64,000 nucleotides of DNA from Elusimicrobia bacterium GWF2_62_30 (lineage in GTDB: Bacteria; Elusimicrobiota; Elusimicrobia; Elusimicrobiales; UBA9959): NCBI GenBank assembly GCA_001799995.1, contig MGUK01000098.1:1-64000 (forward strand), written 5' to 3'. The translations under genes were made by a program, and so were the position numbers. Shown here one piece after another: positions 1-64,000 of the stretch (its first letter is position 1; every line of letters begins with the position of its first letter). The notes beneath the pieces are model-generated. The model searched no databases. It was not told where the DNA came from and was given only the letters and a program-made list of their open reading frames with translations.

Positions 1-96
1 GTCTGCTTCAACCTGCTTAAAGCGGAATTCGGCGGGGTCATGGTGCGCAACGTCATAGTATGCGCGGGCAGCCTGCCCACGCCGCCGGAGGCCTGA
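1..96 (+). CDS. 3' end of an unknown CDS cut by the window edge
   Basis: The first reading frame is open from the window edge to a TGA at 94-96 and encodes 31 residues ending SLPTPPEA. Codon choice is GC-rich and looks coding. The family is not recognised. The next open frame starts inside it at 60 in another phase, so the two may be halves of one frameshifted gene. Confidence 0.3.
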   Translation, partial: VCFNLLKAEFGGVMVRNVIVCAGSLPTPPEA

Positions 97-404
97 ACGG
101 CTATATACTCTGGTTCAAGGAGAAAGCGCTTGATCCCATTGCTATCCGCGATATCCGCGAATACTTGAGGGCCAGCATGCCGCCGCCCCTGACGGGCGCC
201 CACAGTACGGCGCTTGCCCCTGCTGAGCGGCTTAACAGCGCTTTCTTGCGTGAAACTCTGCAGCATGCCGAGCGCGCTGGGTTCTGCGAGGCGGTGGGGA
301 AGAGCCGCGCGGTGCTTATCCCTACCGAACCGCCGCCGCTAAAAGCCCACGAGGATGTAAAATACATGCCGCCGGCCATGCGGGCAGAATTTGAAGAAAA
401 GTAA
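60..404 (+). CDS. hypothetical protein, possibly the downstream half of a frameshifted gene
   Basis: This frame encodes 114 residues with convincing codon usage from about base 100 onward; the tail includes PTEPPPLKAHEDVKYMPP. The ATG at 60 has no good ribosome binding site and overlaps the preceding open frame by 37 nt, which is long for a normal junction. No known family was recognised. A single frameshift near 90-110 would join it to the truncated frame on its left, so it may be a pseudogene piece. Both readings remain open. Confidence 0.4.
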   Translation: MRGQPAHAAGGLNGYILWFKEKALDPIAIRDIREYLRASMPPPLTGAHSTALAPAERLNSAFLRETLQHAERAGFCEAVGKSRAVLIPTEPPPLKAHEDVKYMPPAMRAEFEEK

Positions 405-441
405 TTAGTCCCGACCTTTAAATCCGAACAATTTTCCAAAA

Positions 442-505
442 CCAACCCGACAGACGGTTGTCGCGTTGGTCTGCTATGCTATTTATGCGGCAGGGGGGGA
501 TTATG
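442..505 (+). promoter_or_regulatory. dyad-promoter module, copy 1 (KilA-N gene)
   Basis: An 11-6-11 dyad (CCAACCCGACA at 442-452, one mismatch in the 3' arm at 459-469) is followed five bases later by the -10 hexamer TATGCT at 475-480. A G-rich Shine-Dalgarno run at 493-499 precedes the ATG at 503. The dyad centre is 19.5 bp upstream of the -10, as in five other copies. It lies upstream of the predicted start of transcription, so it should act as DNA rather than as an RNA hairpin. Confidence 0.7.
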
Positions 506-1429
506 CATAAAGATATGAGAACGAGCATTGCTGTGCAAGGAACAGCTATCGGCGTACTGATGCGGGCGGTCGGGGATTTTATCTGCCTTACGGACATCGC
601 CAAGCGCAAAGATCCGTACCGCTCTGAACACATAATCCAAAACTGGATGCGGAACCGGAACACCATCGAGTTCTTGGGCGTCTGGGAGCGCTTGAATAAC
701 CCGGATTTTAAACACCTCGAATTCGAGGTGTTTAGAACAAAGGCAGGGCTAAATAGTTTCGTTTTAACTCCAAAGCAATGGATAGAAGCGACCGGCGCTG
801 CCGGGCTTGTCTCCAGATCCGGCCGATATGGAGGCACTTATGCGCACCGGGACATAGCCTTTGAATTCGCGTCCTGGATATCGGTCGAGTTCCGACTCTA
901 TCTCATCAAGGAGTTCCAGCGGCTTAAAGAAGCCGAAACTTTGAAACAGAAAGAAGGCTGGGATATACAGCGCACGCTGGCCAAGGTTAATTACCGCATC
1001 CATACCGATGCCATAAAGGACAGCCTGATCCCGCCGGAGCTCACTAAAAAGCAGATAGACGCGGTTTACGCCAGCGAGGCTGATATTCTTAACGTGGCCT
1101 TGTTTGGAAAGACCGCGGCGCAGTGGCGGCAGCAGAATCCCGGCTTGGCTGGCAACATCCGCGATTATGCCAACATAGAGCAGTTGGTGGTCCTGTCCAA
1201 TCTGGAAAGCGTTAATTCCGTGTTCATCCGGCAGGGATTGCTTCAAAACCAGCGACTGCGGCAGTTGAACCAGACGGCTATCAGCCAGATGCGCTCTTTG
1301 GCTGGTGCGGGAGGTATTAAAAAGCTGGATTCCAGGGAACCTGCGGCGGAGTATGCAGTGCCAGGCGGGGATAAGAAAGGAGCTGAATTGGTCAGCAGGC
1401 TTCTGACCAATTGTAAAAGACGACCATGA
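503..1429 (+). CDS. KilA-N domain protein
   Basis: The product has 308 residues. The N-terminal half is a KilA-N DNA-binding domain of the phage antirepressor type, with the segments RYGGTYAHRDIAFEFASW and LIKEFQRLK near residues 110-147. The C-terminal half is a helical region typical of chromosomal KilA-N proteins. The ATG at 503 was chosen over an in-frame upstream start at 458 because it follows the G-rich ribosome binding site and the -10 of promoter module copy 1. The gene overlaps the next one by 4 nt (ATGA), so the two are probably co-translated. A perfect 26-bp palindrome lies inside the coding sequence at 709-734. The family suggests DNA binding, but the target is unknown. Confidence 0.85.
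   Translation: MHKDMRTSIAVQGTAIGVLMRAVGDFICLTDIAKRKDPYRSEHIIQNWMRNRNTIEFLGVWERLNNPDFKHLEFEVFRTKAGLNSFVLTPKQWIEATGAAGLVSRSGRYGGTYAHRDIAFEFASWISVEFRLYLIKEFQRLKEAETLKQKEGWDIQRTLAKVNYRIHTDAIKDSLIPPELTKKQIDAVYASEADILNVALFGKTAAQWRQQNPGLAGNIRDYANIEQLVVLSNLESVNSVFIRQGLLQNQRLRQLNQTAISQMRSLAGAGGIKKLDSREPAAEYAVPGGDKKGAELVSRLLTNCKRRP
709..734. repeat. 26-bp perfect palindrome with TCGAATTCGA core, inside KilA-N
   Basis: Each 13-base arm is the exact reverse complement of the other, from TAAACACC through the TCGAATTCGA core to GGTGTTTA. It lies in frame in the KilA-N gene and encodes roughly FKHLEFEVF. Two intergenic elements of the same length and core lie at 3391 and 5340. Confidence 0.75.
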
Positions 1430-1746
1430 ACACCTTGCTGGAATATTTATATCGCGATGCTTCCAATTACAAACAGCACGGCAGCGTGGTGCTGCAGGGG
1501 GCCATATCGCTAAAAGACATTCAACCTTTGCTCATTGACGGGGAATACTTCATTCCATCACAGGCCGGGCTACCGGACCTTCAGCATAAATTTAAGGACC
1601 AGGGGTTTGAATATCCAACCGAGGATGATCACGCTTGGCATGAAATCGTTTCAATGCGGCCGAGCAGAAAACAGGCGACGCTCCCTCTTCATCGAAAAGA
1701 GTTCTTAGCGCTGCTGCAAAGATCTCTCCGGGCTTACTGTTTTTAA
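1426..1746 (+). CDS. hypothetical protein downstream of KilA-N
   Basis: This 106-residue protein starts with the ATGA overlap at the end of the KilA-N gene and has no promoter of its own, so it is translationally coupled to it. It has no signal peptide or membrane segment. The sequence is mixed alpha/beta in character (MNTLLEYLYRDASNYKQHG at the N-terminus, HRKEFLALLQRSLRAYCF near the end). The family is not recognised. The constant pairing with an antirepressor-like protein suggests a partner role, which is inference. Confidence 0.7.
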   Translation: MNTLLEYLYRDASNYKQHGSVVLQGAISLKDIQPLLIDGEYFIPSQAGLPDLQHKFKDQGFEYPTEDDHAWHEIVSMRPSRKQATLPLHRKEFLALLQRSLRAYCF

Positions 1747-1782
1747 ACAGACGGAGCTATGCTATTGGCAGGAATAGTGGTC

Positions 1783-1811
1783 TTGACAGAGCGGGAATCA
1801 TCTGTTATGCT
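1783..1811 (+). promoter_or_regulatory. sigma70-type promoter of higBA
   Basis: A perfect TTGACA at 1783-1788 is separated by 17 bp from TATGCT at 1806-1811, preceded by a TG-type extended -10 context. It is the only consensus -35 of this kind in the window and lies 54 bp before the higB start codon. Confidence 0.75.
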
Positions 1812-1816
1812 ATATA

Positions 1817-1835
1817 TATCACCCAAGGGGTGATA
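1817..1835. promoter_or_regulatory. candidate HigA operator
   Basis: The inverted repeat TATCACCC-N3-GGGTGATA has perfect 8-base arms and begins 6 bp after the -10 of the higBA promoter, where a bound repressor would cover the transcription start. Antitoxins of this family usually repress their own operon, so this is the natural operator candidate. Confidence 0.6.
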
Positions 1836-1864
1836 GGGCGAATATGACATAAAGAGGGAAAATC

Positions 1865-2170
1865 GTGGAATTCCGGTTCAAAAGCGATAAGCTCAAATTA
1901 CTATACACCCAGGAGGAAGGGGCGCATCGCTATCCGGCGGCGGTAGTTAAAAGATTTTTCGAAGTTATGTACGTCATAGAGGCCATCCCGAACGAGGGTG
2001 GGCTCTATTCTTTCAAAAGTTTGCATTACGAGAAGTTAAAAGGAGCGCGCGGCAAGCTGGGGGAGCGTTCCTTACGGTTGAACGATCAGTGGCGACTGAT
2101 CATTAAGCTGGAAACCGATCCTAGAGGCAAGACCATTCTGGTCTTAGAGATCTGCGACCACTATAAGTAA
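1865..2170 (+). CDS. higB: HigB-type RelE-superfamily toxin
   Basis: The product has 101 residues and starts with GTG; the AAAGAGGG stretch just upstream serves as ribosome binding site. The C-terminal part (LRLNDQWRLIIKLE and ILVLEICDHYK) matches the HigB/RelE fold, in which the toxin cuts mRNA on the ribosome. The toxin gene precedes the antitoxin gene, the usual order in higBA and the reverse of relBE. The consensus promoter and palindrome upstream fit an autoregulated toxin-antitoxin operon. Confidence 0.85.
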   Translation: MEFRFKSDKLKLLYTQEEGAHRYPAAVVKRFFEVMYVIEAIPNEGGLYSFKSLHYEKLKGARGKLGERSLRLNDQWRLIIKLETDPRGKTILVLEICDHYK

Positions 2171-2184
2171 GAACGGAGGGAGAA

Positions 2185-3282
2185 ATGACTTTAGTTCCTG
2201 CAAGGATGGTTAAGCCTGGCGATGTTATCGCTATGGAGCTTGAGGCCAGGGGTTGGACCCAGAAGGACTTGGCGGAGATAATGGGCCGGCCGCTTCAGGC
2301 TGTAAACGAGATAGTTAACGGCAATAAGCAGGTTACCCCGGCGACCGCGCACGAATTGGCCCAGGTGTTCGGCACAACGCCAGAGGTCTGGATGAACCTT
2401 GAGACAAATTATCGCCTGTTCGCTGCGCGTAAAGAAGCGGGCAGCGATGATATCAAGCGCAGAAGCAGGATCTATAGCCTTGCGCCGGTTAAAGAGCTTA
2501 TAAAGAGGGGCTGGATCCCCAATATACTGGACCTGGATGAACTGGAGAAGAATGTTTGCGAGTTCCTGGGAATTGGTGATATCAGTATGACGCCCAGTTT
2601 TGGTGTGCCTGTGAGCAGAAGGCATTCTGAGGCGCGTGAACCTGAGGGGATGGCGCAGATAGCCGTACTGATGCGCGCAAGGCAGCTTGCAAAAAAGCAC
2701 AAGGTCGGCAAGTTTAGCGCCACCAAGTTCAAGGCGGCTATTCCCGAGCTGCTTGAGTTCTCAAAGGATGTTGCAGGCATAGAGAAGCTGCCGGCCTTTT
2801 TCGCAAATTTGGGTGCGCACCTGGTTATTGTCCCTGCATTGTCGCATTCCTATATGGACGGGGCTGTGTTTTATGCGGGGGCAAACCCGGTTATATTGCT
2901 GACGCTTCGCTATGACAGGGTTGATAACTTCTGGTTTACATTGACGCATGAGGTTGCACATCTTGTTGCGAACCACCACGGAGTGCATATTGATAGTAAT
3001 TTAGAGAAGCCTTCGGATGTTGCGGCGGAACAGACTGCGGATAAGCTGGCCAGTGAATGGCTTCTTGAATCGGTGACGTACGAGAAGTTCCTATCCAGCA
3101 GCGGGCACTTCTATTCCCGGGAGACTGTTGCGTCGTATGCGGATAGCGTAAAGCGGCACCCCGGAATTGTGGTTGGCAGGCTGCATCATCAAAACAAAGT
3201 CCCATATTCGCATCTCCGCGGCATGTTAGAGAAAGTTAGCCCGTATCTGCAAAAGTGTATTGATACCAGCTATGCAGTCTAA
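2185..3282 (+). CDS. higA: HigA-type antitoxin fused to an ImmA/IrrE-like metallopeptidase
   Basis: The product has 365 residues. Residues 10-75 form a helix-turn-helix of the HigA/VapI type (WTQKDLAEIMGRPLQAVNEI, followed by TPEVWMNLETNY). The C-terminal half carries the zinc protease signature HEVAH near residue 255, as in ImmA/IrrE-like (DUF955) proteins. Classic HigA has about 90-140 residues, so this is the long form. It lies 14 nt after higB with a GGAGGG ribosome binding site. It should bind HigB and the operator at 1817. The peptidase may clip the regulator or a third protein, but its substrate is unknown. Confidence 0.85.
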   Translation: MTLVPARMVKPGDVIAMELEARGWTQKDLAEIMGRPLQAVNEIVNGNKQVTPATAHELAQVFGTTPEVWMNLETNYRLFAARKEAGSDDIKRRSRIYSLAPVKELIKRGWIPNILDLDELEKNVCEFLGIGDISMTPSFGVPVSRRHSEAREPEGMAQIAVLMRARQLAKKHKVGKFSATKFKAAIPELLEFSKDVAGIEKLPAFFANLGAHLVIVPALSHSYMDGAVFYAGANPVILLTLRYDRVDNFWFTLTHEVAHLVANHHGVHIDSNLEKPSDVAAEQTADKLASEWLLESVTYEKFLSSSGHFYSRETVASYADSVKRHPGIVVGRLHHQNKVPYSHLRGMLEKVSPYLQKCIDTSYAV

Positions 3283-3286
3283 TTGA

Positions 3287-3379
3287 GCCTCGCCGCTTTC
3301 CTACGACAACGCCATGCTGGCTATCGCCCAGCTGAAGCAATACAGCGCCGAGTGCGGGAAAAAAGCCCCGGCGGTGTAG
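3287..3379 (+). pseudogene. fragment of a coding sequence of unknown family
   Basis: This 30-codon open stretch between two stops, with no start codon at its 5' end, encodes SYDNAMLAIAQLKQYSAECG and a short tail. Codon use looks coding. It is probably the decayed 3' end of a gene lost from the island; the family could not be named. Confidence 0.35.
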
Positions 3380-3390
3380 AAGGCAGAATC

Positions 3391-3416
3391 TAAATCCATC
3401 GAATTCGATGGGTTTA
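3391..3416. repeat. 26-bp near-perfect palindrome with TCGAATTCGA core
   Basis: Two 13-base arms meet at GAATTC with a single mismatch. Length, the TAAA/TTTA ends and the core match the elements at 709 and 5340. It lies between the gene fragment at 3287 and promoter module copy 2. It has no strong T-tract, so it is a weak terminator candidate. Confidence 0.65.
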
Positions 3417-3440
3417 AAATCCCCAAAATACCATAAATAT

Positions 3441-3500
3441 ACCCGACAGACGGTTATCTGGTTCGTCTGCTATGCTATTAACGTGCAAGGGGGGATTATG
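3441..3500 (+). promoter_or_regulatory. dyad-promoter module, copy 2 (DUF1016_N chimera)
   Basis: ACCCGACA at 3441-3448 and the same gacggt loop as copy 1 are followed by a degraded 3' arm. TATGCT is at 3471-3476, preserving the 19.5-bp dyad-to-hexamer distance. A G-rich ribosome binding site and the spacing to the ATG at 3498 also match copy 1. Confidence 0.6.
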
Positions 3501-4751
3501 GCTGCTCAAAAGATTTCTGTGCTGTATAACAAGATCTGCGGCATAATAGAGGCCGCACATGCAGGAGTTTCGCGCTCCGTCAATACGGCGCAGGTCGTTT
3601 CTAACTGGCGCATCGGGCAGGAGATAATAGAAGAGGAGCAGCAGGGCAAGGCGAGGGCCGGGTATGGGGAAGGGTTGATCCGAGAACTCGCCATCCGACT
3701 GCATAATACGTATGGCCCCGGCTACGGACTGACAAATCTTAAATCCTTTAAACAGTTCTATCTCACCTACGAGCATTTACTCGGACCGCAGAAAGGCCAC
3801 GCAGTGCGTGGCCTTTCTCTGATAAAGCCACAGGCAGACGGATTTAGAAAAGGTTACGCACTGCGTAACCAATCTCCTGGTGCGTCGGGAATAGATATCC
3901 CAGGAATTCTCAACGCGCTGCGTGAGAAATCATGGAAGCCTGGGCGATTGCATCCCAATTTGTCCTGGACGCATTATCGTGCATTCTTGCGCCCGGGAAT
4001 TAGAGCGGCAGATAAACACACATTTTTGGATATCCAAAGTTTTCACGGCAATATTTTACAGCTGGCTGCCAGGAGCGAGTCTTACATAAAGGAGCACATA
4101 AACTGGCGGGCGGATCTTACGGGCAGCCAGAGGGTGGAGATCCCTGAGGTGCCAGTCCGCGCGGTCCGGGAGGCCATAATAAATTCCCTGTGTCACAGGG
4201 ACTTTGATAACCCCAAAAGCAACGAGGTCGCTATTTACAAGGACAGAATAGAGATCTTTAACCCCGGCCTTTTTCCCGGAGATTATTCGCCCGAGGATTT
4301 CATTAAAGGGTCCGAGCCCAGCATTCCCCGCAACCCGCTTATAGCTGAAACGCTGTTCCGCTCCGAAGACATAGAGAAATGGGGTTCAGGCCTTAAGCGC
4401 ATCAGCGAGGAATGCAGCGCTGCGGGCGTGAAAGTTTGTTTTAAAAGAATCAAAAGCGGTTTTGCAGTTATCTTTTTCAGACCTGGGTTCAAAAAATCCG
4501 AAGGCGTGACCGAAACAGTTGGGGGTGTAAATGGGGGAATAAATGGCGGAGTAAATGGCGGAGTAAATTCTCTTGAGGCTGAAATAAGAAAGAATCCGGG
4601 ACAGAGGCTTCCCGCGCTTCGTGTTGCACTGAAGGTTCCTGGCAGAACGATAGAAAACTGGATAAGAAAACTTAAAAAGGCAGGGCGGATAATTTATCGG
4701 GGCAGCTATAAAACGGGAGGCTATTTCCCAACAGGGAAAAGGGGTACCTGA
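3498..4751 (+). CDS. chimera: DUF1016_N domain joined to a RecG-like/HATPase_c_4 regulator
   Basis: The product has 417 residues. Residues 1-160 resemble DUF1016_N, the N-terminal part of YhcG-like PDDEXK nucleases (SNWRIGQEI, LTNLKSFKQFYLTY, LSWTHYRAFLR). From about residue 185 the sequence changes to the AlbA_2/HATPase_c_4 'RecG-like' regulator family (REAIINSLCHRDF, KDRIEIFNPG, WGSGLKRI). The end has a GGVN-repeat linker (near 4520-4570) and a winged-helix-like tail. The nuclease half expected after DUF1016_N and the N-terminal half expected before the ATPase-like domain are both missing, so this looks like a fusion by deletion. The start at 3498 follows the module ribosome binding site. 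Two in-frame palindromes lie at 3790-3870. Confidence 0.75.
   Translation: MAAQKISVLYNKICGIIEAAHAGVSRSVNTAQVVSNWRIGQEIIEEEQQGKARAGYGEGLIRELAIRLHNTYGPGYGLTNLKSFKQFYLTYEHLLGPQKGHAVRGLSLIKPQADGFRKGYALRNQSPGASGIDIPGILNALREKSWKPGRLHPNLSWTHYRAFLRPGIRAADKHTFLDIQSFHGNILQLAARSESYIKEHINWRADLTGSQRVEIPEVPVRAVREAIINSLCHRDFDNPKSNEVAIYKDRIEIFNPGLFPGDYSPEDFIKGSEPSIPRNPLIAETLFRSEDIEKWGSGLKRISEECSAAGVKVCFKRIKSGFAVIFFRPGFKKSEGVTETVGGVNGGINGGVNGGVNSLEAEIRKNPGQRLPALRVALKVPGRTIENWIRKLKKAGRIIYRGSYKTGGYFPTGKRGT
3790..3870. repeat. pair of in-frame palindromes inside the DUF1016_N region
   Basis: The first has 14-base arms around a single G (3790-3803/3805-3818, core GGCCACGCA). The second has 9-base arms around a single C (3852-3860/3862-3870, GGTTACGCA/TGCGTAACC). 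Centres are 57 bp apart. Both encode KG(H/Y)A(V/L)R, and they sit where ordinary DUF1016 proteins pass from YLTY to LSW with a shorter linker. Confidence 0.65.
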
Positions 4752-4864
4752 TCAAATCTGCGGCGCTGCTGCCCGGGGTCGCACGGCTTCCCGCACGTGT
4801 CGCCGGGTGGGTCGGTGCATGCCATTGAGGCGGAGCGCCTGCTGAGCGTCCCCTATCTCCCACG

Positions 4865-4935
4865 GAGAACTTGATGTTCCAAATTGGAACCTCAAGATGG
4901 AGAGCAATGGGCCCGGTTGCCCATCGCTGGGTATA
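4865..4935 (+). pseudogene. fossil fragment of an ORF6N-type gene
   Basis: One frame reads ENLMFQIGTSRWRAMG. This resembles the ORF6N-domain segment before the FTEQG motif, as I recall it (FQIGTSSWGG-like). No start codon, FTEQG motif or domain end remains. The palindrome GTTCCAA-A-TTGGAAC at 4876-4890 falls inside it. The stretch 4752-4994 otherwise holds no gene; it has a GC-rich, repeat-like part at 4760-4860 containing GCTGAGCGTCCCC. Confidence 0.4.
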
Positions 4936-4953
4936 TTGTCCCGGCATACTTAC

Positions 4954-4959
4954 TATAAT
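4954..4959 (+). promoter_or_regulatory. -10 element of the 98-aa hypothetical gene
   Basis: A perfect TATAAT; no good -35 lies 16-18 bp upstream. Transcription would start near 4966, which argues against an in-frame TTG at 4965 as start codon and for the ATG at 4995. Confidence 0.5.
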
Positions 4960-4994
4960 CAAGCTTGGCTCGCGGCAATAAAAGGGAAGCTGAT

Positions 4995-5291
4995 ATGGCA
5001 CTTAAATTTAAATTTGATGATTGGTTCGATGAGCGGGTTGTTGAAGTAATAAAGGAACTGCCGGATAAATTTACCAGCCATGAGTTTATTCTTGCCTTTG
5101 CGCAGAAGCACCAGGCGCTGTACATCGACCTGCTGAACTCTTACCGGGATAAAGACCCGTTCGAAATAGCTCACGGCCGGCTGGCCAAGCATCTGAACGG
5201 TTTCAGCGACCTGATAGTGTACGACGGCGAAGTGTTGAGCAGCGATATTTTCCGGCGGTCCAACAAATGCGCCTCCTGGCGCAAGAAATAG
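4995..5291 (+). CDS. small hypothetical protein (98 aa)
   Basis: The ATG at 4995 follows the ribosome binding site AAGGGAAG. The protein is charged and helical, with FTSHEFILAFAQKHQALY near residues 27-44, and has no signal or membrane segment. I believe similar short proteins occur in accessory regions of other bacteria but know of no assigned function. It ends in a basic tail (SWRKK) and is followed by a REP-like palindrome and a 26-bp palindrome. Confidence 0.65.
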   Translation: MALKFKFDDWFDERVVEVIKELPDKFTSHEFILAFAQKHQALYIDLLNSYRDKDPFEIAHGRLAKHLNGFSDLIVYDGEVLSSDIFRRSNKCASWRKK

Positions 5292-5308
5292 CCGGCCGCC
5301 GAGGGGGT

Positions 5309-5332
5309 GGGGACGCTGTAATCAGCGTCCCC
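5309..5332. repeat. REP-like palindrome GGGGACGCTG/CAGCGTCCCC
   Basis: Perfect 10-base arms around TAAT. It is the minimal form of the same ends that delimit the 83-bp elements at 12194 and 14508. Confidence 0.7.
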
Positions 5333-5339
5333 TGCTATT

Positions 5340-5365
5340 TAAACCCATCGAATTCGGTGGGTTTA
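5340..5365. repeat. 26-bp palindrome with TCGAATTCGG core, possible bidirectional terminator
   Basis: Thirteen-base arms with one mismatch, ends TAAACCCA/TGGGTTTA, followed by GTTTTTG on the plus strand. It lies between convergent genes, so it may end transcription from both sides. It is the third member of the family seen at 709 and 3391. Confidence 0.6.
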
Positions 5366-5385
5366 GTTTTTGCCTTGCCTTTGGA

Positions 5386-5856
5386 TTACTTTGCTAAAGG
5401 ATGGAAGATTATTCTGAAGCCGGCGCCATCCGGCAGTTCAAGGGCTATCTGGAATGGGATCTTCCCGTATTTGGCCGCCACCCTGGCGCGGATAGCCGGC
5501 ACGTCTTCCCACTTAAAATCGGCAGGGTTCTCAACAATAATTTCTTTATTCTTGTGGGTTGCTGTTACAACCGCGCGAATTCCCCTATTACCACTGGTGG
5601 CGGCCGGCTGATCGGGCTTGGCCTTGATCTTGGCCTTCTTGCCCGCCCATTTATTAGAAACCTGGTACTTTTCCAGTTCTTCCCTTAGAAAAAGCGGGTA
5701 GTTGCCGGTGCGTGTGTGCACGGGTATTTTCCCCTTGGATACCAGGTGCCTGAAGGCTACCGGGTGGTAATCCAGGAAGCGCGCGGCTTCCCTGGAGGTG
5801 AACAGCTCCAGGCCGGTTCCCTTCTCATACAATATGTCGGTTTTGCGTTTTGACAT
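5386..5856 (-). CDS. excisionase/MerR-like helix-turn-helix protein
   Basis: The product has 156 residues. Residues 15-65 form a HTH_17-type winged helix (LFTSREAARFLDYHPVAFRH followed by LVSKGKIPVHTRTGNYPLFL), as in excisionases and small MerR-like DNA-binding proteins. The remainder is a basic linker and an unassigned domain ending GFRIIFHPLAK. It is divergent from the XRE gene at 5986, with an 18-bp palindrome between them that one or both regulators may bind. Function beyond DNA binding is not clear. Confidence 0.7.
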   Translation of the reverse strand: MSKRKTDILYEKGTGLELFTSREAARFLDYHPVAFRHLVSKGKIPVHTRTGNYPLFLREELEKYQVSNKWAGKKAKIKAKPDQPAATSGNRGIRAVVTATHKNKEIIVENPADFKWEDVPAIRARVAAKYGKIPFQIALELPDGAGFRIIFHPLAK

Positions 5857-5857
5857 C

Positions 5858-5895
5858 TTGACAACTGCGGCAATATCTATTACACTAGTGTAATA
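5858..5895 (+). promoter_or_regulatory. promoter with overlapping 18-bp palindromic operator
   Basis: TTGACA at 5858-5863 is followed after 17 bp by TACACT at 5881-5886. The perfect palindrome TATTACACTAGTGTAATA at 5878-5895 covers that -10. A protein bound there would block RNA polymerase, the arrangement expected for an autoregulated HTH gene. Confidence 0.65.
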
Positions 5896-5985
5896 ATATG
5901 CGGTTCCATACCCTTCAGTGATCCTACAAGTTGATTATACAAATTAGCTAATTTCATGGTTTTGGACGCGGTGTAAGGAGGGGCC

Positions 5986-6225
5986 ATGCAGCATTGTGAT
6001 AATGACGGGATACTTGTCAGTGTGGGGCGCAAGATAGTGGGCCTGCGAAAGCAGTTCCATATGACGCAGGCCGACTTGGCGAGGAAGCTCCATGCCAAGA
6101 TAGAGGACGTAGATAGAATGGAGAAGGGTCTCTATAAACTGAAACTGGGGACGCTTTTGAAAATAGCGCGCGTATTTGGCAAAAGACTTGAGATAAAAGT
6201 AATGAGGGGGAAAAGAAGAGTATGA
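5986..6225 (+). CDS. XRE-family helix-turn-helix protein
   Basis: This 79-residue protein consists almost entirely of an XRE/Cro fold (IVGLRKQFHMTQADLARKL, then the recognition helix around VDRMEKG and LLKIARVFGKRL). It has a strong AAGGAGGGG ribosome binding site 5-6 nt before the ATG. The gene overlaps the next by 4 nt (ATGA), and a palindrome covers its promoter, as in type II toxin-antitoxin operons. It may be the antitoxin or repressor of the pair, which is inference. Confidence 0.8.
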   Translation: MQHCDNDGILVSVGRKIVGLRKQFHMTQADLARKLHAKIEDVDRMEKGLYKLKLGTLLKIARVFGKRLEIKVMRGKRRV

Positions 6226-6602
6226 AACGCAAAAAGACGGTCCCGCAGCCAAAGAAGGGAGATCCGGAATATGACGCTTTGATCAAGGATCTGAGCGAAA
6301 TTGCGAAGTCGATCGTGGCCCTGGGGGAAACGGCCGCTAAAGCTTACGAGCCGATAGTGAACGACATTATTAACTTGCGCTGTAAAGATCATATGGAAAT
6401 ACAGCGCACAATGGATTACCTGCTTGATTTTGGCGGCAACCCGGCCGTGCTGCAGTTGTTTAAAAAACTCTGCCGCTATTATTATCATCTGGACCCGGCG
6501 GGTACCTCGGAATATATCGGCTTCTACCTGGAACAGTGGGAGCCGGAAAAGTATAAGAAGTTCATAAAAGCACAAAAGAAGATTAAAGCCAGGAAACTGT
6601 AA
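6222..6602 (+). CDS. hypothetical protein paired with the XRE regulator
   Basis: This 126-residue soluble protein is rich in lysine at both ends (MKRKKTVPQPKKGDPEYDAL, ending KKIKARKL). The middle has aromatic clusters such as RYYYHLDPAGTSEYIGFYLEQW. It has no signal peptide or membrane segment and no family is recognised. Start-stop overlap with the XRE gene means coupled translation. By position it is a candidate effector of a toxin-antitoxin-like pair, but no catalytic motif is visible. Confidence 0.65.
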   Translation: MKRKKTVPQPKKGDPEYDALIKDLSEIAKSIVALGETAAKAYEPIVNDIINLRCKDHMEIQRTMDYLLDFGGNPAVLQLFKKLCRYYYHLDPAGTSEYIGFYLEQWEPEKYKKFIKAQKKIKARKL

Positions 6603-6609
6603 TTCTCAA

Positions 6610-6694
6610 ACCCGACAGGATGCTGTCGGGCTCGCCTGCTAGGCTATTTATGCGGAGAAGTGGTTGAAGATACTGCGACTATGGAGGGGGTATG
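6610..6694 (+). promoter_or_regulatory. dyad-promoter module, copy 3 (ORF6N gene)
   Basis: CCCGACAG and CTGTCGGG (6611-6618/6623-6630) form perfect arms with a 4-base loop, and TAGGCT is at 6640-6645. The dyad centre is again 19.5 bp from the hexamer. The following CTATTTATGCGG is shared with copy 1, but here 46 nt separate the hexamer from the ATG at 6692. Confidence 0.65.
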
Positions 6695-7063
6695 AATATC
6701 GAGGGACCTGTAATAAAAATAGCAAAAGGTGTATTTATGGCGCGGGGGCAGCGGGTGGTGGCGGCCGCGGACGCCGCAGCCTTCTACGAGGTTACGCCGC
6801 ATGCGCTGTGGGGCGCCGTTGCCCGCAACCGGCGCAAGTTCCCGCGAGAGCTCATGTTCCGGCTTACTCGCCGCGAGCAGGCTGCCGTACCGGCGCTCAG
6901 GCGCCTTACCAAGCCGCCGCTGGTTTTCACGGAGACGGGCGTCTCCATGCTTTCCACCGTGCTCAAAAGCAGCAAAGCCGCGCGTATAAACGTGGAAATA
7001 GTGCGCGAGGTCGTAAAGACAATGAAAAGCCTTGGCCTGAGCGCCTGGGATATGTTGCGGTAG
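6692..7063 (+). CDS. ORF6N domain protein
   Basis: The product has 123 residues and is nearly all ORF6N domain, the DNA-binding module of phage and poxvirus-type antirepressors. Diagnostic parts are the FPRELMFRLTRRE segment near residues 50-62 and PLVFTETGVSMLSTVLKS near 75-92. The ATG at 6692 follows GGAGGGGG. The usual C-terminal extension of larger ORF6N proteins is absent; the protein ends shortly after the domain. It is driven by promoter module copy 3. Confidence 0.8.
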   Translation: MNIEGPVIKIAKGVFMARGQRVVAAADAAAFYEVTPHALWGAVARNRRKFPRELMFRLTRREQAAVPALRRLTKPPLVFTETGVSMLSTVLKSSKAARINVEIVREVVKTMKSLGLSAWDMLR

Positions 7064-7068
7064 CTTTC

Positions 7069-7131
7069 TAACCCGACAGGCCATTGATGGGTTAGCCTTC
7101 TGCGATATTTGTGGGCAAGGGGGAAATTATG
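7069..7131 (+). promoter_or_regulatory. dyad-promoter module, copy 4 (RhuM-Fic gene), degenerate
   Basis: TAACCC/GGGTTA arms (7069-7074/7089-7094) enclose CGACAG. The -10 position, 19.5 bp from the centre, holds TGCGAT, a decayed hexamer. The ribosome binding site CAAGGGGGAAATT before the ATG at 7129 matches the other copies. Confidence 0.5.
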
Positions 7132-8136
7132 ACAAAAGAACACAGGACAGGTCGGGAGGCGGGCGAGATTGTATTTTATGTCGATAAAAATAAAGGGATG
7201 AGGCTTGAAATAAAGCTAATAAACAACACGCTATGGCTGGATGCGCATAAAATAGCGGCTGTTTTTGGCGTTGGGCGCCCGGCGATAGTTAAACACATAA
7301 ATAACATCTATAAAACCGGAGAACTGCCGGAAAAATCAACCTGTTCCATTTTGGAACAGGTTGCATCTGATGGCAGGGTAAGGGAAATGAACCTTTATAA
7401 CCTGGACATGGTAATTTCAGTGGGCTACCGCGTCAACTCACAGCGTGCCACGAAATTTAGAATTTGGGCCACGGATATCCTTCGGCGGCATTTGGTTGAC
7501 GGCTACACCCTGAATCAAAAACTGCTGGAAGCCAAGGAGGAAAAATTCCTGGCCTTTCAGCGCGCTATAAAGCTGATAGAAACCGTAAAGACCCGCAAGC
7601 CGCTGGAGTACCAGGAGGCCATGGGCCTGCTGGACGTGATCCGAGACTACAGCCGCGCCCTGGGACTGCTGGACGATTACGACCATAACCGCGTTGCGGT
7701 TAAAGGGGTTAGCCGCGGTTCAGGCTTCCGGCTCACTTACGAACTGGCGCTTAAGGCCGTGGCCCAGCTGCAGGCCGGCGCGGGCGGCTCTGCCCTGTTC
7801 GGCCGGGAGAAGGATAAGTCTTTCGCCAGTTCAGTGGGCGCTATTTACCAGACCTTCTCCGGCAGGGAATTGTATGCCAGCGCGGAGGAAAAAGCCGCCC
7901 ACCTGTTGTATTTTATCGTTAAGAACCACTCTTTCGTGGACGGCAATAAGCGTATAGCTGCCGCCCTGTTCCTGTGGTTCCTGGAGAAGAACCGCCTGCT
8001 TTACCGCGCGGACGGTTCTAAACGCCTGGCCGATAACGCCTTGGTGGCTTTAACCCTTATGATCGCTGAAAGCGCGCCGCCCGACAAAGACCTGGTGGTG
8101 CGCTTGGTCGTTAACCTGATAAACAAGGAAAACTAA
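7129..8136 (+). CDS. rhuM: RhuM-like virulence protein with C-terminal Fic/Doc domain
   Basis: The product has 335 residues. Residues 10-130 match the RhuM family (GVGRPAIVKHINNIYKTGEL, NLDMVISVGYRVNSQRATKF, WATDILRRHLVDGYTLNQ). The C-terminal third carries a Fic/Doc active site HSFVDGNKRIAAALFLWFL near residues 266-284, with the catalytic His and the GNKR phosphate-binding residues intact. Fic enzymes transfer AMP or phosphate groups to target proteins. The ATG at 7129 is preferred to a GTG at 7111 because of the AAGGGGG ribosome binding site. A palindrome with 11-base arms (7338-7362) lies in frame. The target is unknown. Confidence 0.85.
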   Translation: MTKEHRTGREAGEIVFYVDKNKGMRLEIKLINNTLWLDAHKIAAVFGVGRPAIVKHINNIYKTGELPEKSTCSILEQVASDGRVREMNLYNLDMVISVGYRVNSQRATKFRIWATDILRRHLVDGYTLNQKLLEAKEEKFLAFQRAIKLIETVKTRKPLEYQEAMGLLDVIRDYSRALGLLDDYDHNRVAVKGVSRGSGFRLTYELALKAVAQLQAGAGGSALFGREKDKSFASSVGAIYQTFSGRELYASAEEKAAHLLYFIVKNHSFVDGNKRIAAALFLWFLEKNRLLYRADGSKRLADNALVALTLMIAESAPPDKDLVVRLVVNLINKEN

Positions 8137-8157
8137 ACATGGCGGATGCGCCACTGG

Positions 8158-8177
8158 CCCTGGCGAATTCGACAGGG
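8158..8177. repeat. imperfect palindrome with CGAATTCG core at the island's right edge
   Basis: CCCTG and CAGGG arms surround GCGAATTCGA with one mismatch. It lies between the last island gene and the convergent secreted-protein gene. The core is shared with the 26-bp palindromes further left, though the outer arms differ. Confidence 0.4.
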
Positions 8178-9170
8178 TTATTTACCCGGGGCCGAAGTCG
8201 GCAGCGGGGGGACTGATTCCGGCGCCGGGGGCTGGGCGGCCTGGGGCGGCTTGGACGGCGGGGTGTTCCTGGGCTTGCCGTCCAGGTCGTAGAGCGCGAA
8301 GGCGCCGTCCTTGAAGTCCGCCAGGATCTGGGCGGGGTTGTCCTGCGAGAACCGGATATTGACTATGTCCCTGCCGAGGTAAGCCAGGTAAACCGGCTTT
8401 GCGCCGGAGTTGTCGTAGAGGAAAGCCTGCGCGTCGTTGCCGTGTATCTGTATCACGCGGCTTTTGTCCGGGCTCACCCATTGCTTCCCCTCGCCCAGCG
8501 GCGGGGGGGATTTGGGAGGATCTTCTGTTTCGGCTTTCTGCACCACTACGCCGCCCGACTCCATGTTGTAGGGGTAATAGTTGTTGTCCACGTAGACGAA
8601 GGCCGCGCCGCCGGGGCCCTGCCACCACCAGTAGCCATCCCACCAGAATACCCAGCGTGAGTAAGAGCCGTCGTACCACCACCAGTTATTGGCGTAATAC
8701 CGGCTCCAGTAGAACGTGGGGCCGCTGTAGAAGCCGTACCAGTGGATGTTGTGGGCGTCGTAATAATGGGCGTAGCGCACCCCGCCGGTATTGTGCCAGT
8801 AGTAGTGGCTGCGCCGCGTTTCCGAGCGCTGTTCGTCCTGTATGCCGCGCACCAGGTCCGCGTTGTGCGCGATGGCGGCGTGCTCGCGGGGCGGATCTTT
8901 TTCGCGCCGCTGCTTTATGTCCTCGCCTGTGTCAAAACGTTTAGGTTCTACGGGCCGCCGCTTGTCGTTCACCACTTTGTCGGGGCTTTCGAACTTGAAA
9001 GGCTTAGGTACCGTTACCTGCCTCATCTTGTAAATACTGCCGCCCGTCTGGGACGAGGCGTTCTTTTTTCGCGCCTTGCCCTCGCGCTTGTCATCATGCC
9101 CGCCCCGGTCGGCGGCGCAGAGCAGTAAGGCGGCGCTTAATGCCGCAGTTGCCAGTATTATACTTTTCAT
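8178..9170 (-). CDS. secreted Trp/Tyr-rich protein of unknown function
   Basis: The product has 330 residues. An N-terminal signal peptide (ALSAALLLCAADR) is followed by a basic segment of about 100 residues. A block between residues 120 and 190 is dominated by Trp and Tyr (for example YYANNWWWYDGSYSRW and WWDGYWWWQG). A beta-rich C-terminal part and a proline-rich tail complete it. The aromatic block suggests a surface or binding role, perhaps carbohydrate or envelope interaction, which is inference. The family is not recognised. Intergenic 9171-9352 holds GGGGAC-type repeat ends at 9240-9260 and 9330-9350. Confidence 0.7.
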   Translation of the reverse strand: MKSIILATAALSAALLLCAADRGGHDDKREGKARKKNASSQTGGSIYKMRQVTVPKPFKFESPDKVVNDKRRPVEPKRFDTGEDIKQRREKDPPREHAAIAHNADLVRGIQDEQRSETRRSHYYWHNTGGVRYAHYYDAHNIHWYGFYSGPTFYWSRYYANNWWWYDGSYSRWVFWWDGYWWWQGPGGAAFVYVDNNYYPYNMESGGVVVQKAETEDPPKSPPPLGEGKQWVSPDKSRVIQIHGNDAQAFLYDNSGAKPVYLAYLGRDIVNIRFSQDNPAQILADFKDGAFALYDLDGKPRNTPPSKPPQAAQPPAPESVPPLPTSAPGK

Positions 9171-9352
9171 AGTTTTTATCCCTTAGTTATCCTATCACAT
9201 GGCGCGGGATCCGCGCAGTCGTAATACTACTTAGAGGGGTGGGGGAAAAGGGGACGCCGCGGAACACGGGAGGGAAAGTGCCGATGAGGGGGTTCGCCAG
9301 GGGGCGTTTTGCTAAAATAATTGCGATAGGGGACTTTGCCGAAAGGGGACGT

Positions 9353-9946
9353 ATGAAAAACATCCTGTTGAGCCTGTTCATGCTGCTGGGCGCGGGGCCT
9401 GGTTGGGCCGCGGAGGCTAAGCCTGCGCTGCGCTGGGCTTCGGCCAGCGAGTATTATTTTGTGCTGCCGGCGCCGCAAAACCTTGCTGTGGACGGCGCGG
9501 GCTCTACCGTGGTGCGGCCCTGGGGTTTTGGCGTGCGCGCGGTGGGCCACGATACTTTTTCCAAGACCGGTGGCCTGCAGCTGCAGAGCGTTAAGGTGGA
9601 CCATGCCGGCGTTAAGGCTACCTTCACCATGCTGGACCTTATCGTTGGCCTGGAGTACCTTTCGCCGCTTAATAGCGGCCAGCCTTTGCGCTTCAAGGCC
9701 GGGGCTTACGCTGACCTGGGCCTGTCCGACAGCACCTTATACGCGGCGCCGATGCTGGGCGTAGGGCTGCTTTACACTACAGACCAGCAGGCCGAGACGC
9801 CAGCGGGGTTTACGTTAGACGTGTTCTGCCGCCTTACGGACATAGGCCTGGACAATATCGGCGGCGGCCGCTCGGGCACGCTTAAGCCCGCGCTGGGCTT
9901 CAAACTAGGTTACATCATCCCCGGCTTCTGGCGTCCTAAAAAATAG
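9353..9946 (+). CDS. exported protein, probable outer-membrane or periplasmic beta-rich protein
   Basis: The product has 197 residues. The ATG at 9353 starts a clear signal peptide (MKNILLSLFMLLGAGPGWAA) and follows AAAGGGGACGT; longer in-frame starts upstream would bury the signal. The mature part alternates hydrophobic and polar residues and ends in an aromatic-basic tail (GFWRPKK). It resembles a small beta-barrel or porin-like protein, but no named family was recognised. Confidence 0.65.
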   Translation: MKNILLSLFMLLGAGPGWAAEAKPALRWASASEYYFVLPAPQNLAVDGAGSTVVRPWGFGVRAVGHDTFSKTGGLQLQSVKVDHAGVKATFTMLDLIVGLEYLSPLNSGQPLRFKAGAYADLGLSDSTLYAAPMLGVGLLYTTDQQAETPAGFTLDVFCRLTDIGLDNIGGGRSGTLKPALGFKLGYIIPGFWRPKK

Positions 9947-10001
9947 GAAAAGGGGACAACCAGTGACGCCGGCCGGCGCGGCGGAATTGCTAGTATAAGC
10001 T

Positions 10002-10403
10002 ATGGACCTTAAAATAATACCCGCCAAAAGCGCCGCCGATTGCGAAAAGAATTACGACAAGGAGCTTTGGCGCAAGTTCGCGCGCCGCATTATCAGGAAC
10101 CCGTTCGTGCGGAACTTCCTGGCGCAGAGGGACCTTGGCGTCTGCGCCTGGTGCGGCGAAAAGATGCTTGAGGACGGGGATATCCATCATACCACCTATG
10201 ACCACGCCTGCTCCTTTGAAGGGACCATAGTGGTAAGGCAGCAGACGGTGCAGCGGCATTCCCGCAAGCGCCAGGCCCCGGACTGCGCGCGCTGCAAGGC
10301 CGCCGACCAGGCGCGGTTCGACGTCTGCATGGGCAAACTGGTGCTGGTGCACCCGCTCTGCAACAAGGAGATCTCCGCCACCCAGCCCCCGCCGCAGGGT
10401 TAA
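10002..10403 (+). CDS. HNH-like zinc-binding protein
   Basis: The product has 133 residues with paired cysteines and histidines arranged as in HNH endonucleases: CAWCGEK, DIHHTTYDH, DCARCK and HPLCNKEI. The zinc-binding CxxC pairs and the HH motif are intact. A -10-like TAGTAT/TATAAG lies directly before the ATG (9991-9999), so the transcript may have no leader. It could be an orphan nuclease or a zinc-binding protein of other use. The 13-nt gap to the following membrane protein suggests an operon. Confidence 0.6.
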   Translation: MDLKIIPAKSAADCEKNYDKELWRKFARRIIRNPFVRNFLAQRDLGVCAWCGEKMLEDGDIHHTTYDHACSFEGTIVVRQQTVQRHSRKRQAPDCARCKAADQARFDVCMGKLVLVHPLCNKEISATQPPPQG

Positions 10404-10416
10404 GGAACCTCGCAAA

Positions 10417-11043
10417 ATGCAGAAGGAACGCAGGGAAAAGTTCAAGCTTATCGGGAAATTCCTGGTAAGCAATATCGGCACGGAAGACGTCCTGGCCGGT
10501 ATCCCCAATTTTGCTTTGGCCGCGGCCGCGCTCTGGCTGGGCGTGGCCCTCCTTAACGACCCCGCCCTTGAGGCCAGGTACGCCTGGCTGCGCTACTGGG
10601 CTTTGTATGAAATGGTCAGCGTCGTTATCTTGCAGTACCTGGTGTTCGTTTTTAATCCCGATCCCAAAGAGGCTGAGGCCACTCCGGTCTGGCTGCGGGT
10701 CGGGTCTATATTCGCGGTGCCGCTGTTCTTGTTCGGCCTGAAGGCTTCGTTCTTCATGTTCAAGAAGATCTTTATCTATTTCTGGCCGTTCATTATAGCC
10801 AAGGGCGTAACGCTGTACCTGCACAGGCCTTCCGAAAAAGACAGGACCGTGGGCTGCCTGGGCGCGGTGCTCGGGCTTATGGTCCTTATCCTTCTGTACG
10901 GCGCGGTGGCCGCGCTGGAGGCGGGGCTGGCCTGGTATCTGCTTGCCGGGTTTGTGTATTTCGCGCTGCAGGGGACTTTTGAAATTATATCCGAGCCGCT
11001 GTACCAGCTGCCGGATTATGATCAGTGGAACGTAAAAAGCTGA
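10417..11043 (+). CDS. integral membrane protein of unknown function
   Basis: The product has 208 residues with about five hydrophobic segments (near residues 28-48, 62-80, 95-117, 145-165 and 170-190) and short charged loops. The N-terminus is basic (MQKERREKFK) and should be cytoplasmic. No family is recognised. It follows the HNH-like gene closely and ends at a strong intrinsic terminator. Confidence 0.7.
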   Translation: MQKERREKFKLIGKFLVSNIGTEDVLAGIPNFALAAAALWLGVALLNDPALEARYAWLRYWALYEMVSVVILQYLVFVFNPDPKEAEATPVWLRVGSIFAVPLFLFGLKASFFMFKKIFIYFWPFIIAKGVTLYLHRPSEKDRTVGCLGAVLGLMVLILLYGAVAALEAGLAWYLLAGFVYFALQGTFEIISEPLYQLPDYDQWNVKS

Positions 11044-11061
11044 ACGGCGGGACCGGGGCGT

Positions 11062-11093
11062 AAAAAAACCGGAGGGAAGCCTCCGGTTTTTTT
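11062..11093. terminator. bidirectional intrinsic terminator
   Basis: The stem AACCGGAGG/CCTCCGGTT has a GAAG loop, flanked by A-runs on the left and T-runs on the right. It sits between convergent genes and can serve both. Confidence 0.9.
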
Positions 11094-11108
11094 ATTTATG
11101 GAAGGCGT

Positions 11109-12077
11109 TTACTTGGCAACCGTGTCCAGCAGCTGGTCTAAAGACACCAGGTCGCCGGCCTGCGGGGCGGCGGCGGGCAGGGTGAGCGCCAGGGGCACGA
11201 ACTTGGGCGCGGCGGTCACCGAGGGTTCGGTGGTCACGGTGGGGATGCCGGGGCCGGGCGCGCTCTTGTCGGGCGGGGGGATGGTCAGGATCTGGGTGCC
11301 GGCGGTGGTCAGGTAGATCCTGGCGCCGGCGTTGGTCAGGCGGTTGATGGCTTCTATGTGGGGATGGCCGTATTTGTTGGTGGCGCCCACCGAGATTATG
11401 GCGTGGTCGGGCCGGACGCGGGCCAGGAAGGCGTCGCTGGTGGAGGTGCGCGAGCCGTGATGGCCGACCTTGAGGATGTTGGACTGCAGGCCGGATTTGA
11501 AGTGGCTGAGCATTTCGGCTTCCAGCTCCGAATTAGCGTCGCCGGTAAGCAGTACGCCGTTGCCGTTGTAGTAAAGCCGGATGACCAGCGAGCAATTGTT
11601 GGTTTCGTCGTTATCGTGCATCTGTACCGTCTGCCAGCAGGCGTTGAACACCTTCACGGTCACTTTGGGGTCCCAGTTCAGGATATCGCCCGGCTTGGGG
11701 TAATGGGTGGTGCAGCCCGGTTCCTGCTCGGCCAGGTCGCGCAGGTTGTTGTCGCCGGCCGCGTCCACGTTCTCGGCGCGGGTGTCGTAATAGTGGTCCA
11801 CTTCGTAATTTTCAAAAACTTTCTTGAGGCCCCTGTAATGGTCGCTGTGGGGGTGGGTGAGGGCCACGTAGTCTATCTTGGTCACGCCCTTGGCTTTCAG
11901 GAAATTGTCGATAAGCACGCCGGAATTGCCGCCGTCTATCAGGGCGGTCTTGCCGCCGGGGAACTCTATGAAGATGGCGTCGCCCTGGCCGACGTCCACA
12001 AAAGAGACTTTGAGCTGCGCCCAGAGGCTGGACGAGCTGAACAGGACTAGGGTAAAGCAGGCGAGGAAGTTGCGCAT
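11109..12077 (-). CDS. secreted metallo-beta-lactamase-fold hydrolase (ComEC C-domain type)
   Basis: The product has 322 residues when started at the ATG whose complement is at 12075-12077, giving a signal peptide (MRNFLACFTLVLFSSSSLWA). The mature domain carries DVGQGDAIFIEFPGGKTALIDGG, the metal-binding HPHSDH motif, the LTGD segment and VGHHGSRTSTS, as in the ComEC C-terminal nuclease-like domain and competence-related MBL hydrolases. The C-terminal 60 residues are proline- and alanine-rich. An upstream in-frame ATG at 12113 is possible but would extend the signal. It may be an extracellular nuclease or phosphodiesterase; the substrate is not proven. Confidence 0.8.
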   Translation of the reverse strand: MRNFLACFTLVLFSSSSLWAQLKVSFVDVGQGDAIFIEFPGGKTALIDGGNSGVLIDNFLKAKGVTKIDYVALTHPHSDHYRGLKKVFENYEVDHYYDTRAENVDAAGDNNLRDLAEQEPGCTTHYPKPGDILNWDPKVTVKVFNACWQTVQMHDNDETNNCSLVIRLYYNGNGVLLTGDANSELEAEMLSHFKSGLQSNILKVGHHGSRTSTSDAFLARVRPDHAIISVGATNKYGHPHIEAINRLTNAGARIYLTTAGTQILTIPPPDKSAPGPGIPTVTTEPSVTAAPKFVPLALTLPAAAPQAGDLVSLDQLLDTVAK

Positions 12078-12193
12078 GGAGTTATCCCTGAAAACGCGGT
12101 TTAATATCATCACGTTTATAGTATATACGCAAAACCTTGAAAACGTAAGTGCTCAAGGACCCGCCCCGCCATAGGCCCAAAGGCCTACTAGGA

Positions 12194-12276
12194 GGGGACG
12201 CTGATGACTTTATAACTATTTACCAACAGTGCCTCAAGAATTGTTAATAACAAGTCATAAAGTCATCAGCGTCCCC
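12194..12276. repeat. 83-bp palindrome-ended repeat, copy A
   Basis: It begins GGGGACGCTGATGACTTTAT and ends with the complementary CATCAGCGTCCCC; the middle is AT-rich. A second copy of identical length and orientation lies at 14508-14590, on the far side of the pxp operon. Similar short palindromes elsewhere in the window suggest a MITE- or REPIN-like family without its own gene. Confidence 0.8.
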
Positions 12277-12281
12277 TTTGA

Positions 12282-12287
12282 TATAAT
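12282..12287 (+). promoter_or_regulatory. -10 element of the pxp operon
   Basis: A perfect TATAAT ends 8 nt before the pxpB ATG. Transcription would start at or one to three bases before the start codon, and there is no ribosome binding site, so a leaderless mRNA is likely. It lies directly after the 83-bp repeat. Confidence 0.55.
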
Positions 12288-12295
12288 AGTTCCCA

Positions 12296-12934
12296 ATGCC
12301 GAACGATTCTTATTTCTTGGGGGATGCCTGCCTTTGCTGGACGCTGGGCGACGCCATAGACCGGCTGACCTCGCTGCGGGTGTTGTATGTGTACCGGCTG
12401 CTTAAGAAGAACGCCGCTCTGGCGCGGCTGGGCGTGCACGACCTGGTGCCCTCCTACACGGCGCTGGCGGCCCACGCGGACCCGCTAACCGACTGGGAGG
12501 CGGTGCGCCGCATAGTGGACGGCGCCATTGCCGCCATGCCGGCGGACGAGGCGAAGCTCCGCGAGCGCTCCGTGCGGCATATGCTGCCGGTGTCTTACCA
12601 CGGCGAGGACCTGGACCGCGTGGCCGAGCTGACCGGCCTGGGCACCGAAGAGGTGATAGCCCGGCATTCGGCGCCGGAATACCTGGTGGCCATGATAGGC
12701 TTCCGCCCGCATTTCCCATATTTGATAGGCCTGGACCCCAAGCTGGTAACGCCGCGGCTGGATTCGCCGCGCATAGCCGTGCCGGCCGGCGCCGTGGCCA
12801 TTGGCGGCGAGCAGACCGGCGTGTACCCGGAAGAATCGGCCGGCGGCTGGAACATAGTGGGCATGACGGCCCCTGAGCTGCTGCTCACCATAGAGCCCGG
12901 CGATACCGTGGTTTTCAAGAGGCTGGGCGCATGA
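12296..12934 (+). CDS. pxpB: 5-oxoprolinase subunit PxpB (KipI family)
   Basis: The product has 212 residues. It matches the PxpB/KipI allophanate-hydrolase-like subunit: RHMLPVSYHGEDLDRVAE near the middle, then ATP-site-related GFRPHFPYLIGLD and the terminal segments VPAGAVAIGGEQTGVYPE, GGWNIVG and PGDTVVFKRL. With PxpA and PxpC it opens 5-oxoproline to glutamate using ATP. It overlaps the next gene by 4 nt (ATGA). Confidence 0.9.
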   Translation: MPNDSYFLGDACLCWTLGDAIDRLTSLRVLYVYRLLKKNAALARLGVHDLVPSYTALAAHADPLTDWEAVRRIVDGAIAAMPADEAKLRERSVRHMLPVSYHGEDLDRVAELTGLGTEEVIARHSAPEYLVAMIGFRPHFPYLIGLDPKLVTPRLDSPRIAVPAGAVAIGGEQTGVYPEESAGGWNIVGMTAPELLLTIEPGDTVVFKRLGA

Positions 12935-14508
12935 CGCTGATAAACTGCGACATTGGCGAGCAGGGCCCCCTGCACGAGGGCGACCGGAAGCTGATGGAGT
13001 TCATTCATATCGCCAATTTGGCCTGCCAGGGCCATGCCGGAGACAAAGACAGTGTTGAGGCTTTCCGCGCCCTGGCCGCTGAGCGCGGCGTGCGGGTGGC
13101 CGCGCACCTTTCCTATCCCGACCGCGAGAATTTCGGCCGCGCCACCATGCGCCTGCCGGACGCGGAGCTGCTGGCCGCCCTTGAAGCGCAGCTGGCGCTG
13201 CTGCCGGGCGTAACGCTGGTGAAGCTGCACGGCGCGCTGTACAACGACGCCTGGCACGACGCCGCCCTGGCGGAACTGCTGGCCGGCTGGCTGCGGCAGT
13301 CGGGCGTCAGCGGGGTCATCGCCCCGGCCGACGCCGAGCTTTCTTTTGCCGCGCGCAAGCAGGGCATAACCGTGCTGCGCGAGGCTTTTGTGGACCGGCG
13401 CTACGTTTACGACGAGCCGGCCGGGCGCCTGCGCCTGGCGGACCGCACCGCGCCCGACGCCGTGATAGCCGACGCCGGCGAGGCCCTGGCCCAGGCAGAA
13501 AACATAATAACCCACGGCCGGGTAAATGTAAGCGGGGACCCGGCCCACCCGGCCTGGAAGGAACTGGAGGCCGATACCGTCTGCATCCATTCCGATTCGC
13601 CCATTGCCCTGGAGCTGGCCGCCGGGCTGCGCGCGGCCATGGACGCCGGGGCCAGGGATAATACCGGCGCCGGCGTTAAGGACAATATCCGCCTGGTCAG
13701 GGCCGGCGTCTGCGAGACCGTGGGCCTGCCCGTCTACGGGCGGCAGGATATCGGCGTGTCGCCGGGCGGGGCCATGGACTGTTTTTCGCTGCGGCGCGGC
13801 AACCTCATGCTGGGCAATGCCGAAGGCAGCCCCGCGCTGGAGATCCTGGCCGCCCCGGAGCTGGAGATCCTGGCGGCGGGGCATTTCGTGCTGACCGGCG
13901 CCCGGCACAAGGCGGTCATCCACAGGGGCGGCAATACGGCGGCGGTGGAGCACAGCCGCGTTTATACGGCCGAGGCCGGCGACCATCTCACTTTCAGCGA
14001 GAAGAGCTACGGCCTGCAGACCTATTTCTGTTTCAGGAGCCGGGCCGAAGGCGGCCCCGGCGGCAAGGCGGCCGAGGCCGTGCCTTACGCGGCCGTAAGC
14101 GGCTGGGCCGACCTGCAGGGGCGCATCCGCGTGGTGCCCGGCCCGGAGTATAAATACCTGGAAAACCCCAAGCTGTTCTTCGAGAACGCCTGGCGCACTA
14201 CCTACAAGATGGACAAAGTGGGCATACGCCTGGCCGGCGAGCCTAAACTGAAATGCGGCGTGGGCAATATGATCTCCGGGGCCGTGGCCGACGGCACCGT
14301 GCAGCTGACGCCGGAAAGCCCCATCATCCTGCTGCGGCACCGCCAGACCACCGGCGGCTACCCGCGCATCTTCAACGTTATCAGCGCCGACATCGACCTG
14401 CTCGGGCAGTACGCTCCCAACCAGGCCATCCACTTCGTGCAGGTCACCCTCGACGAGGCGCGCGCCTTCGCCCGCCAGAAAGAAGCGGCCCTCTCGAAAC
14501 TCCGCTAG
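12931..14508 (+). CDS. pxpA-pxpC: fused 5-oxoprolinase subunits PxpA-PxpC
   Basis: The product has 525 residues. Residues 1-240 are PxpA (LamB/YcsF fold: INCDIGE, LACQGHAGD, LVKLHGALYN). Residues 252-525 are PxpC/KipA (LPVYGRQDIGVSPGGAMDCF, MISGAVADGTVQL, RQTTGGYPRI). In most bacteria these are separate proteins, so the fusion ties the two catalytic parts one to one. The usual ACGFHAGD of PxpA appears as ACQGHAGD. Together with PxpB this should be a complete ATP-dependent 5-oxoprolinase in the cytosol. The stop codon touches the second 83-bp repeat. Confidence 0.88.
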   Translation: MTLINCDIGEQGPLHEGDRKLMEFIHIANLACQGHAGDKDSVEAFRALAAERGVRVAAHLSYPDRENFGRATMRLPDAELLAALEAQLALLPGVTLVKLHGALYNDAWHDAALAELLAGWLRQSGVSGVIAPADAELSFAARKQGITVLREAFVDRRYVYDEPAGRLRLADRTAPDAVIADAGEALAQAENIITHGRVNVSGDPAHPAWKELEADTVCIHSDSPIALELAAGLRAAMDAGARDNTGAGVKDNIRLVRAGVCETVGLPVYGRQDIGVSPGGAMDCFSLRRGNLMLGNAEGSPALEILAAPELEILAAGHFVLTGARHKAVIHRGGNTAAVEHSRVYTAEAGDHLTFSEKSYGLQTYFCFRSRAEGGPGGKAAEAVPYAAVSGWADLQGRIRVVPGPEYKYLENPKLFFENAWRTTYKMDKVGIRLAGEPKLKCGVGNMISGAVADGTVQLTPESPIILLRHRQTTGGYPRIFNVISADIDLLGQYAPNQAIHFVQVTLDEARAFARQKEAALSKLR

Positions 14509-14590
14509 GGGACGCTGATTCCCATTTAACTATTTATCAACAACTTGGAATGGCTTGTTAGTAACAAGTCATAAAGTCATCAGCGTCCCC
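14508..14590. repeat. 83-bp palindrome-ended repeat, copy B
   Basis: It has the same ends, length and orientation as the copy at 12194. The right half (GTAACAAGTCATAAAGTCAT and onward) is nearly identical, while the left half diverges. Its first bases overlap the pxpA-pxpC stop codon. Confidence 0.8.
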
Positions 14591-14593
14591 TGG

Positions 14594-15364
14594 TTATTTC
14601 CAGGTTAAGGAGTAAGAGCCGCCGATGAATTCGGTGGAGCTTTTTACGGTATTGCTTTTGCCGGGGCCCAGCCTGAAGTTCCAGGTCTCGCCCTGCTGGG
14701 TGATAATGCTGATCTGCCTGGCTTTGGCGGCCGGGTTTTTTATCTCGTACATATACTTGCCGTCGCACAGCCCCATGAAATTCTGTTTTATGCCGGTACG
14801 GTCGTACTTGGCGTCTATAAAGTAGGTGCCGGTGGGCAGCGTATTGGCCTGGCCTTTGGCGCCGTCCAGGCCGTCCGCGCAGCCGGGGCAATCCACCGGG
14901 GCCAGCGCGGCCATATTGGGCGTGGCGCCGGCAGGCCAGCCCGACGGCACGGAAGTGAACTTGGCGTTGGGCGCTGCCTTTTTTATGGCGTCCATGGCGC
15001 GGTTGTTAAGTTCCGCCACCATGCGTTCGATCTGCTTCCGGTCCACGGCCTGGGCCCCTATGGTCCGCACTACGGGGACGGCGGGTAAAGTGTTGTCCGC
15101 CGGTGCGGCCGCGGGCGCCGGCGCCATTTCCGCCGCCTGGGTCTGCTGCGGCTGCGGGGCGGGCGGCCCGGGGTTTACATTGCCCCTGAAAACCAGCGCC
15201 GCCGCCAGGCCCGCCGTAAGGACGGCCGCGGCGGCCAGCCCGGCGAGGTTGCGCGGCAGCAGGCCCGCGGAGTGCCGCATGTCGGACTTCGGGGCCAGCA
15301 TCGGCTTGCGCTCCTGCTGCTGTGCGGGCGCGGGCCGCTGCTCCCTTTCCGGGTCGGGCATCAT
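14594..15364 (-). CDS. membrane-anchored protein of unknown function
   Basis: The product has 256 residues. A short charged cytoplasmic start is followed by one membrane segment (LAGLAAAAVLTAGLAAALVF near residues 40-60). Then come a Pro/Ala linker and an extracytoplasmic domain with a CPGC pair near residue 160 and a second CDG-containing segment. The C-terminal 60 residues are beta-rich (SYSLTWK end). The ATG overlaps the stop of the upstream secreted protein gene, so both are in one operon. The family is not recognised. Confidence 0.65.
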   Translation of the reverse strand: MMPDPEREQRPAPAQQQERKPMLAPKSDMRHSAGLLPRNLAGLAAAAVLTAGLAAALVFRGNVNPGPPAPQPQQTQAAEMAPAPAAAPADNTLPAVPVVRTIGAQAVDRKQIERMVAELNNRAMDAIKKAAPNAKFTSVPSGWPAGATPNMAALAPVDCPGCADGLDGAKGQANTLPTGTYFIDAKYDRTGIKQNFMGLCDGKYMYEIKNPAAKARQISIITQQGETWNFRLGPGKSNTVKSSTEFIGGSYSLTWK

Positions 15365-16071
15365 GAGCCGGGTTCCCTTTTTTCAAGCTTCACCGAAAGG
15401 TTATGCAGTACCGATTCAAAATCTGCCAGGTATTTCTTGAATTCCTTGCGCGGGGCTACCAGGTCGCCGGTGTAGATGAACCGGTCCTTCTCGAAGATGA
15501 CGGTGGCTTCCTTAAGGTGTTCTCCCTTTTCGCTGAAGTCCGTGCCCTCGGTCTCCCCGTCGAAGTAATAGTAAACCGTTTTCTTGTAAGTCTTTTTGGC
15601 GTAGCGGTTGCCGCAGACGCCGCCGATCAGCTTGGGGAACCTGTCGATAAGCGCGCATTTGTTGGTGATGCGCCAGCGCGGCACCAGCTTGGCGGTATGC
15701 ACCGGGCATTTGCTTTGCTCATAAGCGCATTTGGGGGCCGCGCAGTCCTTGTCCTTCAGGAAATCCGTGAGCGTGCCGGCGTGCGCGCCGTGTATGCAGC
15801 CGTCGCAGTTCCACCGGGTTATATGGATGGTGGCCCAGTCACCGCTGCCTATGGGCCTTTTCCGGTCGAACCAGACGTAATTGTGGTAGATGTCTATGCC
15901 CGATTCGGGGCCGCGGCCGTTGGGCGCCCGGTCGTGCTTCCAGCCCGCCGGGTAATAGATGGTTTCCTCGTCGTATTCCACCACGCGGCTGAAGCCGTTA
16001 TCTCCGGAGCGCGCGGCCTGCGCGGAGAGCAGCAGCAGGCCGGCCGCTAAAAATAGTGTAACTGGTTTCAT
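15361..16071 (-). CDS. secreted cysteine-containing protein of unknown function
   Basis: The product has 236 residues with a signal peptide (MKPVTLFLAAGLLLLSAQAARS). The mature part has seven or eight cysteines in clusters (RWNCDGCIHG, DCAAPKCAYEQSKC, NKCALID, GGVCGNRY), suggesting disulfides, and a beta-rich C-terminal part containing YYYFDGETEGTDF. No family is recognised. It is co-transcribed with the membrane-anchored protein downstream, and a metalloprotease gene lies 29 nt upstream on the same strand. Confidence 0.65.
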   Translation of the reverse strand: MKPVTLFLAAGLLLLSAQAARSGDNGFSRVVEYDEETIYYPAGWKHDRAPNGRGPESGIDIYHNYVWFDRKRPIGSGDWATIHITRWNCDGCIHGAHAGTLTDFLKDKDCAAPKCAYEQSKCPVHTAKLVPRWRITNKCALIDRFPKLIGGVCGNRYAKKTYKKTVYYYFDGETEGTDFSEKGEHLKEATVIFEKDRFIYTGDLVAPRKEFKKYLADFESVLHNLSVKLEKREPGS

Positions 16072-16100
16072 CAGACGTTCCTATTATAGCGAAGAGCGCC

Positions 16101-17036
16101 CTACCTGCACACGCGGTTGAATTCAGCGGTGTCTGTAGCCGTCAGGCGCAGCGGGTTGCCTTTGTTGATGGGGAACATCAGGCTGGCGGGGTCGGCCACG
16201 TGCTCCAGGCCCAGGGCATGGCCCAGCTCGTGCGCCAGCAGGCTAACCAGCTGCGGCCGGTCGGTGTATTTGTAGACGTCTATGGTCTGCACCCCGTTCG
16301 TGATCTTGTACAGGCCTTCTTCGTACCGGCCTATGAACGAGCCCGCGCGGTTGTACTGCTGCACGTCGATATTAAGCTGCACTATAAGCTGGTTAAGCGT
16401 GGTGGCCAGCGCGTTGAGGGTGTCCAGGTCGGCGTTGGCGGCGGCCTCCACTCTTTTTATGCCGGCGAATTCCCGGGCCAGCGCCGCGCGCGTCCTGTTG
16501 ACGCGCCGCACCTCGGCGGGCGCCGCACGGCCCCGGCGGTTCAGGTACGCCACCTCGGCGTTGTAAACGGTTTCCCGTTGCTTGTAGCCGTCCAGCCTGG
16601 CCTTCAGCCCGGCCTCGGCCAGGTCCGCCCGCGCGGCCAGCTCGTCGTACCGGGCTTTCAGCGCTTTGTAGGACTCCTGCGTCTGGTCCGTCTTGATGCC
16701 CAGTCCTTTGAGCTTGTCCAGCGCGGCCTGGCGGCTGTCGTAGATGAGGTTTATGGTAACGGTGCCGCTGCCCGCCTGGAATTCAAACAGGTTCTTGCGC
16801 GACGGGGTCTCCCAGGCCGTTTCGGCCTCACGCAGGGCGCTGGCCAGCTCTTCGCGCGGCAGGTTGAAGGCCGGGTCCAGTGCGCCGAGGGAATAGGTGA
16901 TGGGGGCGGAGCAGGGGAAGATCCTCGCCTGCATGAGGCGCGCCGCGGCGCGCAGTTCGACTTTTTTTGTATGCCACTGGTACCCGGCGGCGCCCAGGGA
17001 GGCCAGCAGCAGTATCCAGCTTATCAGCTTGCGCAT
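16101..17036 (-). CDS. secreted matrixin-like zinc metalloprotease
   Basis: The product has 311 residues from the ATG whose complement is at 17034-17036, which starts a signal-anchor (MRKLISWILLLASLGAAGYQ). A long coiled-coil-like middle (residues about 110-230, rich in A, R, E and L) precedes the metzincin zinc motif HELGHALGLEHV and a following Met-containing turn (DPASLMFPINKGN), as in matrixins. A longer open frame upstream runs into the promoter module of ssb and is not used. It probably cleaves extracellular or envelope proteins. Confidence 0.8.
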   Translation of the reverse strand: MRKLISWILLLASLGAAGYQWHTKKVELRAAARLMQARIFPCSAPITYSLGALDPAFNLPREELASALREAETAWETPSRKNLFEFQAGSGTVTINLIYDSRQAALDKLKGLGIKTDQTQESYKALKARYDELAARADLAEAGLKARLDGYKQRETVYNAEVAYLNRRGRAAPAEVRRVNRTRAALAREFAGIKRVEAAANADLDTLNALATTLNQLIVQLNIDVQQYNRAGSFIGRYEEGLYKITNGVQTIDVYKYTDRPQLVSLLAHELGHALGLEHVADPASLMFPINKGNPLRLTATDTAEFNRVCR

Positions 17037-17054
17037 GTGTAAATTATACGATTT

Positions 17055-17139
17055 CCAACCCGACACGCCTTTGTCGGGTTGGTCTGCTAGGCTATTTGCA
17101 TAGCAGGCGGTGTTAAATTGTCGGTAAGGGGGAAGTATG
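17055..17139 (+). promoter_or_regulatory. dyad-promoter module, copy 5 (ssb), most perfect copy
   Basis: CCAACCCGACA (17055-17065) and TGTCGGGTTGG (17072-17082) are exact complements around CGCCTT. TAGGCT at 17088-17093 follows after five bases. The ribosome binding site TAAGGGGGAA precedes the ATG at 17137. The dyad covers the region where a -35 would lie, and no -35 consensus is present. Confidence 0.75.
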
Positions 17140-17607
17140 GGAAACCTGAACAAAGTGATGCTGATAGGGCGGCTGACGCGGGACCCGGAGGTGACGGAGT
17201 TCAAGAACGGCGGCAAGGTGGCCAACCTGGGCTTTGCCGTGCACAACGTGCGCAAGAACCCGCAGACCGGCGAGTGGGAGGAAACGCCGGTGTGGCTGAA
17301 CATGAAGGCCTACAACCACGAGCACGGGCGCAAGCTTGCGGACCTGGCCGGCATGATGAAGAAGGGGCGGCAGGTGTTCGTGGAAGGCCACCTGGTGCTG
17401 GAGCAGTGGGACGGCAAGGAGGACGGCAAGCACCATTCCAAGCTGTACGTGTACGTGGACTCGGTGGAATTCCTGGGCGACAAATTCCGGGAGGAAGGCG
17501 AGCCCGCGCCCGGCCCGGCGGACCACGCCCCGGGCGAGCACGTGGCGGACGCCGGCTGGCCCGAAGCGCCGGCCCCCAAACCCGCCAAACCCGGCCGCCG
17601 GAAATAG
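17137..17607 (+). CDS. ssb: single-stranded DNA-binding protein without the acidic tip
   Basis: The product has 156 residues. Residues 1-112 are a typical SSB OB fold (NLNKVMLIGRLTRDPEV, NGGKVANLGFAVHN, KKGRQVFVEGHLVLEQW). The C-terminal tail is Pro/Ala-rich and ends KPAKPGRRK. The conserved DDDIPF-type tip that recruits repair proteins is missing and replaced by a basic end. It may be a secondary SSB used in recombination or competence, or a lineage variant. It is expressed from promoter module copy 5. Confidence 0.9.
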   Translation: MGNLNKVMLIGRLTRDPEVTEFKNGGKVANLGFAVHNVRKNPQTGEWEETPVWLNMKAYNHEHGRKLADLAGMMKKGRQVFVEGHLVLEQWDGKEDGKHHSKLYVYVDSVEFLGDKFREEGEPAPGPADHAPGEHVADAGWPEAPAPKPAKPGRRK

Positions 17608-17609
17608 GG

Positions 17610-17659
17610 AAAAGGGGACAGGCCGCTTTTATAAAAAAGTAGCCTGTCCCCTTTTTTTA
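17610..17659. terminator. terminator built from an AAAAGGGGACAGGC inverted repeat
   Basis: AAAAGGGGACAGGC and GCCTGTCCCCTTTT pair across an AT-rich loop and are followed by T-residues. The same half-sequence appears once without its partner at 23213, so the element doubles as a repeat. Confidence 0.75.
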
Positions 17660-17684
17660 TTAGAATGGGGTAAGGTTTAAAATT

Positions 17685-18047
17685 ATGAACGATAAAACGA
17701 CGCAGCTGAGCGAATTGAAGACGCTGGTGGGGAAGTTCATCCGCGAGCGGGACTGGGAGCAGTTCCATTCCCCGAAAAATCTCTCGATGTCCATTTCGAT
17801 AGAGGCCGCCGAGCTGATGGAGATCTTCCAGTGGTACGGCACCAAGGAAGCGGCCCAACTGCTGAAGAAGCCGAAAAAAGCCGAGCACATAAAAGAGGAA
17901 CTGGCCGATATCCTTATCTACCTGATCAGTTTCTGCAACCTTTACAAGATAGATATGACGGAGATAGTAGTGGACAAGCTCCTGAAGAACAAGGCCCGCT
18001 TCCCGGTCAAGCGGGTGCGCGGCACCTTCCTGAAGAATTACCGCTGA
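17685..18047 (+). CDS. MazG-like nucleotide pyrophosphohydrolase
   Basis: The product has 120 residues. The MazG-like metal-binding residues are present: EAAELMEIFQW near residues 40-50 and EELADILIYLISFCN near 69-83. The small size fits the dCTP pyrophosphatase (RS21-C6/YpjD-like) type, which removes non-canonical nucleotides. The next gene, a Nudix hydrolase, starts 2 nt after its stop, giving a two-gene nucleotide-pool sanitation unit. Confidence 0.85.
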   Translation: MNDKTTQLSELKTLVGKFIRERDWEQFHSPKNLSMSISIEAAELMEIFQWYGTKEAAQLLKKPKKAEHIKEELADILIYLISFCNLYKIDMTEIVVDKLLKNKARFPVKRVRGTFLKNYR

Positions 18048-18049
18048 GC

Positions 18050-18655
18050 ATGAAACAGGTAACGGCCGCGGTCATGGAGAAGGACGGCAAGCTCCTTCTG
18101 GCCCAGCGCAGGCAGGGGGACGCCCTGGCCGGCAAATGGGAATTCCCCGGCGGCAAGATAGAGCCGGGCGAGACGCCCGAGGCCTGCCTGCGGCGCGAGC
18201 TGAAAGAAGAGTTCGGCATCGATACGAAGATAGGCGCTTTTATCTGCGCCAGCCGCTTTGAATACAAACACCTGCCCATAGAGCTGCTGGCTTACCGGGT
18301 TACGCACCTGTCGGGCGAGTTCAAACTTAACGACCATGACCGCATTGAATGGGTGGCGCCCGGGGACCTCTTGAAGTACGACCTTTCCAGCGCCGATATC
18401 CCGGTGGCGCAAGCGCTGCTGCCTTCCCCGCTGCCTTTCAAGACGGACGAAAAATTCGGCGCGGCCATGCCGCCGGGCATGCTGGCGGAGCTGGCGGCCA
18501 GGGAGAAGGCCGTGGCCGGCAACGACCCTGTCTGCCCAGACTGCAAAGCGCCCATGGTGCTGCGCATCAGCCAGCGCGGCCCGGTTCCCGGCGCCAAATT
18601 CTGGGGCTGCCCGAATTACCCGAAGTGCCGCGCCACTATCGAGTTTAAAAAATGA
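18050..18655 (+). CDS. mutT: MutT-type Nudix hydrolase fused to a C4 zinc finger
   Basis: The product has 201 residues. Residues 1-130 are Nudix, with the box GGKIEPGETPEACLRRELKE close to residues 37-56 and EEFGID after it, as in 8-oxo-dGTP pyrophosphatase. Residues 160-201 form a topoisomerase-I-type C4 zinc finger (CPDC, then CPNYPKCRATIEF). The ATG at 18050 follows the MazG stop within 2 nt; longer frames upstream are out of phase with the real neighbour. The zinc finger could tether the enzyme to DNA or RNA. The next gene overlaps by 4 nt. Confidence 0.88.
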   Translation: MKQVTAAVMEKDGKLLLAQRRQGDALAGKWEFPGGKIEPGETPEACLRRELKEEFGIDTKIGAFICASRFEYKHLPIELLAYRVTHLSGEFKLNDHDRIEWVAPGDLLKYDLSSADIPVAQALLPSPLPFKTDEKFGAAMPPGMLAELAAREKAVAGNDPVCPDCKAPMVLRISQRGPVPGAKFWGCPNYPKCRATIEFKK

Positions 18656-19329
18656 TCAAATTCCTCGCCCCGCTGCTGCTGCTCTGCCTGCTGTTCGCCG
18701 GGGCCGCCCCGCTGGACGCGGCCGCCAAAAAGGCCAGGAAGCCGGCCTGGGTGGTGCGGCGCTTTCCCTATTGGGAGATCTCCACGCCCGACGGTTTTAA
18801 ATTCGAGAGCAGGCAGGCCGAGACCATGTACCAGGAATGGTGGCGGGAATGGGAAAAGGATTTCATCAATGTGCCGGAGCTGAAGGTGGCTTTCACCTTG
18901 AGCGAAAGGATCTTTGTGGCGATAGGCAAGAACACGGAGACGGATTGCGGCGGGGACCCGGAGCTGGACAGCACGAAAAATACCACCCCCATCGAAGGCC
19001 GGCATTACGGGAAACCGACCCGGAGATATACCGTTTATTCGCAAAAACTCGACCGCGGGGAAAAGTGCATGGAGCATGTCTACTCCGTAGAGGACGCGAG
19101 CGGCGACGAGAACGCGTCGGGCCGGATAGAAGTAACCTATACCTACCGGGTGAGCTACCGCCAGGACCAGGTGCCGCCCGGTGCCGTGCCGTCCGTAAGG
19201 GAAGGCGGGCCTAATTACCAGACTTACCTGCAGATGCTCAACACGCTGAAGCCCAGGAGCGAGGGTTCCGGCGGCGAGAGCAGGGAAACTCCCAAAAAAG
19301 ACTTCGGCGGAGAAGAGTACAAACAGTAA
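18652..19329 (+). CDS. secreted protein of unknown function
   Basis: The product has 225 residues with a signal peptide (LLLLCLLFAGAAPLDAAA). The mature chain contains WWREWEKDF, one CGG and one ECM-type cysteine, and a Gly/Glu-rich end (GGEEYKQ). It is translationally coupled to mutT and followed 9 nt later by dacB, so all belong to one operon. The family is not recognised. Confidence 0.65.
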   Translation: MIKFLAPLLLLCLLFAGAAPLDAAAKKARKPAWVVRRFPYWEISTPDGFKFESRQAETMYQEWWREWEKDFINVPELKVAFTLSERIFVAIGKNTETDCGGDPELDSTKNTTPIEGRHYGKPTRRYTVYSQKLDRGEKCMEHVYSVEDASGDENASGRIEVTYTYRVSYRQDQVPPGAVPSVREGGPNYQTYLQMLNTLKPRSEGSGGESRETPKKDFGGEEYKQ

Positions 19330-19338
19330 AAAGGACGT

Positions 19339-20760
19339 ATGGCGGCCGCAAAAATATTTATTTTCCTGGGCCTGTGCCTGGCCGCGGGGCGGCTGGCGGC
19401 GGAGGATTTCGCCGCGCGGGCCGAAGCTATCCTTTCCACCGGGCCCTTTGCCGGGGCGCAGCTGTCCGTAGTGTTCGCCTCGGCGGAGAACGGCGCCGTG
19501 GTATATGCCCGCAACCCCGACCTGCCGCTGGTGCCGGCCTCTACGGCCAAGCTGGCCAGTTCCGCCGCCGCGCTTACGCGCCTTACGCCGGACTTCCGCT
19601 TCAATACGACCTTCCTCATGCCCAAAGCCGGGCGCGGGCGGAAGAAAATTTCCGCCCTGGTCTGGCGCGGCACCGGCGACCCGTCCATCTCCGGGCGCGG
19701 GCGCGGCAGCCTTAACGAGATCTTCGAGATCTGGGCTGACTCCCTGGCCGCGCTGGGCGTTACGGCGGTGAAAAGCCTGGTGCTGGACGGCCGCTATTTC
19801 GACGGCCCGGCCGTGCATCCGACCTGGCCGGCCGAAGAGCTGTCCTATTGGTACCAGGCCGAGACCTCGGCCATAGCTTTCAACGACAATTGCGTGGACC
19901 TGGAGTTCCAGCCGGCGGCCAAAGCGGGCCGCCGCCCCAAAATAGTGCTGACGCCGGATTTCGGCTATCTCAAGGTAAAGAACAAAGCCGTGACCGGGCC
20001 GGCGGGCAGCGCCTTTACGCTGGATTTCAGCCGGGCCCCCGGCACCAATACGGTCACCTTCACCGGCTCCATCCCGGCCGGCCGCAGCCGCAAGGACTAT
20101 GTTTCGGTGCACGACCCGGCCCGCTTCGCGGCCGAGGCTTTCTGGCGCGTACTGCGGAAAAAAGGCGTCGAGGTCTCGAAGGTGGTACCTTGGGAGAAGG
20201 CCGCCCTGAAAGAGGAAGACCTTGTCCCGGCCTTTGCCTGGAGCTCGGAGCCGCTGGCCAAGCTTGTGCAGGTGGTGAATACCAACAGCCAGAACCTGTA
20301 CGCCGAGCATATCCTTAAAGCGCTGGGCAAAGAAGGGGCGGGGAGCGGCAGTTTCGCCGGCGGGGTGGGCCTGGTGTACAATTTCCTGGGCCTGGCCAGG
20401 CTTGGCGCGGAGCAGTTCCGCCTTGTGGACGGCAGCGGCCTTTCCGAGGAGAACCGCTTTACGGCCGCCGGCCTGGTCAAGATCCTGCTCCATATGCAGG
20501 GCACGCCGCTGTTCCCGGTGTATTATGAATCGTTAGCCCCGGCCAAGGACCGCATGAAGGGCGACCCCGTCCTGGCCGCGGGCATGCGCCTGAAGCGCGG
20601 CACCGTGGGCCCGGCGCGCAATTTGGCCGGCTACCTGCATTCGGCCAGCGGCAAGCTTTACGCCTTTGCCGTGCTGGTCAACGCCGAAGGCCTGAACCGC
20701 CCCGCCGTGGACGACGGCATAGACGAACTCTGCCTGGCCGCCGCCCGCCAGTTCCCCTAA
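19339..20760 (+). CDS. dacB: D-Ala-D-Ala carboxypeptidase/endopeptidase (PBP4 family)
   Basis: The product has 473 residues with a signal peptide. The serine active-site motif is STAK at residues 68-71, the second motif SQN at 317-319, and the third lies at KRGT near 419-422, where the family usually has KTGT. The domain order fits the S13 peptidases, which trim or cleave peptidoglycan cross-links in the periplasm. The Arg in place of Thr in the third motif is unusual but leaves Lys and Gly in place. It follows the secreted unknown within 9 nt. Confidence 0.88.
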   Translation: MAAAKIFIFLGLCLAAGRLAAEDFAARAEAILSTGPFAGAQLSVVFASAENGAVVYARNPDLPLVPASTAKLASSAAALTRLTPDFRFNTTFLMPKAGRGRKKISALVWRGTGDPSISGRGRGSLNEIFEIWADSLAALGVTAVKSLVLDGRYFDGPAVHPTWPAEELSYWYQAETSAIAFNDNCVDLEFQPAAKAGRRPKIVLTPDFGYLKVKNKAVTGPAGSAFTLDFSRAPGTNTVTFTGSIPAGRSRKDYVSVHDPARFAAEAFWRVLRKKGVEVSKVVPWEKAALKEEDLVPAFAWSSEPLAKLVQVVNTNSQNLYAEHILKALGKEGAGSGSFAGGVGLVYNFLGLARLGAEQFRLVDGSGLSEENRFTAAGLVKILLHMQGTPLFPVYYESLAPAKDRMKGDPVLAAGMRLKRGTVGPARNLAGYLHSASGKLYAFAVLVNAEGLNRPAVDDGIDELCLAAARQFP

Positions 20761-20767
20761 AAAGTCT

Positions 20768-20795
20768 TGGGGTCAGACCCTAGGGTCTGACCCCA
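20768..20795. repeat. GGGGTCAGACCC palindrome
   Basis: A 28-bp perfect palindrome whose arms are TGGGGTCAGACCC and GGGTCTGACCCCA around TA. It belongs to the same family as the repeats at 25765 and 27111 and lies between convergent genes, where it may end transcription. Confidence 0.8.
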
Positions 20796-20808
20796 GGTTT
20801 TAAGGTAT

Positions 20809-20997
20809 TTATGGTTTGGGCGGGGGGAAGATGAACTTTACTTTTAGGGGGTTTTTGGCGTTGCTGGCGCCGATATTGCACTTTTTACAGCGGCGCAGGC
20901 AGTCTTCAAGCACATTGGCCGGCGGGACCACCTGGGCTTTTACCGCTTCCATTAATTTGCCGCAGCCCGGGCAGCGGACTTTGGGTAGTATGATCAT
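20809..20997 (-). CDS. small zinc-ribbon protein (62 aa)
   Basis: It starts at the ATG whose complement is at 20995-20997, after a strong AGGAGAG ribosome binding site. The protein has two cysteine pairs (CPGCGK near residue 10 and CKKC near 40), suggesting one zinc site, and a Pro-rich end. A palindrome and A/T-rich -10 sequences separate it from the divergent SDR gene. Function unknown. The much longer open frame on this strand across the SDR gene is an artefact of high GC content. Confidence 0.7.
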   Translation of the reverse strand: MIILPKVRCPGCGKLMEAVKAQVVPPANVLEDCLRRCKKCNIGASNAKNPLKVKFIFPPPKP

Positions 20998-21019
20998 ATT
21001 CAAATCTCTCCTGAGACGG

Positions 21020-21042
21020 TGCCTGTACAGGCATTGTATAAT
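21020..21042. promoter_or_regulatory. divergent promoter region with TGCCTGTACAGGCA palindrome
   Basis: A perfect 14-bp palindrome at 21020-21033 is directly followed by TATAAT at 21037-21042 reading toward the SDR gene; AT-rich sequence serves the opposite gene. It is a good candidate operator for both genes. Confidence 0.55.
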
Positions 21043-21069
21043 AGATGGTAGCTTGCGTGTAATACAGCG

Positions 21070-22623
21070 ATGAATAAAAACAGATCGACCACACCGAACC
21101 TTGCCGAACAGGTGAAGGCCGCCGCCGAGCTGCTGGAGGCCATAACCGCCGACCGCAGCCTGCTGATGGGCGTTTCCCAGGACGAGCGGATGCGCCTGAT
21201 CTCGGCCGCCGGGCAGGCTTCGCGGCCCGACGCCCCGGCGCGGCGCCAGCTGCTGAAGGCGGCCAACCGCCAGCGCAAGGCCGAAAGGCTGCAGCGCGCC
21301 GAAGGCGTGCTCAACCAGACCGGCATCCGCAAGCTGCGCCGGCAGACCATTTTCACCACGCCCAACGTTATCGCGCCCAAAGGCTTTGAACAGCACGAGC
21401 TGGAGCATAAGCCGGAACCCCACGAGCCGCACGAAGAGCAGAACTGCTATACCTGCAAAAAGAATTACACGCAGCTGCATCATTTTTACGACCAGCTTTG
21501 CCCGCCCTGCGCGGAGCTGAATTTCCGCAAGCGCACCGAAACGGCCGACCTTACCGGGCGCGTGGCGCTGCTTACCGGCGGCCGCGTGAAGATAGGCTAC
21601 CAGGCGGGCATCAAGCTGCTGCGCGCCGGGGCGCAGCTGATAGTGAGCACGCGCTTTGCGCGCGATTCGGCCATGCGCTACGCGGCGGAGCCCGATTTCA
21701 AGGACTGGGGGCACCGGCTGGAGATCTTCGGGCTGGACCTGCGCCACACGCCCAGCGTGGAGGCTTTCTGCCGGCATTTGCTTGCTACCCGCAACCGGCT
21801 GGATTTCATCATCAATAACGCCTGCCAGACGGTGCGGCGCCCGCCCGATTTCTACAAGCACATGATGGACCGCGAGCAGGGCCCGCTGCGCGACATGCCG
21901 GAAGAAGCCCGCAAACTGCTGGGCGCTTACGAAGGCCTGCGCGGCTACCATATCCTGCCCGAAGGCGGGGACAACCTCCCGGCGGCGCCGTTGCCGGGCA
22001 TCTCGCAGGTGGCCGGGCTTACCCACGCGGCCGCCCTGTCGCAGCTGCCGCTGCTGCCGGAGGAGCTGCAGGCGCAGAAGGGCCTGTTCCCCGAAGGCCG
22101 CCTGGACCAGGACCTGCAGCAGGTGGACCTGCGCGGGCACAATTCCTGGCGCATGCTGATGGCCGAAGTGCCGGCGGTGGAGCTGCTGGAAGTGCAGCTG
22201 GTCAACGCCGTGGCGCCTTTCATCCTGAACGCGCGCCTCAAGCCCCTGATGCTGCGCACGCCGGAGCGCGACAAGCATATCGTCAACGTGTCGGCGGTGG
22301 AGGGGCAGTTCTACCGCAAGTTCAAGACCACGCGCCACCCGCACACCAATATGGCCAAGGCCGCGCTCAACATGATGACGCGCACCGCCGCGGCGGACTA
22401 CATCCACTCCGGCATCCACATGAACGCCGTGGACACCGGCTGGGTGACCGACGAGGACCCGGCGCACATCGCCGAGCGCAAGACGAAGGAGCACCGCTTC
22501 CACCCGCCGCTGGACATAGTGGACGGCGCGGCGCGCATAGTGGACCCCATTATAGACGGCTTCAACACCGGCGTGCACGTGTGGGGGAAATTCCTGAAGG
22601 ATTATAAGTCCACAGATTGGTAA
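21070..22623 (+). CDS. large SDR-family protein with zinc ribbon and lost catalytic Tyr
   Basis: The product has 517 residues. The N-terminal 130 residues are helical with no named domain, followed by a CYTCKK...CPPC zinc ribbon near residues 125-150. The Rossmann domain begins at [27 protein letters not shown] and VSAVEGQFY are typical SDR elements. Where SDRs carry YxxxK this protein has TNMAK, so the catalytic Tyr is replaced by Thr. Enzyme activity is therefore uncertain; it may bind a nucleotide for regulation. I recall similar long SDR-like proteins in eukaryotes and some bacteria but know no assigned role. Confidence 0.75.
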
Positions 22624-22637
22624 TCGCCCGGAGCTAT

Positions 22638-23213
22638 ATGTTCTTATTCTTCGACACCGAAACTACCGGCCTTCCCAAAAATTGGAAGGCGCCCGTCACC
22701 GACCTGAACAACTGGCCGCGCATGATACAGCTGGCCTACAGGCTGTGCGACGCCGACGAGAGCGTGCTGGCCGAGGCGGATTACATCATCAAGCCGGTCG
22801 GCTTTACCATTCCCGACGACGCCGCCAAGGTCCACGGCATCACCACGGAGCGCGCCCTGAAGGAAGGAAAAAATCTGCTGGAGGTGCTGCTGGAATTCCA
22901 GGAAGCCCTGAAACACGCGCAGTACCTTGTCGCGCATAACCTCAGCTTCGACGAAAAGATAATGGGCGCCGAGTTCCTGCGCAACGGCCTGCAGGACGCG
23001 CTGCCGGGCAAGAAGAAGATCTGCACCATGAACAGCACCACCGATTTCTGCGCCATCCCCGGGCCCTACGGCAACAAGTGGCCCAAGCTCAACGAGCTGC
23101 ACCAGAAATTATTCCAGGCGGAATTCGAAGGGGCGCACAACGCCGCCGCCGATATAGCCGCCACGGCGAAATGTTTCTGGGAACTGAAACGCCTCGGGAT
23201 CATCAGGATTTAA
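22638..23213 (+). CDS. DEDDh 3'-5' exonuclease (DnaQ-like)
   Basis: The product has 191 residues. Exonuclease motif I is FFDTETTGLP near the start, motif II is LVAHNLSFDEKI, and motif III is HNAAADIAATAKCF, giving the DEDDh set. The ATG at 22638 was chosen because it follows CCGGAG and makes the catalytic core begin directly at FLFFDTE; an upstream TTG is less likely. It may act as a stand-alone proofreading or repair exonuclease. Confidence 0.85.
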   Translation: MFLFFDTETTGLPKNWKAPVTDLNNWPRMIQLAYRLCDADESVLAEADYIIKPVGFTIPDDAAKVHGITTERALKEGKNLLEVLLEFQEALKHAQYLVAHNLSFDEKIMGAEFLRNGLQDALPGKKKICTMNSTTDFCAIPGPYGNKWPKLNELHQKLFQAEFEGAHNAAADIAATAKCFWELKRLGIIRI

Positions 23214-23275
23214 AGGGGACAGGCTGCTTTTTCGTTCTTTAATGCCGGGGGGCGGCAGCGGTCCCCGGGGGGCAT

Positions 23276-25006
23276 ATGAAAAAAATGATAAAAAAGATCT
23301 GGTCGGTAGTCCCCAGGCTGCACCTGGGGCTGTATTTCCTTTTCATGGTGATGGTAGCCGCCGGGAGCTCCACCGCTTTCCTGTTCGAGAACTACTCGCG
23401 CGTGGACATGGGGCTTTTAAAAACGGAATGGCAGCATGTCCTCTCTTCGCAGGCCAAGGGCGGCTCTTATTTCCCCACGACCGACGTCATAGTGAGCATC
23501 TTCAGGCCTTTGAAGGTGACCAAGCACATCAACTATGTGATAGTGGACGGAAAAACGGAAAAGAGGGAAATGTATACCAGCGGGACCTGGCTGAGCGATC
23601 TTTATTTTCTCTTCCTGGTCATCTGGCTGATGCCGCTCTACCTGTATTATTTTTCGAAAAAGAAGCGCAGCCTGGCGCGGGTCGAACGCCGCATCGTCAA
23701 CCTGCCGGTGTTCATCTTCCTGCTGAGCTGGGTCCTCGCCATCCAGCATTACTTCGCCTCGGCGGCGGCTTATGCCGCGCAATTCGGCGCGGCGCCGCGC
23801 AGCGTCAAGGTTGTCTTTGCCGTGTCGTCCCTGCTCTTGGGCACTTTCGTGAGCTACCTGAACCTGGAGCTGACCGGGCTGTACATACGCCGGTATCTGG
23901 CCAGGCCGTTCTTCATGGCGCACGATCCCTACGGCATCAAGCGCGGCTTCGCCATAAACCTTACGCTGCGCTACGCGCTGATGATCTTTTCGCTGGCCAT
24001 GGTGCCGCTGCTGCTGACCGTGTATGTGCCGGTCTACGCGAACCTGGACATCTTCGTGAAGATGGCCACCGACGGCGGCAAGGACCCGCTCTGGGCGCTG
24101 TCCATCGAAAACCTGCGGGTGCTGCTGCCGCTCCTCATCGTGACCGGGCTGGTGGGGGCTATGCTGGTGTTCCAGGTCGTCTCCATACTGCTTTACAGGT
24201 ACAACGTGCAGGCCCCGGTCAGCGCGCTGGTGCGTCGCATGAAGGCCGTGGCGGCCGGCGATTTCAACTGCAAGACCTCGGTGCTGTACGCCGACGAGTT
24301 CGGCCAGCTCAAGGGCCACTTCAACCTGATGCTGGACGGGCTGGTGGAGCGCGACAAGATCAAGGACACCTTCGGGCGCTACGTCTCGCTGGAGATAGCG
24401 GAGAAGATAATGAAGAGCGGCCGTGTGAACCTGGCCGGCGAGGAGATACAGGCCACGGTGCTGTTCTCCGACATCCGCGGCTTCACGCCCATGAGCGAGG
24501 GCCTGCCGCCCGTGGACCTGATCCGGTTCCTGAACGAATATTTCGCCTATATCACCAAGCCGATAGCCGACAATAAAGGCGTGATAAATAAATTCATAGG
24601 CGACGCGGTGATGGCCATTTTCTCGCCGGTGTTCGGCGTGGAGGACCACCAGGCCGCGGGGCTGCGGGCCGCGCTGGGCATGCGCGAGGCGCTGCAGGCG
24701 TTCAACGCGCAGAAACGCCACCCCGAAGTGCTGTTCGGCGTGGGCCTGCACAGCGGCGGGCTGGTGGCCGGCAACGTGGGCACCGAAGCGCGGCTGGAAT
24801 ACACCGTGCTGGGCGATACCGTGAACGTGGCCTCGCGCATAGAGAGCCAGACCAAGGACGCCGCCACGCAGATCCTGGTGAGCGAGGCCCTGGTCAACGG
24901 CGTGGACGAGAACCGGTTCCCCGGCTTCGCCTTCATCGAATGCGCGCCGGTGCTGATGAAGGGAAAATCCAGGCCGATGACGCTTTACAAAGTTGAGCCC
25001 GTGTAG
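23276..25006 (+). CDS. membrane class III adenylate/guanylate cyclase
   Basis: The product has 576 residues. The N-terminal part has about six membrane segments between residues 15 and 300. A HAMP-like linker (ALVRRMKAVAAGDFNCKT) comes near 318-345. The C-terminal cyclase domain has VLFSDIRGFTPMSEG with the first metal Asp, KFIGDAVMAIF with the second, and LGDTVNVASRIESQ for transition-state binding. It should make cAMP or cGMP in response to an envelope or membrane signal; the nucleotide choice cannot be fixed here. The preceding 60 bp include a single AAAGGGGACAGGC repeat half. Confidence 0.88.
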   Translation: MKKMIKKIWSVVPRLHLGLYFLFMVMVAAGSSTAFLFENYSRVDMGLLKTEWQHVLSSQAKGGSYFPTTDVIVSIFRPLKVTKHINYVIVDGKTEKREMYTSGTWLSDLYFLFLVIWLMPLYLYYFSKKKRSLARVERRIVNLPVFIFLLSWVLAIQHYFASAAAYAAQFGAAPRSVKVVFAVSSLLLGTFVSYLNLELTGLYIRRYLARPFFMAHDPYGIKRGFAINLTLRYALMIFSLAMVPLLLTVYVPVYANLDIFVKMATDGGKDPLWALSIENLRVLLPLLIVTGLVGAMLVFQVVSILLYRYNVQAPVSALVRRMKAVAAGDFNCKTSVLYADEFGQLKGHFNLMLDGLVERDKIKDTFGRYVSLEIAEKIMKSGRVNLAGEEIQATVLFSDIRGFTPMSEGLPPVDLIRFLNEYFAYITKPIADNKGVINKFIGDAVMAIFSPVFGVEDHQAAGLRAALGMREALQAFNAQKRHPEVLFGVGLHSGGLVAGNVGTEARLEYTVLGDTVNVASRIESQTKDAATQILVSEALVNGVDENRFPGFAFIECAPVLMKGKSRPMTLYKVEPV

Positions 25007-25039
25007 TTTTCGGGGCCAGACCCCGCTAAGGAGACGATC

Positions 25040-25402
25040 ATGAAATTCTGCTGGTGCACTATCGGCGTTAAGGACCTGGAAAAGTCCATAAAGTTCTACA
25101 AAGAGATCTTGGGGCTGCCCGTCTGCAAGCGTTTCAGCGCCGGGCCTAAGATGGAGATCTGTTTTATGGGGGAGGGCGAGACCAAGGTGGAACTTGTCTG
25201 CGGCTCCGATTACAAAGCCAAGAACGACGCCAAAGCCGTGTCGCTGGGCTTCGAAGTGAAGTCGGTAGAGGAAACGATAGCGTTCATAAAGGAAAAGGGC
25301 CTGAAAGTGGACGACGGCCCTTACCAGCCCAACCCCCATATCAAATTCTTCTACATCAAAGATCCCGACGGCATCAGTATCCGGTTAGTGGAAAATCTCT
25401 AA
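25040..25402 (+). CDS. VOC/glyoxalase-fold protein
   Basis: The product has 120 residues with a complete betaalphabetabetabeta repeat pair (KDLEKSIKFYKEILGLPV near the start and IKDPDGISIRLVEN at the end). Glu residues in VELV and RLVEN and His in PHIKFF are placed for metal binding. The usual first His of glyoxalase I is replaced in WCTIGV, where a Cys stands near that place. It could be a lyase, dioxygenase or binding protein. The ATG follows AAGGAGACG. Confidence 0.8.
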   Translation: MKFCWCTIGVKDLEKSIKFYKEILGLPVCKRFSAGPKMEICFMGEGETKVELVCGSDYKAKNDAKAVSLGFEVKSVEETIAFIKEKGLKVDDGPYQPNPHIKFFYIKDPDGISIRLVENL

Positions 25403-25421
25403 GGACGGTAAGGGGGATAAA

Positions 25422-25757
25422 ATGAACAAAAAATGGACTAATGTAGTGGCGTTGGCGGCGTTCCTGGTTCTGGCCTGCGGCGGCTTTTACTACCTGCGGG
25501 CGCAGATGGGTGGCGGGCAGGGCGGCGGGCAGCGCGCCGGCGGCAGCCGGCCTCCTATGGGCATGATGGGCGGGATGATGGGCGGCGGCGCGGCCATGAT
25601 CTCCCATAAGGAATTCATCTTTGTCTTTACCGGCGGCACGCTTTACAAGATAGAGCCCGGCGCGATGAAGATAGAAAAAGAGCTGGCGCTCAAGCCCAAG
25701 ATGCCCGCCGGCGCGGCCCAGAACAGGCCCGCCCCCGGCGACCTGGACGAAGAATAA
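25422..25757 (+). CDS. membrane-anchored Gly/Met-rich small protein
   Basis: The product has 111 residues. One N-terminal membrane segment (VVALAAFLVLACGGFYYL) is followed by a Gly/Met-rich stretch (MGMMGGMMGGGAAM) and a small beta-like domain. The Met-rich segment could bind a soft metal such as copper, which is inference. It lies 19 nt after the VOC gene and ends at a hairpin terminator. Confidence 0.6.
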   Translation: MNKKWTNVVALAAFLVLACGGFYYLRAQMGGGQGGGQRAGGSRPPMGMMGGMMGGGAAMISHKEFIFVFTGGTLYKIEPGAMKIEKELALKPKMPAGAAQNRPAPGDLDEE

Positions 25758-25764
25758 CGTCCAT

Positions 25765-25785
25765 TGGGGTCTGACCCCATTTTTT
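25765..25785 (+). terminator. intrinsic terminator using the GGGGTC/GACCCC repeat
   Basis: TGGGGTC-T-GACCCCA followed by six T residues directly after the operon end. Confidence 0.75.
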
Positions 25786-25852
25786 CTGCCCCTTGCGCAA
25801 TTGGCTGGCGTGAGGTAGAGTATTGGGGACATTATTGGCGGGCGGGGAAACC

Positions 25853-26827
25853 ATGAAAAAACATATTTACGGGCCGGTCCTGCTGGTTTTGCTATCCGGT
25901 TCCCTTTGCTGCGGGAGCGCGTCTGCCGCCGTTAAAGAAGCGACGAAGGCCGAGATCCTGGACCTGCAGGACAACATAGCGGCCGCAGGGGCCGGCTGGG
26001 TGGCCGGCGAGACCGAGGTTTCCGACGCGGAAAACGCCGAACTGACCGGCCTCAGCCTTTCGCCCGTCAAAGGGCCGCTGGCGCCCGAAGTCTCCGAAAA
26101 GGGATTACCCCCGGCTTTCGACTGGCGCAGCGCCGGAGGTAATTTTGTTACGCCGGCCAGGAGCCAGAAGAAATGCGGCTCGTGCTGGGCTTTCGCCATG
26201 ACCGGCGCGCTGGAATCTTACGTGCTGCGCAACGGCAACACGCCCGGAGCGGACGTGGACCTGTCGGAACAGGTAATGCTTTCGTGCAGCGGGGCCGGCA
26301 GCTGTAAAGGCGGCGCGCTGTACCCGTCCTACCTGAAAAGCACGGGCCTGCCGCCCGAAGCCGCCTATCCTTATGCAGCCGTGAATGGTTCCTGCTCCGC
26401 CGCAGCGGCCGGCTGGCAGAGCCTGGTCTACAAGATCGCCGACTGGGGCGTGGTGGCGGGGGGCTCTTCCGCCCGGCTGAAAGCCGCCCTGGTGAAATAC
26501 GGGCCGCTGACCACGTCCATGCTGGTGTACGAGGATTTCAAGCATTACAAGTCGGGCGTGTACTCGCGCGTTTCCGGCAAGTACGCGGGCGGCCATGCCG
26601 TGCTGCTGGTGGGCTACAACGACGCGGAGGAATATTTCATAGTGAAGAACAGCTGGGGGCCGGCCTGGGGCGAGGAAGGCTTCTTCCGGATAGCCTATTC
26701 AGAGATGCGCTCCAGGGTGTTCTTCGGCGGGCTGTACAGCGTGGCCTATTATTCCGGCGGCAAGTCGGACGAGAAGCTGGACCAGCGCATACTGGAAGAA
26801 GCCGACAGCCTGATGCGCGGCCGTTGA
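25853..26827 (+). CDS. papain-like (C1A) cysteine protease
   Basis: The product has 324 residues. A signal peptide with a CC-containing end (LLSGSLCCGSA, perhaps lipoprotein-like) is followed by a short propeptide. The mature enzyme begins near PPAFDWRSAGG. Catalytic residues are C111 in CGSCWAF, H248 in GGHAVLLVGY and N266 in VKNSWGPAWGEEGFF. Extra cysteines may form disulfides. The ATG at 25853 follows GGGGAAA. A secreted protease of this family can degrade envelope or extracellular proteins. Confidence 0.9.
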   Translation: MKKHIYGPVLLVLLSGSLCCGSASAAVKEATKAEILDLQDNIAAAGAGWVAGETEVSDAENAELTGLSLSPVKGPLAPEVSEKGLPPAFDWRSAGGNFVTPARSQKKCGSCWAFAMTGALESYVLRNGNTPGADVDLSEQVMLSCSGAGSCKGGALYPSYLKSTGLPPEAAYPYAAVNGSCSAAAAGWQSLVYKIADWGVVAGGSSARLKAALVKYGPLTTSMLVYEDFKHYKSGVYSRVSGKYAGGHAVLLVGYNDAEEYFIVKNSWGPAWGEEGFFRIAYSEMRSRVFFGGLYSVAYYSGGKSDEKLDQRILEEADSLMRGR

Positions 26828-26847
26828 CCGCTGCAGCTGTAAGCCGT

Positions 26848-27051
26848 TTATTCTGTTTCGAAGCCGGCAGTAACGACGGCCGCCTTGATGTCGGACAGGG
26901 CGGCTTTCTTTTCGTCGAATTCCACGGCCAGCTCGGCTTTTTCAAGGCTGGCCTCGGCGGAAACCACGCCGGGCACTTTCTTTACGGCGTGCTCTACGCC
27001 CATTTTGCACCCGCCGCATGACATCCCTTTCACTTTTATAATGGTTTTCAT
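26848..27051 (-). CDS. heavy-metal-associated (HMA) protein, CopZ-like
   Basis: The product has 67 residues, all one HMA fold with the metal-binding GMSCGGCKMGVEHAV near residues 8-22. It should carry Cu(I) or another soft metal. No partner P-type ATPase gene lies near. It converges with the C1A protease gene, 20 nt apart. Confidence 0.85.
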   Translation of the reverse strand: MKTIIKVKGMSCGGCKMGVEHAVKKVPGVVSAEASLEKAELAVEFDEKKAALSDIKAAVVTAGFETE

Positions 27052-27110
27052 ATTCTCTCCCGGTAGAGCTATTATGCAATAACGCCGCGGCTTTTAACCA
27101 GCCCAGGGGT

Positions 27111-27163
27111 GGGGTCAGACCCTGGGGTCTGACCCTGGGGTCTGACCCTAGGGTCTGACCCCA
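27111..27163. repeat. tandem GGGGTCTGACCC repeats
   Basis: Four successive copies of the GGGGTC(A/T)GACCC unit, two pairs with alternating TGG and TAG joints, form nested palindromes. The array lies between the HMA gene and promoter module copy 6. Confidence 0.8.
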
Positions 27164-27165
27164 CA

Positions 27166-27248
27166 AACGCGACACGCCTTTGGCCGTCTGTGGCGCATAG
27201 CGCCTGTTACGGCAGGGCCATAGGCCACTCGCGTTGACCTGCTATGCT
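27166..27248 (+). promoter_or_regulatory. dyad-promoter module, copy 6 (addAB), with a displaced left arm
   Basis: AACGCGA (27166-27172) pairs with TCGCGTT (27229-27235). The right arm ends 8 bp before TATGCT (27243-27248), as GTT does in the other copies. Some 50 bp with two small hairpins (GGCGC-ATA-GCGCC and GGCC-ATA-GGCC) lie between the arms. CGACACGCCTTTG next to the left arm matches copies 5 and 7. Confidence 0.55.
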
Positions 27249-27307
27249 ATACCTGTAGAAGCGCGGCTGGTACAGAAAAAGTAAAATTATGGAAGCAGTG
27301 AACCCGG

Positions 27308-30300
27308 ATGAATAAAAAGAGCGAGATAATCCTTATAAGCGCGTCCGCGGGGTCGGGGAAAACCCATGCCCTGACCCGCCGCTATGTGCGCCTGCTCTTG
27401 GGCGGGGCCGCACCCGAGAGCATCCTGGCCGTAACTTTCACCAACAACGCCGCCAAGGAAATGAAGGAGCGCGTCCTGGGCTGGCTGAAGAAGGCCGCGT
27501 CGGGCGCTGAGGGCAACGAGACCGCGCAGCTGATGGCGGACACCGGCCTGGCCCTGCCGGCCCTGAAGGCCAAAGCCTCGGCGATACTGCAGGACCTGCT
27601 GTGCAATTACTACAACGTGCACGTGCAGACCATAGACAGCTTCCTCAACCGCATCGCCATGTCTTCGGCGGGCGAGTTGGGCATGCCGCTCAACCCCGAG
27701 ATCACCATGAGCCACCGGCGCCTGGTGGACGTGGCGCTGTATTCCATCCTTTCCAAAGAAGGGCGATGCTCGCTTTCGCGCGAGGAGGTGGACGAGTTCC
27801 TGAAGGCCCTGCCGCCGGGCAACGCCTACCCGTGGGACCCCGTGGAGAAGATGCGCGAGATCTACGGCAACTTCCTGGCCTTCGAGGGCAAGTCCGACGG
27901 GCAGATAGTGCCGGCCGATATTAAAGATAAAGATGCTCAGGACGCAAAGGATGCCGTAGTCTCCGCCGGCGCGGCCTTCCTGAAGGCGCTGGACGCCGGC
28001 AAGTATACCTATACCACCAAGAGCAAGCCCAAGGAACCCAAACTTTACGCCGACGCGCTCAAGAACGGCGTCCGCGAGGCCATAGCCTCCGGCAACCAGG
28101 TGCGGATAGCGGGCTGCTTCTCGCGCGATTACGGCTTCTTCAGCGGCGGCAAGGTGCGTACCATCGTCATCCGCCCGGAGCTTGCCGGGCCTATGGCGGA
28201 GGTCAGCGCCGCCATCGGCGCCTATTACCGCCTGCACGCCTATCACCGCCTGAACGGCTTCGTTAAGCTCTACCCCAAGTTCAAGGAAGAGCTGGAGCGC
28301 ATCAAATCCGGCCTGGAAGACGTGGCCCACATCGACGACATAGCCAAGAAGATAACCGGCTACCTGAAAAAGAACGGCGGCACGGCCGTGCCCGAGGTTT
28401 ACATCCGCCTGGGCGAGCGCGTGGAGCATTTCCTGATAGACGAGTTCCAGGACACGGACCCGCTGCAGTGGCGCGCGCTGCTGCCGCTGGTGCAGGAAGC
28501 GCTGGCCCGCGGCGGGTCGCTCTTCGTGGTGGGCGACATCAAGCAGGCCATCTACATGTTCCGCTACGCGGACTACAAGATCATGCGCGAGTTCATGGAC
28601 GTGCTGTACGGCCTGGGCGCCGACGGGGACCCGCTGGGGATGGAGGCGCTGGTCAGCCTGACCGAGCCCGGCGACCGCAAGATAGAGAAGCTGGAAGTGA
28701 ACCGCCGCAGCGGCGGGGTGCTGGTGAAATACGCGGCGGACCTGTTCAAAACCCGCCTGCCGGCCTACAGGGCCGGCGAGGTGCTGGCCGACGGCAACGA
28801 CCCCACCGGGCTTACCACTTACAGCCAGTCCGCCGAAGAGGGCAAAGAAACCGCCGGCCTGGCGCGCGAGCTGGTCTTTTCACGCAAGGCCCTGCGGGAA
28901 AAGTCCAAGACCGCAGAAGCGGAAGAGGCCGACGAGGAAGCCGCCGGGGATATTACCGACCAGCCGGTGGGCGCCAAGGTGGTAGAGCTGATAAAAGAGG
29001 CCCACGCGCGCTACCGCTACGACCAGATAGCCGTGCTGGCCCCGCAGAATAAATATATCCGCGCCGTGGTCTCCTGGCTGAACGCCGCCGGGCTCCCCGT
29101 GGCTTCCATGAGCTCGCTCGATATCCGCGAGCGGCCGGTGGTGGCGGAGCTGATAGCCCTGTTCACTTTCCTGGAATTCCCGGCTAACGACATAGCCTTT
29201 ATGAATTTCGCCTGCGGCGAGCTCTTTCTCAAGGCCTCGGGCCTGCAAAAAGAAGAACTCCTGGCGGCCGCGGCCGAGCACCGCGAGAAACATCACGGCG
29301 GCAGGCCGCTGTACACCACTTTCAAGGAAAGGCACCCGGGCCCCTGGGAAGAACTGCTGGAGCCGCTTTTCGCCAAGATAGGCTACCTGCCCGTTTACGA
29401 GCTGGCCGCGCTGGCTTTCTCTTCGCTGAAGGTCTTCGAGCGGTTCCGGGAGGAATCCTGCTTCCTCGTTAAGTTCCTGGAGGTGCTGTCGGCGCTGCAG
29501 GGCAAGGGCGCGGCGGACGCGCGCAGCTTCATCAATTTCGCTTCGGACGACGGCGAGGACGCGGCCGGCGCTTTCAGCATAGAGCTGCCGGAATACATAG
29601 ACGCCGTGCGCGTGATGACCTTCCACAAGGCCAAGGGGCTCGGCTTCCCGGTGGTGATAAACCTGCTCTACGAAAAGCGCGGACAGGGCGGCAGCGCCTC
29701 GGACAAGAATATCTTCTACGACCAGAGCGGCCCCGGCGGCGAGGTGCGCATCGTTTACATCAACAAAGAATACGGCGACTGGGACGCCAAGCTCAAAGAG
29801 CTTTATGAAGGCCGCGAGGCGGACGAGAAGGTGCAAGCCCTCAACGAGCTTTACGTGGTGACCACCCGCGCCAAGGCCGAGCTGTCCAATTTGGTAGTAC
29901 GCAACAGCGACGAGCAGGGCGGCGGCTCGGCGGGCAAGTTCCATTATGTGTTCGGCGACGAAGAGCGCGGCGCGCCTGACGTAAGCGCAAAGGCCGAACC
30001 GCCAGCGCATAAACCGTCCAGGATCACCCAGCCCGTCTTTCCCGACGTTCCCGCTTCTTCGGCCGGCACCACGCTGGAGGGCCACCGCGCCGCGCAGCGC
30101 GGCCTGCTCTACCACGATATCCTCATGCGCGTGGACTGGCTGGGCGGGGACCTGAAGGCCCGGCTGGCCTCGGCCTTCGACGCCTGCGCCTGGAAATACA
30201 GCCCCGTGCTGCGCGCCGAAAGGGCCGCTATTGCCGACAAGCTTTTCAGCCTGCTGGGCAAACCCGCCGTGGCCGCCTTCTTCGAGCAAAAGCCCGGGCG

Positions 30301-30553
30301 CGCGCTGAAGCGCGAAACCTCGTTCATCTCCGGCCCCGAGGGCGGCCGGCTGCGCCGCATAGACCGGCTGCTGCTGGAGGGCGCCGCGCCCGGCGGCAAG
30401 GCGGTCATAGTAGATTTCAAGACCGGCGGGGAATACCCGGGTTACGAGGAGACGCTGAAGAAATACGCCGCCGCCGTCTCCGACGCTTTCGGGCGGCCGG
30501 CCGAGTGCTGGCTGATCTACCTGGACGAAGAAAAAGCGGAGAAAGTACTATGA
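27308..30553 (+). CDS. addA: AddA-type helicase-nuclease subunit
   Basis: The product has 1081 residues. Helicase motif I is ISASAGSGKTHALT near residue 10, motif Ia AVTFTNNAAKEM, motif II DEFQDTDPLQW and motif V-VI region VMTFHKAKGLGFPV. The C-terminal RecB-type nuclease has VIVDFKTGGEYP. With AddB it resects double-strand breaks. The ATG at 27308 was taken because an ATG at 27289 is out of frame. The gene lies behind promoter module copy 6 and overlaps addB by 4 nt. Confidence 0.92.
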   Translation: MNKKSEIILISASAGSGKTHALTRRYVRLLLGGAAPESILAVTFTNNAAKEMKERVLGWLKKAASGAEGNETAQLMADTGLALPALKAKASAILQDLLCNYYNVHVQTIDSFLNRIAMSSAGELGMPLNPEITMSHRRLVDVALYSILSKEGRCSLSREEVDEFLKALPPGNAYPWDPVEKMREIYGNFLAFEGKSDGQIVPADIKDKDAQDAKDAVVSAGAAFLKALDAGKYTYTTKSKPKEPKLYADALKNGVREAIASGNQVRIAGCFSRDYGFFSGGKVRTIVIRPELAGPMAEVSAAIGAYYRLHAYHRLNGFVKLYPKFKEELERIKSGLEDVAHIDDIAKKITGYLKKNGGTAVPEVYIRLGERVEHFLIDEFQDTDPLQWRALLPLVQEALARGGSLFVVGDIKQAIYMFRYADYKIMREFMDVLYGLGADGDPLGMEALVSLTEPGDRKIEKLEVNRRSGGVLVKYAADLFKTRLPAYRAGEVLADGNDPTGLTTYSQSAEEGKETAGLARELVFSRKALREKSKTAEAEEADEEAAGDITDQPVGAKVVELIKEAHARYRYDQIAVLAPQNKYIRAVVSWLNAAGLPVASMSSLDIRERPVVAELIALFTFLEFPANDIAFMNFACGELFLKASGLQKEELLAAAAEHREKHHGGRPLYTTFKERHPGPWEELLEPLFAKIGYLPVYELAALAFSSLKVFERFREESCFLVKFLEVLSALQGKGAADARSFINFASDDGEDAAGAFSIELPEYIDAVRVMTFHKAKGLGFPVVINLLYEKRGQGGSASDKNIFYDQSGPGGEVRIVYINKEYGDWDAKLKELYEGREADEKVQALNELYVVTTRAKAELSNLVVRNSDEQGGGSAGKFHYVFGDEERGAPDVSAKAEPPAHKPSRITQPVFPDVPASSAGTTLEGHRAAQRGLLYHDILMRVDWLGGDLKARLASAFDACAWKYSPVLRAERAAIADKLFSLLGKPAVAAFFEQKPGRALKRETSFISGPEGGRLRRIDRLLLEGAAPGGKAVIVDFKTGGEYPGYEETLKKYAAAVSDAFGRPAECWLIYLDEEKAEKVL

Positions 30554-33501
30554 GCGGGAATTTCACCCTGCTGCGCCAGGACGAAGACCTGGTCTCAGCC
30601 GCAGCCGGGCTGCTGGCCGGGCGGGAGGACCTGGCCGACTGCGTAGTGGTATTCCCGGGCCGGCGGCCCGCGCATTTCCTGCGCAAGCGGCTGTTCGAGC
30701 AGCTGGGGAAGTCCTTCGAATCACCTGCCATCTATTCCATGGACGAGTTCGCCGGGCTCCTGGCCGAGGCCGGCGGCGCCGCCGGGCCCGAGATAGGCGA
30801 GCTGGACGCGGCCGCCCTCATGCGCGGCCTCGAGCCCGGCATAAAAGGGCTGGGCCCGCTGGCGGGGAAAACCTCGGCCGAGCTGGACTGGTTCCTGCCT
30901 TGGGCTTTGAAAGCTTTCGCCGATTTCGAGGAAATTAAAAAAGAGCTTAAGACCCCGCGCGAGCTGGCCGGTTTTGACCTGAGCCTGGAGGCCGGCGAGG
31001 GCGCGGGCCTGTATAAACGCGCCACGGATTTCGCCGCCAAGTTCGGCGGGTTTTCAAAACTTTACGGCGCTTTTTACGAGGAGCTGGAGAAGAACGGCCT
31101 GTTCACGCCCGCCATGAAATACGCCGCGGCCTCGGAGCCGGGCGCAGCCGAAAAAGCCGGGCTGGGCGAAAAGGGCTTGGTCATCCTGGCCGGCTTCTTC
31201 CTGCTGTCCAAAGCCGAGCGCCGGCTGCTTGAGAACCTCTTCAAGCTTTCTAACTTCCGCCTGCTGGCTCAGGAGGGGCCGGGCCTGGACGAGCGTTACG
31301 AGTTCCTTTCCAAAAAACGGCTTATCCCCGCTATAAAACCTTATACAGCGCCGGCCCCGGACGCCGCCAGGTTCAGCTTCCACAAAGCTGCCGACACCCA
31401 CAGCGAGGTGTTCGCGCTGGGCCAGCTGATGGACAGGAAGGTCCACAGCGAGGACGACGTGATAGTCATCCCGGCGGTGGACGCGCTGTTCCCGGTGGTG
31501 CACCAGGTCCTGCCCGACTTCAAAGAGAACAATATCGCCATCGGCTACCCCATCTCCCATACGCCGGTCTATTCGCTGGTGGATTCCATCGGCAAACTGC
31601 TGGACCGCGCCGATAACGGCGCCTATTTCATCCCCGACTACCTGGACCTGGTCTTCCATCCCTACGTCAAAAGCGCCCTGTACGGCGGCAGCCCGGAGCT
31701 TACCCGCATCCTGTTCCAGGTGCTGCAGGAACATTTCCTGGGCAGGATGAGCCGCTACGCCGAGCTTTCTGCGATAGAAAGCGACAAGGACTTCCTGGCC
31801 GCCGCGCTTAAGCGCCTGGAGCATTACAAGGACTACAGCTCCGTGACCGCGGCGGAGCTCTCCGCCCAGCTTAAAGGCGTGCACGACGCCGTCATCCGCC
31901 CTTTCGAGCAGATAAAATCCATCGGTGACTTCGCCAAGAAGCTGCTGGCGCTGATCTCGTACATCTCCACCGCCACCACGGCGCACAAGCATCCCTACTG
32001 GAAAGATTTTTCCGGGCGCTTCCTCTCGCTGCTGGACGCCGTAAGCGGCACGCGCCTGGCGGGGGAAGCTTTTGCCGCGCGGCCTTCCTATTTCAAGTTC
32101 TTCGGTTCGGCCGTGAAGGGCGCGGTGTATCCCTTCGAGGGCACGCCGGTGAAAGGCCTGCAGGTGCTGGGGCTGATGGAGACCCGCGGCCTGAAGTTCA
32201 AGCGGGTGTATTTCCTGGACGCCAACGCGGACGCCCTGAACGTGTCCGGCGCCGGGGACGCCGTGCTGTCCGATTTCATGCGCGGCCTGCTGGGACTGCC
32301 CACCTGCCGCGAGCGCGAGGCCGAGCGCAAGTATTTCTTCGAAACCCTGCTGGGCGGCGCGGGCGCGGCGCATCTCTTCTACCGCGACAATTCCAAATCC
32401 GAGAAGAGCCCTTTTGTGGAAGAACTGCTGTTCCGCCTGGAAGCCGCGGGCGCCGACCGGGAAAAACTGGAAGACCGGGTGTTCTTCGACCTTACCTTTA
32501 AAAACAAAGAGCCGGCGGCCGTGCCCAAGAACCCCTGGGTGATGGGCAGGCTGGAGCAGACGGCTTTCTCGCCGTCGGCGCTCAACCATTACCTGGCCTG
32601 CCCGCTGCGGTTCTATTACATCAAAGTGCTGGGGCTCAAAGAGCAGGAGGAAGTGTCGGAGGAGATCAGCCGGGCCTCCATCGGCAATATCGTGCACAAG
32701 GCGCTGGAGCTATACTTCCAGCGCGGCGGCAGGCTGGGCAGGCCTTTCGCGCCGGGCGAATTCAAAGAGGAGCTGGCCTTGCTGCTGGCCTGCCTCAACG
32801 CGGCCATGGCTTCTTATCACCTTACCGATGTGGATAAGGGCTACGGCTACGTGATGCGCCGGCAGGTGGAGAAGCGCCTGGAGGACATACTCCATTTCCA
32901 TATCGACGAGCTGGCCGGGTTCACCCCGCTGGCCGTCGAGGCCTGGCTGGAGGCTGCGGTGGCCCTGCCTTCCGGCAAGACGGCTAAACTGGCCGGCAAG
33001 GTGGACAGGATAGACCTGCGCCCCGGCGCCGATGGCGCCGGCGACAAGATAGTGATAGTGGATTATAAGACGGGCTCGGGCGCGAAGGCGCCTTCCTGGC
33101 ACAGCTTCGACCCGGCCGGGCCCCGGGCCGACTGGCCCAAAACCCTGCGCTCGGTGCAGCTGCCAGCCTATGTGCTGATGGCCATGACCGGCAAGGCGAA
33201 GGTGGAGCCCGGCGGCGCCGAGCTCCCGCTCCCCGCCCTGGCCTGCCGCGGCGTGGCGGACTTTGACGCCCGGCTGATGCTGTTGGGACAGCAGGATATA
33301 GCCGAAGAAAGCTTATATAAACCTTTCGGGAAAACCTTGCCCGACGTGCCTTCCGTTTTTGAAAAGTACAAGGGCGCCATCAGCACCCTGCTGGATGAGA
33401 TCCTGGACCCGCGCCTGCCCTTCGCCCCCACCAAACGGGAAGACGACTGCCGCCACTGCCCCTTCAAAGTAATGTGCGGCCGCCAGTGGGTTAAAGAATG
33501 A
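30550..33501 (+). CDS. addB: AddB-type nuclease subunit with Fe-S cysteines
   Basis: The product has 983 residues and starts by ATGA overlap with addA. The N-terminal part is a degenerate helicase fold. The C-terminal PD-(D/E)XK nuclease (VDRIDLRPG, IVIVDYKTGSG) is bracketed by cysteines: one in YLACPLRFYY, three in CRHCPFKVMC (C-x2-C-x5-C), the pattern of the AddB 4Fe-4S nuclease. It pairs with AddA for double-strand break processing. Confidence 0.9.
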   Translation: MSGNFTLLRQDEDLVSAAAGLLAGREDLADCVVVFPGRRPAHFLRKRLFEQLGKSFESPAIYSMDEFAGLLAEAGGAAGPEIGELDAAALMRGLEPGIKGLGPLAGKTSAELDWFLPWALKAFADFEEIKKELKTPRELAGFDLSLEAGEGAGLYKRATDFAAKFGGFSKLYGAFYEELEKNGLFTPAMKYAAASEPGAAEKAGLGEKGLVILAGFFLLSKAERRLLENLFKLSNFRLLAQEGPGLDERYEFLSKKRLIPAIKPYTAPAPDAARFSFHKAADTHSEVFALGQLMDRKVHSEDDVIVIPAVDALFPVVHQVLPDFKENNIAIGYPISHTPVYSLVDSIGKLLDRADNGAYFIPDYLDLVFHPYVKSALYGGSPELTRILFQVLQEHFLGRMSRYAELSAIESDKDFLAAALKRLEHYKDYSSVTAAELSAQLKGVHDAVIRPFEQIKSIGDFAKKLLALISYISTATTAHKHPYWKDFSGRFLSLLDAVSGTRLAGEAFAARPSYFKFFGSAVKGAVYPFEGTPVKGLQVLGLMETRGLKFKRVYFLDANADALNVSGAGDAVLSDFMRGLLGLPTCREREAERKYFFETLLGGAGAAHLFYRDNSKSEKSPFVEELLFRLEAAGADREKLEDRVFFDLTFKNKEPAAVPKNPWVMGRLEQTAFSPSALNHYLACPLRFYYIKVLGLKEQEEVSEEISRASIGNIVHKALELYFQRGGRLGRPFAPGEFKEELALLLACLNAAMASYHLTDVDKGYGYVMRRQVEKRLEDILHFHIDELAGFTPLAVEAWLEAAVALPSGKTAKLAGKVDRIDLRPGADGAGDKIVIVDYKTGSGAKAPSWHSFDPAGPRADWPKTLRSVQLPAYVLMAMTGKAKVEPGGAELPLPALACRGVADFDARLMLLGQQDIAEESLYKPFGKTLPDVPSVFEKYKGAISTLLDEILDPRLPFAPTKREDDCRHCPFKVMCGRQWVKE

Positions 33502-34824
33502 TCAAGGTTCGTCTATGTATTTCTTCGTTTCCGCTGCCACCACGGGGGCCAGCAGCAGGAGCGAGATAAGGTTGGGCACCGCCATCAGACCGTTGAAGAT
33601 GTCCGCGAAGTTCCACACCGCCGGCAGCGCGGCCACCGAGCCCACCATTACCGCCGCTATCCACAGGTACCTGTACGGCTTTATCGCCTTCACGCCCAGC
33701 AGATATTCCGCCGCTTTCTCGCCGTAATATTCCCAGCCCAGGATGGTGGAGAAAACGAAGGTGAGCAGGCCCAGGCTGAGCACCGTCGGGCCGATATAGG
33801 GGATGTGGGAAAAAGCGCTCTTGGTGAGCGCCGCGCCCTTCAGCCCCGTCTGCCAGTCGCCCGCGCTTACTATCACCAGGCCCGTAATAAGGCAGACCAC
33901 CACGGTGTCCCAGAAAGTGCCCGTCGAGGAGACCAGCGCCTGCCGCACGGGGTTGCGGGTCTGCGCCGCCGCGGCCACTATAGGCGCGGAGCCCAGGCCG
34001 GATTCGTTGGAAAAAAGCCCGCGCGCAATGCCGAAGCGCATGGCCTCTTTGACGCCCGCGCCCATGAACCCGCCCACGGCGGCGTGCCCGCTGAAGGCGG
34101 AGGAAAGGATCAGGCTGATGGCGCCCGGCAGCTTGTCGAAGTTCAGGATCAGTATGAGGGCGCAGCCCAGCACGTAGAACACCGCCATGAACGGCACCAG
34201 TTTTTCGCAGGCGCGGGCTATGGACTTTATCCCGCCCAGTATTACCACGGCGGTCAGCGCGGTCATCACGGCGCCGCTTACCCAGGTGGACAGGCCGTAG
34301 GTGCCATGGAGCATCTGCGAGATGGAATTGGCCTGCACCATATTGCCTATGCCGAAGGCGGCTATGGCGGTGAAGAAGGCGAAGATCACGCCCAGCCAGC
34401 GGGCGTTGAGGCCGCGCTCGAGCACGTACATGGGCCCGCCGGAGAACTCCCCGGTAGGCGAGACCACGCGGTACTTAACCGACAGCAGCGCCTCGGCGTA
34501 CTTGGTGGCTATGCCGAACACGCCGGTGAGCCACATCCACAGCACGGCGCCCGGGCCGCCGGCGGCTACCGCCGTAGCCACGCCCACAATGTTGCCGGTG
34601 CCTATGGTGGCGGCCAGCGCCGTGGTGAGCGCGCCGAATTGCGAGATGTCGCCTTCGCCTTCTTTAGTGCGCGTGAAGGAAAGTTTTATGGCCTTGGGCA
34701 GGTAGCGCTGTATCAGCCCCAGCCTGAAGGTGAGGTACAGGTGCGTGCCGAAAAGGAGGATGATGAGCGGCGCGCCCCACACGGCGGAGCTGGCTTGTTC
34801 AAGGAAGGCGTTCAAAGTTAGCAT
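33502..34824 (-). CDS. sodium:alanine symporter, AGCS family
   Basis: The product has 440 residues with ten or more membrane segments. The family signature TIGTGNIVGVATAVAAGGPGA is near residues 73-93, followed by ATKYAEALLSVKYR and the FSNESGLGSAPIVAAAA loop. It imports alanine or glycine with Na+. It converges with addB with no spacer between the stop codons and is divergent from the glucanase operon. Confidence 0.92.
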   Translation of the reverse strand: MLTLNAFLEQASSAVWGAPLIILLFGTHLYLTFRLGLIQRYLPKAIKLSFTRTKEGEGDISQFGALTTALAATIGTGNIVGVATAVAAGGPGAVLWMWLTGVFGIATKYAEALLSVKYRVVSPTGEFSGGPMYVLERGLNARWLGVIFAFFTAIAAFGIGNMVQANSISQMLHGTYGLSTWVSGAVMTALTAVVILGGIKSIARACEKLVPFMAVFYVLGCALILILNFDKLPGAISLILSSAFSGHAAVGGFMGAGVKEAMRFGIARGLFSNESGLGSAPIVAAAAQTRNPVRQALVSSTGTFWDTVVVCLITGLVIVSAGDWQTGLKGAALTKSAFSHIPYIGPTVLSLGLLTFVFSTILGWEYYGEKAAEYLLGVKAIKPYRYLWIAAVMVGSVAALPAVWNFADIFNGLMAVPNLISLLLLAPVVAAETKKYIDEP

Positions 34825-34973
34825 CCGTGAATTTTATCTTATTTCCCGCCCACTTCCGTTCCGCACCCTGCGCCGCGAGAAAGGCACGGACAGCGCCGCG
34901 GCCTGAGAGGCAGCCCCCCGCCGCGGCAAGTATTGTATTATAGAAGGATAGATCGAAACGTAGGGGGCGCCTG

Positions 34974-36887
34974 ATGCTTTCAAGGTTTTTCTTTCTCCTG
35001 TTCTTATCGCTTTGCGGCAGCCAGCCGCTCCTGTCCGCCTTGGACAAGAAGGACGCCGAGTTCCTCAACCTGGTGGAGGAAAGATCCTTCCAGTATTTCG
35101 TACTAGCCGCCAACCCCGCCAACGGCCTGGTGCTGGATAAAGCCTCCAATACCGGCGCCCCCGACTTTAAATACGCCCCTTCTTCCATCGCGGCGGTGGG
35201 CTTCGGTCTGGCCGCGCTTCCCGCGGGCGTAGAACGCGGCTGGATCGGCAGAGACGCCGCCGAGGCGCAGGTAAAGACCACGCTTAAGTTCTTCTACGAG
35301 AAGATGGAATCGGAGCACGGCTTCTTCTATCACTTCGTGGACATGGAAACGGGCAAGCGCGTCTGGGATTGCGAGCTCTCTTCCATCGACACTTCGCTGT
35401 TCCTGGCCGGCGCGCTGACCGCGGCCCAGTATTTTGAAAGCCCGGAGGTAAAAGACCTGGCTAAAAAGCTTTACGAACGGGTGGACTGGAAATGGATGGC
35501 CAACGGTTCGCAGCACCTGTCCATGGGCTGGAAGCCGGGGCGGACCTTCCTCTCCGCCGCCTGGAGCGACTACAACGAGAGCATGGTAATGTACGTGCTG
35601 GCCCTGGGCTCGCCCACCCACCCCCTTGCCCCTGAAAGCTGGGCGGCCATCAAAAGGCCCCGCGGCAAGTACAAAGGCCACGAGCTTATCATGAGCCCGC
35701 CGCTGTTCACGCACCAGTTCTCCCATGCCTTCATAGACTTCCGCGGCAAGCGGGACGCCCATGCCGATTATTTCGAGAACTCCGTTCAGGCTACCCTGGC
35801 CAACCGGCAGTTCTGCATAGACAGCTCCGCATCGTTCAAAACCTACGGAGAAAATTCCTGGGGCCTTACCGCCAGCATCGGCCCCGACGGGTACATGGCT
35901 TACGGTGCGCCCCCGGGCCTCGCGCTGCACGACGGCACCGTGGCGCCGTCAGCCGCCGCCGCCTCCATAGTTTTCACGCCCGAATATTCCATAGCCGCCA
36001 TGAGAAACTATTACACCAAATACCGCAACGAGCTGTGGGGCAGGTACGGCTTCGCGGATTCCTTTAATATCGGCCGTGACTTCTTCGCCCCCGACGCCTA
36101 CGGCATAAACGTGGGCCCTACCGTGCTGATGATCGAGAACTACCGCAGCGGGCTTATCTGGAAATTGTTCATGTCACGGCCCGAGGTGAAAAAAGGCATG
36201 AAGGCCGCCGGTTTCGGCAAAGCCTCGGCGCGCGCGCAGGAACCCGCGGTGGAAATGGCCGCTTACTTTCTGCACAAGCGGCCTTTCGCGAACGTAGAAA
36301 GGATAGGGGATGCCCTGAAGCCCGAGGACCTCACCCTTAACGCCGGCCTGTGGGCAACGGCAGGCAAGAACGTAGAGCTGGACGGCCGATACCTGCAGAG
36401 CGGCCAAAACCGCCAACCCGGCTACAAAGTTACCGCCGACCTGCTGGCGAACAGCAGGTATTTTTTTTTTAGATTAAGCGTGAACGACGGTGAACTGGTC
36501 TCCACGCATGCCGCGGACCGCATGTACGAGGACGATTCCCTTGAGCTTTACATAGATTCGGCCAATAACAAATTCGCCTGGGGCGGGGGGGACGATTACC
36601 AGGTAATAATGTCCCCGGCCGCAGGCGCGGTGCGCGTCCGCGAATTCTTCCACCCCGAAAGGACCGCCCTGGCCTGCCGCATAGTGGACTCTACCGTTAC
36701 CGCCCGGGGCTACGCGGCGGTACTGGCGCTGGAGCGGCCGGTCTTCGGCCTGGGCGAAGGCCGGATAGGTTTTTCCCTGGCGGCGCGCAACATCGACAGG
36801 GAACTCGGCTCCGACGCCAAGTTCAACTGGTTCTTCCTCGCGCCCGCCACCTACCTGGGCGAGCTGCAAATAAACAAAGGCGCATGA
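34974..36887 (+). CDS. exported GH144-like glucanase with CBM9-like domain
   Basis: The product has 637 residues. A signal peptide (FFFLLFLSLCGSQPLLSA) is followed by a glucoamylase-type (PF10091) catalytic domain, residues 25-420. It carries LSSIDTSLFLAGAL, YNESMVMYVLALGSPTHP, GENSWGLTASIGPDGY and VLMIENYRSGLIWKLFM. The known enzymes of this type (GH144) cut beta-1,2-glucan. Residues 450-637 look like a CBM9/DOMON-like sugar-binding domain (MYEDDSLELYIDSANNKFAW). A 10-T run lies in the coding sequence at 36461-36470. It is the first gene of a six-gene sugar operon and overlaps the next by 4 nt. Confidence 0.8.
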   Translation: MLSRFFFLLFLSLCGSQPLLSALDKKDAEFLNLVEERSFQYFVLAANPANGLVLDKASNTGAPDFKYAPSSIAAVGFGLAALPAGVERGWIGRDAAEAQVKTTLKFFYEKMESEHGFFYHFVDMETGKRVWDCELSSIDTSLFLAGALTAAQYFESPEVKDLAKKLYERVDWKWMANGSQHLSMGWKPGRTFLSAAWSDYNESMVMYVLALGSPTHPLAPESWAAIKRPRGKYKGHELIMSPPLFTHQFSHAFIDFRGKRDAHADYFENSVQATLANRQFCIDSSASFKTYGENSWGLTASIGPDGYMAYGAPPGLALHDGTVAPSAAAASIVFTPEYSIAAMRNYYTKYRNELWGRYGFADSFNIGRDFFAPDAYGINVGPTVLMIENYRSGLIWKLFMSRPEVKKGMKAAGFGKASARAQEPAVEMAAYFLHKRPFANVERIGDALKPEDLTLNAGLWATAGKNVELDGRYLQSGQNRQPGYKVTADLLANSRYFFFRLSVNDGELVSTHAADRMYEDDSLELYIDSANNKFAWGGGDDYQVIMSPAAGAVRVREFFHPERTALACRIVDSTVTARGYAAVLALERPVFGLGEGRIGFSLAARNIDRELGSDAKFNWFFLAPATYLGELQINKGA

Positions 36888-39085
36888 GCTTAAAGAACAA
36901 GGCATTCTACGCGGCGCTCGGCCTGGTCTTCTGCCTGGGCCGCGCGCCCGCCTGCGCCGGGCAGCAGCTTAACGTCTGGGCCATAGGCGCGGAGGGCAAG
37001 CTGATACGCCAGGCCGCGGAGCTTTACGAGGCCAGGAACCCGGGCGTAAAGATAGTGACGCAGGGCATCCCGTGGACGGGCGCGCATGAGAAGCTGGTGA
37101 CCGCGGTAGTGGGGAACATGGCTCCGGACATCAGCCAGCTGGGCACCACCTGGATGCCTGAATTCAGGGCGATGAACGCCATAGAGCCGCTGGACGGTTT
37201 CCTGAAAACTTCGGCGCTCGACACCGCTGACTTCTTCCCCGGCGCGCGCGATTCCAACTTCCACCAGGGCGAGTGGTACGGCCTGCCCTGGTACGTGGAC
37301 ACGCGGGTAATGTACTACCGCAAGGACCTGGCCGCCAGGGCCGGCTATAAGAAATTCCCTACGGACTGGGAAAGCTTCTACAAATTCTCCAAAGCGCTGA
37401 AAGCTTCCAAGGACGGCGGCTACGCTTTCTCGCTGCCCACCAACGATTGGCAGATCTTTTTGATGTTCTACTGGCAGAACGGCGGCGAACTGCTGAAGGA
37501 CTCGCCGTTGACCGCCGGCAAGTTCGAGGGGACCATAGACTACCTCAAGCGCTTCTTCGACGAGGACCTGGCGCCCCTGGAAGGCGGCAATGACACGGAC
37601 CTGCTTACGGCTTTCGAGTCCGGCTACTATCCCGTTTTTATTTCCGGCCCTTGGATGATCTCCCAGCTGGAAACCAGCAAGCCGCTCTTGAACGGGCGCT
37701 GGGCCACCGCCCCGCTGCCGGCGGGGGAGCGGCGGGCCTCGTTCATGGGCGGCTGCAACCTGGTGATGTTCAAGAGTTCCCCGAACAAAGCCCTGGCGTG
37801 GAAGTTCATGGAGTTCCTGGCCGGCCCGGAGATGCAGGCCCGGTGGTACGCCCTGTCCGGCGACCTGCCCGCCAGCCGCAAAGCCTGGCTGGCCCCGGCC
37901 CTGGCGGGGAACCCGCAGCTCTCGGCCTTCAGGCTGGAGCTGGACACGGCCAAGGCGCCGCCCCAGGTGGCGGAGTGGGAGAACATCGCCGGCAACATCA
38001 ACGACGCCGTGGAAGAAGCCGTTTTCGGACGTGTCACGCCTCAGGCCGCCAGGGAAAAGCTTTCGGCCCGCATAGAGAAGATCCTCGCCAAGTCCGAGCG
38101 GCAGCAGAGCGGAGCGTTCAAGATCTGGCTGGCGATATTCCTGTGCCTTATCCCCGTCAGCGCCGTAGCGCTGCACCTGCGCGGCACGCGCACGGGCACC
38201 CGGAGCAAGTACCAGCCTATCGCGGTACTATTCCTGCTGCCCGCCGTGCTGATCCTGGCGGTCTTCCTTTTCATCCCCATCGTCGCGTCTTTCGTGGCCA
38301 GCATGACCAACTGGAACATGTACGGCGTGAACGACTGGACCAAGGTGGTTTTCGTCGGCCTGGAGAATTACGCCGGCCTGCTGCGCGACCCGGTCTTCCT
38401 GGCCGGCCTGCGCAATACCCTGGTCTTCGCCTTTATCGGCGTGCCGGTCAGCGTCACGCTCTCGCTGGCCATGGCGCTGGCGCTCAACGCCCAGCTGCTC
38501 AGGGCCAGGGCTTTCTTCCGCGTAGCTTATTTTATCCCGGTCATCACCACCATGGTGGCCGTGGCCATGATCTGGCGCTGGCTGTACAACCCGGAGTTCG
38601 GCCTGTTCAACCTGGCGCTCGGCTACGTCGGCCTGCCCGCGCAGGGCTGGCTGTCCAACCGCTGGCTGGCGTTGCCTTCCCTTATTCTCATGGCCGTGTG
38701 GAAGGGCTTCGGCTACAACACCATCATCTTCGTGGCCGCGCTGCAGTCCATCCCCGACTCGCTCTACGAATCAATCTCCATCGACGGCGCGACCACGCGC
38801 CAGGAGTTCTGGTACATCACGCTGCCCATGCTCAGGAACACGGCTTTCTTCGTGATAGTGATGACCACCATCGGCTACCTGCAGTTCTTCGCCGAGCCGT
38901 ACATCATGACCGGCGGCGGCCCGCTGAACGCCACCATGTCCGTGGTGCTGTACATGTACCAGCAGGGCTTCAAGTTCTATAACCTGGGCTACGCCTCGGC
39001 CATGGCCTATATCCTGTTCGGGCTGATCTTCGCCTTCACCGCCGTGCAGTTCAGGGTCCAGAAGAAGCTGGAGGGAAACTTCTAA
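36884..39085 (+). CDS. sugar ABC transporter: binding protein fused to permease
   Basis: The product has 733 residues. A signal peptide is followed by a family-1 sugar-binding protein, residues 28-400 (LNVWAIGAEGKLIRQAAELYEARNPG). Residues about 408-428 add one membrane helix. Residues 440-733 are a MalF/UgpA-type permease with six helices and an EAA loop (YESISIDGATTRQEFWYITLP, near residue 629). The extra helix carries the chain back to the cytoplasm so that the permease keeps its normal orientation. Fusion of the solute-binding protein to the permease is known in amino-acid and osmolyte importers but is unusual in this sugar family. Confidence 0.88.
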   Translation: MSLKNKAFYAALGLVFCLGRAPACAGQQLNVWAIGAEGKLIRQAAELYEARNPGVKIVTQGIPWTGAHEKLVTAVVGNMAPDISQLGTTWMPEFRAMNAIEPLDGFLKTSALDTADFFPGARDSNFHQGEWYGLPWYVDTRVMYYRKDLAARAGYKKFPTDWESFYKFSKALKASKDGGYAFSLPTNDWQIFLMFYWQNGGELLKDSPLTAGKFEGTIDYLKRFFDEDLAPLEGGNDTDLLTAFESGYYPVFISGPWMISQLETSKPLLNGRWATAPLPAGERRASFMGGCNLVMFKSSPNKALAWKFMEFLAGPEMQARWYALSGDLPASRKAWLAPALAGNPQLSAFRLELDTAKAPPQVAEWENIAGNINDAVEEAVFGRVTPQAAREKLSARIEKILAKSERQQSGAFKIWLAIFLCLIPVSAVALHLRGTRTGTRSKYQPIAVLFLLPAVLILAVFLFIPIVASFVASMTNWNMYGVNDWTKVVFVGLENYAGLLRDPVFLAGLRNTLVFAFIGVPVSVTLSLAMALALNAQLLRARAFFRVAYFIPVITTMVAVAMIWRWLYNPEFGLFNLALGYVGLPAQGWLSNRWLALPSLILMAVWKGFGYNTIIFVAALQSIPDSLYESISIDGATTRQEFWYITLPMLRNTAFFVIVMTTIGYLQFFAEPYIMTGGGPLNATMSVVLYMYQQGFKFYNLGYASAMAYILFGLIFAFTAVQFRVQKKLEGNF

Positions 39086-39921
39086 TGGCCGCCGCTAAAC
39101 GTCATTCGCCCGCCTACAAGTTCGCTTTCTACGCCTTCATGCTGGCGTCCGTCGTCATCACGCTTTTCCCTTTCGTGTGGATGCTGTCCACGTCGTTCAA
39201 AAGCCCCGGCGAGATCTTCACCAAGACTCCGACCATCCTGCCGCAGCTCTGGACGCTGGCCGGGTACAGGAACCTCTTCGCCGCGGTCAACATGGGACTG
39301 CACCTCTTCAACAGCGTGATCTACGCGGTAAGCGTCACGGTGCTGTCCGTGCTGTTCAACGCCATGGCCGCCTACGCCTTCGCCAAGCTCAGGTTCCCCG
39401 GCCGGGAAAAACTGTTCGCGCTGCTGCTGGTAACCATGATGGTGCCGGGCCAGGTTACCATGCTGCCGGTGTTCCTTATCCTGAAATCCATGGGCCTGCT
39501 GAATTCTTACGCCGGGCTGGTGCTGCCGGGCACGGCCGCGGTGTTCGCCATCTTCATGCTGCGCCAGTTCATGGCCGAGATCCCCGAAGAGATCCTGGAG
39601 GCCGCGCGCATCGACGGCTTCTCCGAATTCGCCATCTTCTGGCGCATCATGCTGCCGCTGTGCAAACCCATCATCGCCACCCTTACCGTGTTCAGCTTTA
39701 TCGGCGCGTGGAACGATTTTCTCTGGCCGCTCATCATCATGCTGCGCGAGGACAAATACACCCTGCCCGTGGCCCTGGCGGGCCTGAACGGCCAGTACAA
39801 CACCGACTGGGGCCTGCTGATGGCGGGCGCCGTGGTGGTGGTGCTGCCCGCGGTGATCATTTTCCTGATGGCCCAGAAACATTACATAAAAGGCATAGCC
39901 GCCGGCGCGGTAAAAGGCTGA
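39085..39921 (+). CDS. sugar ABC transporter permease (MalG/UgpE type)
   Basis: The product has 278 residues with six membrane helices. The EAA motif is ILEAARIDGFSEFAIFWRIMLPLCKP near residues 170-195. It overlaps the stop of the fused binding protein/permease by 1 nt (TAATG) and completes the heterodimeric channel with it. Confidence 0.9.
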   Translation: MAAAKRHSPAYKFAFYAFMLASVVITLFPFVWMLSTSFKSPGEIFTKTPTILPQLWTLAGYRNLFAAVNMGLHLFNSVIYAVSVTVLSVLFNAMAAYAFAKLRFPGREKLFALLLVTMMVPGQVTMLPVFLILKSMGLLNSYAGLVLPGTAAVFAIFMLRQFMAEIPEEILEAARIDGFSEFAIFWRIMLPLCKPIIATLTVFSFIGAWNDFLWPLIIMLREDKYTLPVALAGLNGQYNTDWGLLMAGAVVVVLPAVIIFLMAQKHYIKGIAAGAVKG

Positions 39922-39924
39922 ACG

Positions 39925-42234
39925 ATGCTTAAGAACAAATACGGTCATTTTTCCGACGGCGGCGCTTCCTACACGGTCACCGACTGGCGCACCCCCAGGC
40001 CCTGGATAAACGTCATCTCCAACGGCCAGTGGGGCGTTACTATTTCCCAGGCGGGCGGCGGCTACTCCTGGCTGGAGCACTCCATGCTCAACCGCATCAC
40101 CCGCTGGCAGCAGGACACCGTGGGCGATCATTGCGGCAAGTTCCTGCTGCTGCGCGACAACGACACCGGCGAGTCCTGGTCCGTCACCCCGCAGCCGCTC
40201 AAACCCGCTTTCGAAAAATACAGCTGCGTGCACGGCATGGGCTATACCGTCTTCAACACGCAGGCCAACGGCATAGAAGCCGAGTGGACTATCTTCGTGC
40301 CGCAGGAGATGAAGTGCGAGGTCTGGACTTTAAAACTGAAGAACGTCTCCGGCAGGAAGCGCAATATCTCCGTAGTAAGCTACCTGGAGCTGCTGCTGGG
40401 CGTTTTCCCCGACTGGCACCGGGAATTCCACAACCTTTTCGTCAAGACGAAGTTCGACAAAAAGACCAATTCGATCCTGGCCGACTCCAACCTGTGGACC
40501 GCGCCGCTGCCCGGCGACGCCGGCTGGAACAAGGGCTGGCCCTTCACCGCCGTCTTCGCCGCCAGCGCCGAGCCCTCGTCGTACACCTGCGACAAGGAGG
40601 AGATCTTCGGCGCTTACAATTCCTGGCACGACGCGCGCTTTCTTAAAGAAGGCGGCGCCCTGTCCGGCCGGACCGGCATGGGCTTCGAACCCATAGTCTC
40701 CATGAAGTTCGACCTGGAGCTAGCCGACGGTGAAACCAAAGACATAAACTTCATGCTGGGCGCGCTCAGGCATGAAACCTTCGCCAAGGATTACCCGGCC
40801 TACATCAAGGCGCTTAAGAAACCGCAGGCGCTGCTGAAAGCGACAAAAGACCATTGGTTGGAACTGTGCAGCAGGTTCATCGTGAAAACGCCGGAACCCG
40901 CCGTGGACGCCCTGATAAATTACTGGCTTAAGTACCAGACCATCTCCTGCCGCCTGCTGGGCCGGACCGCCTATTACCAGTGCGGCGGGGCCTTCGGCTT
41001 CCGCGACCAGCTGCAGGACAGCCAGCTCTGGCTGGCGCTGGACCCCGCCAAGACCAAGGCCCAGATAAAAGAGCATGCCACCCACCAGAAGAAAGACGGT
41101 ACCGTGCAGCATTGGTGGCATCCCATCTCCGAAGAGGGCCGGTTCACCGATATTTCCGACGACCTGCTCTGGCTGCCTTTCGTGACGGCGGGCTATATAA
41201 GCGAAACCGACGATTTCGGCATACTCACGGAAAAAGCCGCTTATTACGACGGCGGTTCCGGCACCGTTTACGAGCATTGCGTGGCCTCCATAGAGCGCGT
41301 GCTCAAGCGCCTGAGCCCGCGCGGCCTTACGCTGATGGGCGAGGGGGACTGGAACGACGGGCTTAACGGCGTGGGCGTAAAGTGGAAAGGCGAATCCATC
41401 TGGCTGGCCCAGTTCTTTGTCGTCGTGCTTAATTCTTTCAGCGGGCTCTGCGCCAGGCAGGACAAGAACGACAAGCGGGCCGCGCGCTACGCGCTGGCGG
41501 CGCAGAAGCTCAAGACTGCCCTGCTGAAGCACGCTTTCAAGGACGGCCGCTTCATGCTGGCCACCAAGGACAACGGCGAGGTGCTGGGCGTGGAAGCCTG
41601 CAAGCAGGGCAAGTTCCACCTTAACCCGCAGACCTGGGCGGTGATCAGCGGCGTGGTGGAAGGCGAACAGGCAAAAAAGCTGATGGCTATAACCGAGGAT
41701 CGGCTTTACCGGGATTACGGCGTGCTGCTGTTCACCCCGGCCTACTCGGTGGTGGACAAGAACATAGGCTACCTCACCCGCTACGCCCCCGGCATCCGCG
41801 AGAACGGCGGCGTTTACACCCACGCGGCCACCTGGGCCATCTGGGCGCAGGCCCTGGCCGGCAATACCGAAAAGGTTTACGAGACCGTGGCGCGGCTGTG
41901 CCCGCCGCTGCTGTCGATGAAGGACGCGGATAAATACAAGGGCGAGCCTTACGTTACCCCCGGCAATATAGAGGGCCCCGAATCCATCCACGAGGGCAAA
42001 GGCGCGTGGACCTGGTACAGCGGCTCGTCGGCCTGGCTGTTCAAGTGCATCACCGAGCGGCTGCTGGGCGTGCGCGTGGAACACGGCAAGCTGGTGGTGG
42101 ACCCCAAGCTGCCGGCGCATTGGGACGGCTTCACCATGGAACGGCTGGTGCGCGGCAAGCGTACCCGCATAACCGTGAGCAAACCCGCCGGCGCCGTGAC
42201 CGAAGATTATCAGATCAGAACGGAGACCCTGTGA
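39925..42234 (+). CDS. GH94 beta-glucoside phosphorylase
   Basis: The product has 769 residues. GH94 marks are GHFSDGGASYTVTDWRTPRPW at the N-terminus, CGGAFGFRDQLQDSQLWL in the middle, and the catalytic acid D478 in EGDWNDGLNG. The enzyme cleaves a beta-glucoside with phosphate, saving one ATP per sugar. The length fits the cellobiose/chitobiose phosphorylase group and is well short of the roughly 1100-residue beta-1,2-oligoglucan phosphorylases, so linkage specificity is open. It is cytoplasmic, with no signal peptide, and its stop overlaps the next start (GTGA). Confidence 0.88.
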   Translation: MLKNKYGHFSDGGASYTVTDWRTPRPWINVISNGQWGVTISQAGGGYSWLEHSMLNRITRWQQDTVGDHCGKFLLLRDNDTGESWSVTPQPLKPAFEKYSCVHGMGYTVFNTQANGIEAEWTIFVPQEMKCEVWTLKLKNVSGRKRNISVVSYLELLLGVFPDWHREFHNLFVKTKFDKKTNSILADSNLWTAPLPGDAGWNKGWPFTAVFAASAEPSSYTCDKEEIFGAYNSWHDARFLKEGGALSGRTGMGFEPIVSMKFDLELADGETKDINFMLGALRHETFAKDYPAYIKALKKPQALLKATKDHWLELCSRFIVKTPEPAVDALINYWLKYQTISCRLLGRTAYYQCGGAFGFRDQLQDSQLWLALDPAKTKAQIKEHATHQKKDGTVQHWWHPISEEGRFTDISDDLLWLPFVTAGYISETDDFGILTEKAAYYDGGSGTVYEHCVASIERVLKRLSPRGLTLMGEGDWNDGLNGVGVKWKGESIWLAQFFVVVLNSFSGLCARQDKNDKRAARYALAAQKLKTALLKHAFKDGRFMLATKDNGEVLGVEACKQGKFHLNPQTWAVISGVVEGEQAKKLMAITEDRLYRDYGVLLFTPAYSVVDKNIGYLTRYAPGIRENGGVYTHAATWAIWAQALAGNTEKVYETVARLCPPLLSMKDADKYKGEPYVTPGNIEGPESIHEGKGAWTWYSGSSAWLFKCITERLLGVRVEHGKLVVDPKLPAHWDGFTMERLVRGKRTRITVSKPAGAVTEDYQIRTETL

Positions 42235-44603
42235 AACCTTTGACTATTCCCGAAATGCGCGGCGGCAACTTCATCCTGAACGGCAAGCCGACTTTCATCT
42301 ACTCCGGCGAGTTCCACTACTTCCGGTGCGACCCCAGGGACTGGGCCGACCGGCTGGCCAAGGCCAAAGCCGCCGGCCTTAACGCCGTGGCTTCCTATAT
42401 CCCCTGGCGCTGGCACGAGGTTAAAGAGGGAGCTTTCGACTTTACCGGGCGCACGCACCCGCGCAGGAACCTGCTGGAATTCATGCGCCTGGTGGAAGCG
42501 AGCGGCCTTTACTTCATCCCCCGCATAGGCCCCGTGTCCAACGGCGAGATGATGAACGAAGGCCTGCCCGACTGGCTGAACGAAAAGTACCCGGAGGTCT
42601 TCCTGGCCGCCAACGAGGGAAAAACCATACACCACCAGGCTCCGCCGGCTTATAACAGCCCCAGGTTCCTGGCCAAGGTGCAGGCCTGGTACCAGAAGCT
42701 GGTGCCCCTGCTCACCGCCGCCCAGTACCCCGCCGGCAATATCCCGTTCTTCCAGCTCTGCAACGAGATAGGCATGATCAACTGGCTGGGCAAGATAGGC
42801 GACTACGCGCCCTATTCCGACCGGATGTACCGCGACTTCCTTAAGAAAAGGTACGCGGGCATAGGCAAACTGAACGCGGCGTACAGAACTTCCTACAAAG
42901 ACTTCCAGGCGATAAAGCAGCCGTCCAATATGCTGGAGGAGGGGAATCTCCGCTGCCTGCTGGACTGGGGGGACTACTACAAAGAATACTACGCCGTCTA
43001 CTTCGCAAAACTCCATGCCATGGCCAGGAAGCTGGGCGTACGCACGGCCGTGCTGGCCAATATTCCGCAGTTCTACGACTACGACCTGCGCGGCCGCGGC
43101 ATTTACTCGCCCACCACCACCATAAAGTTCGGCAAGTTCGCCGAGAAAGTGCCCGGGGTTATCTTCGGGGGCGCCTACCAGATGCGCCGCCTGGACTACG
43201 AGAACTTCCACGACATAGCCATCACCACCGCCGTGGTCAGGAGCATAACGCCCGAGGGCTCGCCCGTGGTCTGCGCGGAGCTCCAGACCGGCATCCTGAG
43301 CGACAAGCCGCGGCTTTACCCCGCCGACGTGGAGCTCAACCTTAAAACCACCTTCATGAGCGGCGTTAACGGCCTTAACTGCTACATGTTCGCCGGCGGC
43401 ACCAACGAGGGCAACGTGGGCCAGTTCGGCCTTTACCACGAGTGGCAGGCCCCGGTGGCTTCCGACGGGCGGCTGCGCAGCCATTATAAAAGCCTGAAGG
43501 GTTTCGGCGACTTCGCCAACGGCATAGGCGCCGGCGTGGCGGCCATGCCGCCCGCGGCCGACCTGGACCTGGGCTTCTACGGCGACTATTACAATACCGA
43601 ATACCTCGACGGCCCCATGGCCGACAAGATGTTCGCCATACGCAACGAATTCTTCTTCGACGGGCTGGCCCGCCAGGCGTACCTGGCCGGTTACCAGACC
43701 GGCCTGACCGACATCCAGAAGACCCCGGCCATCAAGGCCCCGGCGCTGGCTATGTTCTCCTCAAGATTTATGGACGCGGCTTCGCAGAAGAAGTTGTTTG
43801 GCTACGTGGAGAAGGGTGGCAAGCTGCTGTTCTGCGGCGAGACCCTGCTTATGGACAAGGGTTGGAAGCCGTGCCCCGTCTTCCTGGACTCGCTCGGCCT
43901 GACGGCTGAAAAAGCCTGTAAGGTCCGCACCATAGACTTCCTGGGCCGCGAGACCTACCTGCACAACCAGGACATCAACACCTTCGGCGGCCTGCGGCCC
44001 GACGACAAAGTAATAGCCGTTTACAAGAACAAGCCTTGCGGCATTGTGCGCAAGGTGGGCAAAGGCACGCTCTGCCTGCTGGGCTTCCACTTCTCCGACA
44101 AGTTCGACTACTTCAAACCGGCCTTCGACGAGGTCTGCCGCGAGCTGGGCGTGAAGAAGAGCGTGAGCACCGGCGGCTACGACCTGATTACCATGCTGCG
44201 CCGGGACAAGGAGTCCGGCTTCCTGCTGCTGGCCAACTTCCACGACGACATGATGCCGGGCGCGGTCACCGCGGACTTTAACGGGGACAAAATAGAGTTC
44301 CCGCTGCTGATGCGCAACCGCTCCGCCGTTATAGTGCCGCTGCATTACAAGTTAAAGACCGGCGCCACTATCCGCTACGCCACCTGCGAGATAACCTCCA
44401 TAGCGTACACGGACCGCGGCCTGGAGCTGGCCTACAATACGGCTTCGGCCGAAACGGACCTGATCGACTTCTCCGGCCTGACCGTCTCCTCCGTTACGGC
44501 GGCGGGGGGCAAGGTTACCGCGAGCGCGCGGGACAAGGGCGTAACGCTTAAACTGCGCCACAAGCCCGGCTGCACCGGCGGAAAAGTGACTCTCTACTAC
44601 TGA
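42231..44603 (+). CDS. GH35-like beta-galactosidase family glycosidase
   Basis: The product has 790 residues with a GTG start overlapping the GH94 stop; longer frames upstream run inside that gene. The N-terminal TIM barrel has FIYSGEFHYFRCDPRDWADRL and WRWHEVKEGAFDF. The likely acid/base is E179 in CNEIG and the nucleophile E350 in VCAELQ. C-terminal domains (residues about 480-790) are beta-rich and resemble beta-galactosidase trimerisation and jelly-roll parts. No signal peptide, so it acts on imported oligosaccharides. Activity on beta-galactosides or beta-glucosides cannot be told apart. Confidence 0.8.
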   Translation: MKPLTIPEMRGGNFILNGKPTFIYSGEFHYFRCDPRDWADRLAKAKAAGLNAVASYIPWRWHEVKEGAFDFTGRTHPRRNLLEFMRLVEASGLYFIPRIGPVSNGEMMNEGLPDWLNEKYPEVFLAANEGKTIHHQAPPAYNSPRFLAKVQAWYQKLVPLLTAAQYPAGNIPFFQLCNEIGMINWLGKIGDYAPYSDRMYRDFLKKRYAGIGKLNAAYRTSYKDFQAIKQPSNMLEEGNLRCLLDWGDYYKEYYAVYFAKLHAMARKLGVRTAVLANIPQFYDYDLRGRGIYSPTTTIKFGKFAEKVPGVIFGGAYQMRRLDYENFHDIAITTAVVRSITPEGSPVVCAELQTGILSDKPRLYPADVELNLKTTFMSGVNGLNCYMFAGGTNEGNVGQFGLYHEWQAPVASDGRLRSHYKSLKGFGDFANGIGAGVAAMPPAADLDLGFYGDYYNTEYLDGPMADKMFAIRNEFFFDGLARQAYLAGYQTGLTDIQKTPAIKAPALAMFSSRFMDAASQKKLFGYVEKGGKLLFCGETLLMDKGWKPCPVFLDSLGLTAEKACKVRTIDFLGRETYLHNQDINTFGGLRPDDKVIAVYKNKPCGIVRKVGKGTLCLLGFHFSDKFDYFKPAFDEVCRELGVKKSVSTGGYDLITMLRRDKESGFLLLANFHDDMMPGAVTADFNGDKIEFPLLMRNRSAVIVPLHYKLKTGATIRYATCEITSIAYTDRGLELAYNTASAETDLIDFSGLTVSSVTAAGGKVTASARDKGVTLKLRHKPGCTGGKVTLYY

Positions 44604-44613
44604 GGATTAACCT

Positions 44614-45654
44614 ATGGCTGAAGTAGAACTTAGCAATATCTCCAAGACCTTTGAGGGCGCCCCGCGCCCGGTGCTGACCGATATCTCGTTCACGGTAAAG
44701 GACACGGAGTTCGTCTCGCTCCTGGGCCCTTCCGGCTGCGGCAAAACCACCCTGCTGCGGATAATAGCGGGCCTGGAGGACCAGACCTCCGGCAAAGTCG
44801 CCATAGGCGCGCTCGATATGAACCGCGTAGCCCCGCGCGACCGGGACATGGCTTTCGTGTTCCAGAACTACGCGCTGTACCCGCATTTCTCGGTGGAAGA
44901 TAATATCTCGCTGGGGCTCAGGCTCAGGAAAGTGGATAAAGCCGAGATAACCGCCCGCGTTAAAACCACCACCGAGATGCTCGGTCTTGAGGCGCTGCTG
45001 GAGCGCAAGCCGCGCGCCCTTAGCGGCGGGCAGCGGCAGCGGGTGGCGCTGGCCCGCGCGCTGGTGCGCAACCCCAAGGTGTTCCTGCTCGACGAGCCGC
45101 TCAGCAACCTGGACGCCAAGCTGCGCGACAAGACCCGCGGCGAGCTGAGGCTGCTTTTTAAGAAAGTCAACGGTACGGTCATCTATGTCACGCACGACCA
45201 GATAGAAGCCATGACCATGTCGGATAAGATAGTGATCCTGCAGGAGGGGAAGATACAGCAGGTGGGCACGCCCAGCGAGATCTACGAGAAACCCGCCAAT
45301 ATCTTCGTGGCCACCTTCATAGGCATGCCGCAGATGAACATCCTGCAAAAGAAGGAAATGACCGCGATGGGTTATGCGCTGAGCGGGCCGGAAGCGGGCC
45401 TGTCAGACCTTACCTGCGGTATCCGCCCCGAAGACCTGGAAGTGTCCGCAGCGCCGCGGGAAGGCTGGCTGGAGGCCGCCGTGGACCTCTGCGAGCCTAC
45501 CGGCGCGCTCACCACGCTTACCCTTTCGGCCGGAGGCACGGCGCTGCGCTGCTCAACCACGCTGAAATGGCCCCTGGCGCAGACCCGCGCCTGGTTCACT
45601 TTCAAACGCGAACACATGCATTTTTTCAGCACCGCCGAAGGAACGCGGCTATAA
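44614..45654 (+). CDS. sugar ABC transporter ATPase (MsmK/UgpC type)
   Basis: The product has 346 residues. Walker A is GPSGCGKTT, the signature is LSGGQRQRVALARAL, Walker B VFLLDEPLSNLD, and the switch His lies in YVTHDQ. The C-terminal TOBE part (residues about 240-346) is short, as in multi-sugar ATPases. It energises the fused permease and the second permease in this operon and may serve others. Confidence 0.92.
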   Translation: MAEVELSNISKTFEGAPRPVLTDISFTVKDTEFVSLLGPSGCGKTTLLRIIAGLEDQTSGKVAIGALDMNRVAPRDRDMAFVFQNYALYPHFSVEDNISLGLRLRKVDKAEITARVKTTTEMLGLEALLERKPRALSGGQRQRVALARALVRNPKVFLLDEPLSNLDAKLRDKTRGELRLLFKKVNGTVIYVTHDQIEAMTMSDKIVILQEGKIQQVGTPSEIYEKPANIFVATFIGMPQMNILQKKEMTAMGYALSGPEAGLSDLTCGIRPEDLEVSAAPREGWLEAAVDLCEPTGALTTLTLSAGGTALRCSTTLKWPLAQTRAWFTFKREHMHFFSTAEGTRL

Positions 45655-45668
45655 ACACCGGCAGCAGG

Positions 45669-45720
45669 GCGCTTTTTTGACCAGGCACGCACCTGGCCGG
45701 GGCCATTTTGTAAAAAGCGC
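45669..45720. repeat. long inverted repeat after the sugar operon
   Basis: GCGCTTTTT at 45669-45677 pairs with AAAAAGCGC at 45712-45720. An inner hairpin CCAGG/CCTGG lies at 45681-45696. T-tracts inside the stem on the plus strand allow a terminator role for the sugar operon. Confidence 0.55.
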
Positions 45721-45726
45721 TTGTTT

Positions 45727-45790
45727 CCAAGCCGACACGCCTTTGTCGGGTTGGCCTGCTAGGCTATAGGCGGGGCAAGGAGGACTTATG
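45727..45790 (+). promoter_or_regulatory. dyad-promoter module, copy 7 (102-aa unknown)
   Basis: CCAAGCCGACA and TGTCGGGTTGG (45727-45737/45744-45754, one mismatch) surround CGCCTT, the same loop as copy 5. TAGGCT is at 45760-45765. GCAAGGAGGAC precedes the ATG at 45788. All distances match copies 1 and 5. Confidence 0.7.
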
Positions 45791-46096
45791 GAAACCGTGG
45801 AAAAACCGATGGCCGCGCCGCTGCCGTTCCCGCTGCGGCCGCTGAAGGTGGACGGCGGGTTCGTGGACGAATACCTGATCCCGCCGGACATGAAGGGGGA
45901 GGTGCTGCGCAAGCTCTATCCCTTCGTGCCGGTGCCTTCCATGAGCGCGCTGATGCTGGACGTCCACGAGGAGAAGCGCTTCCGCGTGTGCGAGTTCCGC
46001 GTGCTGCGGGGGTATGGCATGAACTGGCTGGTAAGCCCGTATTTCCCCACCAGCGGGGGCACGGTAATAGACTGGGAGGAGGTGGATGAAAAATAA
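45788..46096 (+). CDS. hypothetical protein (102 aa) driven by the dyad module
   Basis: The protein is acidic, with a Pro-rich start (AAPLPFPLRPLKVDGGF). YLIPPDMKGEVLRKLYPFVP and a beta-rich end (WLVSPYFPTSGGTVIDWEEV) suggest a compact single domain. There is no signal peptide. The family is not recognised. Because it shares its promoter with ssb and addAB, a role in DNA transactions is worth testing. Confidence 0.7.
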   Translation: METVEKPMAAPLPFPLRPLKVDGGFVDEYLIPPDMKGEVLRKLYPFVPVPSMSALMLDVHEEKRFRVCEFRVLRGYGMNWLVSPYFPTSGGTVIDWEEVDEK

Positions 46097-46113
46097 GTCT
46101 AAATGCCATTTGT

Positions 46114-46119
46114 TATAAT
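46114..46119 (+). promoter_or_regulatory. -10 element of the YgjP-type gene
   Basis: A perfect TATAAT 23 nt before the assigned ATG; no good -35 is seen at normal spacing. Confidence 0.5.
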
Positions 46120-46142
46120 TTACGCATGGTAAGCGAAGAATT

Positions 46143-46649
46143 ATGCGGCCGGGCGGGGTTCCAGTGACCGTAAGCGGCGTCTGCCGCGACGTCAGGCTGT
46201 TCCTGCGCCAGCTGGCCGGCGACCTGCCGGAGATCTTTCCGCAGCCGCGCGTTTACCGGCCGCGCAGGCGGGCGCGCGCGCGGCGGGCGCCGGTGTGCGC
46301 CGCCGAAAGGGAGCGGGCGCGGGAGATAATAAACGCAAGGGTAAAGCACTGGGCCGGCACGCTGGAGCTGGACTATAACCGCGTGTTCATAAAGGACCAG
46401 CGCACCATGTGGGGCAGCTGCTCGGTTAAAAAAAACCTCAATTTCAACCTGCGGCTGGCCTCGGTGCCGCCGGAAGCGCTGGACTACGTGGTGATCCACG
46501 AGCTCTGCCACCTGCGCGAGATGAACCATTCCAAAAGGTTCTGGGCGCATGTGGGCGCGGCCTGCCCGGATTACGCGGTACACCGCCGCTGGCTGCGCAA
46601 GAACTGCGCCGCCATTTACACCAGCTCCGCGCCGGTACCGGCGCAATAA
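46143..46649 (+). CDS. YgjP-type (DUF45) metallopeptidase
   Basis: The product has 168 residues. The zinc motif is HELCHLREMNHSKRFW, preceded by MWGSCSVKKNLNFNLRL, as in the YgjP/SprT-like M48-related family. The Arg-rich region at residues 38-50 could bind nucleic acid. A GTG at 46164 is an alternative start; neither has a clear ribosome binding site. The cellular substrate is unknown. Confidence 0.82.
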   Translation: MRPGGVPVTVSGVCRDVRLFLRQLAGDLPEIFPQPRVYRPRRRARARRAPVCAAERERAREIINARVKHWAGTLELDYNRVFIKDQRTMWGSCSVKKNLNFNLRLASVPPEALDYVVIHELCHLREMNHSKRFWAHVGAACPDYAVHRRWLRKNCAAIYTSSAPVPAQ

Positions 46650-46653
46650 ACTA

Positions 46654-47505
46654 TTATTTTGAAGGGGGAACTTCCGGGGCGCCGCCCGCGGGCGGTATGG
46701 CCGCGGGATTGCCCGTGGGGAACTGCTGCGCGCCGGGCGTGTTGCCGGGCTGCGTACCGGGCGGGAGCACGGCGTCCGTCTCCGGGGGCGGCGGCTTCTG
46801 CCCGGTGTAGAGCGGCATGGTGAAGATGAACTTGGAGCCTTTGCCCAGCTCGCTGGTAACCCACATATTGCCGCCCTGTATTTCCACCATGGACCTGGCC
46901 AGGGACAGGCCCAGGCCGGTGCCTTCCGAGCGTTTTTCCGGAGAGCCCACCTGCACGAAATAGCCGAACACCTTGGCGACGTCATCGGGCGCAATGCCGC
47001 AGCCGGTGTCCTTTACCGAGACCACCACGAAGCCCTCGTGCTTGCCGGCGCCGGTCTCCACTATCACTTCTATCAGGCCGCCGGTAGGTGTGAACTTTAT
47101 GGCGTTGGAGATCAGGTTGATCAGCGACTGCCCGGTCCTGCGCTGGTCCACGAAGACCGTGGGGCATTTGTCCGGGGCGGTGATCTTCACGTTGAGCTTG
47201 GCGTGCTCCACCCAGGAGAGCATGTCCTCCACGGTTTCGCGCACGAGTTTTATCGGGTCGGTTTCCACGGGGGCGGTGCTCAGGCGGCCGGTCTGGATCT
47301 TGGAAAGCTCCATGATATCGTTGATGAGCAGGTTGAGCTTGGTGGTGTTGCGCATCGCTATCGAAAGGATGTGGCGGTCCTCGTCGGTAAGCCTGGTGCC
47401 GCTCTTATCGAGAAAGATCTCCAGGGCGAAGCGGATGGCGGCCAGCGGGGCGCGCAGCTCGTGCGTCAGGTAGCCCGACGTCATCTGGTCTTTCGTCATC
47501 TTCAT
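46654..47505 (-). CDS. orphan cytoplasmic sensor histidine kinase
   Basis: The product has 283 residues. The H box is THELRAPLAAIRF near residue 15, followed by the N box LINLISNAIKFTPTGG, G1 VKDTGCGI and G2 EGTGLGLSLA. No sensor or membrane domain precedes the H box, and a GGAGAA ribosome binding site supports this start, so the kinase is not obviously truncated. The last 45 residues are a Pro/Gly-rich tail. No response regulator gene adjoins it. It lies downstream of the asparaginase gene on the same strand. Confidence 0.85.
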   Translation of the reverse strand: MKMTKDQMTSGYLTHELRAPLAAIRFALEIFLDKSGTRLTDEDRHILSIAMRNTTKLNLLINDIMELSKIQTGRLSTAPVETDPIKLVRETVEDMLSWVEHAKLNVKITAPDKCPTVFVDQRRTGQSLINLISNAIKFTPTGGLIEVIVETGAGKHEGFVVVSVKDTGCGIAPDDVAKVFGYFVQVGSPEKRSEGTGLGLSLARSMVEIQGGNMWVTSELGKGSKFIFTMPLYTGQKPPPPETDAVLPPGTQPGNTPGAQQFPTGNPAAIPPAGGAPEVPPSK

Positions 47506-47529
47506 CCGCTGTTCTCCGTTGCGCCGCGC

Positions 47530-48582
47530 CTAGTAGCTGAGGAAAATTTCCTGTATCTCCGCCGGGTTGCGCGTCTTCGTCAGGGCCAGCATCAGCAGCA
47601 CGCGCGCTTTCTGCGGCGTAAGGTTGTCGGCCGTTATGAAGCCGTTCAGATCGTCGGCCTCCTCGCCGTTGCGGGTGATGAGGCCATTGCCGGCGCGCGA
47701 GGCGCGCACCACGGCCGTGCCGGCCGCCGAGGCCTTCTTCAGCACGGGCAGGACTTCTTCGTAAATGCTGCCGTTGCCCACGCCGGCGTAAATTATCCCG
47801 TCCGCCTTCGCCGCTACCAGGCTTTCCGCCGCCGCCGGGCTTACGCCCGCGTAGCCGTAAAGTATCTCCACGCGGGGCAGCGTGGTGGCCGCCAGAACGT
47901 CGAACGCGGTCTGCGCGGTGTGCACGCGCACGGTGGCTTTGTAATAGACAGGCTTGCCGCCCTGTACGTAGCCCAGCAGGCCCGTATCTCCGGAGCGGAA
48001 GGTGTCGGGGGTGGAGGTGTTGGTCTTGGTGACCTCGCGGGCGCCGTTTATCTGGTCGTTAAGGCAGACCAGCACGCCCCTGTTCTCGGAGGCGCGTTCC
48101 GCGGCCACGGCCACGGCGTTGTAGAGGTTCATTGCGCCGTCGGCGCTCAGGGCGGTGGACGGGCGCATGGCGCCGGTGAGCACCACGGTGTTGGAACTCT
48201 TCACCGTCAGGTTCAGGAAATAGGCGGTCTCTTCCATGGTGTCGGTGCCATGCGTGACCACCACGCCGTCCGCCTCGCCCGAGGAGAAGGCCTTGTTTAT
48301 CCTGGCGGCCAGCTTCAGCCAGATGGCGGGCGTCATGTTCTTGCTGTCCACCTGCGCCAGTTGCTCGCCGGCGACGAGGGCCAGTTCTTTTATCTGCGGC
48401 ACGGCGGCCAGCAGGCTTTCCACGGGCAGCACCGCGGCCTTGTAGCCGGCGGTCTGCGTGGCGGTCGTCCCGGTGCCGGCTATGGTGCCGCCGGTAGCGA
48501 GTATAAGGACTTTGGGCAACCCGGCCTGCGCCGGGAGGCAGCTTATAAAAACAAAGAGGACCGCTAGGGCGTAGTTCTTCAT
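47530..48582 (-). CDS. ansB: periplasmic type II L-asparaginase
   Basis: The product has 350 residues with a signal peptide (ALAVLFVFISCLPAQA). The two catalytic Thr regions are LATGGTIAGTGTT near residue 30 and VVTHGTDTMEETAYFL near 107-122, with GAMRPSTALSADGAMN following. It hydrolyses asparagine, and in some enzymes glutamine, outside the cytoplasm, supplying aspartate and ammonia. It fits the amino-acid emphasis nearby (P5C dehydrogenase). Confidence 0.92.
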   Translation of the reverse strand: MKNYALAVLFVFISCLPAQAGLPKVLILATGGTIAGTGTTATQTAGYKAAVLPVESLLAAVPQIKELALVAGEQLAQVDSKNMTPAIWLKLAARINKAFSSGEADGVVVTHGTDTMEETAYFLNLTVKSSNTVVLTGAMRPSTALSADGAMNLYNAVAVAAERASENRGVLVCLNDQINGAREVTKTNTSTPDTFRSGDTGLLGYVQGGKPVYYKATVRVHTAQTAFDVLAATTLPRVEILYGYAGVSPAAAESLVAAKADGIIYAGVGNGSIYEEVLPVLKKASAAGTAVVRASRAGNGLITRNGEEADDLNGFITADNLTPQKARVLLMLALTKTRNPAEIQEIFLSY

Positions 48583-48695
48583 GAAACCTGCCTTCTTGCT
48601 ACCGCTTGTTAGGTTTAACCCGCCACTATTTTAGTATTTTTTGCGTATACAGCGGGCGCCGGGGGTAATTTTGTATATTTTATGCGGGTAAATAA

Positions 48696-49211
48696 ATGAA
48701 AAGTGCCATTGCCTTTATCTTCGTGCTGCTGTTCGCCTGCCGCGCCGCCTCCGCTGCCACCGACGGCGCTGTGACTATGGAACTGCCCATCTCCACCGCC
48801 ATGCTGGCCGGCAATACCACTTCTTTCCAGTCCCCGGCGGGCAAACCGGCGGACCGCATTGTGAGTTTCTGCGATACCCTGCGCCAGCTGCTGACCCCGC
48901 CGCCCGCGGAGAAAGGGAAACTGCCGCCCCGCAAGCCGGCTTACGCCTCGCCGGCGGCCAAAGAGCGCGACAGGCAGGCGGCCGAGAAAGAAGGTACGGC
49001 CCTGAAGCTGTGCGACGCCGCCAGCGCGCAGCGCCAGGCCGCGGAAAGGAACGAGGAGGCGGCCGCGAAAGCCTCCGCCGGCTCCGGTACCGCGGCCGCG
49101 AAGGTGGCGCAGAACCTGCGCAACATGGCGGGGGCCCTGGAGCAGACCGCTATAGTCCTTTACCTGGACGCCTACGAGCTCCGGGCCCTCAACAAAGCCG
49201 TTTCCCGATAA
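48696..49211 (+). CDS. secreted Ala-rich coiled-coil-like protein
   Basis: The product has 171 residues with a signal peptide (IAFIFVLLFACRAASA). A Pro-rich segment is followed by a long Ala/Glu/Lys/Arg-rich helix (residues about 95-165, QRQAAERNEEAAAKAS) that can form a coiled coil. Two cysteines (FCDT and LCDA) may pair. The family is not recognised. A -10-like TATATT lies near 48672. Confidence 0.6.
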   Translation: MKSAIAFIFVLLFACRAASAATDGAVTMELPISTAMLAGNTTSFQSPAGKPADRIVSFCDTLRQLLTPPPAEKGKLPPRKPAYASPAAKERDRQAAEKEGTALKLCDAASAQRQAAERNEEAAAKASAGSGTAAAKVAQNLRNMAGALEQTAIVLYLDAYELRALNKAVSR

Positions 49212-49217
49212 TCCCGC

Positions 49218-50891
49218 TTACTTCCCCGCGGCCTTTAATTTCCGTGTTCTTGCCGCCGGGACGGTTTCCTGCTGCATGAACGGGTACCTGTAGTCGTGCG
49301 GCGGGGTGAAGTTCTCTTTCACCGCGCGCGGGGAGGTCCAGCGCATCATGTTTATGAGCGAGCCGGCCTTGTCGTTGGTGCCGGAGGCCCGGGTGCCGCC
49401 GAAGGGCTGCTGTCCCACGACGGCGCCCGTAGGTTTATCGTTTATGTAGAAGTTCCCGGCCGCGTGCCGCAGCACGTCTTCGGCCCTGAGCACGGCCGCG
49501 CGGTCCTGCGCGAAGATGGCGCCGGTCAGCGCGTAGGGCGAGGTCTCGTCGCAGAGGCGCAGGGTTTCCTCGAACTTGCCGCCGTCGTACACGTGCACGG
49601 TCATCACCGGCCCGAAGATCTCCTCCTCCATCGTCTTGAAGTGCGGGCTGATGGTCTCTATCAGCGTGGGCTGGATGAAATAGCCGCTGGAATCGTCGCA
49701 GCCGCCGCCGGCCAGTATTTTGGCGTCCGGCGCGGCCTCGGCGAAGTCGAGGTAGCCCTTTATCGCGCCGAAGGCGTGCTTGTCTATCACCGCGTTGAAG
49801 AAGTTGGTGAAGTCCTCTGCCGGGCCCATCTTGATCCCTTTTATCTGGTCCACCAGGTCGTCCTTGATGGAGTTCCAGACCGAGCGCGGGATATAGGCGC
49901 GGCTGGCGGCCGAGCATTTCTGGCCCTGGTATTCGTAGGCGCCACGGATCAGCGCGCATTTCAGCGCCTCGGGGTCGCAGGATTCGTGCGCGAAGATGAA
50001 GTCCTTGCCGCCGGTCTCGCCCACCACGCGCGGGTAGCCGCGGTACTTGCTGAAGTTCCCCGTGATGCTCTTCCACATGCCGTTGAAAACGCCGGTGGAG
50101 CCGGTGAAGTGCAGCCCCATCAGGTCGCGGCTGTCTATCACCGGGTTGCCTACCTCGGCGCCGGAGCCGGGCAGCATGTTGATGGCGCCGTCGGGCAGGC
50201 CGGCGGCCTGCCAGAGTTTCATCAGGAAGTAGCCGGAGTAGACCGCCGAGGAGGCCGGCTTCCAGATGACGGTATTGCCCATTATGGCCGGCGCCGTCGG
50301 GAGGTTCCCCGCTATCGAAGTGAAGTTGAACGGTGTCACCGCGAACACGAAGCCTTCTAGCGGCCTGTAATCCACGTAGTTCCAGTTGCCCGAGGGCGAG
50401 AGCGGCTGCTGGTTATAGATCTGCTCGGCGAACCAGGTGTTGAAGCGGTAAAAGTCCACCAGCTCGCAGGCGGAGTCGATCTCGGCCTGGTACGGGTTCT
50501 TGGACTGGCCTATCATCGTGGCGGCGTTGAGGGTCTGGCGCCAGGTGGTGGCCAGCAGTTCGCCGGCTTTCAGGAAGACGGCCGCGCGGGCGCGCCAGGG
50601 CATGCGGCCCCAGGTCTCGCGGGCCGCGGCGGCGGCCCTCACGGCCAGTTCCACCTCTTTCGGCCCGGCTTTGTGGTAGCGGCCTATCACCTTCTTGTTC
50701 TCATGCGGGACCACTATGTCCGCGGTGCGGCCGGTGCGGATCTCGCGGCCGCCTATGATGAGGGGGATGTCTATTACCTGGCCCCTGAGCTCGCCGATCT
50801 TGGCCCTGAGTTCCTTGCGCTCGGGCGTACCGGGCGCGTAGGTCAGCAGCGGTTCGTTGACGGGTTCGGGTATCTGGAAAATAGTGTTCAT
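49218..50891 (-). CDS. pruA: 1-pyrroline-5-carboxylate dehydrogenase
   Basis: The product has 557 residues, an aldehyde dehydrogenase superfamily member of the P5C type. Marks are AVTPFNFTSIAGNLP, the general base in VGETGGKDF, the catalytic Cys in YQGQKCSAASRAY and the cofactor-site EEEIFGPVMTVHVY. It oxidises glutamate semialdehyde to glutamate with NAD. No proline dehydrogenase gene is in the window, so its substrate may come from arginine or from a distant enzyme. Divergent from the LysR regulator. Confidence 0.93.
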   Translation of the reverse strand: MNTIFQIPEPVNEPLLTYAPGTPERKELRAKIGELRGQVIDIPLIIGGREIRTGRTADIVVPHENKKVIGRYHKAGPKEVELAVRAAAAARETWGRMPWRARAAVFLKAGELLATTWRQTLNAATMIGQSKNPYQAEIDSACELVDFYRFNTWFAEQIYNQQPLSPSGNWNYVDYRPLEGFVFAVTPFNFTSIAGNLPTAPAIMGNTVIWKPASSAVYSGYFLMKLWQAAGLPDGAINMLPGSGAEVGNPVIDSRDLMGLHFTGSTGVFNGMWKSITGNFSKYRGYPRVVGETGGKDFIFAHESCDPEALKCALIRGAYEYQGQKCSAASRAYIPRSVWNSIKDDLVDQIKGIKMGPAEDFTNFFNAVIDKHAFGAIKGYLDFAEAAPDAKILAGGGCDDSSGYFIQPTLIETISPHFKTMEEEIFGPVMTVHVYDGGKFEETLRLCDETSPYALTGAIFAQDRAAVLRAEDVLRHAAGNFYINDKPTGAVVGQQPFGGTRASGTNDKAGSLINMMRWTSPRAVKENFTPPHDYRYPFMQQETVPAARTRKLKAAGK

Positions 50892-50961
50892 CTTGGTCCT
50901 CCTGTGAAGCTGTCGGGATTATGGTAATATTTTGCGGCATATTAGTATAATTCATAGTGTT

Positions 50962-50974
50962 CATACGGAGTATG
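50962..50974. promoter_or_regulatory. candidate LysR binding site
   Basis: CATAC-GGA-GTATG is a perfect interrupted palindrome between the divergent pruA and lysR-type genes, 22 bp before the regulator's ATG. AT-rich TTAGTATAATTCAT next to it supplies possible -10 elements. Confidence 0.45.
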
Positions 50975-50996
50975 CACCGAATTCATATCGCCGAAC

Positions 50997-51899
50997 ATGC
51001 CCCTGGACCTTTACCAGCTTAAGACCTTCTTCGCCGTGGCGCAGACGCTCAATTATACGGAGGCGTCCCGAAGGCTGTTCCTGACGCAGCCGGCGGTAAG
51101 CCACGCCGTGGCCAAGCTCGAGCGCGGCCTCAAGGAAGACCTTTTCAAGAAGGCCGGCGGCAAGCTCTCCCTCACCGAGACCGGCAAAATACTTTATAAG
51201 ACCTGCGAGGCCGTGTTCTACGAGCTGGAGAAGGCCGAAGAGCAGATAGCCGGCGCGAAGAAGAACAACACCGGCACGATACGCCTGGGCGCCACGGTAG
51301 AGTTCGGCACCACGCTGCTGGTAAAGTACCTGAAGGGCTTCGTGACGAAGAACCCGGGCGTCCATATCGATTTCCAGTTCCGCCACGAGCTGCTGAAGCC
51401 GCTCCTGAACGACGAGCTGGACATAATCATAGACTGCAAGAACCACAGGGCGGACGGAGTGGAGAAGGTGCCGCTGTTCCGCGAGGAATACGCGGTGATC
51501 GCGTCCGCGGAATTCATAAAGAGGAACCGCATAAAGGCTCCGGCCGACCTGGCGGCCTGCAATGTGCTGTCGCTGGACAAGGGCGCGCAGTGGTGGGGGA
51601 ATTTTCTCAACGCCCTGCCGCCCTCCGGCCGGCCCGAGCTGGGCAATATCACGGAAATAAACCATATCCGGGGAATAATCAACGCGGCCATCGAATCCCT
51701 CGGCATAGGCTTTGTGCCCAGGTATTGCGTGCTGAAAGAACTAAAAGCGAAAATATTGGTGAACGTTTTTCCTCAGCTCAAGCTGCTGGAGGATAACTTC
51801 TACGTGTATCAGAAAACAAAAAGAGCCGGTCTAGAGCGGCACCGCAATTTGGTGGCGTATCTTAAGAACATAAAAGCCACGCAGCTGGAGCGGGCTTGA
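50997..51899 (+). CDS. LysR-family transcriptional regulator
   Basis: The product has 300 residues. The winged HTH is residues 3-62 (LYQLKTFFAVAQTLNYTEAS, TQPAVSHAVAKLE). Residues 90-300 are the effector-binding domain. Located at the head of the tungsten island and divergent from pruA, it could control either side. The gap to the next gene is only 15 nt, so it may also be co-transcribed with the island. Confidence 0.9.
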   Translation: MPLDLYQLKTFFAVAQTLNYTEASRRLFLTQPAVSHAVAKLERGLKEDLFKKAGGKLSLTETGKILYKTCEAVFYELEKAEEQIAGAKKNNTGTIRLGATVEFGTTLLVKYLKGFVTKNPGVHIDFQFRHELLKPLLNDELDIIIDCKNHRADGVEKVPLFREEYAVIASAEFIKRNRIKAPADLAACNVLSLDKGAQWWGNFLNALPPSGRPELGNITEINHIRGIINAAIESLGIGFVPRYCVLKELKAKILVNVFPQLKLLEDNFYVYQKTKRAGLERHRNLVAYLKNIKATQLERA

Positions 51900-51914
51900 A
51901 CTAAAGGAGCTGCG

Positions 51915-52949
51915 ATGAAAAATATCTTTGTATTGAGCGCGGGACTGCTGCTTTGCGCCGGGTCCGGGCTTGCTTTCGCCTCGGCCGACAACAACGACGC
52001 GACAAATAACTTTTACGACAACACCGAGCCTGCCGCGCTGCCGCTGCAGAAGCTGGAAATAGCCGGCGAGGTCTCCAACCCGGGGCCGGTGGATTTTACG
52101 AAGCTGGCCAAGCGCCAGGTTGTAGTCAAGGAAACCGTGCTGGATGAGGCCGGCAAGCCTAAGTTCGTGGGGGCGTACACATATGAAGGCTACTCGCTTT
52201 TCGATATCCTCAACACTGCTGTCCTGGACAAGCGCAACAAGTTCGATTTCGCGCCGGTAATCGACGTCTACGTCGAGATAGAAAACTTTTCCGGCGACAA
52301 AGCGGTGTTCAGCTGGGGAGAGCTCTATTATCCGAACGACCTGCATAAGGTGATCATCGCCGCTTCGGCCGCGCGCATAGTGCCCTCCAAGACCAGGGAC
52401 CTGTGGCCGCTGCCGCTGCGGTCGAAGCTGGTGGCCGCCAACGACCTGGTCAGCGAGAGGAACATAGAGGAACCGGTGAAGATAACGGTGAAGTCTTACC
52501 CGAAGTCGCTGGCGGTGGAGAAGGGGCTGTCGCCGATGTACGCCCCGGCCATCTCCGTCTTCTACGGGGAGGAAAAGAAGGCGGAGCTGACGGACTTTCC
52601 CGTCGGGCTCAGCACTCAGACCTACGAGACCGTCTTCTACGGCCGCGGCAAGGGCATCCACAGCACCACGCCTTTTGCCGGCGTCATGCTCAAGGACGTG
52701 CTCAAACCGTATTACCCGTTCAACCGCGAGAACCTCAGGACCGGCATGTTCTGCGTGGCGGCCAGGGACGGCTACCGCGCGGCCGTCTCGTATTCGGAGC
52801 TGTTCAACCGCAACGACCAGCGGGAATTCCTGCTGGTGAAGACCGCTCCCGACGAGGACGGCGGGTTGTTCAGGACCTTCCCCGCCCCGGATTTCTTCTC
52901 GGACAGGGCGGTGCGGTCCGTAAGCGCGATCTATTTTCAGGACAGGTAA
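51915..52949 (+). CDS. periplasmic protein with two molybdopterin-oxidoreductase-like domains
   Basis: The product has 344 residues with a signal peptide (LSAGLLLCAGSGLAFA). Residues 45-190 resemble the sulfite-oxidase-type molybdopterin-binding fold (LEIAGEVSNPGPVDFTKLA, YTYEGYSLFDILNTAV). Residues 200-344 look like a second, shorter copy (FAGVMLKDVLKPYYPF). No cysteine sits at the usual metal-ligand place, so cofactor binding is doubtful. Its place before the porin and tupABC suggests a tungstate- or cofactor-related role in the periplasm. Confidence 0.65.
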   Translation: MKNIFVLSAGLLLCAGSGLAFASADNNDATNNFYDNTEPAALPLQKLEIAGEVSNPGPVDFTKLAKRQVVVKETVLDEAGKPKFVGAYTYEGYSLFDILNTAVLDKRNKFDFAPVIDVYVEIENFSGDKAVFSWGELYYPNDLHKVIIAASAARIVPSKTRDLWPLPLRSKLVAANDLVSERNIEEPVKITVKSYPKSLAVEKGLSPMYAPAISVFYGEEKKAELTDFPVGLSTQTYETVFYGRGKGIHSTTPFAGVMLKDVLKPYYPFNRENLRTGMFCVAARDGYRAAVSYSELFNRNDQREFLLVKTAPDEDGGLFRTFPAPDFFSDRAVRSVSAIYFQDR

Positions 52950-52979
52950 CAGGAGCGGAAAAATAACAGGAGCGAAAAG

Positions 52980-54245
52980 ATGAGAAACAAAATGCTGTTT
53001 GTTCCCGCGCTGCTGGCGCTCTGTGCCGTTTCCGCCGCGGCGCAGGAAGCGGTGAATGCCGCCTGGAAGACCAGTTTCAGGCTGGACGAACGGGTGCGCG
53101 TGGAGCGCAAGGATAATTTTGACTTCAATAACGCCACCGACGACCACGGCGGCTACCTGTACCAGCGCATCAGGCTCAACGTAAAAAAAGAGCTGCCCGG
53201 CAAATACGAGTTCTTCGCCGAAGGCGTGGACGCGCAGGAGGCTTCTTATAACCTGCCCCGGCCGGCGCAGGACGACGTTTTCGACCTGCACCAGGCCTAT
53301 GCCAGGGTGACCGGGCTCTGGGCGGACCTGCCGCTGGAGCTGAAAGTGGGCAGGCAGGAATTCCAGTACGGTAAATCGCGCCTGCTGGGGGCTCCTTCCT
53401 GGAATAACAGGATGTCGCACCTGGACGCGGCCGTGCTTAAATACAAGAAGAACGGCCTCGCCGCCGACGTCTTCTACGGCTCCCGTATCACCTACCAGAG
53501 GGACAATTGGAACGAGCCCAACCGGCACGATATGCTGTCCGGCTTGTACGTGAGCTACCGCAAGGACAAGGACGCCCCGCTGGCCGAGGCGTATTTCCTC
53601 TCCAACCAGGACAGCCAGGACCTTGCCGCGCTGAACCGGCACACCGCCGGGTTGCGCGCCCAGGCCAACCTGCCGCTGGGCCTGGCGCTGGACGCGGAAC
53701 TGCCCTACCAGTTCGGCAGGAGCGCGGGCAAGGACGTTTACGCCTGGGCTCTGCACGCCGACCTGAGCCGCGAGTTCAAAGGCAAGTGGAGCCCACGGGC
53801 CGCCGCCGCCTACAACTTCGCCAGCGGCGACAAGGACAAGAACGACGGCGAGAACAACAGCTTTACGCCGCTCTACCAGTTCACCCACGACCCGTACGGC
53901 GTGATGGACCTCTTCCGCTGGCAGAACATGAAGGACGCGGAGCTGGAGCTTTCCGTGAAGCCTCTCGCCGAAGTCAAAGTGACAGCCGGGACCAGCGTGT
54001 TCTGGCTGGCGCGCACCAGCGACTACTGGTACGACTACACCGGGAGGAAAGTGAGGCCGACCATCGCTTCCGCCGCCAGTCCTTATGCCGGGCAGGAAGT
54101 ATCGCTGCTGCTCAAGTGGGACCTGGGCCACGGCGCCATGCTGGACGCGGGCTATGCCCATTTCTTCGCCGGGCGCTACCTGAAGGACACCGGCGCGCAT
54201 GACGACGCCGATTACGGCTACCTGCAGCTCGGCTTCAAGCTGTAA
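52980..54245 (+). CDS. alginate-export-type outer-membrane porin
   Basis: The product has 421 residues with a signal peptide (LFVPALLALCAVSAAAQ). The remainder is a series of amphipathic beta strands with aromatic girdles, matching the alginate-export porin type (ELKVGRQEFQYGKSRLLG, HFFAGRYLKDTGAHDDADY) and ending in a terminal Leu. It sits between the periplasmic molybdopterin-fold protein and tupA in a same-strand run. Passage of tungstate or a small organic substrate through it is inference. Confidence 0.8.
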   Translation: MRNKMLFVPALLALCAVSAAAQEAVNAAWKTSFRLDERVRVERKDNFDFNNATDDHGGYLYQRIRLNVKKELPGKYEFFAEGVDAQEASYNLPRPAQDDVFDLHQAYARVTGLWADLPLELKVGRQEFQYGKSRLLGAPSWNNRMSHLDAAVLKYKKNGLAADVFYGSRITYQRDNWNEPNRHDMLSGLYVSYRKDKDAPLAEAYFLSNQDSQDLAALNRHTAGLRAQANLPLGLALDAELPYQFGRSAGKDVYAWALHADLSREFKGKWSPRAAAAYNFASGDKDKNDGENNSFTPLYQFTHDPYGVMDLFRWQNMKDAELELSVKPLAEVKVTAGTSVFWLARTSDYWYDYTGRKVRPTIASAASPYAGQEVSLLLKWDLGHGAMLDAGYAHFFAGRYLKDTGAHDDADYGYLQLGFKL

Positions 54246-54257
54246 GAGGAATTACAA

Positions 54258-55097
54258 ATGATTAAAAAGATATTAGCGGGTTTGTGCCTGGCGGCTTTTG
54301 TCTCGCCGCTGTTCCAGGCCGGGGCGCAGGACGCGCCCCCGGTCAAGAACAAGACCTTGATCCTTGCCACCACCACCAGCGTGCAGGATACCGGGCTGCT
54401 CGACATCCTGATAGACGCCTTTCAGAAGGGCGGGGAGTATACCGTGAAACCGGTGGCCGTCGGCTCAGGACAGGCCATGCAGATGGGGAAGATGGGCGAG
54501 GCGGATCTCCTCTGGGTGCACAGCCCGGACGACGAGAAGCAGTTCGTGGCCGAGGGCTACGGCACCGACAGGACCACGTTCATGCACAACGACTTCGTGG
54601 TGCTCGGCCCTGCCTCCGACCCGGCGAAGATAAAGAAAGAGAAGAAAGCGGCGGACGCTTTCGCGAAGATAGCGGCTTCCGGCGCGCTGTTCGTCTCGCG
54701 CGGGGATAAGTCCGGCACGCACAAGAAGGAACTGCAGCTCTGGGAGCTCGCCAAGGCGAAGCCCGCGGCCGAGAAGTACCTGGAAGCCGGCCAGGGCATG
54801 GCCGCCACGGTAAAGATAGCCAATGAGAAGGAAGCCTATGTCCTGGCCGACAGGTCCAGCTACCTGTCTCTGAAGAAGAACCTGTCGCTGAAGATACTTA
54901 GCGAAGGCGACGAGGCTCTGCTCAACCGCTACAGCCTTATCCTGGTGAACCCCGAAAAGTTCCCCAAGGCCAATGCGGCCGGGGCGCGGGCTTTCTTCGA
55001 CTTTTTGCTCTCGAAGAAGACGAAGAAGATAGTGGAGAATTTCGGCGTGGAGAAGTACGGCAAGAAGCTGTTCTTTTACGACTACAAAGTGAAGTAG
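54258..55097 (+). CDS. tupA: tungstate-binding protein TupA
   Basis: The product has 279 residues with a signal peptide (ILAGLCLAAFVSPLFQAGA). The oxyanion-binding start is LATTTSVQDTGLLDIL, which separates TupA from ModA. Further marks are GSGQAMQMGKMGEADLLWVHSP and SRGDKSGTHKKE. It captures tungstate in the periplasm for TupBC. Confidence 0.93.
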   Translation: MIKKILAGLCLAAFVSPLFQAGAQDAPPVKNKTLILATTTSVQDTGLLDILIDAFQKGGEYTVKPVAVGSGQAMQMGKMGEADLLWVHSPDDEKQFVAEGYGTDRTTFMHNDFVVLGPASDPAKIKKEKKAADAFAKIAASGALFVSRGDKSGTHKKELQLWELAKAKPAAEKYLEAGQGMAATVKIANEKEAYVLADRSSYLSLKKNLSLKILSEGDEALLNRYSLILVNPEKFPKANAAGARAFFDFLLSKKTKKIVENFGVEKYGKKLFFYDYKVK

Positions 55098-55113
55098 CCG
55101 CCGGGCCGTACAC

Positions 55114-55811
55114 ATGGACTTCATTTACGACGGATTTATAAAAGGGATAGCCCTCATACTTAGCCGTGACCCGGAAATAGCCGGGGTGGTGCGGATGTCC
55201 CTGTACGTGTCCGTCTTCTCTACGCTCATCGCGGTTTTTATCGGGGTGCCGTTGGGCGCCGTCATCGCGGTAAAGAAGTTCCCCTTAAAAAAGATAGTCA
55301 TTTCGGTCATCAATACCGGCATGGGCCTGCCCCCGGTGGTGGTCGGCCTGCTGGTGATGCTGCTGCTCGCCCGCAGCGGCCCGCTGGCCTTCCTCGGCTG
55401 GCTTTATACCCCGGCAGGCATGGTCCTGGCGCAGGTGATCATAGCCGCGCCGGTGATAACCGCGCTGTCCATGGCGGCCATGCAGAGCCTCGACCGGAAA
55501 TTCTACCTGCAGATGCTGACCCTGGGCGCCGGGCAATGGCAGGCGCTCTGGGTCTGCCTCAAGGAAGTGAAGCTTTCGATCCTGGCGGCGGTCATAGCCG
55601 GGTTCGGCAGCGTTATCTCCGAGGTGGGCGCCGTGATGATGGTGGGCGGCAATATCCGCCACCAGACGCGCGTGCTGACCACGGCCACCGTGATGGAAAC
55701 CCAGATGGGCAATTTCGACACGGCCATCGCCCTGGGGCTGATCCTGCTGGCCATCACTTTCCTCATCAATATCGCGCTGACTTTCATACAGCAGCGCCGG
55801 GCGGCCGCGGA

Positions 55812-55815
<4 letters not shown>
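55114..55815 (+). CDS. tupB: tungstate ABC permease TupB
   Basis: The product has 233 residues with five to six membrane helices and the EAA-like loop around QMLTLGAGQWQALW. GFGSVISEVGAVMMVGGNI is typical of TupB. It overlaps tupC by 4 nt (ATGA). Confidence 0.92.
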
Positions 55816-56870
<1,055 letters not shown>

Positions 56871-56873
56871 GCC

Positions 56874-58055
56874 ATGATAACTTTCGAAGAAGCCATAAAA
56901 ATAGTTCTTAAACACGCGAAGCCGCTGCCGCCGGTGCAGACCCGCATCGAGGACGCCGTGGGCCGCGTGCTGCTGGAGGACATCCGGTCCGGCCTTGAGA
57001 TGCCCCCTTTCAATAAGTCCGCCGTGGACGGGTACGCCGTACGCGCCGCCGAAGCCGCGCCCGGCCGCGAGCTGCGCAACGCGGGCCTGGTGCAGGCCGG
57101 CGCCGAGTTTAAGGGCAAACTCCGCCCCGGCGACTGCGTGAAGATAATGACCGGCGCGCCGGTGCCTGCCGGCGCCGACGCCGTGGTGATGGTGGAAGAC
57201 ACCTCCGAAAAAGACGGCCGGGTAAAATTCGAGGCCGGCATAAAGAAAGGCGCCAATATAGCCGTGCGCGGCGAGGATATAAAGAAGGGGCAGAAGATCC
57301 TGGCGCGCGGGACGGTGCTGGCCGTTTCCCAGATAGCCGCGCTGGCCGCCGTCGGGCGCAGCCACGTTAAAACAGGCGCGCTGCCGGCCGTAGCGCTCAT
57401 CAACACGGGCGGGGAAATAGTGCCCCCCGGCGCAAAACTGGGCCGCAACCGCATCTATAACAGCAACGGCCCCATGCTTAGCGCCCTGCTCAAGACCGAC
57501 GGCATAAGCGCCGCGCCGGTGATAGCGCACGACGACGAGAATACGCTTAAGGCGGCCATAGGCAAAGCCCTGAAGTCGGACATCGTCCTGATCTCCGGCG
57601 GGGTCTCCATGGGCGACTACGACCTGGTCCCCGGCGTGCTCAAGGCCCTGGGCGTGAAAACCCTTTTCCACAAGGTGCGCGTGCGCCCCGGCAAGCCGAT
57701 GTTCTTCGGCGTAAAAGGGGACAGGCTGGTTTTCGGGATACCAGGCAACCCGGTGGCGAATTTCATGGCCTACCTGGCCTATATACGGCCGGCCATCCGC
57801 AAACTGGGCGGCCGGGCCGACTACGCGCCGCGTTTCCTCGACGGGACCTGCGCCGCCGCGTTCGAGCCGCGCACGCCGCGCCGCGCCCTGGTGCTTTCCA
57901 ACGTGAGCGCTAAGACCGGGTATTCCCTTTGCGAAGTTTCCAACAACGGTTCCGCCGACATCCTGGCCCTGGCAGAAGCCAATGGCTTCACCATGGTAAA
58001 AGAAGGCGGCTCCATAAAAAAAGGCGGTAAAGCTAAATTTATCTCATGGCTGTAG
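56874..58055 (+). CDS. moeA: molybdopterin molybdenum/tungsten transferase MoeA
   Basis: The product has 393 residues. Marks are PPFNKSAVDGYAV, TGAPVPAGADAVVMVEDT, SGGVSMGDYDLVPG and GKPMFFGVKG, followed by GIPGNPVANF. It inserts Mo or W into the adenylated cofactor. It begins 3 nt after tupC and overlaps moaA by 10 nt, so metal uptake and insertion are co-transcribed. Confidence 0.95.
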   Translation: MITFEEAIKIVLKHAKPLPPVQTRIEDAVGRVLLEDIRSGLEMPPFNKSAVDGYAVRAAEAAPGRELRNAGLVQAGAEFKGKLRPGDCVKIMTGAPVPAGADAVVMVEDTSEKDGRVKFEAGIKKGANIAVRGEDIKKGQKILARGTVLAVSQIAALAAVGRSHVKTGALPAVALINTGGEIVPPGAKLGRNRIYNSNGPMLSALLKTDGISAAPVIAHDDENTLKAAIGKALKSDIVLISGGVSMGDYDLVPGVLKALGVKTLFHKVRVRPGKPMFFGVKGDRLVFGIPGNPVANFMAYLAYIRPAIRKLGGRADYAPRFLDGTCAAAFEPRTPRRALVLSNVSAKTGYSLCEVSNNGSADILALAEANGFTMVKEGGSIKKGGKAKFISWL

Positions 58056-59002
58056 AATATCTCAGGCTTTCGCTTACGGACAGGTGCAATTTCAACTGCA
58101 TCTACTGCACGCCTTTGGAAAAGAAAGGCTACCTGGAGCATGACGAGCTGCTGCGGCACGAGGAAATAGCGCGCGCCGCGGCGGCCTTCGTGAAGGCGGG
58201 GGTGAAAAAGATACGGCTGACCGGAGGCGAGCCGCTGCTCAAGAAGAATATCGTCGGGCTGGCGGGGATGCTTAAAGCCATTCCCGGCCTTAAGGAACTG
58301 GCGCTGACCACCAACGGCGTGCTGCTGCCCGAACTGGCCCGCCCGCTGCGCGCGGCCGGTGTGGACGGGGTGAATATCAGCCTGAACTCCCTCAAGAAAA
58401 GCACTTTTAAAAAAATTACCGGGTCAGACAGCTTCGACAAGGTCTGGGCCGGGCTGCAGGCCGCCTTAAAAGCCGGCTTCAAAAAAGTGAAGCTCAACGT
58501 CATCATAATGCGCGGCATAAACGACGGCGAGATAGAAGACTTCGCCCGCCTGTCGCTGAAATACCCGCTGTCCGTGCGTTTCATAGAATTCTTCCCGGTC
58601 AATAAACGCTCCACCCGCCTTAAAGACGCCCTGTTCCCCACGGCCGAACTCAAGGCGCGCATAGAAGCCGCCTTCGGCAAGCTGCGCCCCGCCGGCGGCA
58701 AAAAGATAGGCGGCCCCGTCCGGCGCTATAAATTAAAAGGCGCAAAAGGCGGCATAGGCTTCATAAGCGGCCGCAGCGACTACTTCTGCGGCAGCTGTAC
58801 CCGTGTAAGGATGGACTGCATCGGCCGCGTCTACCCCTGCCTGTTCTCGCCGCCCACCCACGCCCTGCGCGACCTCATCCGGGACGGCGCCACCGACGCC
58901 CAGCTCGCCAGGTATATAAAAAAGGCTTTTATAGTAAAATCTCATTACCGGAAGGACTCCCCGACCGCCGGCCACATAGAAATGAGCAGCATCGGCGGCT
59001 AG
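58046..59002 (+). CDS. moaA: GTP 3',8-cyclase MoaA
   Basis: The product has 318 residues. The radical-SAM cluster is CNFNCIYC near residues 13-20. The second 4Fe-4S site is CGSCTRVRMDCIGRVYPC near 250-267, and the chain ends SSIGG, with the C-terminal GG used in catalysis. It starts molybdopterin synthesis from GTP. Confidence 0.95.
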   Translation: MAVEYLRLSLTDRCNFNCIYCTPLEKKGYLEHDELLRHEEIARAAAAFVKAGVKKIRLTGGEPLLKKNIVGLAGMLKAIPGLKELALTTNGVLLPELARPLRAAGVDGVNISLNSLKKSTFKKITGSDSFDKVWAGLQAALKAGFKKVKLNVIIMRGINDGEIEDFARLSLKYPLSVRFIEFFPVNKRSTRLKDALFPTAELKARIEAAFGKLRPAGGKKIGGPVRRYKLKGAKGGIGFISGRSDYFCGSCTRVRMDCIGRVYPCLFSPPTHALRDLIRDGATDAQLARYIKKAFIVKSHYRKDSPTAGHIEMSSIGG

Positions 59003-59022
59003 GCCGCGGCCAAAGGAAATTT

Positions 59023-59454
59023 ATGATAGACGTAGGCGCGAAGAAAGACACCAAACGCATAGCCAAAGCCCGGGCGTACATCCGCCTCAATAAAGAAATA
59101 GTAGCCCTCATAAAAGCCAACAAGCTCCCCAAAGGCGACGTCCTCCAGGCCGCCCGCTTCGCCGGCATCCTAGCCGCCAAGAACACCGCCGGCCTCATCC
59201 CCCTCTGCCACAACCTCCCCCTTAATTTCGTCGGCGTAGAATTCGAAGTCCAAAAAGAAGGCGTCCTCATAAACACCGAAGCCCGCTGCACCGGCAAAAC
59301 CGGCGTAGAAATGGAAGCCCTCACAGCCGCCAGCACCGCCGCCCTCACCATTTACGACATGTGCAAGATGTTCGCCCAGGACCTGGAGATCACCGACGTG
59401 TATCTGCTCGAAAAGTCCGGCGGCAAAAGCGGCCTCTATAAACGAAAGAAGTAA
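59023..59454 (+). CDS. moaC: cyclic pyranopterin monophosphate synthase MoaC
   Basis: The product has 143 residues, short for the family (about 160). Active-site segments IPLCHNLPL, GVEMEALTAAS and YDMCKM are intact. It converts the MoaA product to cPMP. Confidence 0.93.
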   Translation: MIDVGAKKDTKRIAKARAYIRLNKEIVALIKANKLPKGDVLQAARFAGILAAKNTAGLIPLCHNLPLNFVGVEFEVQKEGVLINTEARCTGKTGVEMEALTAASTAALTIYDMCKMFAQDLEITDVYLLEKSGGKSGLYKRKK

Positions 59455-59502
59455 TAGTTGTCTGCAAAGCTTTTGTTCTTATTGGATAATTGGTGCCTGC
59501 GA

Positions 59503-59634
59503 AGGGCTGACGCGGGGACCGGGTAAGAAAAACCTTCCGACGACCGAGCCTTGCGTAAGCGGCGAGGGAGGAGGATGAGCGACGGGCACGGTGTGCCCTA
59601 GCGCGTTTTTCGACCCGGTCCCCGAGGCAGCCCT
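59503..59634. ncRNA. long structured element between moaC and the MOSC gene
   Basis: A composite stem joins AGGGCTG, GGGGACCGGGT and GAAAAAC (59503-59533) to GTTTTTC, ACCCGGTCCCC and CAGCCCT (59605-59634): 25 pairs with two short internal loops. The 71-nt apex contains GGGCAC-GGT-GTGCCC and a GC-GTAA-GC tetraloop-like part. It may be a riboswitch-like leader, a non-coding RNA or a MITE; the family is not identified. The rest of the 204-nt gap shows no gene. Confidence 0.55.
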
Positions 59635-59658
59635 GAGCCAGAGGTGTGAATACGCGAA

Positions 59659-60108
59659 ATGGGAAAAATCTTTTCAATTAATACCAGCAGCGGCAAAGGC
59701 GTACCTAAAGAGAACGTGCAGAAGGCTTTGCTCGTAAAAGGCCACGGCATAAAAGACGACGCCCACGCCGGCACCGAGCTGCGCCAGGTCAGCCTCCTCG
59801 ACATCGAAAGCATCCGCCGCCAGATAGCCGACGCCAAAGCCAAAAAAGCCACCGTCCAGATCCGCCCCGGCATCTACGCCGAGAACCTCACCACCCAAGG
59901 CCTCGCCCTCGCCGACCTCAAAATAGGCGACAAACTCCGCGTCGGCAGCACCGCCGTCCTCCAGATCTCCAAAATAGGCAAAGAATGCCACAGCCGCTGC
60001 GCCATCTACCACCAGGTAGGCGACTGCATCATGCCCAAAAAAGGCATCTTCGCCGAAGTCCTCGAAGACGGCCCCATAGAAGTCGGCGACCCCATAGAAA
60101 AAGTTTAA
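59659..60108 (+). CDS. MOSC-domain protein
   Basis: The product has 149 residues and is a single MOSC domain (RPGIYAENLTTQGLALADLKIGD, IGKECHSRCAIY). MOSC domains move or sulfurate molybdenum cofactor. Small single-domain forms adjoin moaC/mog genes in many anaerobes. Confidence 0.88.
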   Translation: MGKIFSINTSSGKGVPKENVQKALLVKGHGIKDDAHAGTELRQVSLLDIESIRRQIADAKAKKATVQIRPGIYAENLTTQGLALADLKIGDKLRVGSTAVLQISKIGKECHSRCAIYHQVGDCIMPKKGIFAEVLEDGPIEVGDPIEKV

Positions 60109-60119
60109 GCAAGGATAAT

Positions 60120-60611
60120 ATGGAAAAAACAAAAAGCTTCAAATTCGCCGTGCTGACCGCCAGCGACCGCTGCTCCCGCGGCGAGGCCGAAGACGCCAGC
60201 GGCAAGCTCGTAGACGAAATGGTGAAGACCATAGGCGGCGTCCTCGCCGCCCGGGAGATAGTCCCCGACGAGCTCCCCGCCATAAAAGAAAAACTCATGC
60301 ACTACTGCGAAACCCTCAAGGTAGGCGTGGTCTTCACCACCGGCGGCACCGGCTTCAGCGGCCGCGACGTCACCCCCGAAGCCACCGACGCCGTAATAGA
60401 GCGCGCCATTCCCGGCTTCGGCGAACTGATGCGCGCCGAAGGCCTGAAGCAGACCAGGAAAGCCATGCTCTCGCGCGGCATCTCCGGCATACGCGGCAAC
60501 ACCATCATCATCAACCTGCCCGGCAGCCCCAAAGCCGTAAAGGAATCGCTGGACGCCATCCTCGACCTAATCCCGCACTCGCTGGAGATGCTGGCCGGCG
60601 GCGGCCACTGA
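60120..60611 (+). CDS. mogA: molybdopterin adenylyltransferase (MogA/MoaB type)
   Basis: The product has 163 residues from the ATG at 60120. FTTGGTGFSGRDVTPEAT and the phosphate loop NLPGSPKAVKESL mark the MogA/MoaB fold. It adenylates molybdopterin before MoeA inserts the metal. It starts 11 nt after the MOSC gene. Confidence 0.92.
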   Translation: MEKTKSFKFAVLTASDRCSRGEAEDASGKLVDEMVKTIGGVLAAREIVPDELPAIKEKLMHYCETLKVGVVFTTGGTGFSGRDVTPEATDAVIERAIPGFGELMRAEGLKQTRKAMLSRGISGIRGNTIIINLPGSPKAVKESLDAILDLIPHSLEMLAGGGH

Positions 60612-60683
60612 CGGGACGGGATTCCAAGCGGATATCAAAAAGAGTAAAATTTAAAGATCAGCGGCGATGCAACGGAGGCGACC

Positions 60684-62522
60684 ATGAAAGGCTGGACCGG
60701 ATACATACTCAGGGTTAATCTCACCGACAAGACCTGGAAAAAAGAATCCTTTACCGAAGAATTCGCCCAGAAATGGGTGGGCGGCCGCGGCTTCGCCGCC
60801 AAGATTCTTTTCGACGAGCTCAAGCCGGGCATAGACCCGCTCGGCCCCGAGAACAAGCTGGTAGTGGCCCTGGGCCCCATAGCCGGCATCCCGGCCCCCA
60901 ACACCGGCAAGGTGGTAGTAGCCGCCAAATCCCCGCTCACCGGCTTCTACGGCGACGGCAACCTCGGTTCGCGCGTTTCCGACCAGCTGCGCAAGGCGGG
61001 CTACGACGCGCTGATAGTGGAAGGCAAGGCCGACAAGCCCGTCTACCTTAACATAGAGGACGACAAGGTGGAATTCCTCGACGCCGCCGAGATGTGGGGC
61101 AAGGGCACCTACCACTCCAATGAATGGATCTACGCCAAGTACGGCAAGAACGTGGGCGTGCTCAATATCGGCCAGGCCGGCGAGAACAAGGTGCTCTACG
61201 CCGTGATACGCAGCCTGGAAGGCCGCGCCGGCGGCAGGCCCGGCATAGGCGCCGTGATGGGCTCTAAAATGCTCAAGGCCATAGTGGTGAAGGGCACCAA
61301 ACAGATCCCGCAGCACGACGCGGACCTGATGCGCAAGCTGGGCGTGGAAGGGCTCAAGAAGGCCCGCGAGCTGGACCAGAAGAGCGGCTGGTCCAAGCAG
61401 AGCACCGACGCCGTGCTGGGCTGGTGCAACGAGGTTAACGGCCTGCCGGTGCAGAACATGCGGCATACTTCCCACCCCGAGGCTTATAAGCTCGACGGCG
61501 AACACCTCAACGACGCCCGCATCGCCACCTACGGCTGCCCCAGCTGCACCATGCACTGCGGCATCACCATCCACGACAAGGAAGGCCGCGAAAGCGAGCT
61601 GGACTACGAGAACATCGGCATGCTGGGCCCGAACATCAATGTGTTCGACCTCAAGCAGGTGGGCTCGCTGAATTACCTGTGCGACGATTACGGCCTGGAC
61701 ACCATCTCGGCCGGCGCGGTGCTGGGCTTCTACGGCGACGCCATAGAGCGCGGCGCGGCCAAGGGCGACTTCAAGTTCGGCGACGCCGAGAAGGGCAAGA
61801 CGCTGCTCTGGGATATCGCCACCCGCAAGGGAGAGGCCGGCAATTTGCTGGCCGACGGCGCCCTGCGCGCGGCGAAAGTTTACGGCAATAATTCCGCGGA
61901 TTACGCTATGCAGGTGAAAGGCCTGGAGATGGCCGCCTACAACTGCAAGTCCATCCCCGGCCAGGCGCTGGCCTTCGGTGTGGCGGCCATAGGCGGCCAC
62001 CACCGCGAGGCCTGGATCATCACCTTCGAGCTCAAGCACAGCAAGCGCGAATCCTACGGGCCCGAGAAGGCGGCCAAGGTCATAGAGCTGCAGCGCATCC
62101 GCGGCGGCCTTTTCGAAATGCTGGTGGCCTGCCGCTTCCCCTGGGTGGAAGTGGGCTACGAGCTGGAGAACTATCCCAAGTTCTTCAACGCGGTGACCGG
62201 CCTGGACTGGACGCTGGAGAATTTCTGGACCGCCGCCGACCGCGCCTACTCCATGATCAAGCTGCATTACCTGCGCGAGTTCCCCGAAGTCACCCGCAAG
62301 GACGACTACCCGCCGGCGGTCTGGTTCGACAAGAGCAACGCCGATACCGAGGGCCCGCAGAAGGGCGTGGTGCTGGAATACGACAAGTACGACTCCCTGC
62401 TGCAGCATTATTACGACCAGCGCGGCTACGATAAGCGCGGTATCCCGACGATGGAAACGCTGAAGAAGCTGGGCCTGGAGGCGGAAGCCGCCGCGGCTTC
62501 CAAAACGGCGAAGTTGAACTGA
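60684..62522 (+). CDS. aor: tungsten aldehyde:ferredoxin oxidoreductase
   Basis: The product has 612 residues. The N-terminal domain has WVGGRGFAAKILFDEL, and KSPLTGFYGDGNLGSR binds tungstopterin. The Fe-S cysteines are C285, C288 and C292 (CPSCTMHC) plus a later Cys in ACRFPW. The enzyme oxidises aldehydes to acids with reduction of ferredoxin, or the reverse. Adjacent tupABC supports tungsten as the metal. Overlaps the MoaD-like gene by 1 nt. Confidence 0.94.
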   Translation: MKGWTGYILRVNLTDKTWKKESFTEEFAQKWVGGRGFAAKILFDELKPGIDPLGPENKLVVALGPIAGIPAPNTGKVVVAAKSPLTGFYGDGNLGSRVSDQLRKAGYDALIVEGKADKPVYLNIEDDKVEFLDAAEMWGKGTYHSNEWIYAKYGKNVGVLNIGQAGENKVLYAVIRSLEGRAGGRPGIGAVMGSKMLKAIVVKGTKQIPQHDADLMRKLGVEGLKKARELDQKSGWSKQSTDAVLGWCNEVNGLPVQNMRHTSHPEAYKLDGEHLNDARIATYGCPSCTMHCGITIHDKEGRESELDYENIGMLGPNINVFDLKQVGSLNYLCDDYGLDTISAGAVLGFYGDAIERGAAKGDFKFGDAEKGKTLLWDIATRKGEAGNLLADGALRAAKVYGNNSADYAMQVKGLEMAAYNCKSIPGQALAFGVAAIGGHHREAWIITFELKHSKRESYGPEKAAKVIELQRIRGGLFEMLVACRFPWVEVGYELENYPKFFNAVTGLDWTLENFWTAADRAYSMIKLHYLREFPEVTRKDDYPPAVWFDKSNADTEGPQKGVVLEYDKYDSLLQHYYDQRGYDKRGIPTMETLKKLGLEAEAAAASKTAKLN

Positions 62523-62749
62523 TGAAAGTGACGGTGAAGCTTATCGGCCCGCTCATCTACGAGGGCGGGTTCAGCGAGAGGGAACTGGAGCTCCCCGGGC
62601 CGATGACGGCCGCGGAGCTTTCAGCCTACGTCAAAATAGACCAGAAGCGCCCCACCATCATAACCCGCAACGGCAAGGCCGCCGCGCCCGCCGACGTGGT
62701 GAAGGACGGCGACCGCGTGGTGATCTCGCATATCTACTCCGGCGGCTGA
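62522..62749 (+). CDS. MoaD/ThiS-like sulfur carrier
   Basis: The product has 75 residues, a ubiquitin-like beta-grasp fold ending in the diglycine SGG required for thiocarboxylate formation. Coupling to aor is common for small MoaD-like proteins in tungsten operons. No moaE is in the window, so its partner may be elsewhere or the carrier may be specific for the tungsten enzyme. Confidence 0.85.
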   Translation: MKVTVKLIGPLIYEGGFSERELELPGPMTAAELSAYVKIDQKRPTIITRNGKAAAPADVVKDGDRVVISHIYSGG

Positions 62750-62768
62750 ACCACGCCGCGGCATACGT

Positions 62769-62806
62769 AAAAAATATCCCCGCCGGTCGGCGGGGATATT
62801 TTTTTT
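62769..62806. terminator. strong intrinsic terminator after the tungsten island
   Basis: A 16-base stem with GGTC loop (AATATCCCCGCC/GGCGGGGATATT core) is flanked by six A and eight T residues. It also faces the convergent lipoprotein gene. Confidence 0.93.
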
Positions 62807-62823
62807 GCGCGCTGCCGGACCGG

Positions 62824-63687
62824 TCAGTCGTCCGGGGTTTCTTCCGAAGGGGGAAGCGTCTGGGCCGGGGCGGGCTGGGACGCCGGCGCCGCAATCTCAG
62901 GCGCCGTGGCCGGCGCGGGCTGTTCCGGCTGCGCCGTGGCGGGTGGCTGCGGCTGCGGGGCCTCCGGGGCGGGCGGCTGAGCCGGTACCGGCTCCGTCTT
63001 TAACGCCGCCTTTGCCCTGGCGGCCTGTTCGGCGCGCTTGAGGGCCTCGTAGGTGTCGGTGGCCGAGCGCCACAGCATCTGGCGGAGCAGGCTGTATTCG
63101 CCGGAGGAGGGGGTGAACAGCGGGTAAAGCGGGAGCATCACCAGGTGGAAGATAGTTTTGTTCCTGCCGACCACCTCAACCTTGGCCGTCCCGGTGGAGG
63201 TCTGGAAATCCGCCGTCAGCAGGTAATTGGTGCGGATGGAGGAAGGCAGTATAAAGATGAAGGCCGTTTCCACTAGGTAGGACCGGAGCAGGTCGCCGTA
63301 GGTCCACTTGTTGAGCGTATCCACCTGCAGACGCAGGGTGCCGCGCCCCCTGGCCTTGTCGTAGAGCCCGGCCTCGGCGAAAACGCTGCGCGCCCTCTTA
63401 AGCAGTTTGGCCTGATCGTCGGGGTCCGCCGGCACTGGTTTTTGTACCGGGCTTTTGAACTGCCCGGTGTCCTGCGCTATATAGCCCTGCCCGATATCTT
63501 CCGAGGGGGCGTGGTAGGGGTACAGCTTCCACGTAAGCTGGATGTCCGCGAACGGAGTGACCGCGCGGTCCTCCAGCATCGCCTTGGCGGTTTCCCTGTC
63601 CACCCGGATATCGCCCGAGGTGAAAGCCGCGCAGCCGCCGGCCAGCGCCGCCGCTGCCGTGATAAGAAAAAGTTTAAATATTCTCAT
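62824..63687 (-). CDS. lipoprotein of unknown function
   Basis: The product has 287 residues. The signal peptide ends in LAGGCA, so Cys19 should be lipidated. The middle domain (residues about 85-210) has LRLQVDTLNKWTYGD and a hydrophobic ETAFIFILPSS. The last 60 residues are a Pro/Ala/Gln-rich tail. The family is not recognised; the hydrophobic loop may touch the membrane. Confidence 0.7.
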   Translation of the reverse strand: MRIFKLFLITAAAALAGGCAAFTSGDIRVDRETAKAMLEDRAVTPFADIQLTWKLYPYHAPSEDIGQGYIAQDTGQFKSPVQKPVPADPDDQAKLLKRARSVFAEAGLYDKARGRGTLRLQVDTLNKWTYGDLLRSYLVETAFIFILPSSIRTNYLLTADFQTSTGTAKVEVVGRNKTIFHLVMLPLYPLFTPSSGEYSLLRQMLWRSATDTYEALKRAEQAARAKAALKTEPVPAQPPAPEAPQPQPPATAQPEQPAPATAPEIAAPASQPAPAQTLPPSEETPDD

Positions 63688-63740
63688 TAAGTCCCCATCC
63701 TGACACGAATCATACCGGAAACCGCTTATTTTTTATATAT

Positions 63741-63765
63741 TATAATATGTCGCCGGGGCTATGCT
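63741..63765 (+). promoter_or_regulatory. promoter region of the GNAT gene
   Basis: TATAAT at 63741-63746 lies in an AT-rich stretch 48 nt before the ATG. A second hexamer TATGCT at 63760-63765 is another possible -10. No dyad like that of the seven modules stands at the right distance. Confidence 0.4.
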
Positions 63766-63793
63766 ATCTTCCTGCCGCGGTTATAAGGGGTTT

Positions 63794-64000
63794 ATGCCTG
63801 TACGAAAATTAGGGGAAATAATATCCAGCAGCTATGGCGATGTGACCATCCGCCTGGCTTCTCTGCACGACATGCGCCGCATCCAGATGCTCTACGCCGA
63901 GGTCTACGGGGGCAACTATTCCATCCCCATAGTCACCGACAAAGAGAAGATGCGCAGCGCCATAGAGGACAACGAGTATTACTGGCTGGTGGCCGAATGC
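63794..64000 (+). CDS. GNAT-like acetyltransferase, 3' end outside the window
   Basis: Sixty-nine codons are visible from the ATG at 63794 (ribosome binding site TAAGGGG). VTIRLASLHDMRRIQMLYAE is the start of a GNAT fold, followed by ENEYYWLVAEC-like strand residues. The acetyl-CoA loop lies beyond the edge, so identity is provisional. Confidence 0.55.
   Translation, partial: MPVRKLGEIISSSYGDVTIRLASLHDMRRIQMLYAEVYGGNYSIPIVTDKEKMRSAIEDNEYYWLVAEC

What the first reader, a model, noticed from the sequence alone, without database searches (positions are those of the whole stretch)
442..45790. A dyad-plus-promoter module with fixed geometry fronts ssb, addAB and five accessory genes
Seven copies (near 442, 3441, 6610, 7069, 17055, 27166 and 45727) share a CCAACCCGACA-N6-TGTCGGGTTGG dyad and a TATGCT/TAGGCT-type -10. 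In six copies the dyad centre lies 19.5 bp upstream of the hexamer; in the addA copy the 3' half keeps this position and the 5' half is displaced. Most copies also share an AAGGGGG-type ribosome binding site. No -35 consensus is seen. The dyad would span about -45 to -18, so it is not transcribed and should be a protein-binding site. Downstream genes include repair/recombination functions (ssb, addAB) and phage-type regulators (KilA-N, DUF1016_N chimera, ORF6N, RhuM-Fic). An undescribed stress or DNA-damage regulon, or a mobile promoter repeat, would explain this.
Basis: partly seen in the sequence, partly recalled or inferred. Interest (0 to 1): 0.9.

Follow-up and report, generated by a model that had tools for sequence, protein, structure and literature searches.

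The report
Elusimicrobial DNA-repair promoter module and regulator
A short paired DNA signal sits at a fixed place in the promoters of DNA-repair and phage-defence-type genes in one family of uncultured bacteria, and the evidence points to an activator protein related to single-stranded-DNA sensors as its reader, which would make it an SOS-like damage switch that does not need the usual LexA repressor.

Summary
The window lies in an Elusimicrobiota MAG. All seven copies exist; three have a perfect core dyad, the 7069 copy is degenerate, the addA copy is split. The module (CCCGACA-N6-TGTCGGG, then TGnTAnnnT, dyad centre 19.5 bp before the -10, no -35) recurs in 32 of 32 genus genomes, 9-64 matches each. 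Orthologous promoters keep it while flanks are randomised. Targets include ssb and radC (7 of 7 genomes), recA (5 of 7), recQ, a Y-family polymerase, comM and addA, plus accessory genes; the window's four match PADLOC phage-defence candidates. Best explanation: an activator promoter for a conserved wHTH-WYL-WCX protein, usually encoded near one module copy. Its closest solved relatives are the ssDNA-activated damage regulators DriD and PafBC, and half-site, -35 overlap and -10 spacing resemble theirs. Binding, ssDNA sensing and damage induction are inferred, not shown.

The parts
442..480 (+). module copy 1: dyad 442-469, extended -10 TGCTATGCT (hexamer 475-480)
   Evidence: model R1 50 bits, E 6e-13
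503..1429 (+). KilA-N domain protein downstream of copy 1
   Evidence: Pfam KilA-N 2e-21; PADLOC PDC-S22 8e-132
3439..3476 (+). module copy 2 (3' half degenerate TTATCTG; hexamer TATGCT 3471-3476)
   Evidence: R1 43.8 bits
3498..4751 (+). DUF1016_N plus HATPase_c_4 chimera
   Evidence: Pfam 8e-20 and 5e-17; PADLOC PDC-S02 7e-29
6608..6645 (+). module copy 3 (perfect core dyad; hexamer TAGGCT 6640-6645)
   Evidence: R1 47.9 bits
6692..7063 (+). ORF6N protein
   Evidence: Pfam 3e-15; PADLOC PDC-S05 5e-25
7069..7106 (+). module copy 4 (degenerate: 3' half TTGATGG, hexamer TGCGAT 7101-7106)
   Evidence: R1 38 bits
7129..8136 (+). RhuM-Fic protein
   Evidence: Pfam RhuM 1.5e-21, Fic 4e-12; PADLOC PDC-S23 8e-123; start from the 335-aa frame
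17055..17093 (+). module copy 5 (perfect dyad; hexamer TAGGCT 17088-17093)
   Evidence: R1 55.3 bits
17137..17607 (+). ssb
   Evidence: Pfam SSB 1.4e-21; ssb has the module in 7 of 7 genomes examined
27167..27248 (+). module copy 6, split: 5' half with CGACA at 27170-27174, 46 bp extra, decayed 3' half (ACTCG at 27227) and TGCTATGCT (hexamer 27243-27248)
   Evidence: R1 matches only the 3' part, 27229-27251, E 0.008
27308..30553 (+). addA-like UvrD helicase
   Evidence: Pfam UvrD-helicase 5e-40; the AddA-like gene of relative G018 has an undisplaced but weak module (L173, 27.7 bits)
30505..33501 (+). addB-like PDDEXK protein
   Evidence: Pfam PDDEXK_1 6e-36
45727..45765 (+). module copy 7 (perfect core; hexamer TAGGCT 45760-45765)
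   Evidence: R1 49.4 bits
45788..46096 (+). small protein without Pfam or NCBIfam match
   Evidence: similar products follow the module in relatives L086 and L121 (by eye)
46143..46649 (+). YgjP-like metallopeptidase, perhaps in the same operon
   Evidence: Pfam 1.6e-42; operon membership inferred

Best explanation
The module is a sigma-70-type promoter that depends on an activator. The dyad CCCGACA-N6-TGTCGGG lies where the -35 would be (centre about -31.5) and is bound by a homodimer of a conserved WYL-family transcription factor (own genome G000:C56, 2073-3053, outside the window; wHTH-WYL-WCX). By analogy with DriD and PafBC, single-stranded DNA made at damaged or stalled forks would bind the WYL domain, let the wHTH domains grip the two half-sites, and hold RNA polymerase on a promoter that has only an extended -10. 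That would switch on recA, ssb, radC, recQ, a Y-family polymerase, comM and addAB together with phage-defence and mobile-element genes. Shown here: the module, its fixed geometry, its conservation, its targets, the regulator's co-occurrence and linkage, and its relation to DriD/PafBC. Inferred: DNA binding, ssDNA sensing, activation, damage induction.
For: (1) Geometry: TAnnnT at the fixed place in 126 of 127 sites, TGnTAnnnT in 117, upstream half CGACA in 123, downstream half TGTCG in 108; no -35. An exact register across so many genes suits an activator docked on polymerase better than a repressor (inference). These sites were picked by a scorer that includes the -10; the dyad-only test in the own genome is 13 of 15. 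(2) Conservation: orthologous promoters of ssb, radC, recA, a small gene and the anti-MBL site are 74-81% identical over the 42-bp module, 25-39% in the 58 bp upstream ungapped, 34-45% at the best of 13 shifts. (3) Regulator: of 177,635 PDB sequences the own protein matches six at E<=0.01: five DriD-type (four named DriD; 7u02 aligns identically) and PafC; by profile PafBC, DriD and BrxR 7qfz. Foldseek ranks DriD 1-5 and PafBC 6, TM-score about 0.45. Pfam: HTH_11, WYL, WCX. (4) Site: DriD consensus ATACGAC-N7-GTCGTAT, over the -35, same distance from the -10 at its promoters (PMC12340889, passages); PafBC consensus tTGTCRgtg-8nt-TannnT (PMC5656591, passage), matched in register as TGTCR-N11-TAnnnT at 108 of 127 sites. 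(5) Linkage: the factor is found in 29 of 32 genus genomes; a module in the same orientation follows it in 16 of 19 genus loci fetched to test this, 87-1864 bp away in 15 and 3603 bp in G018, and 1.7 kb away in the own genome. (6) Co-occurrence in 196 sampled class genomes: 8 or more module hits in 25, each with the factor at E<1e-100; only 3 further genomes have it at that level, with 1-2 hits. (7) R40 and R44 of the predicted recognition helix are invariant in 42 aligned WYL factors and line up with DriD arginines, in a weak alignment.
Against: No binding, expression or damage data. The co-occurring genomes belong to one family, so shared descent could give the same pattern, and the factor profile A5 was built from genus sequences plus G033, G035 and a paralogue of G008. 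The factor is undetected in G004 (90% complete), G019 (74%), G020 (66%) and, outside the genus, G032 (81%), all of which have module hits; MAG incompleteness may explain this. G035, G036 and G211 have the factor but 1-2 hits. Spacing is N8 between CGAC and GTCG here, N7 in DriD; the N7 form occurs in 0 of 127 sites. The wHTH matches DriD at only 1.9 bits and PafBC is a heterodimer, so the likeness rests on the WYL/WCX part. Model pLDDT 74, pTM 0.37. No module was found upstream of the factor's own gene in the loci scanned, though DriD also does not regulate itself. In 3 of 19 genus loci no module lies near the factor, and in 7 of 8 factor loci of other genera none does. Several targets (transposases, DUF3800) are not repair genes.
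Confidence: 0.68

Rival explanations
1. The dyad is the LexA box of this lineage: a LexA-like repressor sits over the -35 and is cleaved after damage.
For: A 218-aa LexA-like protein (Peptidase_S24 1.5e-18; LexA_DNA_bind 3.7e-6; NCBIfam lexA 83 bits, below its 111 cut-off) is encoded divergently from recA. Targets are SOS-like. A dyad over the -35 would suit a repressor.
Against: Its profile finds it in 21 of 32 genus genomes (the own one as a contig-edge fragment) and not in 11. Of the 11, G027 has a 155-aa frame with a LexA DNA-binding match (7e-8) and G002 a weak one below cut-off; the other 9 (G010 at 99% completeness among them) have no match in either search. Module matches: 9-64 in the 11 (mean 24.9), 9-31 in the 9 (mean 19.0), mean 21.8 in the 21 with it (counts). 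G010 keeps the module at recA although the neighbouring gene is not lexA. G033 has module hits and no LexA match; G034 has LexA and no module. A repressor needs no exact register with the -10.
Confidence: 0.1
2. Another, unidentified regulator (for example of competence) reads the dyad, and the WYL factor is linked and co-inherited by chance.
For: comM, radC and ssb are known from competence regulons elsewhere (recalled); a module faces a ComEC-like MBL gene in the genus. The WYL assignment is by homology, linkage and co-occurrence, all within one family.
Against: Half-site and spacing resemble two independently studied WYL damage activators; the WYL gene lies near a module in 16 of 19 genus loci. 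Only WYL and LexA candidates were searched genus-wide; no systematic screen of all regulators was done.
Confidence: 0.15
3. The module is a mobile promoter repeat that spreads in front of genes without a shared regulatory role.
For: Many accessory genes carry it; 12 of 127 sites precede a cluster of transposases whose representative is Y1_Tnp; some copies share long upstream flanks.
Against: Downstream flanks shared in 0 of 1139 pairs, upstream in 19; orthologous promoters keep it while flanks are random; exact register with the -10.
Confidence: 0.05
4. The dyad works as a hairpin in RNA or single-stranded DNA (terminator, REP-like).
For: Perfect arms in many copies; weak extra pairing at outer positions 11 and 13 (2 and 3 of 500 shuffles reach the observed value) and less at 2, 9 and 12.
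Against: Core arms are near-invariant rather than covarying; at position 6 the right arm alone changes in 16 of 127 sites and pairing is lost; no T run follows.
Confidence: 0.02

Closest known systems
DriD of Caulobacter crescentus (homodimeric WYL activator, non-SOS damage response)
   Same: wHTH-WYL-WCX protein; best structural matches; CGAC/GTCG half-sites; dyad over the -35 at a fixed distance from the -10; poor -35 (PMC12340889: passages and part 1 of 2 of the Discussion)
   Different: half-site spacing N8 instead of N7; outer arms CCC/GGG; 9-64 matches per genus genome against five target promoters named in the passages read; recA and ssb among the targets; 19-24% identity in the structural alignments
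PafBC of mycobacteria (heterodimeric WYL activator, sigma adaptation)
   Same: damage regulon with recA; promoter TGTCR-N11-TAnnnT in the same register (PMC5656591 passage); no -35 contact needed
   Different: PafBC is a heterodimer whose PafB part alone touches one element near -26/-24 (PMC11804915 and PMC12340889 passages); here a full dyad suggests two bound half-sites and one gene encodes the factor
LexA SOS regulon
   Same: gene content (recA, ssb, Y-family polymerase, recQ, addA); a LexA-like protein beside recA in 21 of 32 genus genomes (position beside recA read in G018, G005, G030, G022 and G013)
   Different: module does not depend on LexA presence
CapW/BrxR WYL repressors of defence systems
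   Same: WYL fold, lower in the structural ranking; defence-type genes among targets
   Different: those are local repressors of one operon (recalled); here a genome-wide, in-register promoter element

Membership tests
WYL-domain DNA-damage activators (DriD/PafBC type) | N-terminal wHTH, WYL and C-terminal WCX domains in the regulator | tested here: met
   Pfam HTH_11 (25.5 bits, cut-off 25), WYL (41.9), WCX (45.8)
WYL-domain DNA-damage activators (DriD/PafBC type) | nearest solved relatives are DriD/PafBC | tested here: met
   sequence and Foldseek; model of modest quality
WYL-domain DNA-damage activators (DriD/PafBC type) | target half-site CGAC/GTCG overlapping the -35 at a fixed distance from the -10 | tested here: met
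   as sequence: 105 of 127 sites have both half-sites with N8; that this factor binds them is not shown
DriD | N7 spacing ATACGAC-N7-GTCGTAT | tested here: not met
   0 of 127 sites with N7; so not filed as DriD itself
PafBC | two-subunit (or fused) PafB and PafC | tested here: not met
   one factor gene of 314-327 aa in most genus genomes; the usual second WYL gene is a PIF1-like helicase with a WYL domain (one representative)
WYL-domain DNA-damage activators (DriD/PafBC type) | activation by ssDNA and induction by DNA damage | not testable with these tools
   needs biochemistry or transcriptomes
LexA-regulated SOS box | box present only where LexA is present | tested here: not met
   9 of 32 genus genomes with the module have no LexA-type match in two searches, 2 more lack the recA-linked form; draft genomes
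LexA-regulated SOS box | binding of the LexA-like protein to the dyad | not testable with these tools
   needs gel shift

The most novel reading that the evidence does not exclude
In one family of Elusimicrobiota a single-stranded-DNA-sensing WYL activator has become the master switch of the SOS-type response, with LexA redundant and lost in up to a third of the genus, and with phage-defence, modification and transposase genes repeatedly plugged into the same in-register promoter module. The promoter unites the DriD palindrome with the PafBC -10 spacing, so the two known mechanisms may be variants of one architecture.
Probability: 0.42. Interest if true: 0.85.

Novelty: new variant of a known kind. 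Interest (0 to 1): 0.72.

Why it matters
If right, a whole uncultured lineage runs its DNA-damage programme by activation rather than LexA derepression, joined to phage-defence genes. It gives a regulator, a binding site and a target list that can be tested at once, and a comparative bridge between DriD and PafBC promoters. It also gives functional context to several recurrent genes of unknown role (DUF1016, ORF6N, DUF2779, DUF3800, two small families). No report of it was found in the held library: searches 'Elusimicrobia + SOS response + LexA' (3 papers), 'Elusimicrobi + WYL' (23 papers, 10 listed) and 'Elusimicrobiota + DNA repair + promoter + palindromic' (0). No title or abstract start seen there describes such a regulon; none of those papers was opened, and 13 of the 23 were not listed.

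Tried and rejected
LexA box: first supported by a LexA-like gene divergent from recA, then disfavoured by its absence in module-bearing genus genomes. My early single-genome search for PF01726 suggested there was no LexA; that was wrong for the genus, and the own genome holds a contig-edge fragment.

Hairpin/RNA reading: tested for compensatory changes, weak and limited to outer positions; rejected. Mobile repeat: flank comparison, rejected as the main explanation. Integron-like or dif-like recombination site (11-6-11 layout): considered because of same-strand arrays of accessory genes; the six central bases vary and the promoter register is exact, so not pursued. DNA-uptake sequence: 9-64 matches per genome is too few by general knowledge.

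Led nowhere: structural re-alignment library not available; own recA promoter untestable because that stretch reads N. My first test of the -10 register used a wrong offset (zero counts, and spacers misnumbered by one) and was redone. Downstream genes were called by a simple script (open frame length, start codon and ribosome site); some frames are spurious, for example those antisense to the MBL gene, the recQ starts are too far in, and two small-gene sites (G022 L270, G030 L252) fell into a separate cluster. Match counts include a few partial or reverse-strand matches to the same dyads. Cas3-like products (L155, L168) and several other names were read by eye; a domain check of L155 failed on my coordinates and was not repeated.
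Full report
What is there. The window is G000:C98:1-64000, part of a 2.91-Mb, 99-contig genome that is 84% complete. Relatives carrying the motif in the named collection (68 stretches) are titled Elusimicrobia, Elusimicrobiota or Elusimicrobiales MAGs or unnamed 'bacterium' bins, plus one contig labelled Lentisphaerae. The seven copies form one repeat family over 54 nt. Three cores are perfect, three have 1-2 mismatches, and the addA copy is split by 46 extra bases. The four accessory genes KilA-N, DUF1016, ORF6N and RhuM-Fic all match PADLOC candidates for phage defence (PDC-S22 8e-132, PDC-S02 7e-29, PDC-S05 5e-25, PDC-S23 8e-123); these are candidates by association, not tested systems.

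More than chance. The whole-module pattern with up to 3 mismatches finds 15 places in the own genome and none for the reversed control. With the dyad alone as bait, 15 exact dyads occur; 13 have TGCTAnnCT at the same offset, and two lack it and lie inside long open frames. A sequence-only model from 17 sites finds 17 strong matches in the own genome (E<1e-7), 20 at E<0.01.

Distribution. All 32 genus genomes (own plus 31) have 9-64 matches at E<=0.1. Family members outside the genus searched there have fewer or a changed form, for example CGCGACA-N6-TGTCGCG in G033. Among 196 sampled class genomes, 37 have a match at E<=0.01 and 25 have 8 or more; these 25 lie in the same family (17 of this genus, 8 of three others).

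Selection. In the seven genomes examined site by site (G000, G005, G010, G013, G018, G022, G030; 127 sites above a score of 22), orthologous promoters keep the module at 74-81% identity while the 58 bp upstream are at 25-39% (ssb 39%, the rest 25-27%; 34-45% at the best of 13 shifts). Shared descent of the flanks therefore does not explain the module.

Anatomy. CGACA in 123 and TGTCG in 108 of 127; TGnTAnnnT in 117; TAnnnT in 126; no TTGACA-like hexamer with 4 or more matches at spacers 15-19. Arms do not covary in the core. Between -10 and start codon the distance varies (3-183 bp in the automatic calls), so the constraint is dyad-to-polymerase, not dyad-to-gene.

Targets (k of the 7 genomes): ssb 7 (8 sites), radC 7, a site facing the 3' end of an MBL gene 7 (by frame similarity; the MBL gene itself was read in 5 of them), a 97-99-aa unknown family 6, a 61-65-aa family near the WYL gene 5 by clustering (two more sites, L270 and L252, lie at the matching place and were called in another frame), recA 5 (a sixth, G013, has a weak site; the own recA promoter reads N), recQ 4, DUF2779 4, DUF3800 4 (5 sites), a DNA modification/repair radical SAM protein 3, YifB/ComM 3, a Y-family polymerase 2, AddA 1 in this scan (G018; the own split site scores below the cut). 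Accessory clusters: Y1/RAYT-type transposases 12 sites, DUF1016/Schlafen-AlbA 10, ORF6N 7. Domain checks were made on one representative each: RecA, RecQ domains, IMS (Y-polymerase), Mg_chelatase (ComM type), rSAM_link_UDG, RadC, HsdM, C-5 cytosine methylase, DUF2779, DUF3800, SLFN_AlbA_2, Y1_Tnp. Names of products not scanned were read by eye. In other genera of the family the same kinds of genes follow the module by eye: ORF6N, DUF1016, transposase, cytosine methylase, and in G033 a possible operon leading to recQ and Cas3-like genes in G033 and G035.

Regulator. Genus genomes typically have two WYL genes: a factor of about 315-325 aa and a protein of about 530 aa, in the representative scanned a PIF1-like helicase with a WYL tail. 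The factor was recovered in 29 of 32 genus genomes (66-79% identity to the own one). Of 19 genus loci fetched to look at its surroundings, 16 carry a module downstream in the same orientation, 87-1864 bp away in 15 and 3603 bp in G018; G010, G031 and G002 do not within the stretch. In the own genome it lies at C56:2073-3053 with a module at 4721. In G191, of another genus, a module lies about 270 bp past the factor; the other seven factor loci fetched in other genera show none above the score of 18.

LexA. PF01726 gave no match in the own genome but did in relatives, where a 218-aa S24-type protein is divergent from recA. A dedicated profile finds it in 21 of 32 genus genomes and not in G002, G004, G006, G009, G010, G011, G019, G021, G023, G027 and G031, which have 39, 19, 23, 16, 31, 26, 11, 20, 9, 64 and 16 module matches. 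Two of the 11 are not clean: G027 has a 155-aa frame with a LexA DNA-binding match at 7e-8 and G002 a 309-aa frame at 9e-4, below cut-off. The other nine have no match in either search. recA in G018 and in the own genome also has a separate TTGACA/TATACT promoter upstream (read), which recalls the two recA promoters P1 and P2 of mycobacteria (PMC5656591, passages).

Mechanism. Known for relatives: DriD and PafBC are switched on by ssDNA in the WYL domain; DriD sits over the -35 and anchors polymerase on poor promoters, PafBC slips between sigma4 and DNA (PMC12340889 and PMC11804915, passages; Discussion of the first, part 1 of 2). The Elusimicrobial promoter has the DriD-like palindrome in the DriD-like place and the PafBC downstream half at the PafBC spacing. 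I therefore commit to an ssDNA-activated WYL dimer acting in place of a -35. Shown: sequence facts. Inferred: everything about binding and induction.

Weak points. One family only, so co-occurrence is not independent of descent. Three genus genomes lack the factor in draft assemblies. Spacing differs from DriD by one base. The structural model is modest. I did not screen all other regulators.

Insertions in the dyad. In G010 five sites and in G030 three share, within each genome, a near-identical upstream sequence ending in ATGAGCGACA, close to contig ends. In G005 three sites have a second partial dyad (CCCGACA-N6-T) 86, 133 and 86 bp upstream with a shared stretch between. The own addA copy is split inside the dyad as well. 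It is a side finding, only partly followed.

Noticed in passing
window 27167-27248; G010 loci L288, L290, L296, L298, L301; G030 loci L249, L250, L257; G005 loci L222, L223, L227: Apparent insertions inside the dyad: repeated elements abut the core CGACA-N6-TGTCG, with a second half-dyad further upstream in G005, close to contig ends in G010 and G030. The regulatory dyad may be a target site for a mobile element.
   Followed up: partly
L344 985-2186, L345 1057-2117, L346 6269-7327, L347 986-2043, L348 7948-9005, L349 4306-5409, L351 1606-2666, L354 3244-4332: A module points into the 3' end of a convergent MBL-fold gene (the G005 one ComEC/Rec2-like, below that model's cut-off); in several relatives the WYL-bearing 530-aa helicase-type gene lies further along the same strand, so an antisense or non-contiguous operon arrangement is possible.
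   Followed up: partly
G018 L188 76-729 and orthologues: LexA-like S24 protein beside recA with a Cys-Gly near the place of the usual cleavage site (read by eye), found in 21 of 32 genus genomes; its own operator is not identified.
   Followed up: partly
window 706-734, 3388-3416, 5337-5365; also L234: A TCGAATTCGA-centred inverted repeat next to module-bearing accessory genes, perhaps terminators.
   Followed up: no
window 20768-20797, 27110-27163; L008, L013: GGGTCTGACCC palindromic repeats lie close to some module copies, and several modules drive RAYT-type transposases, a possible REP/RAYT pair.
   Followed up: no
L139 (MHBG01000097.1): A perfect module on a contig labelled Lentisphaerae bacterium GWF2_45_14: mis-binned contig or transfer.
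   Followed up: no
window 12193-12277 and 14507-14591: Two long imperfect inverted repeats with ends AGGGGACGCTGAT / ATCAGCGTCCCCT about 2.2 kb apart; could be a small mobile element pair.
   Followed up: no
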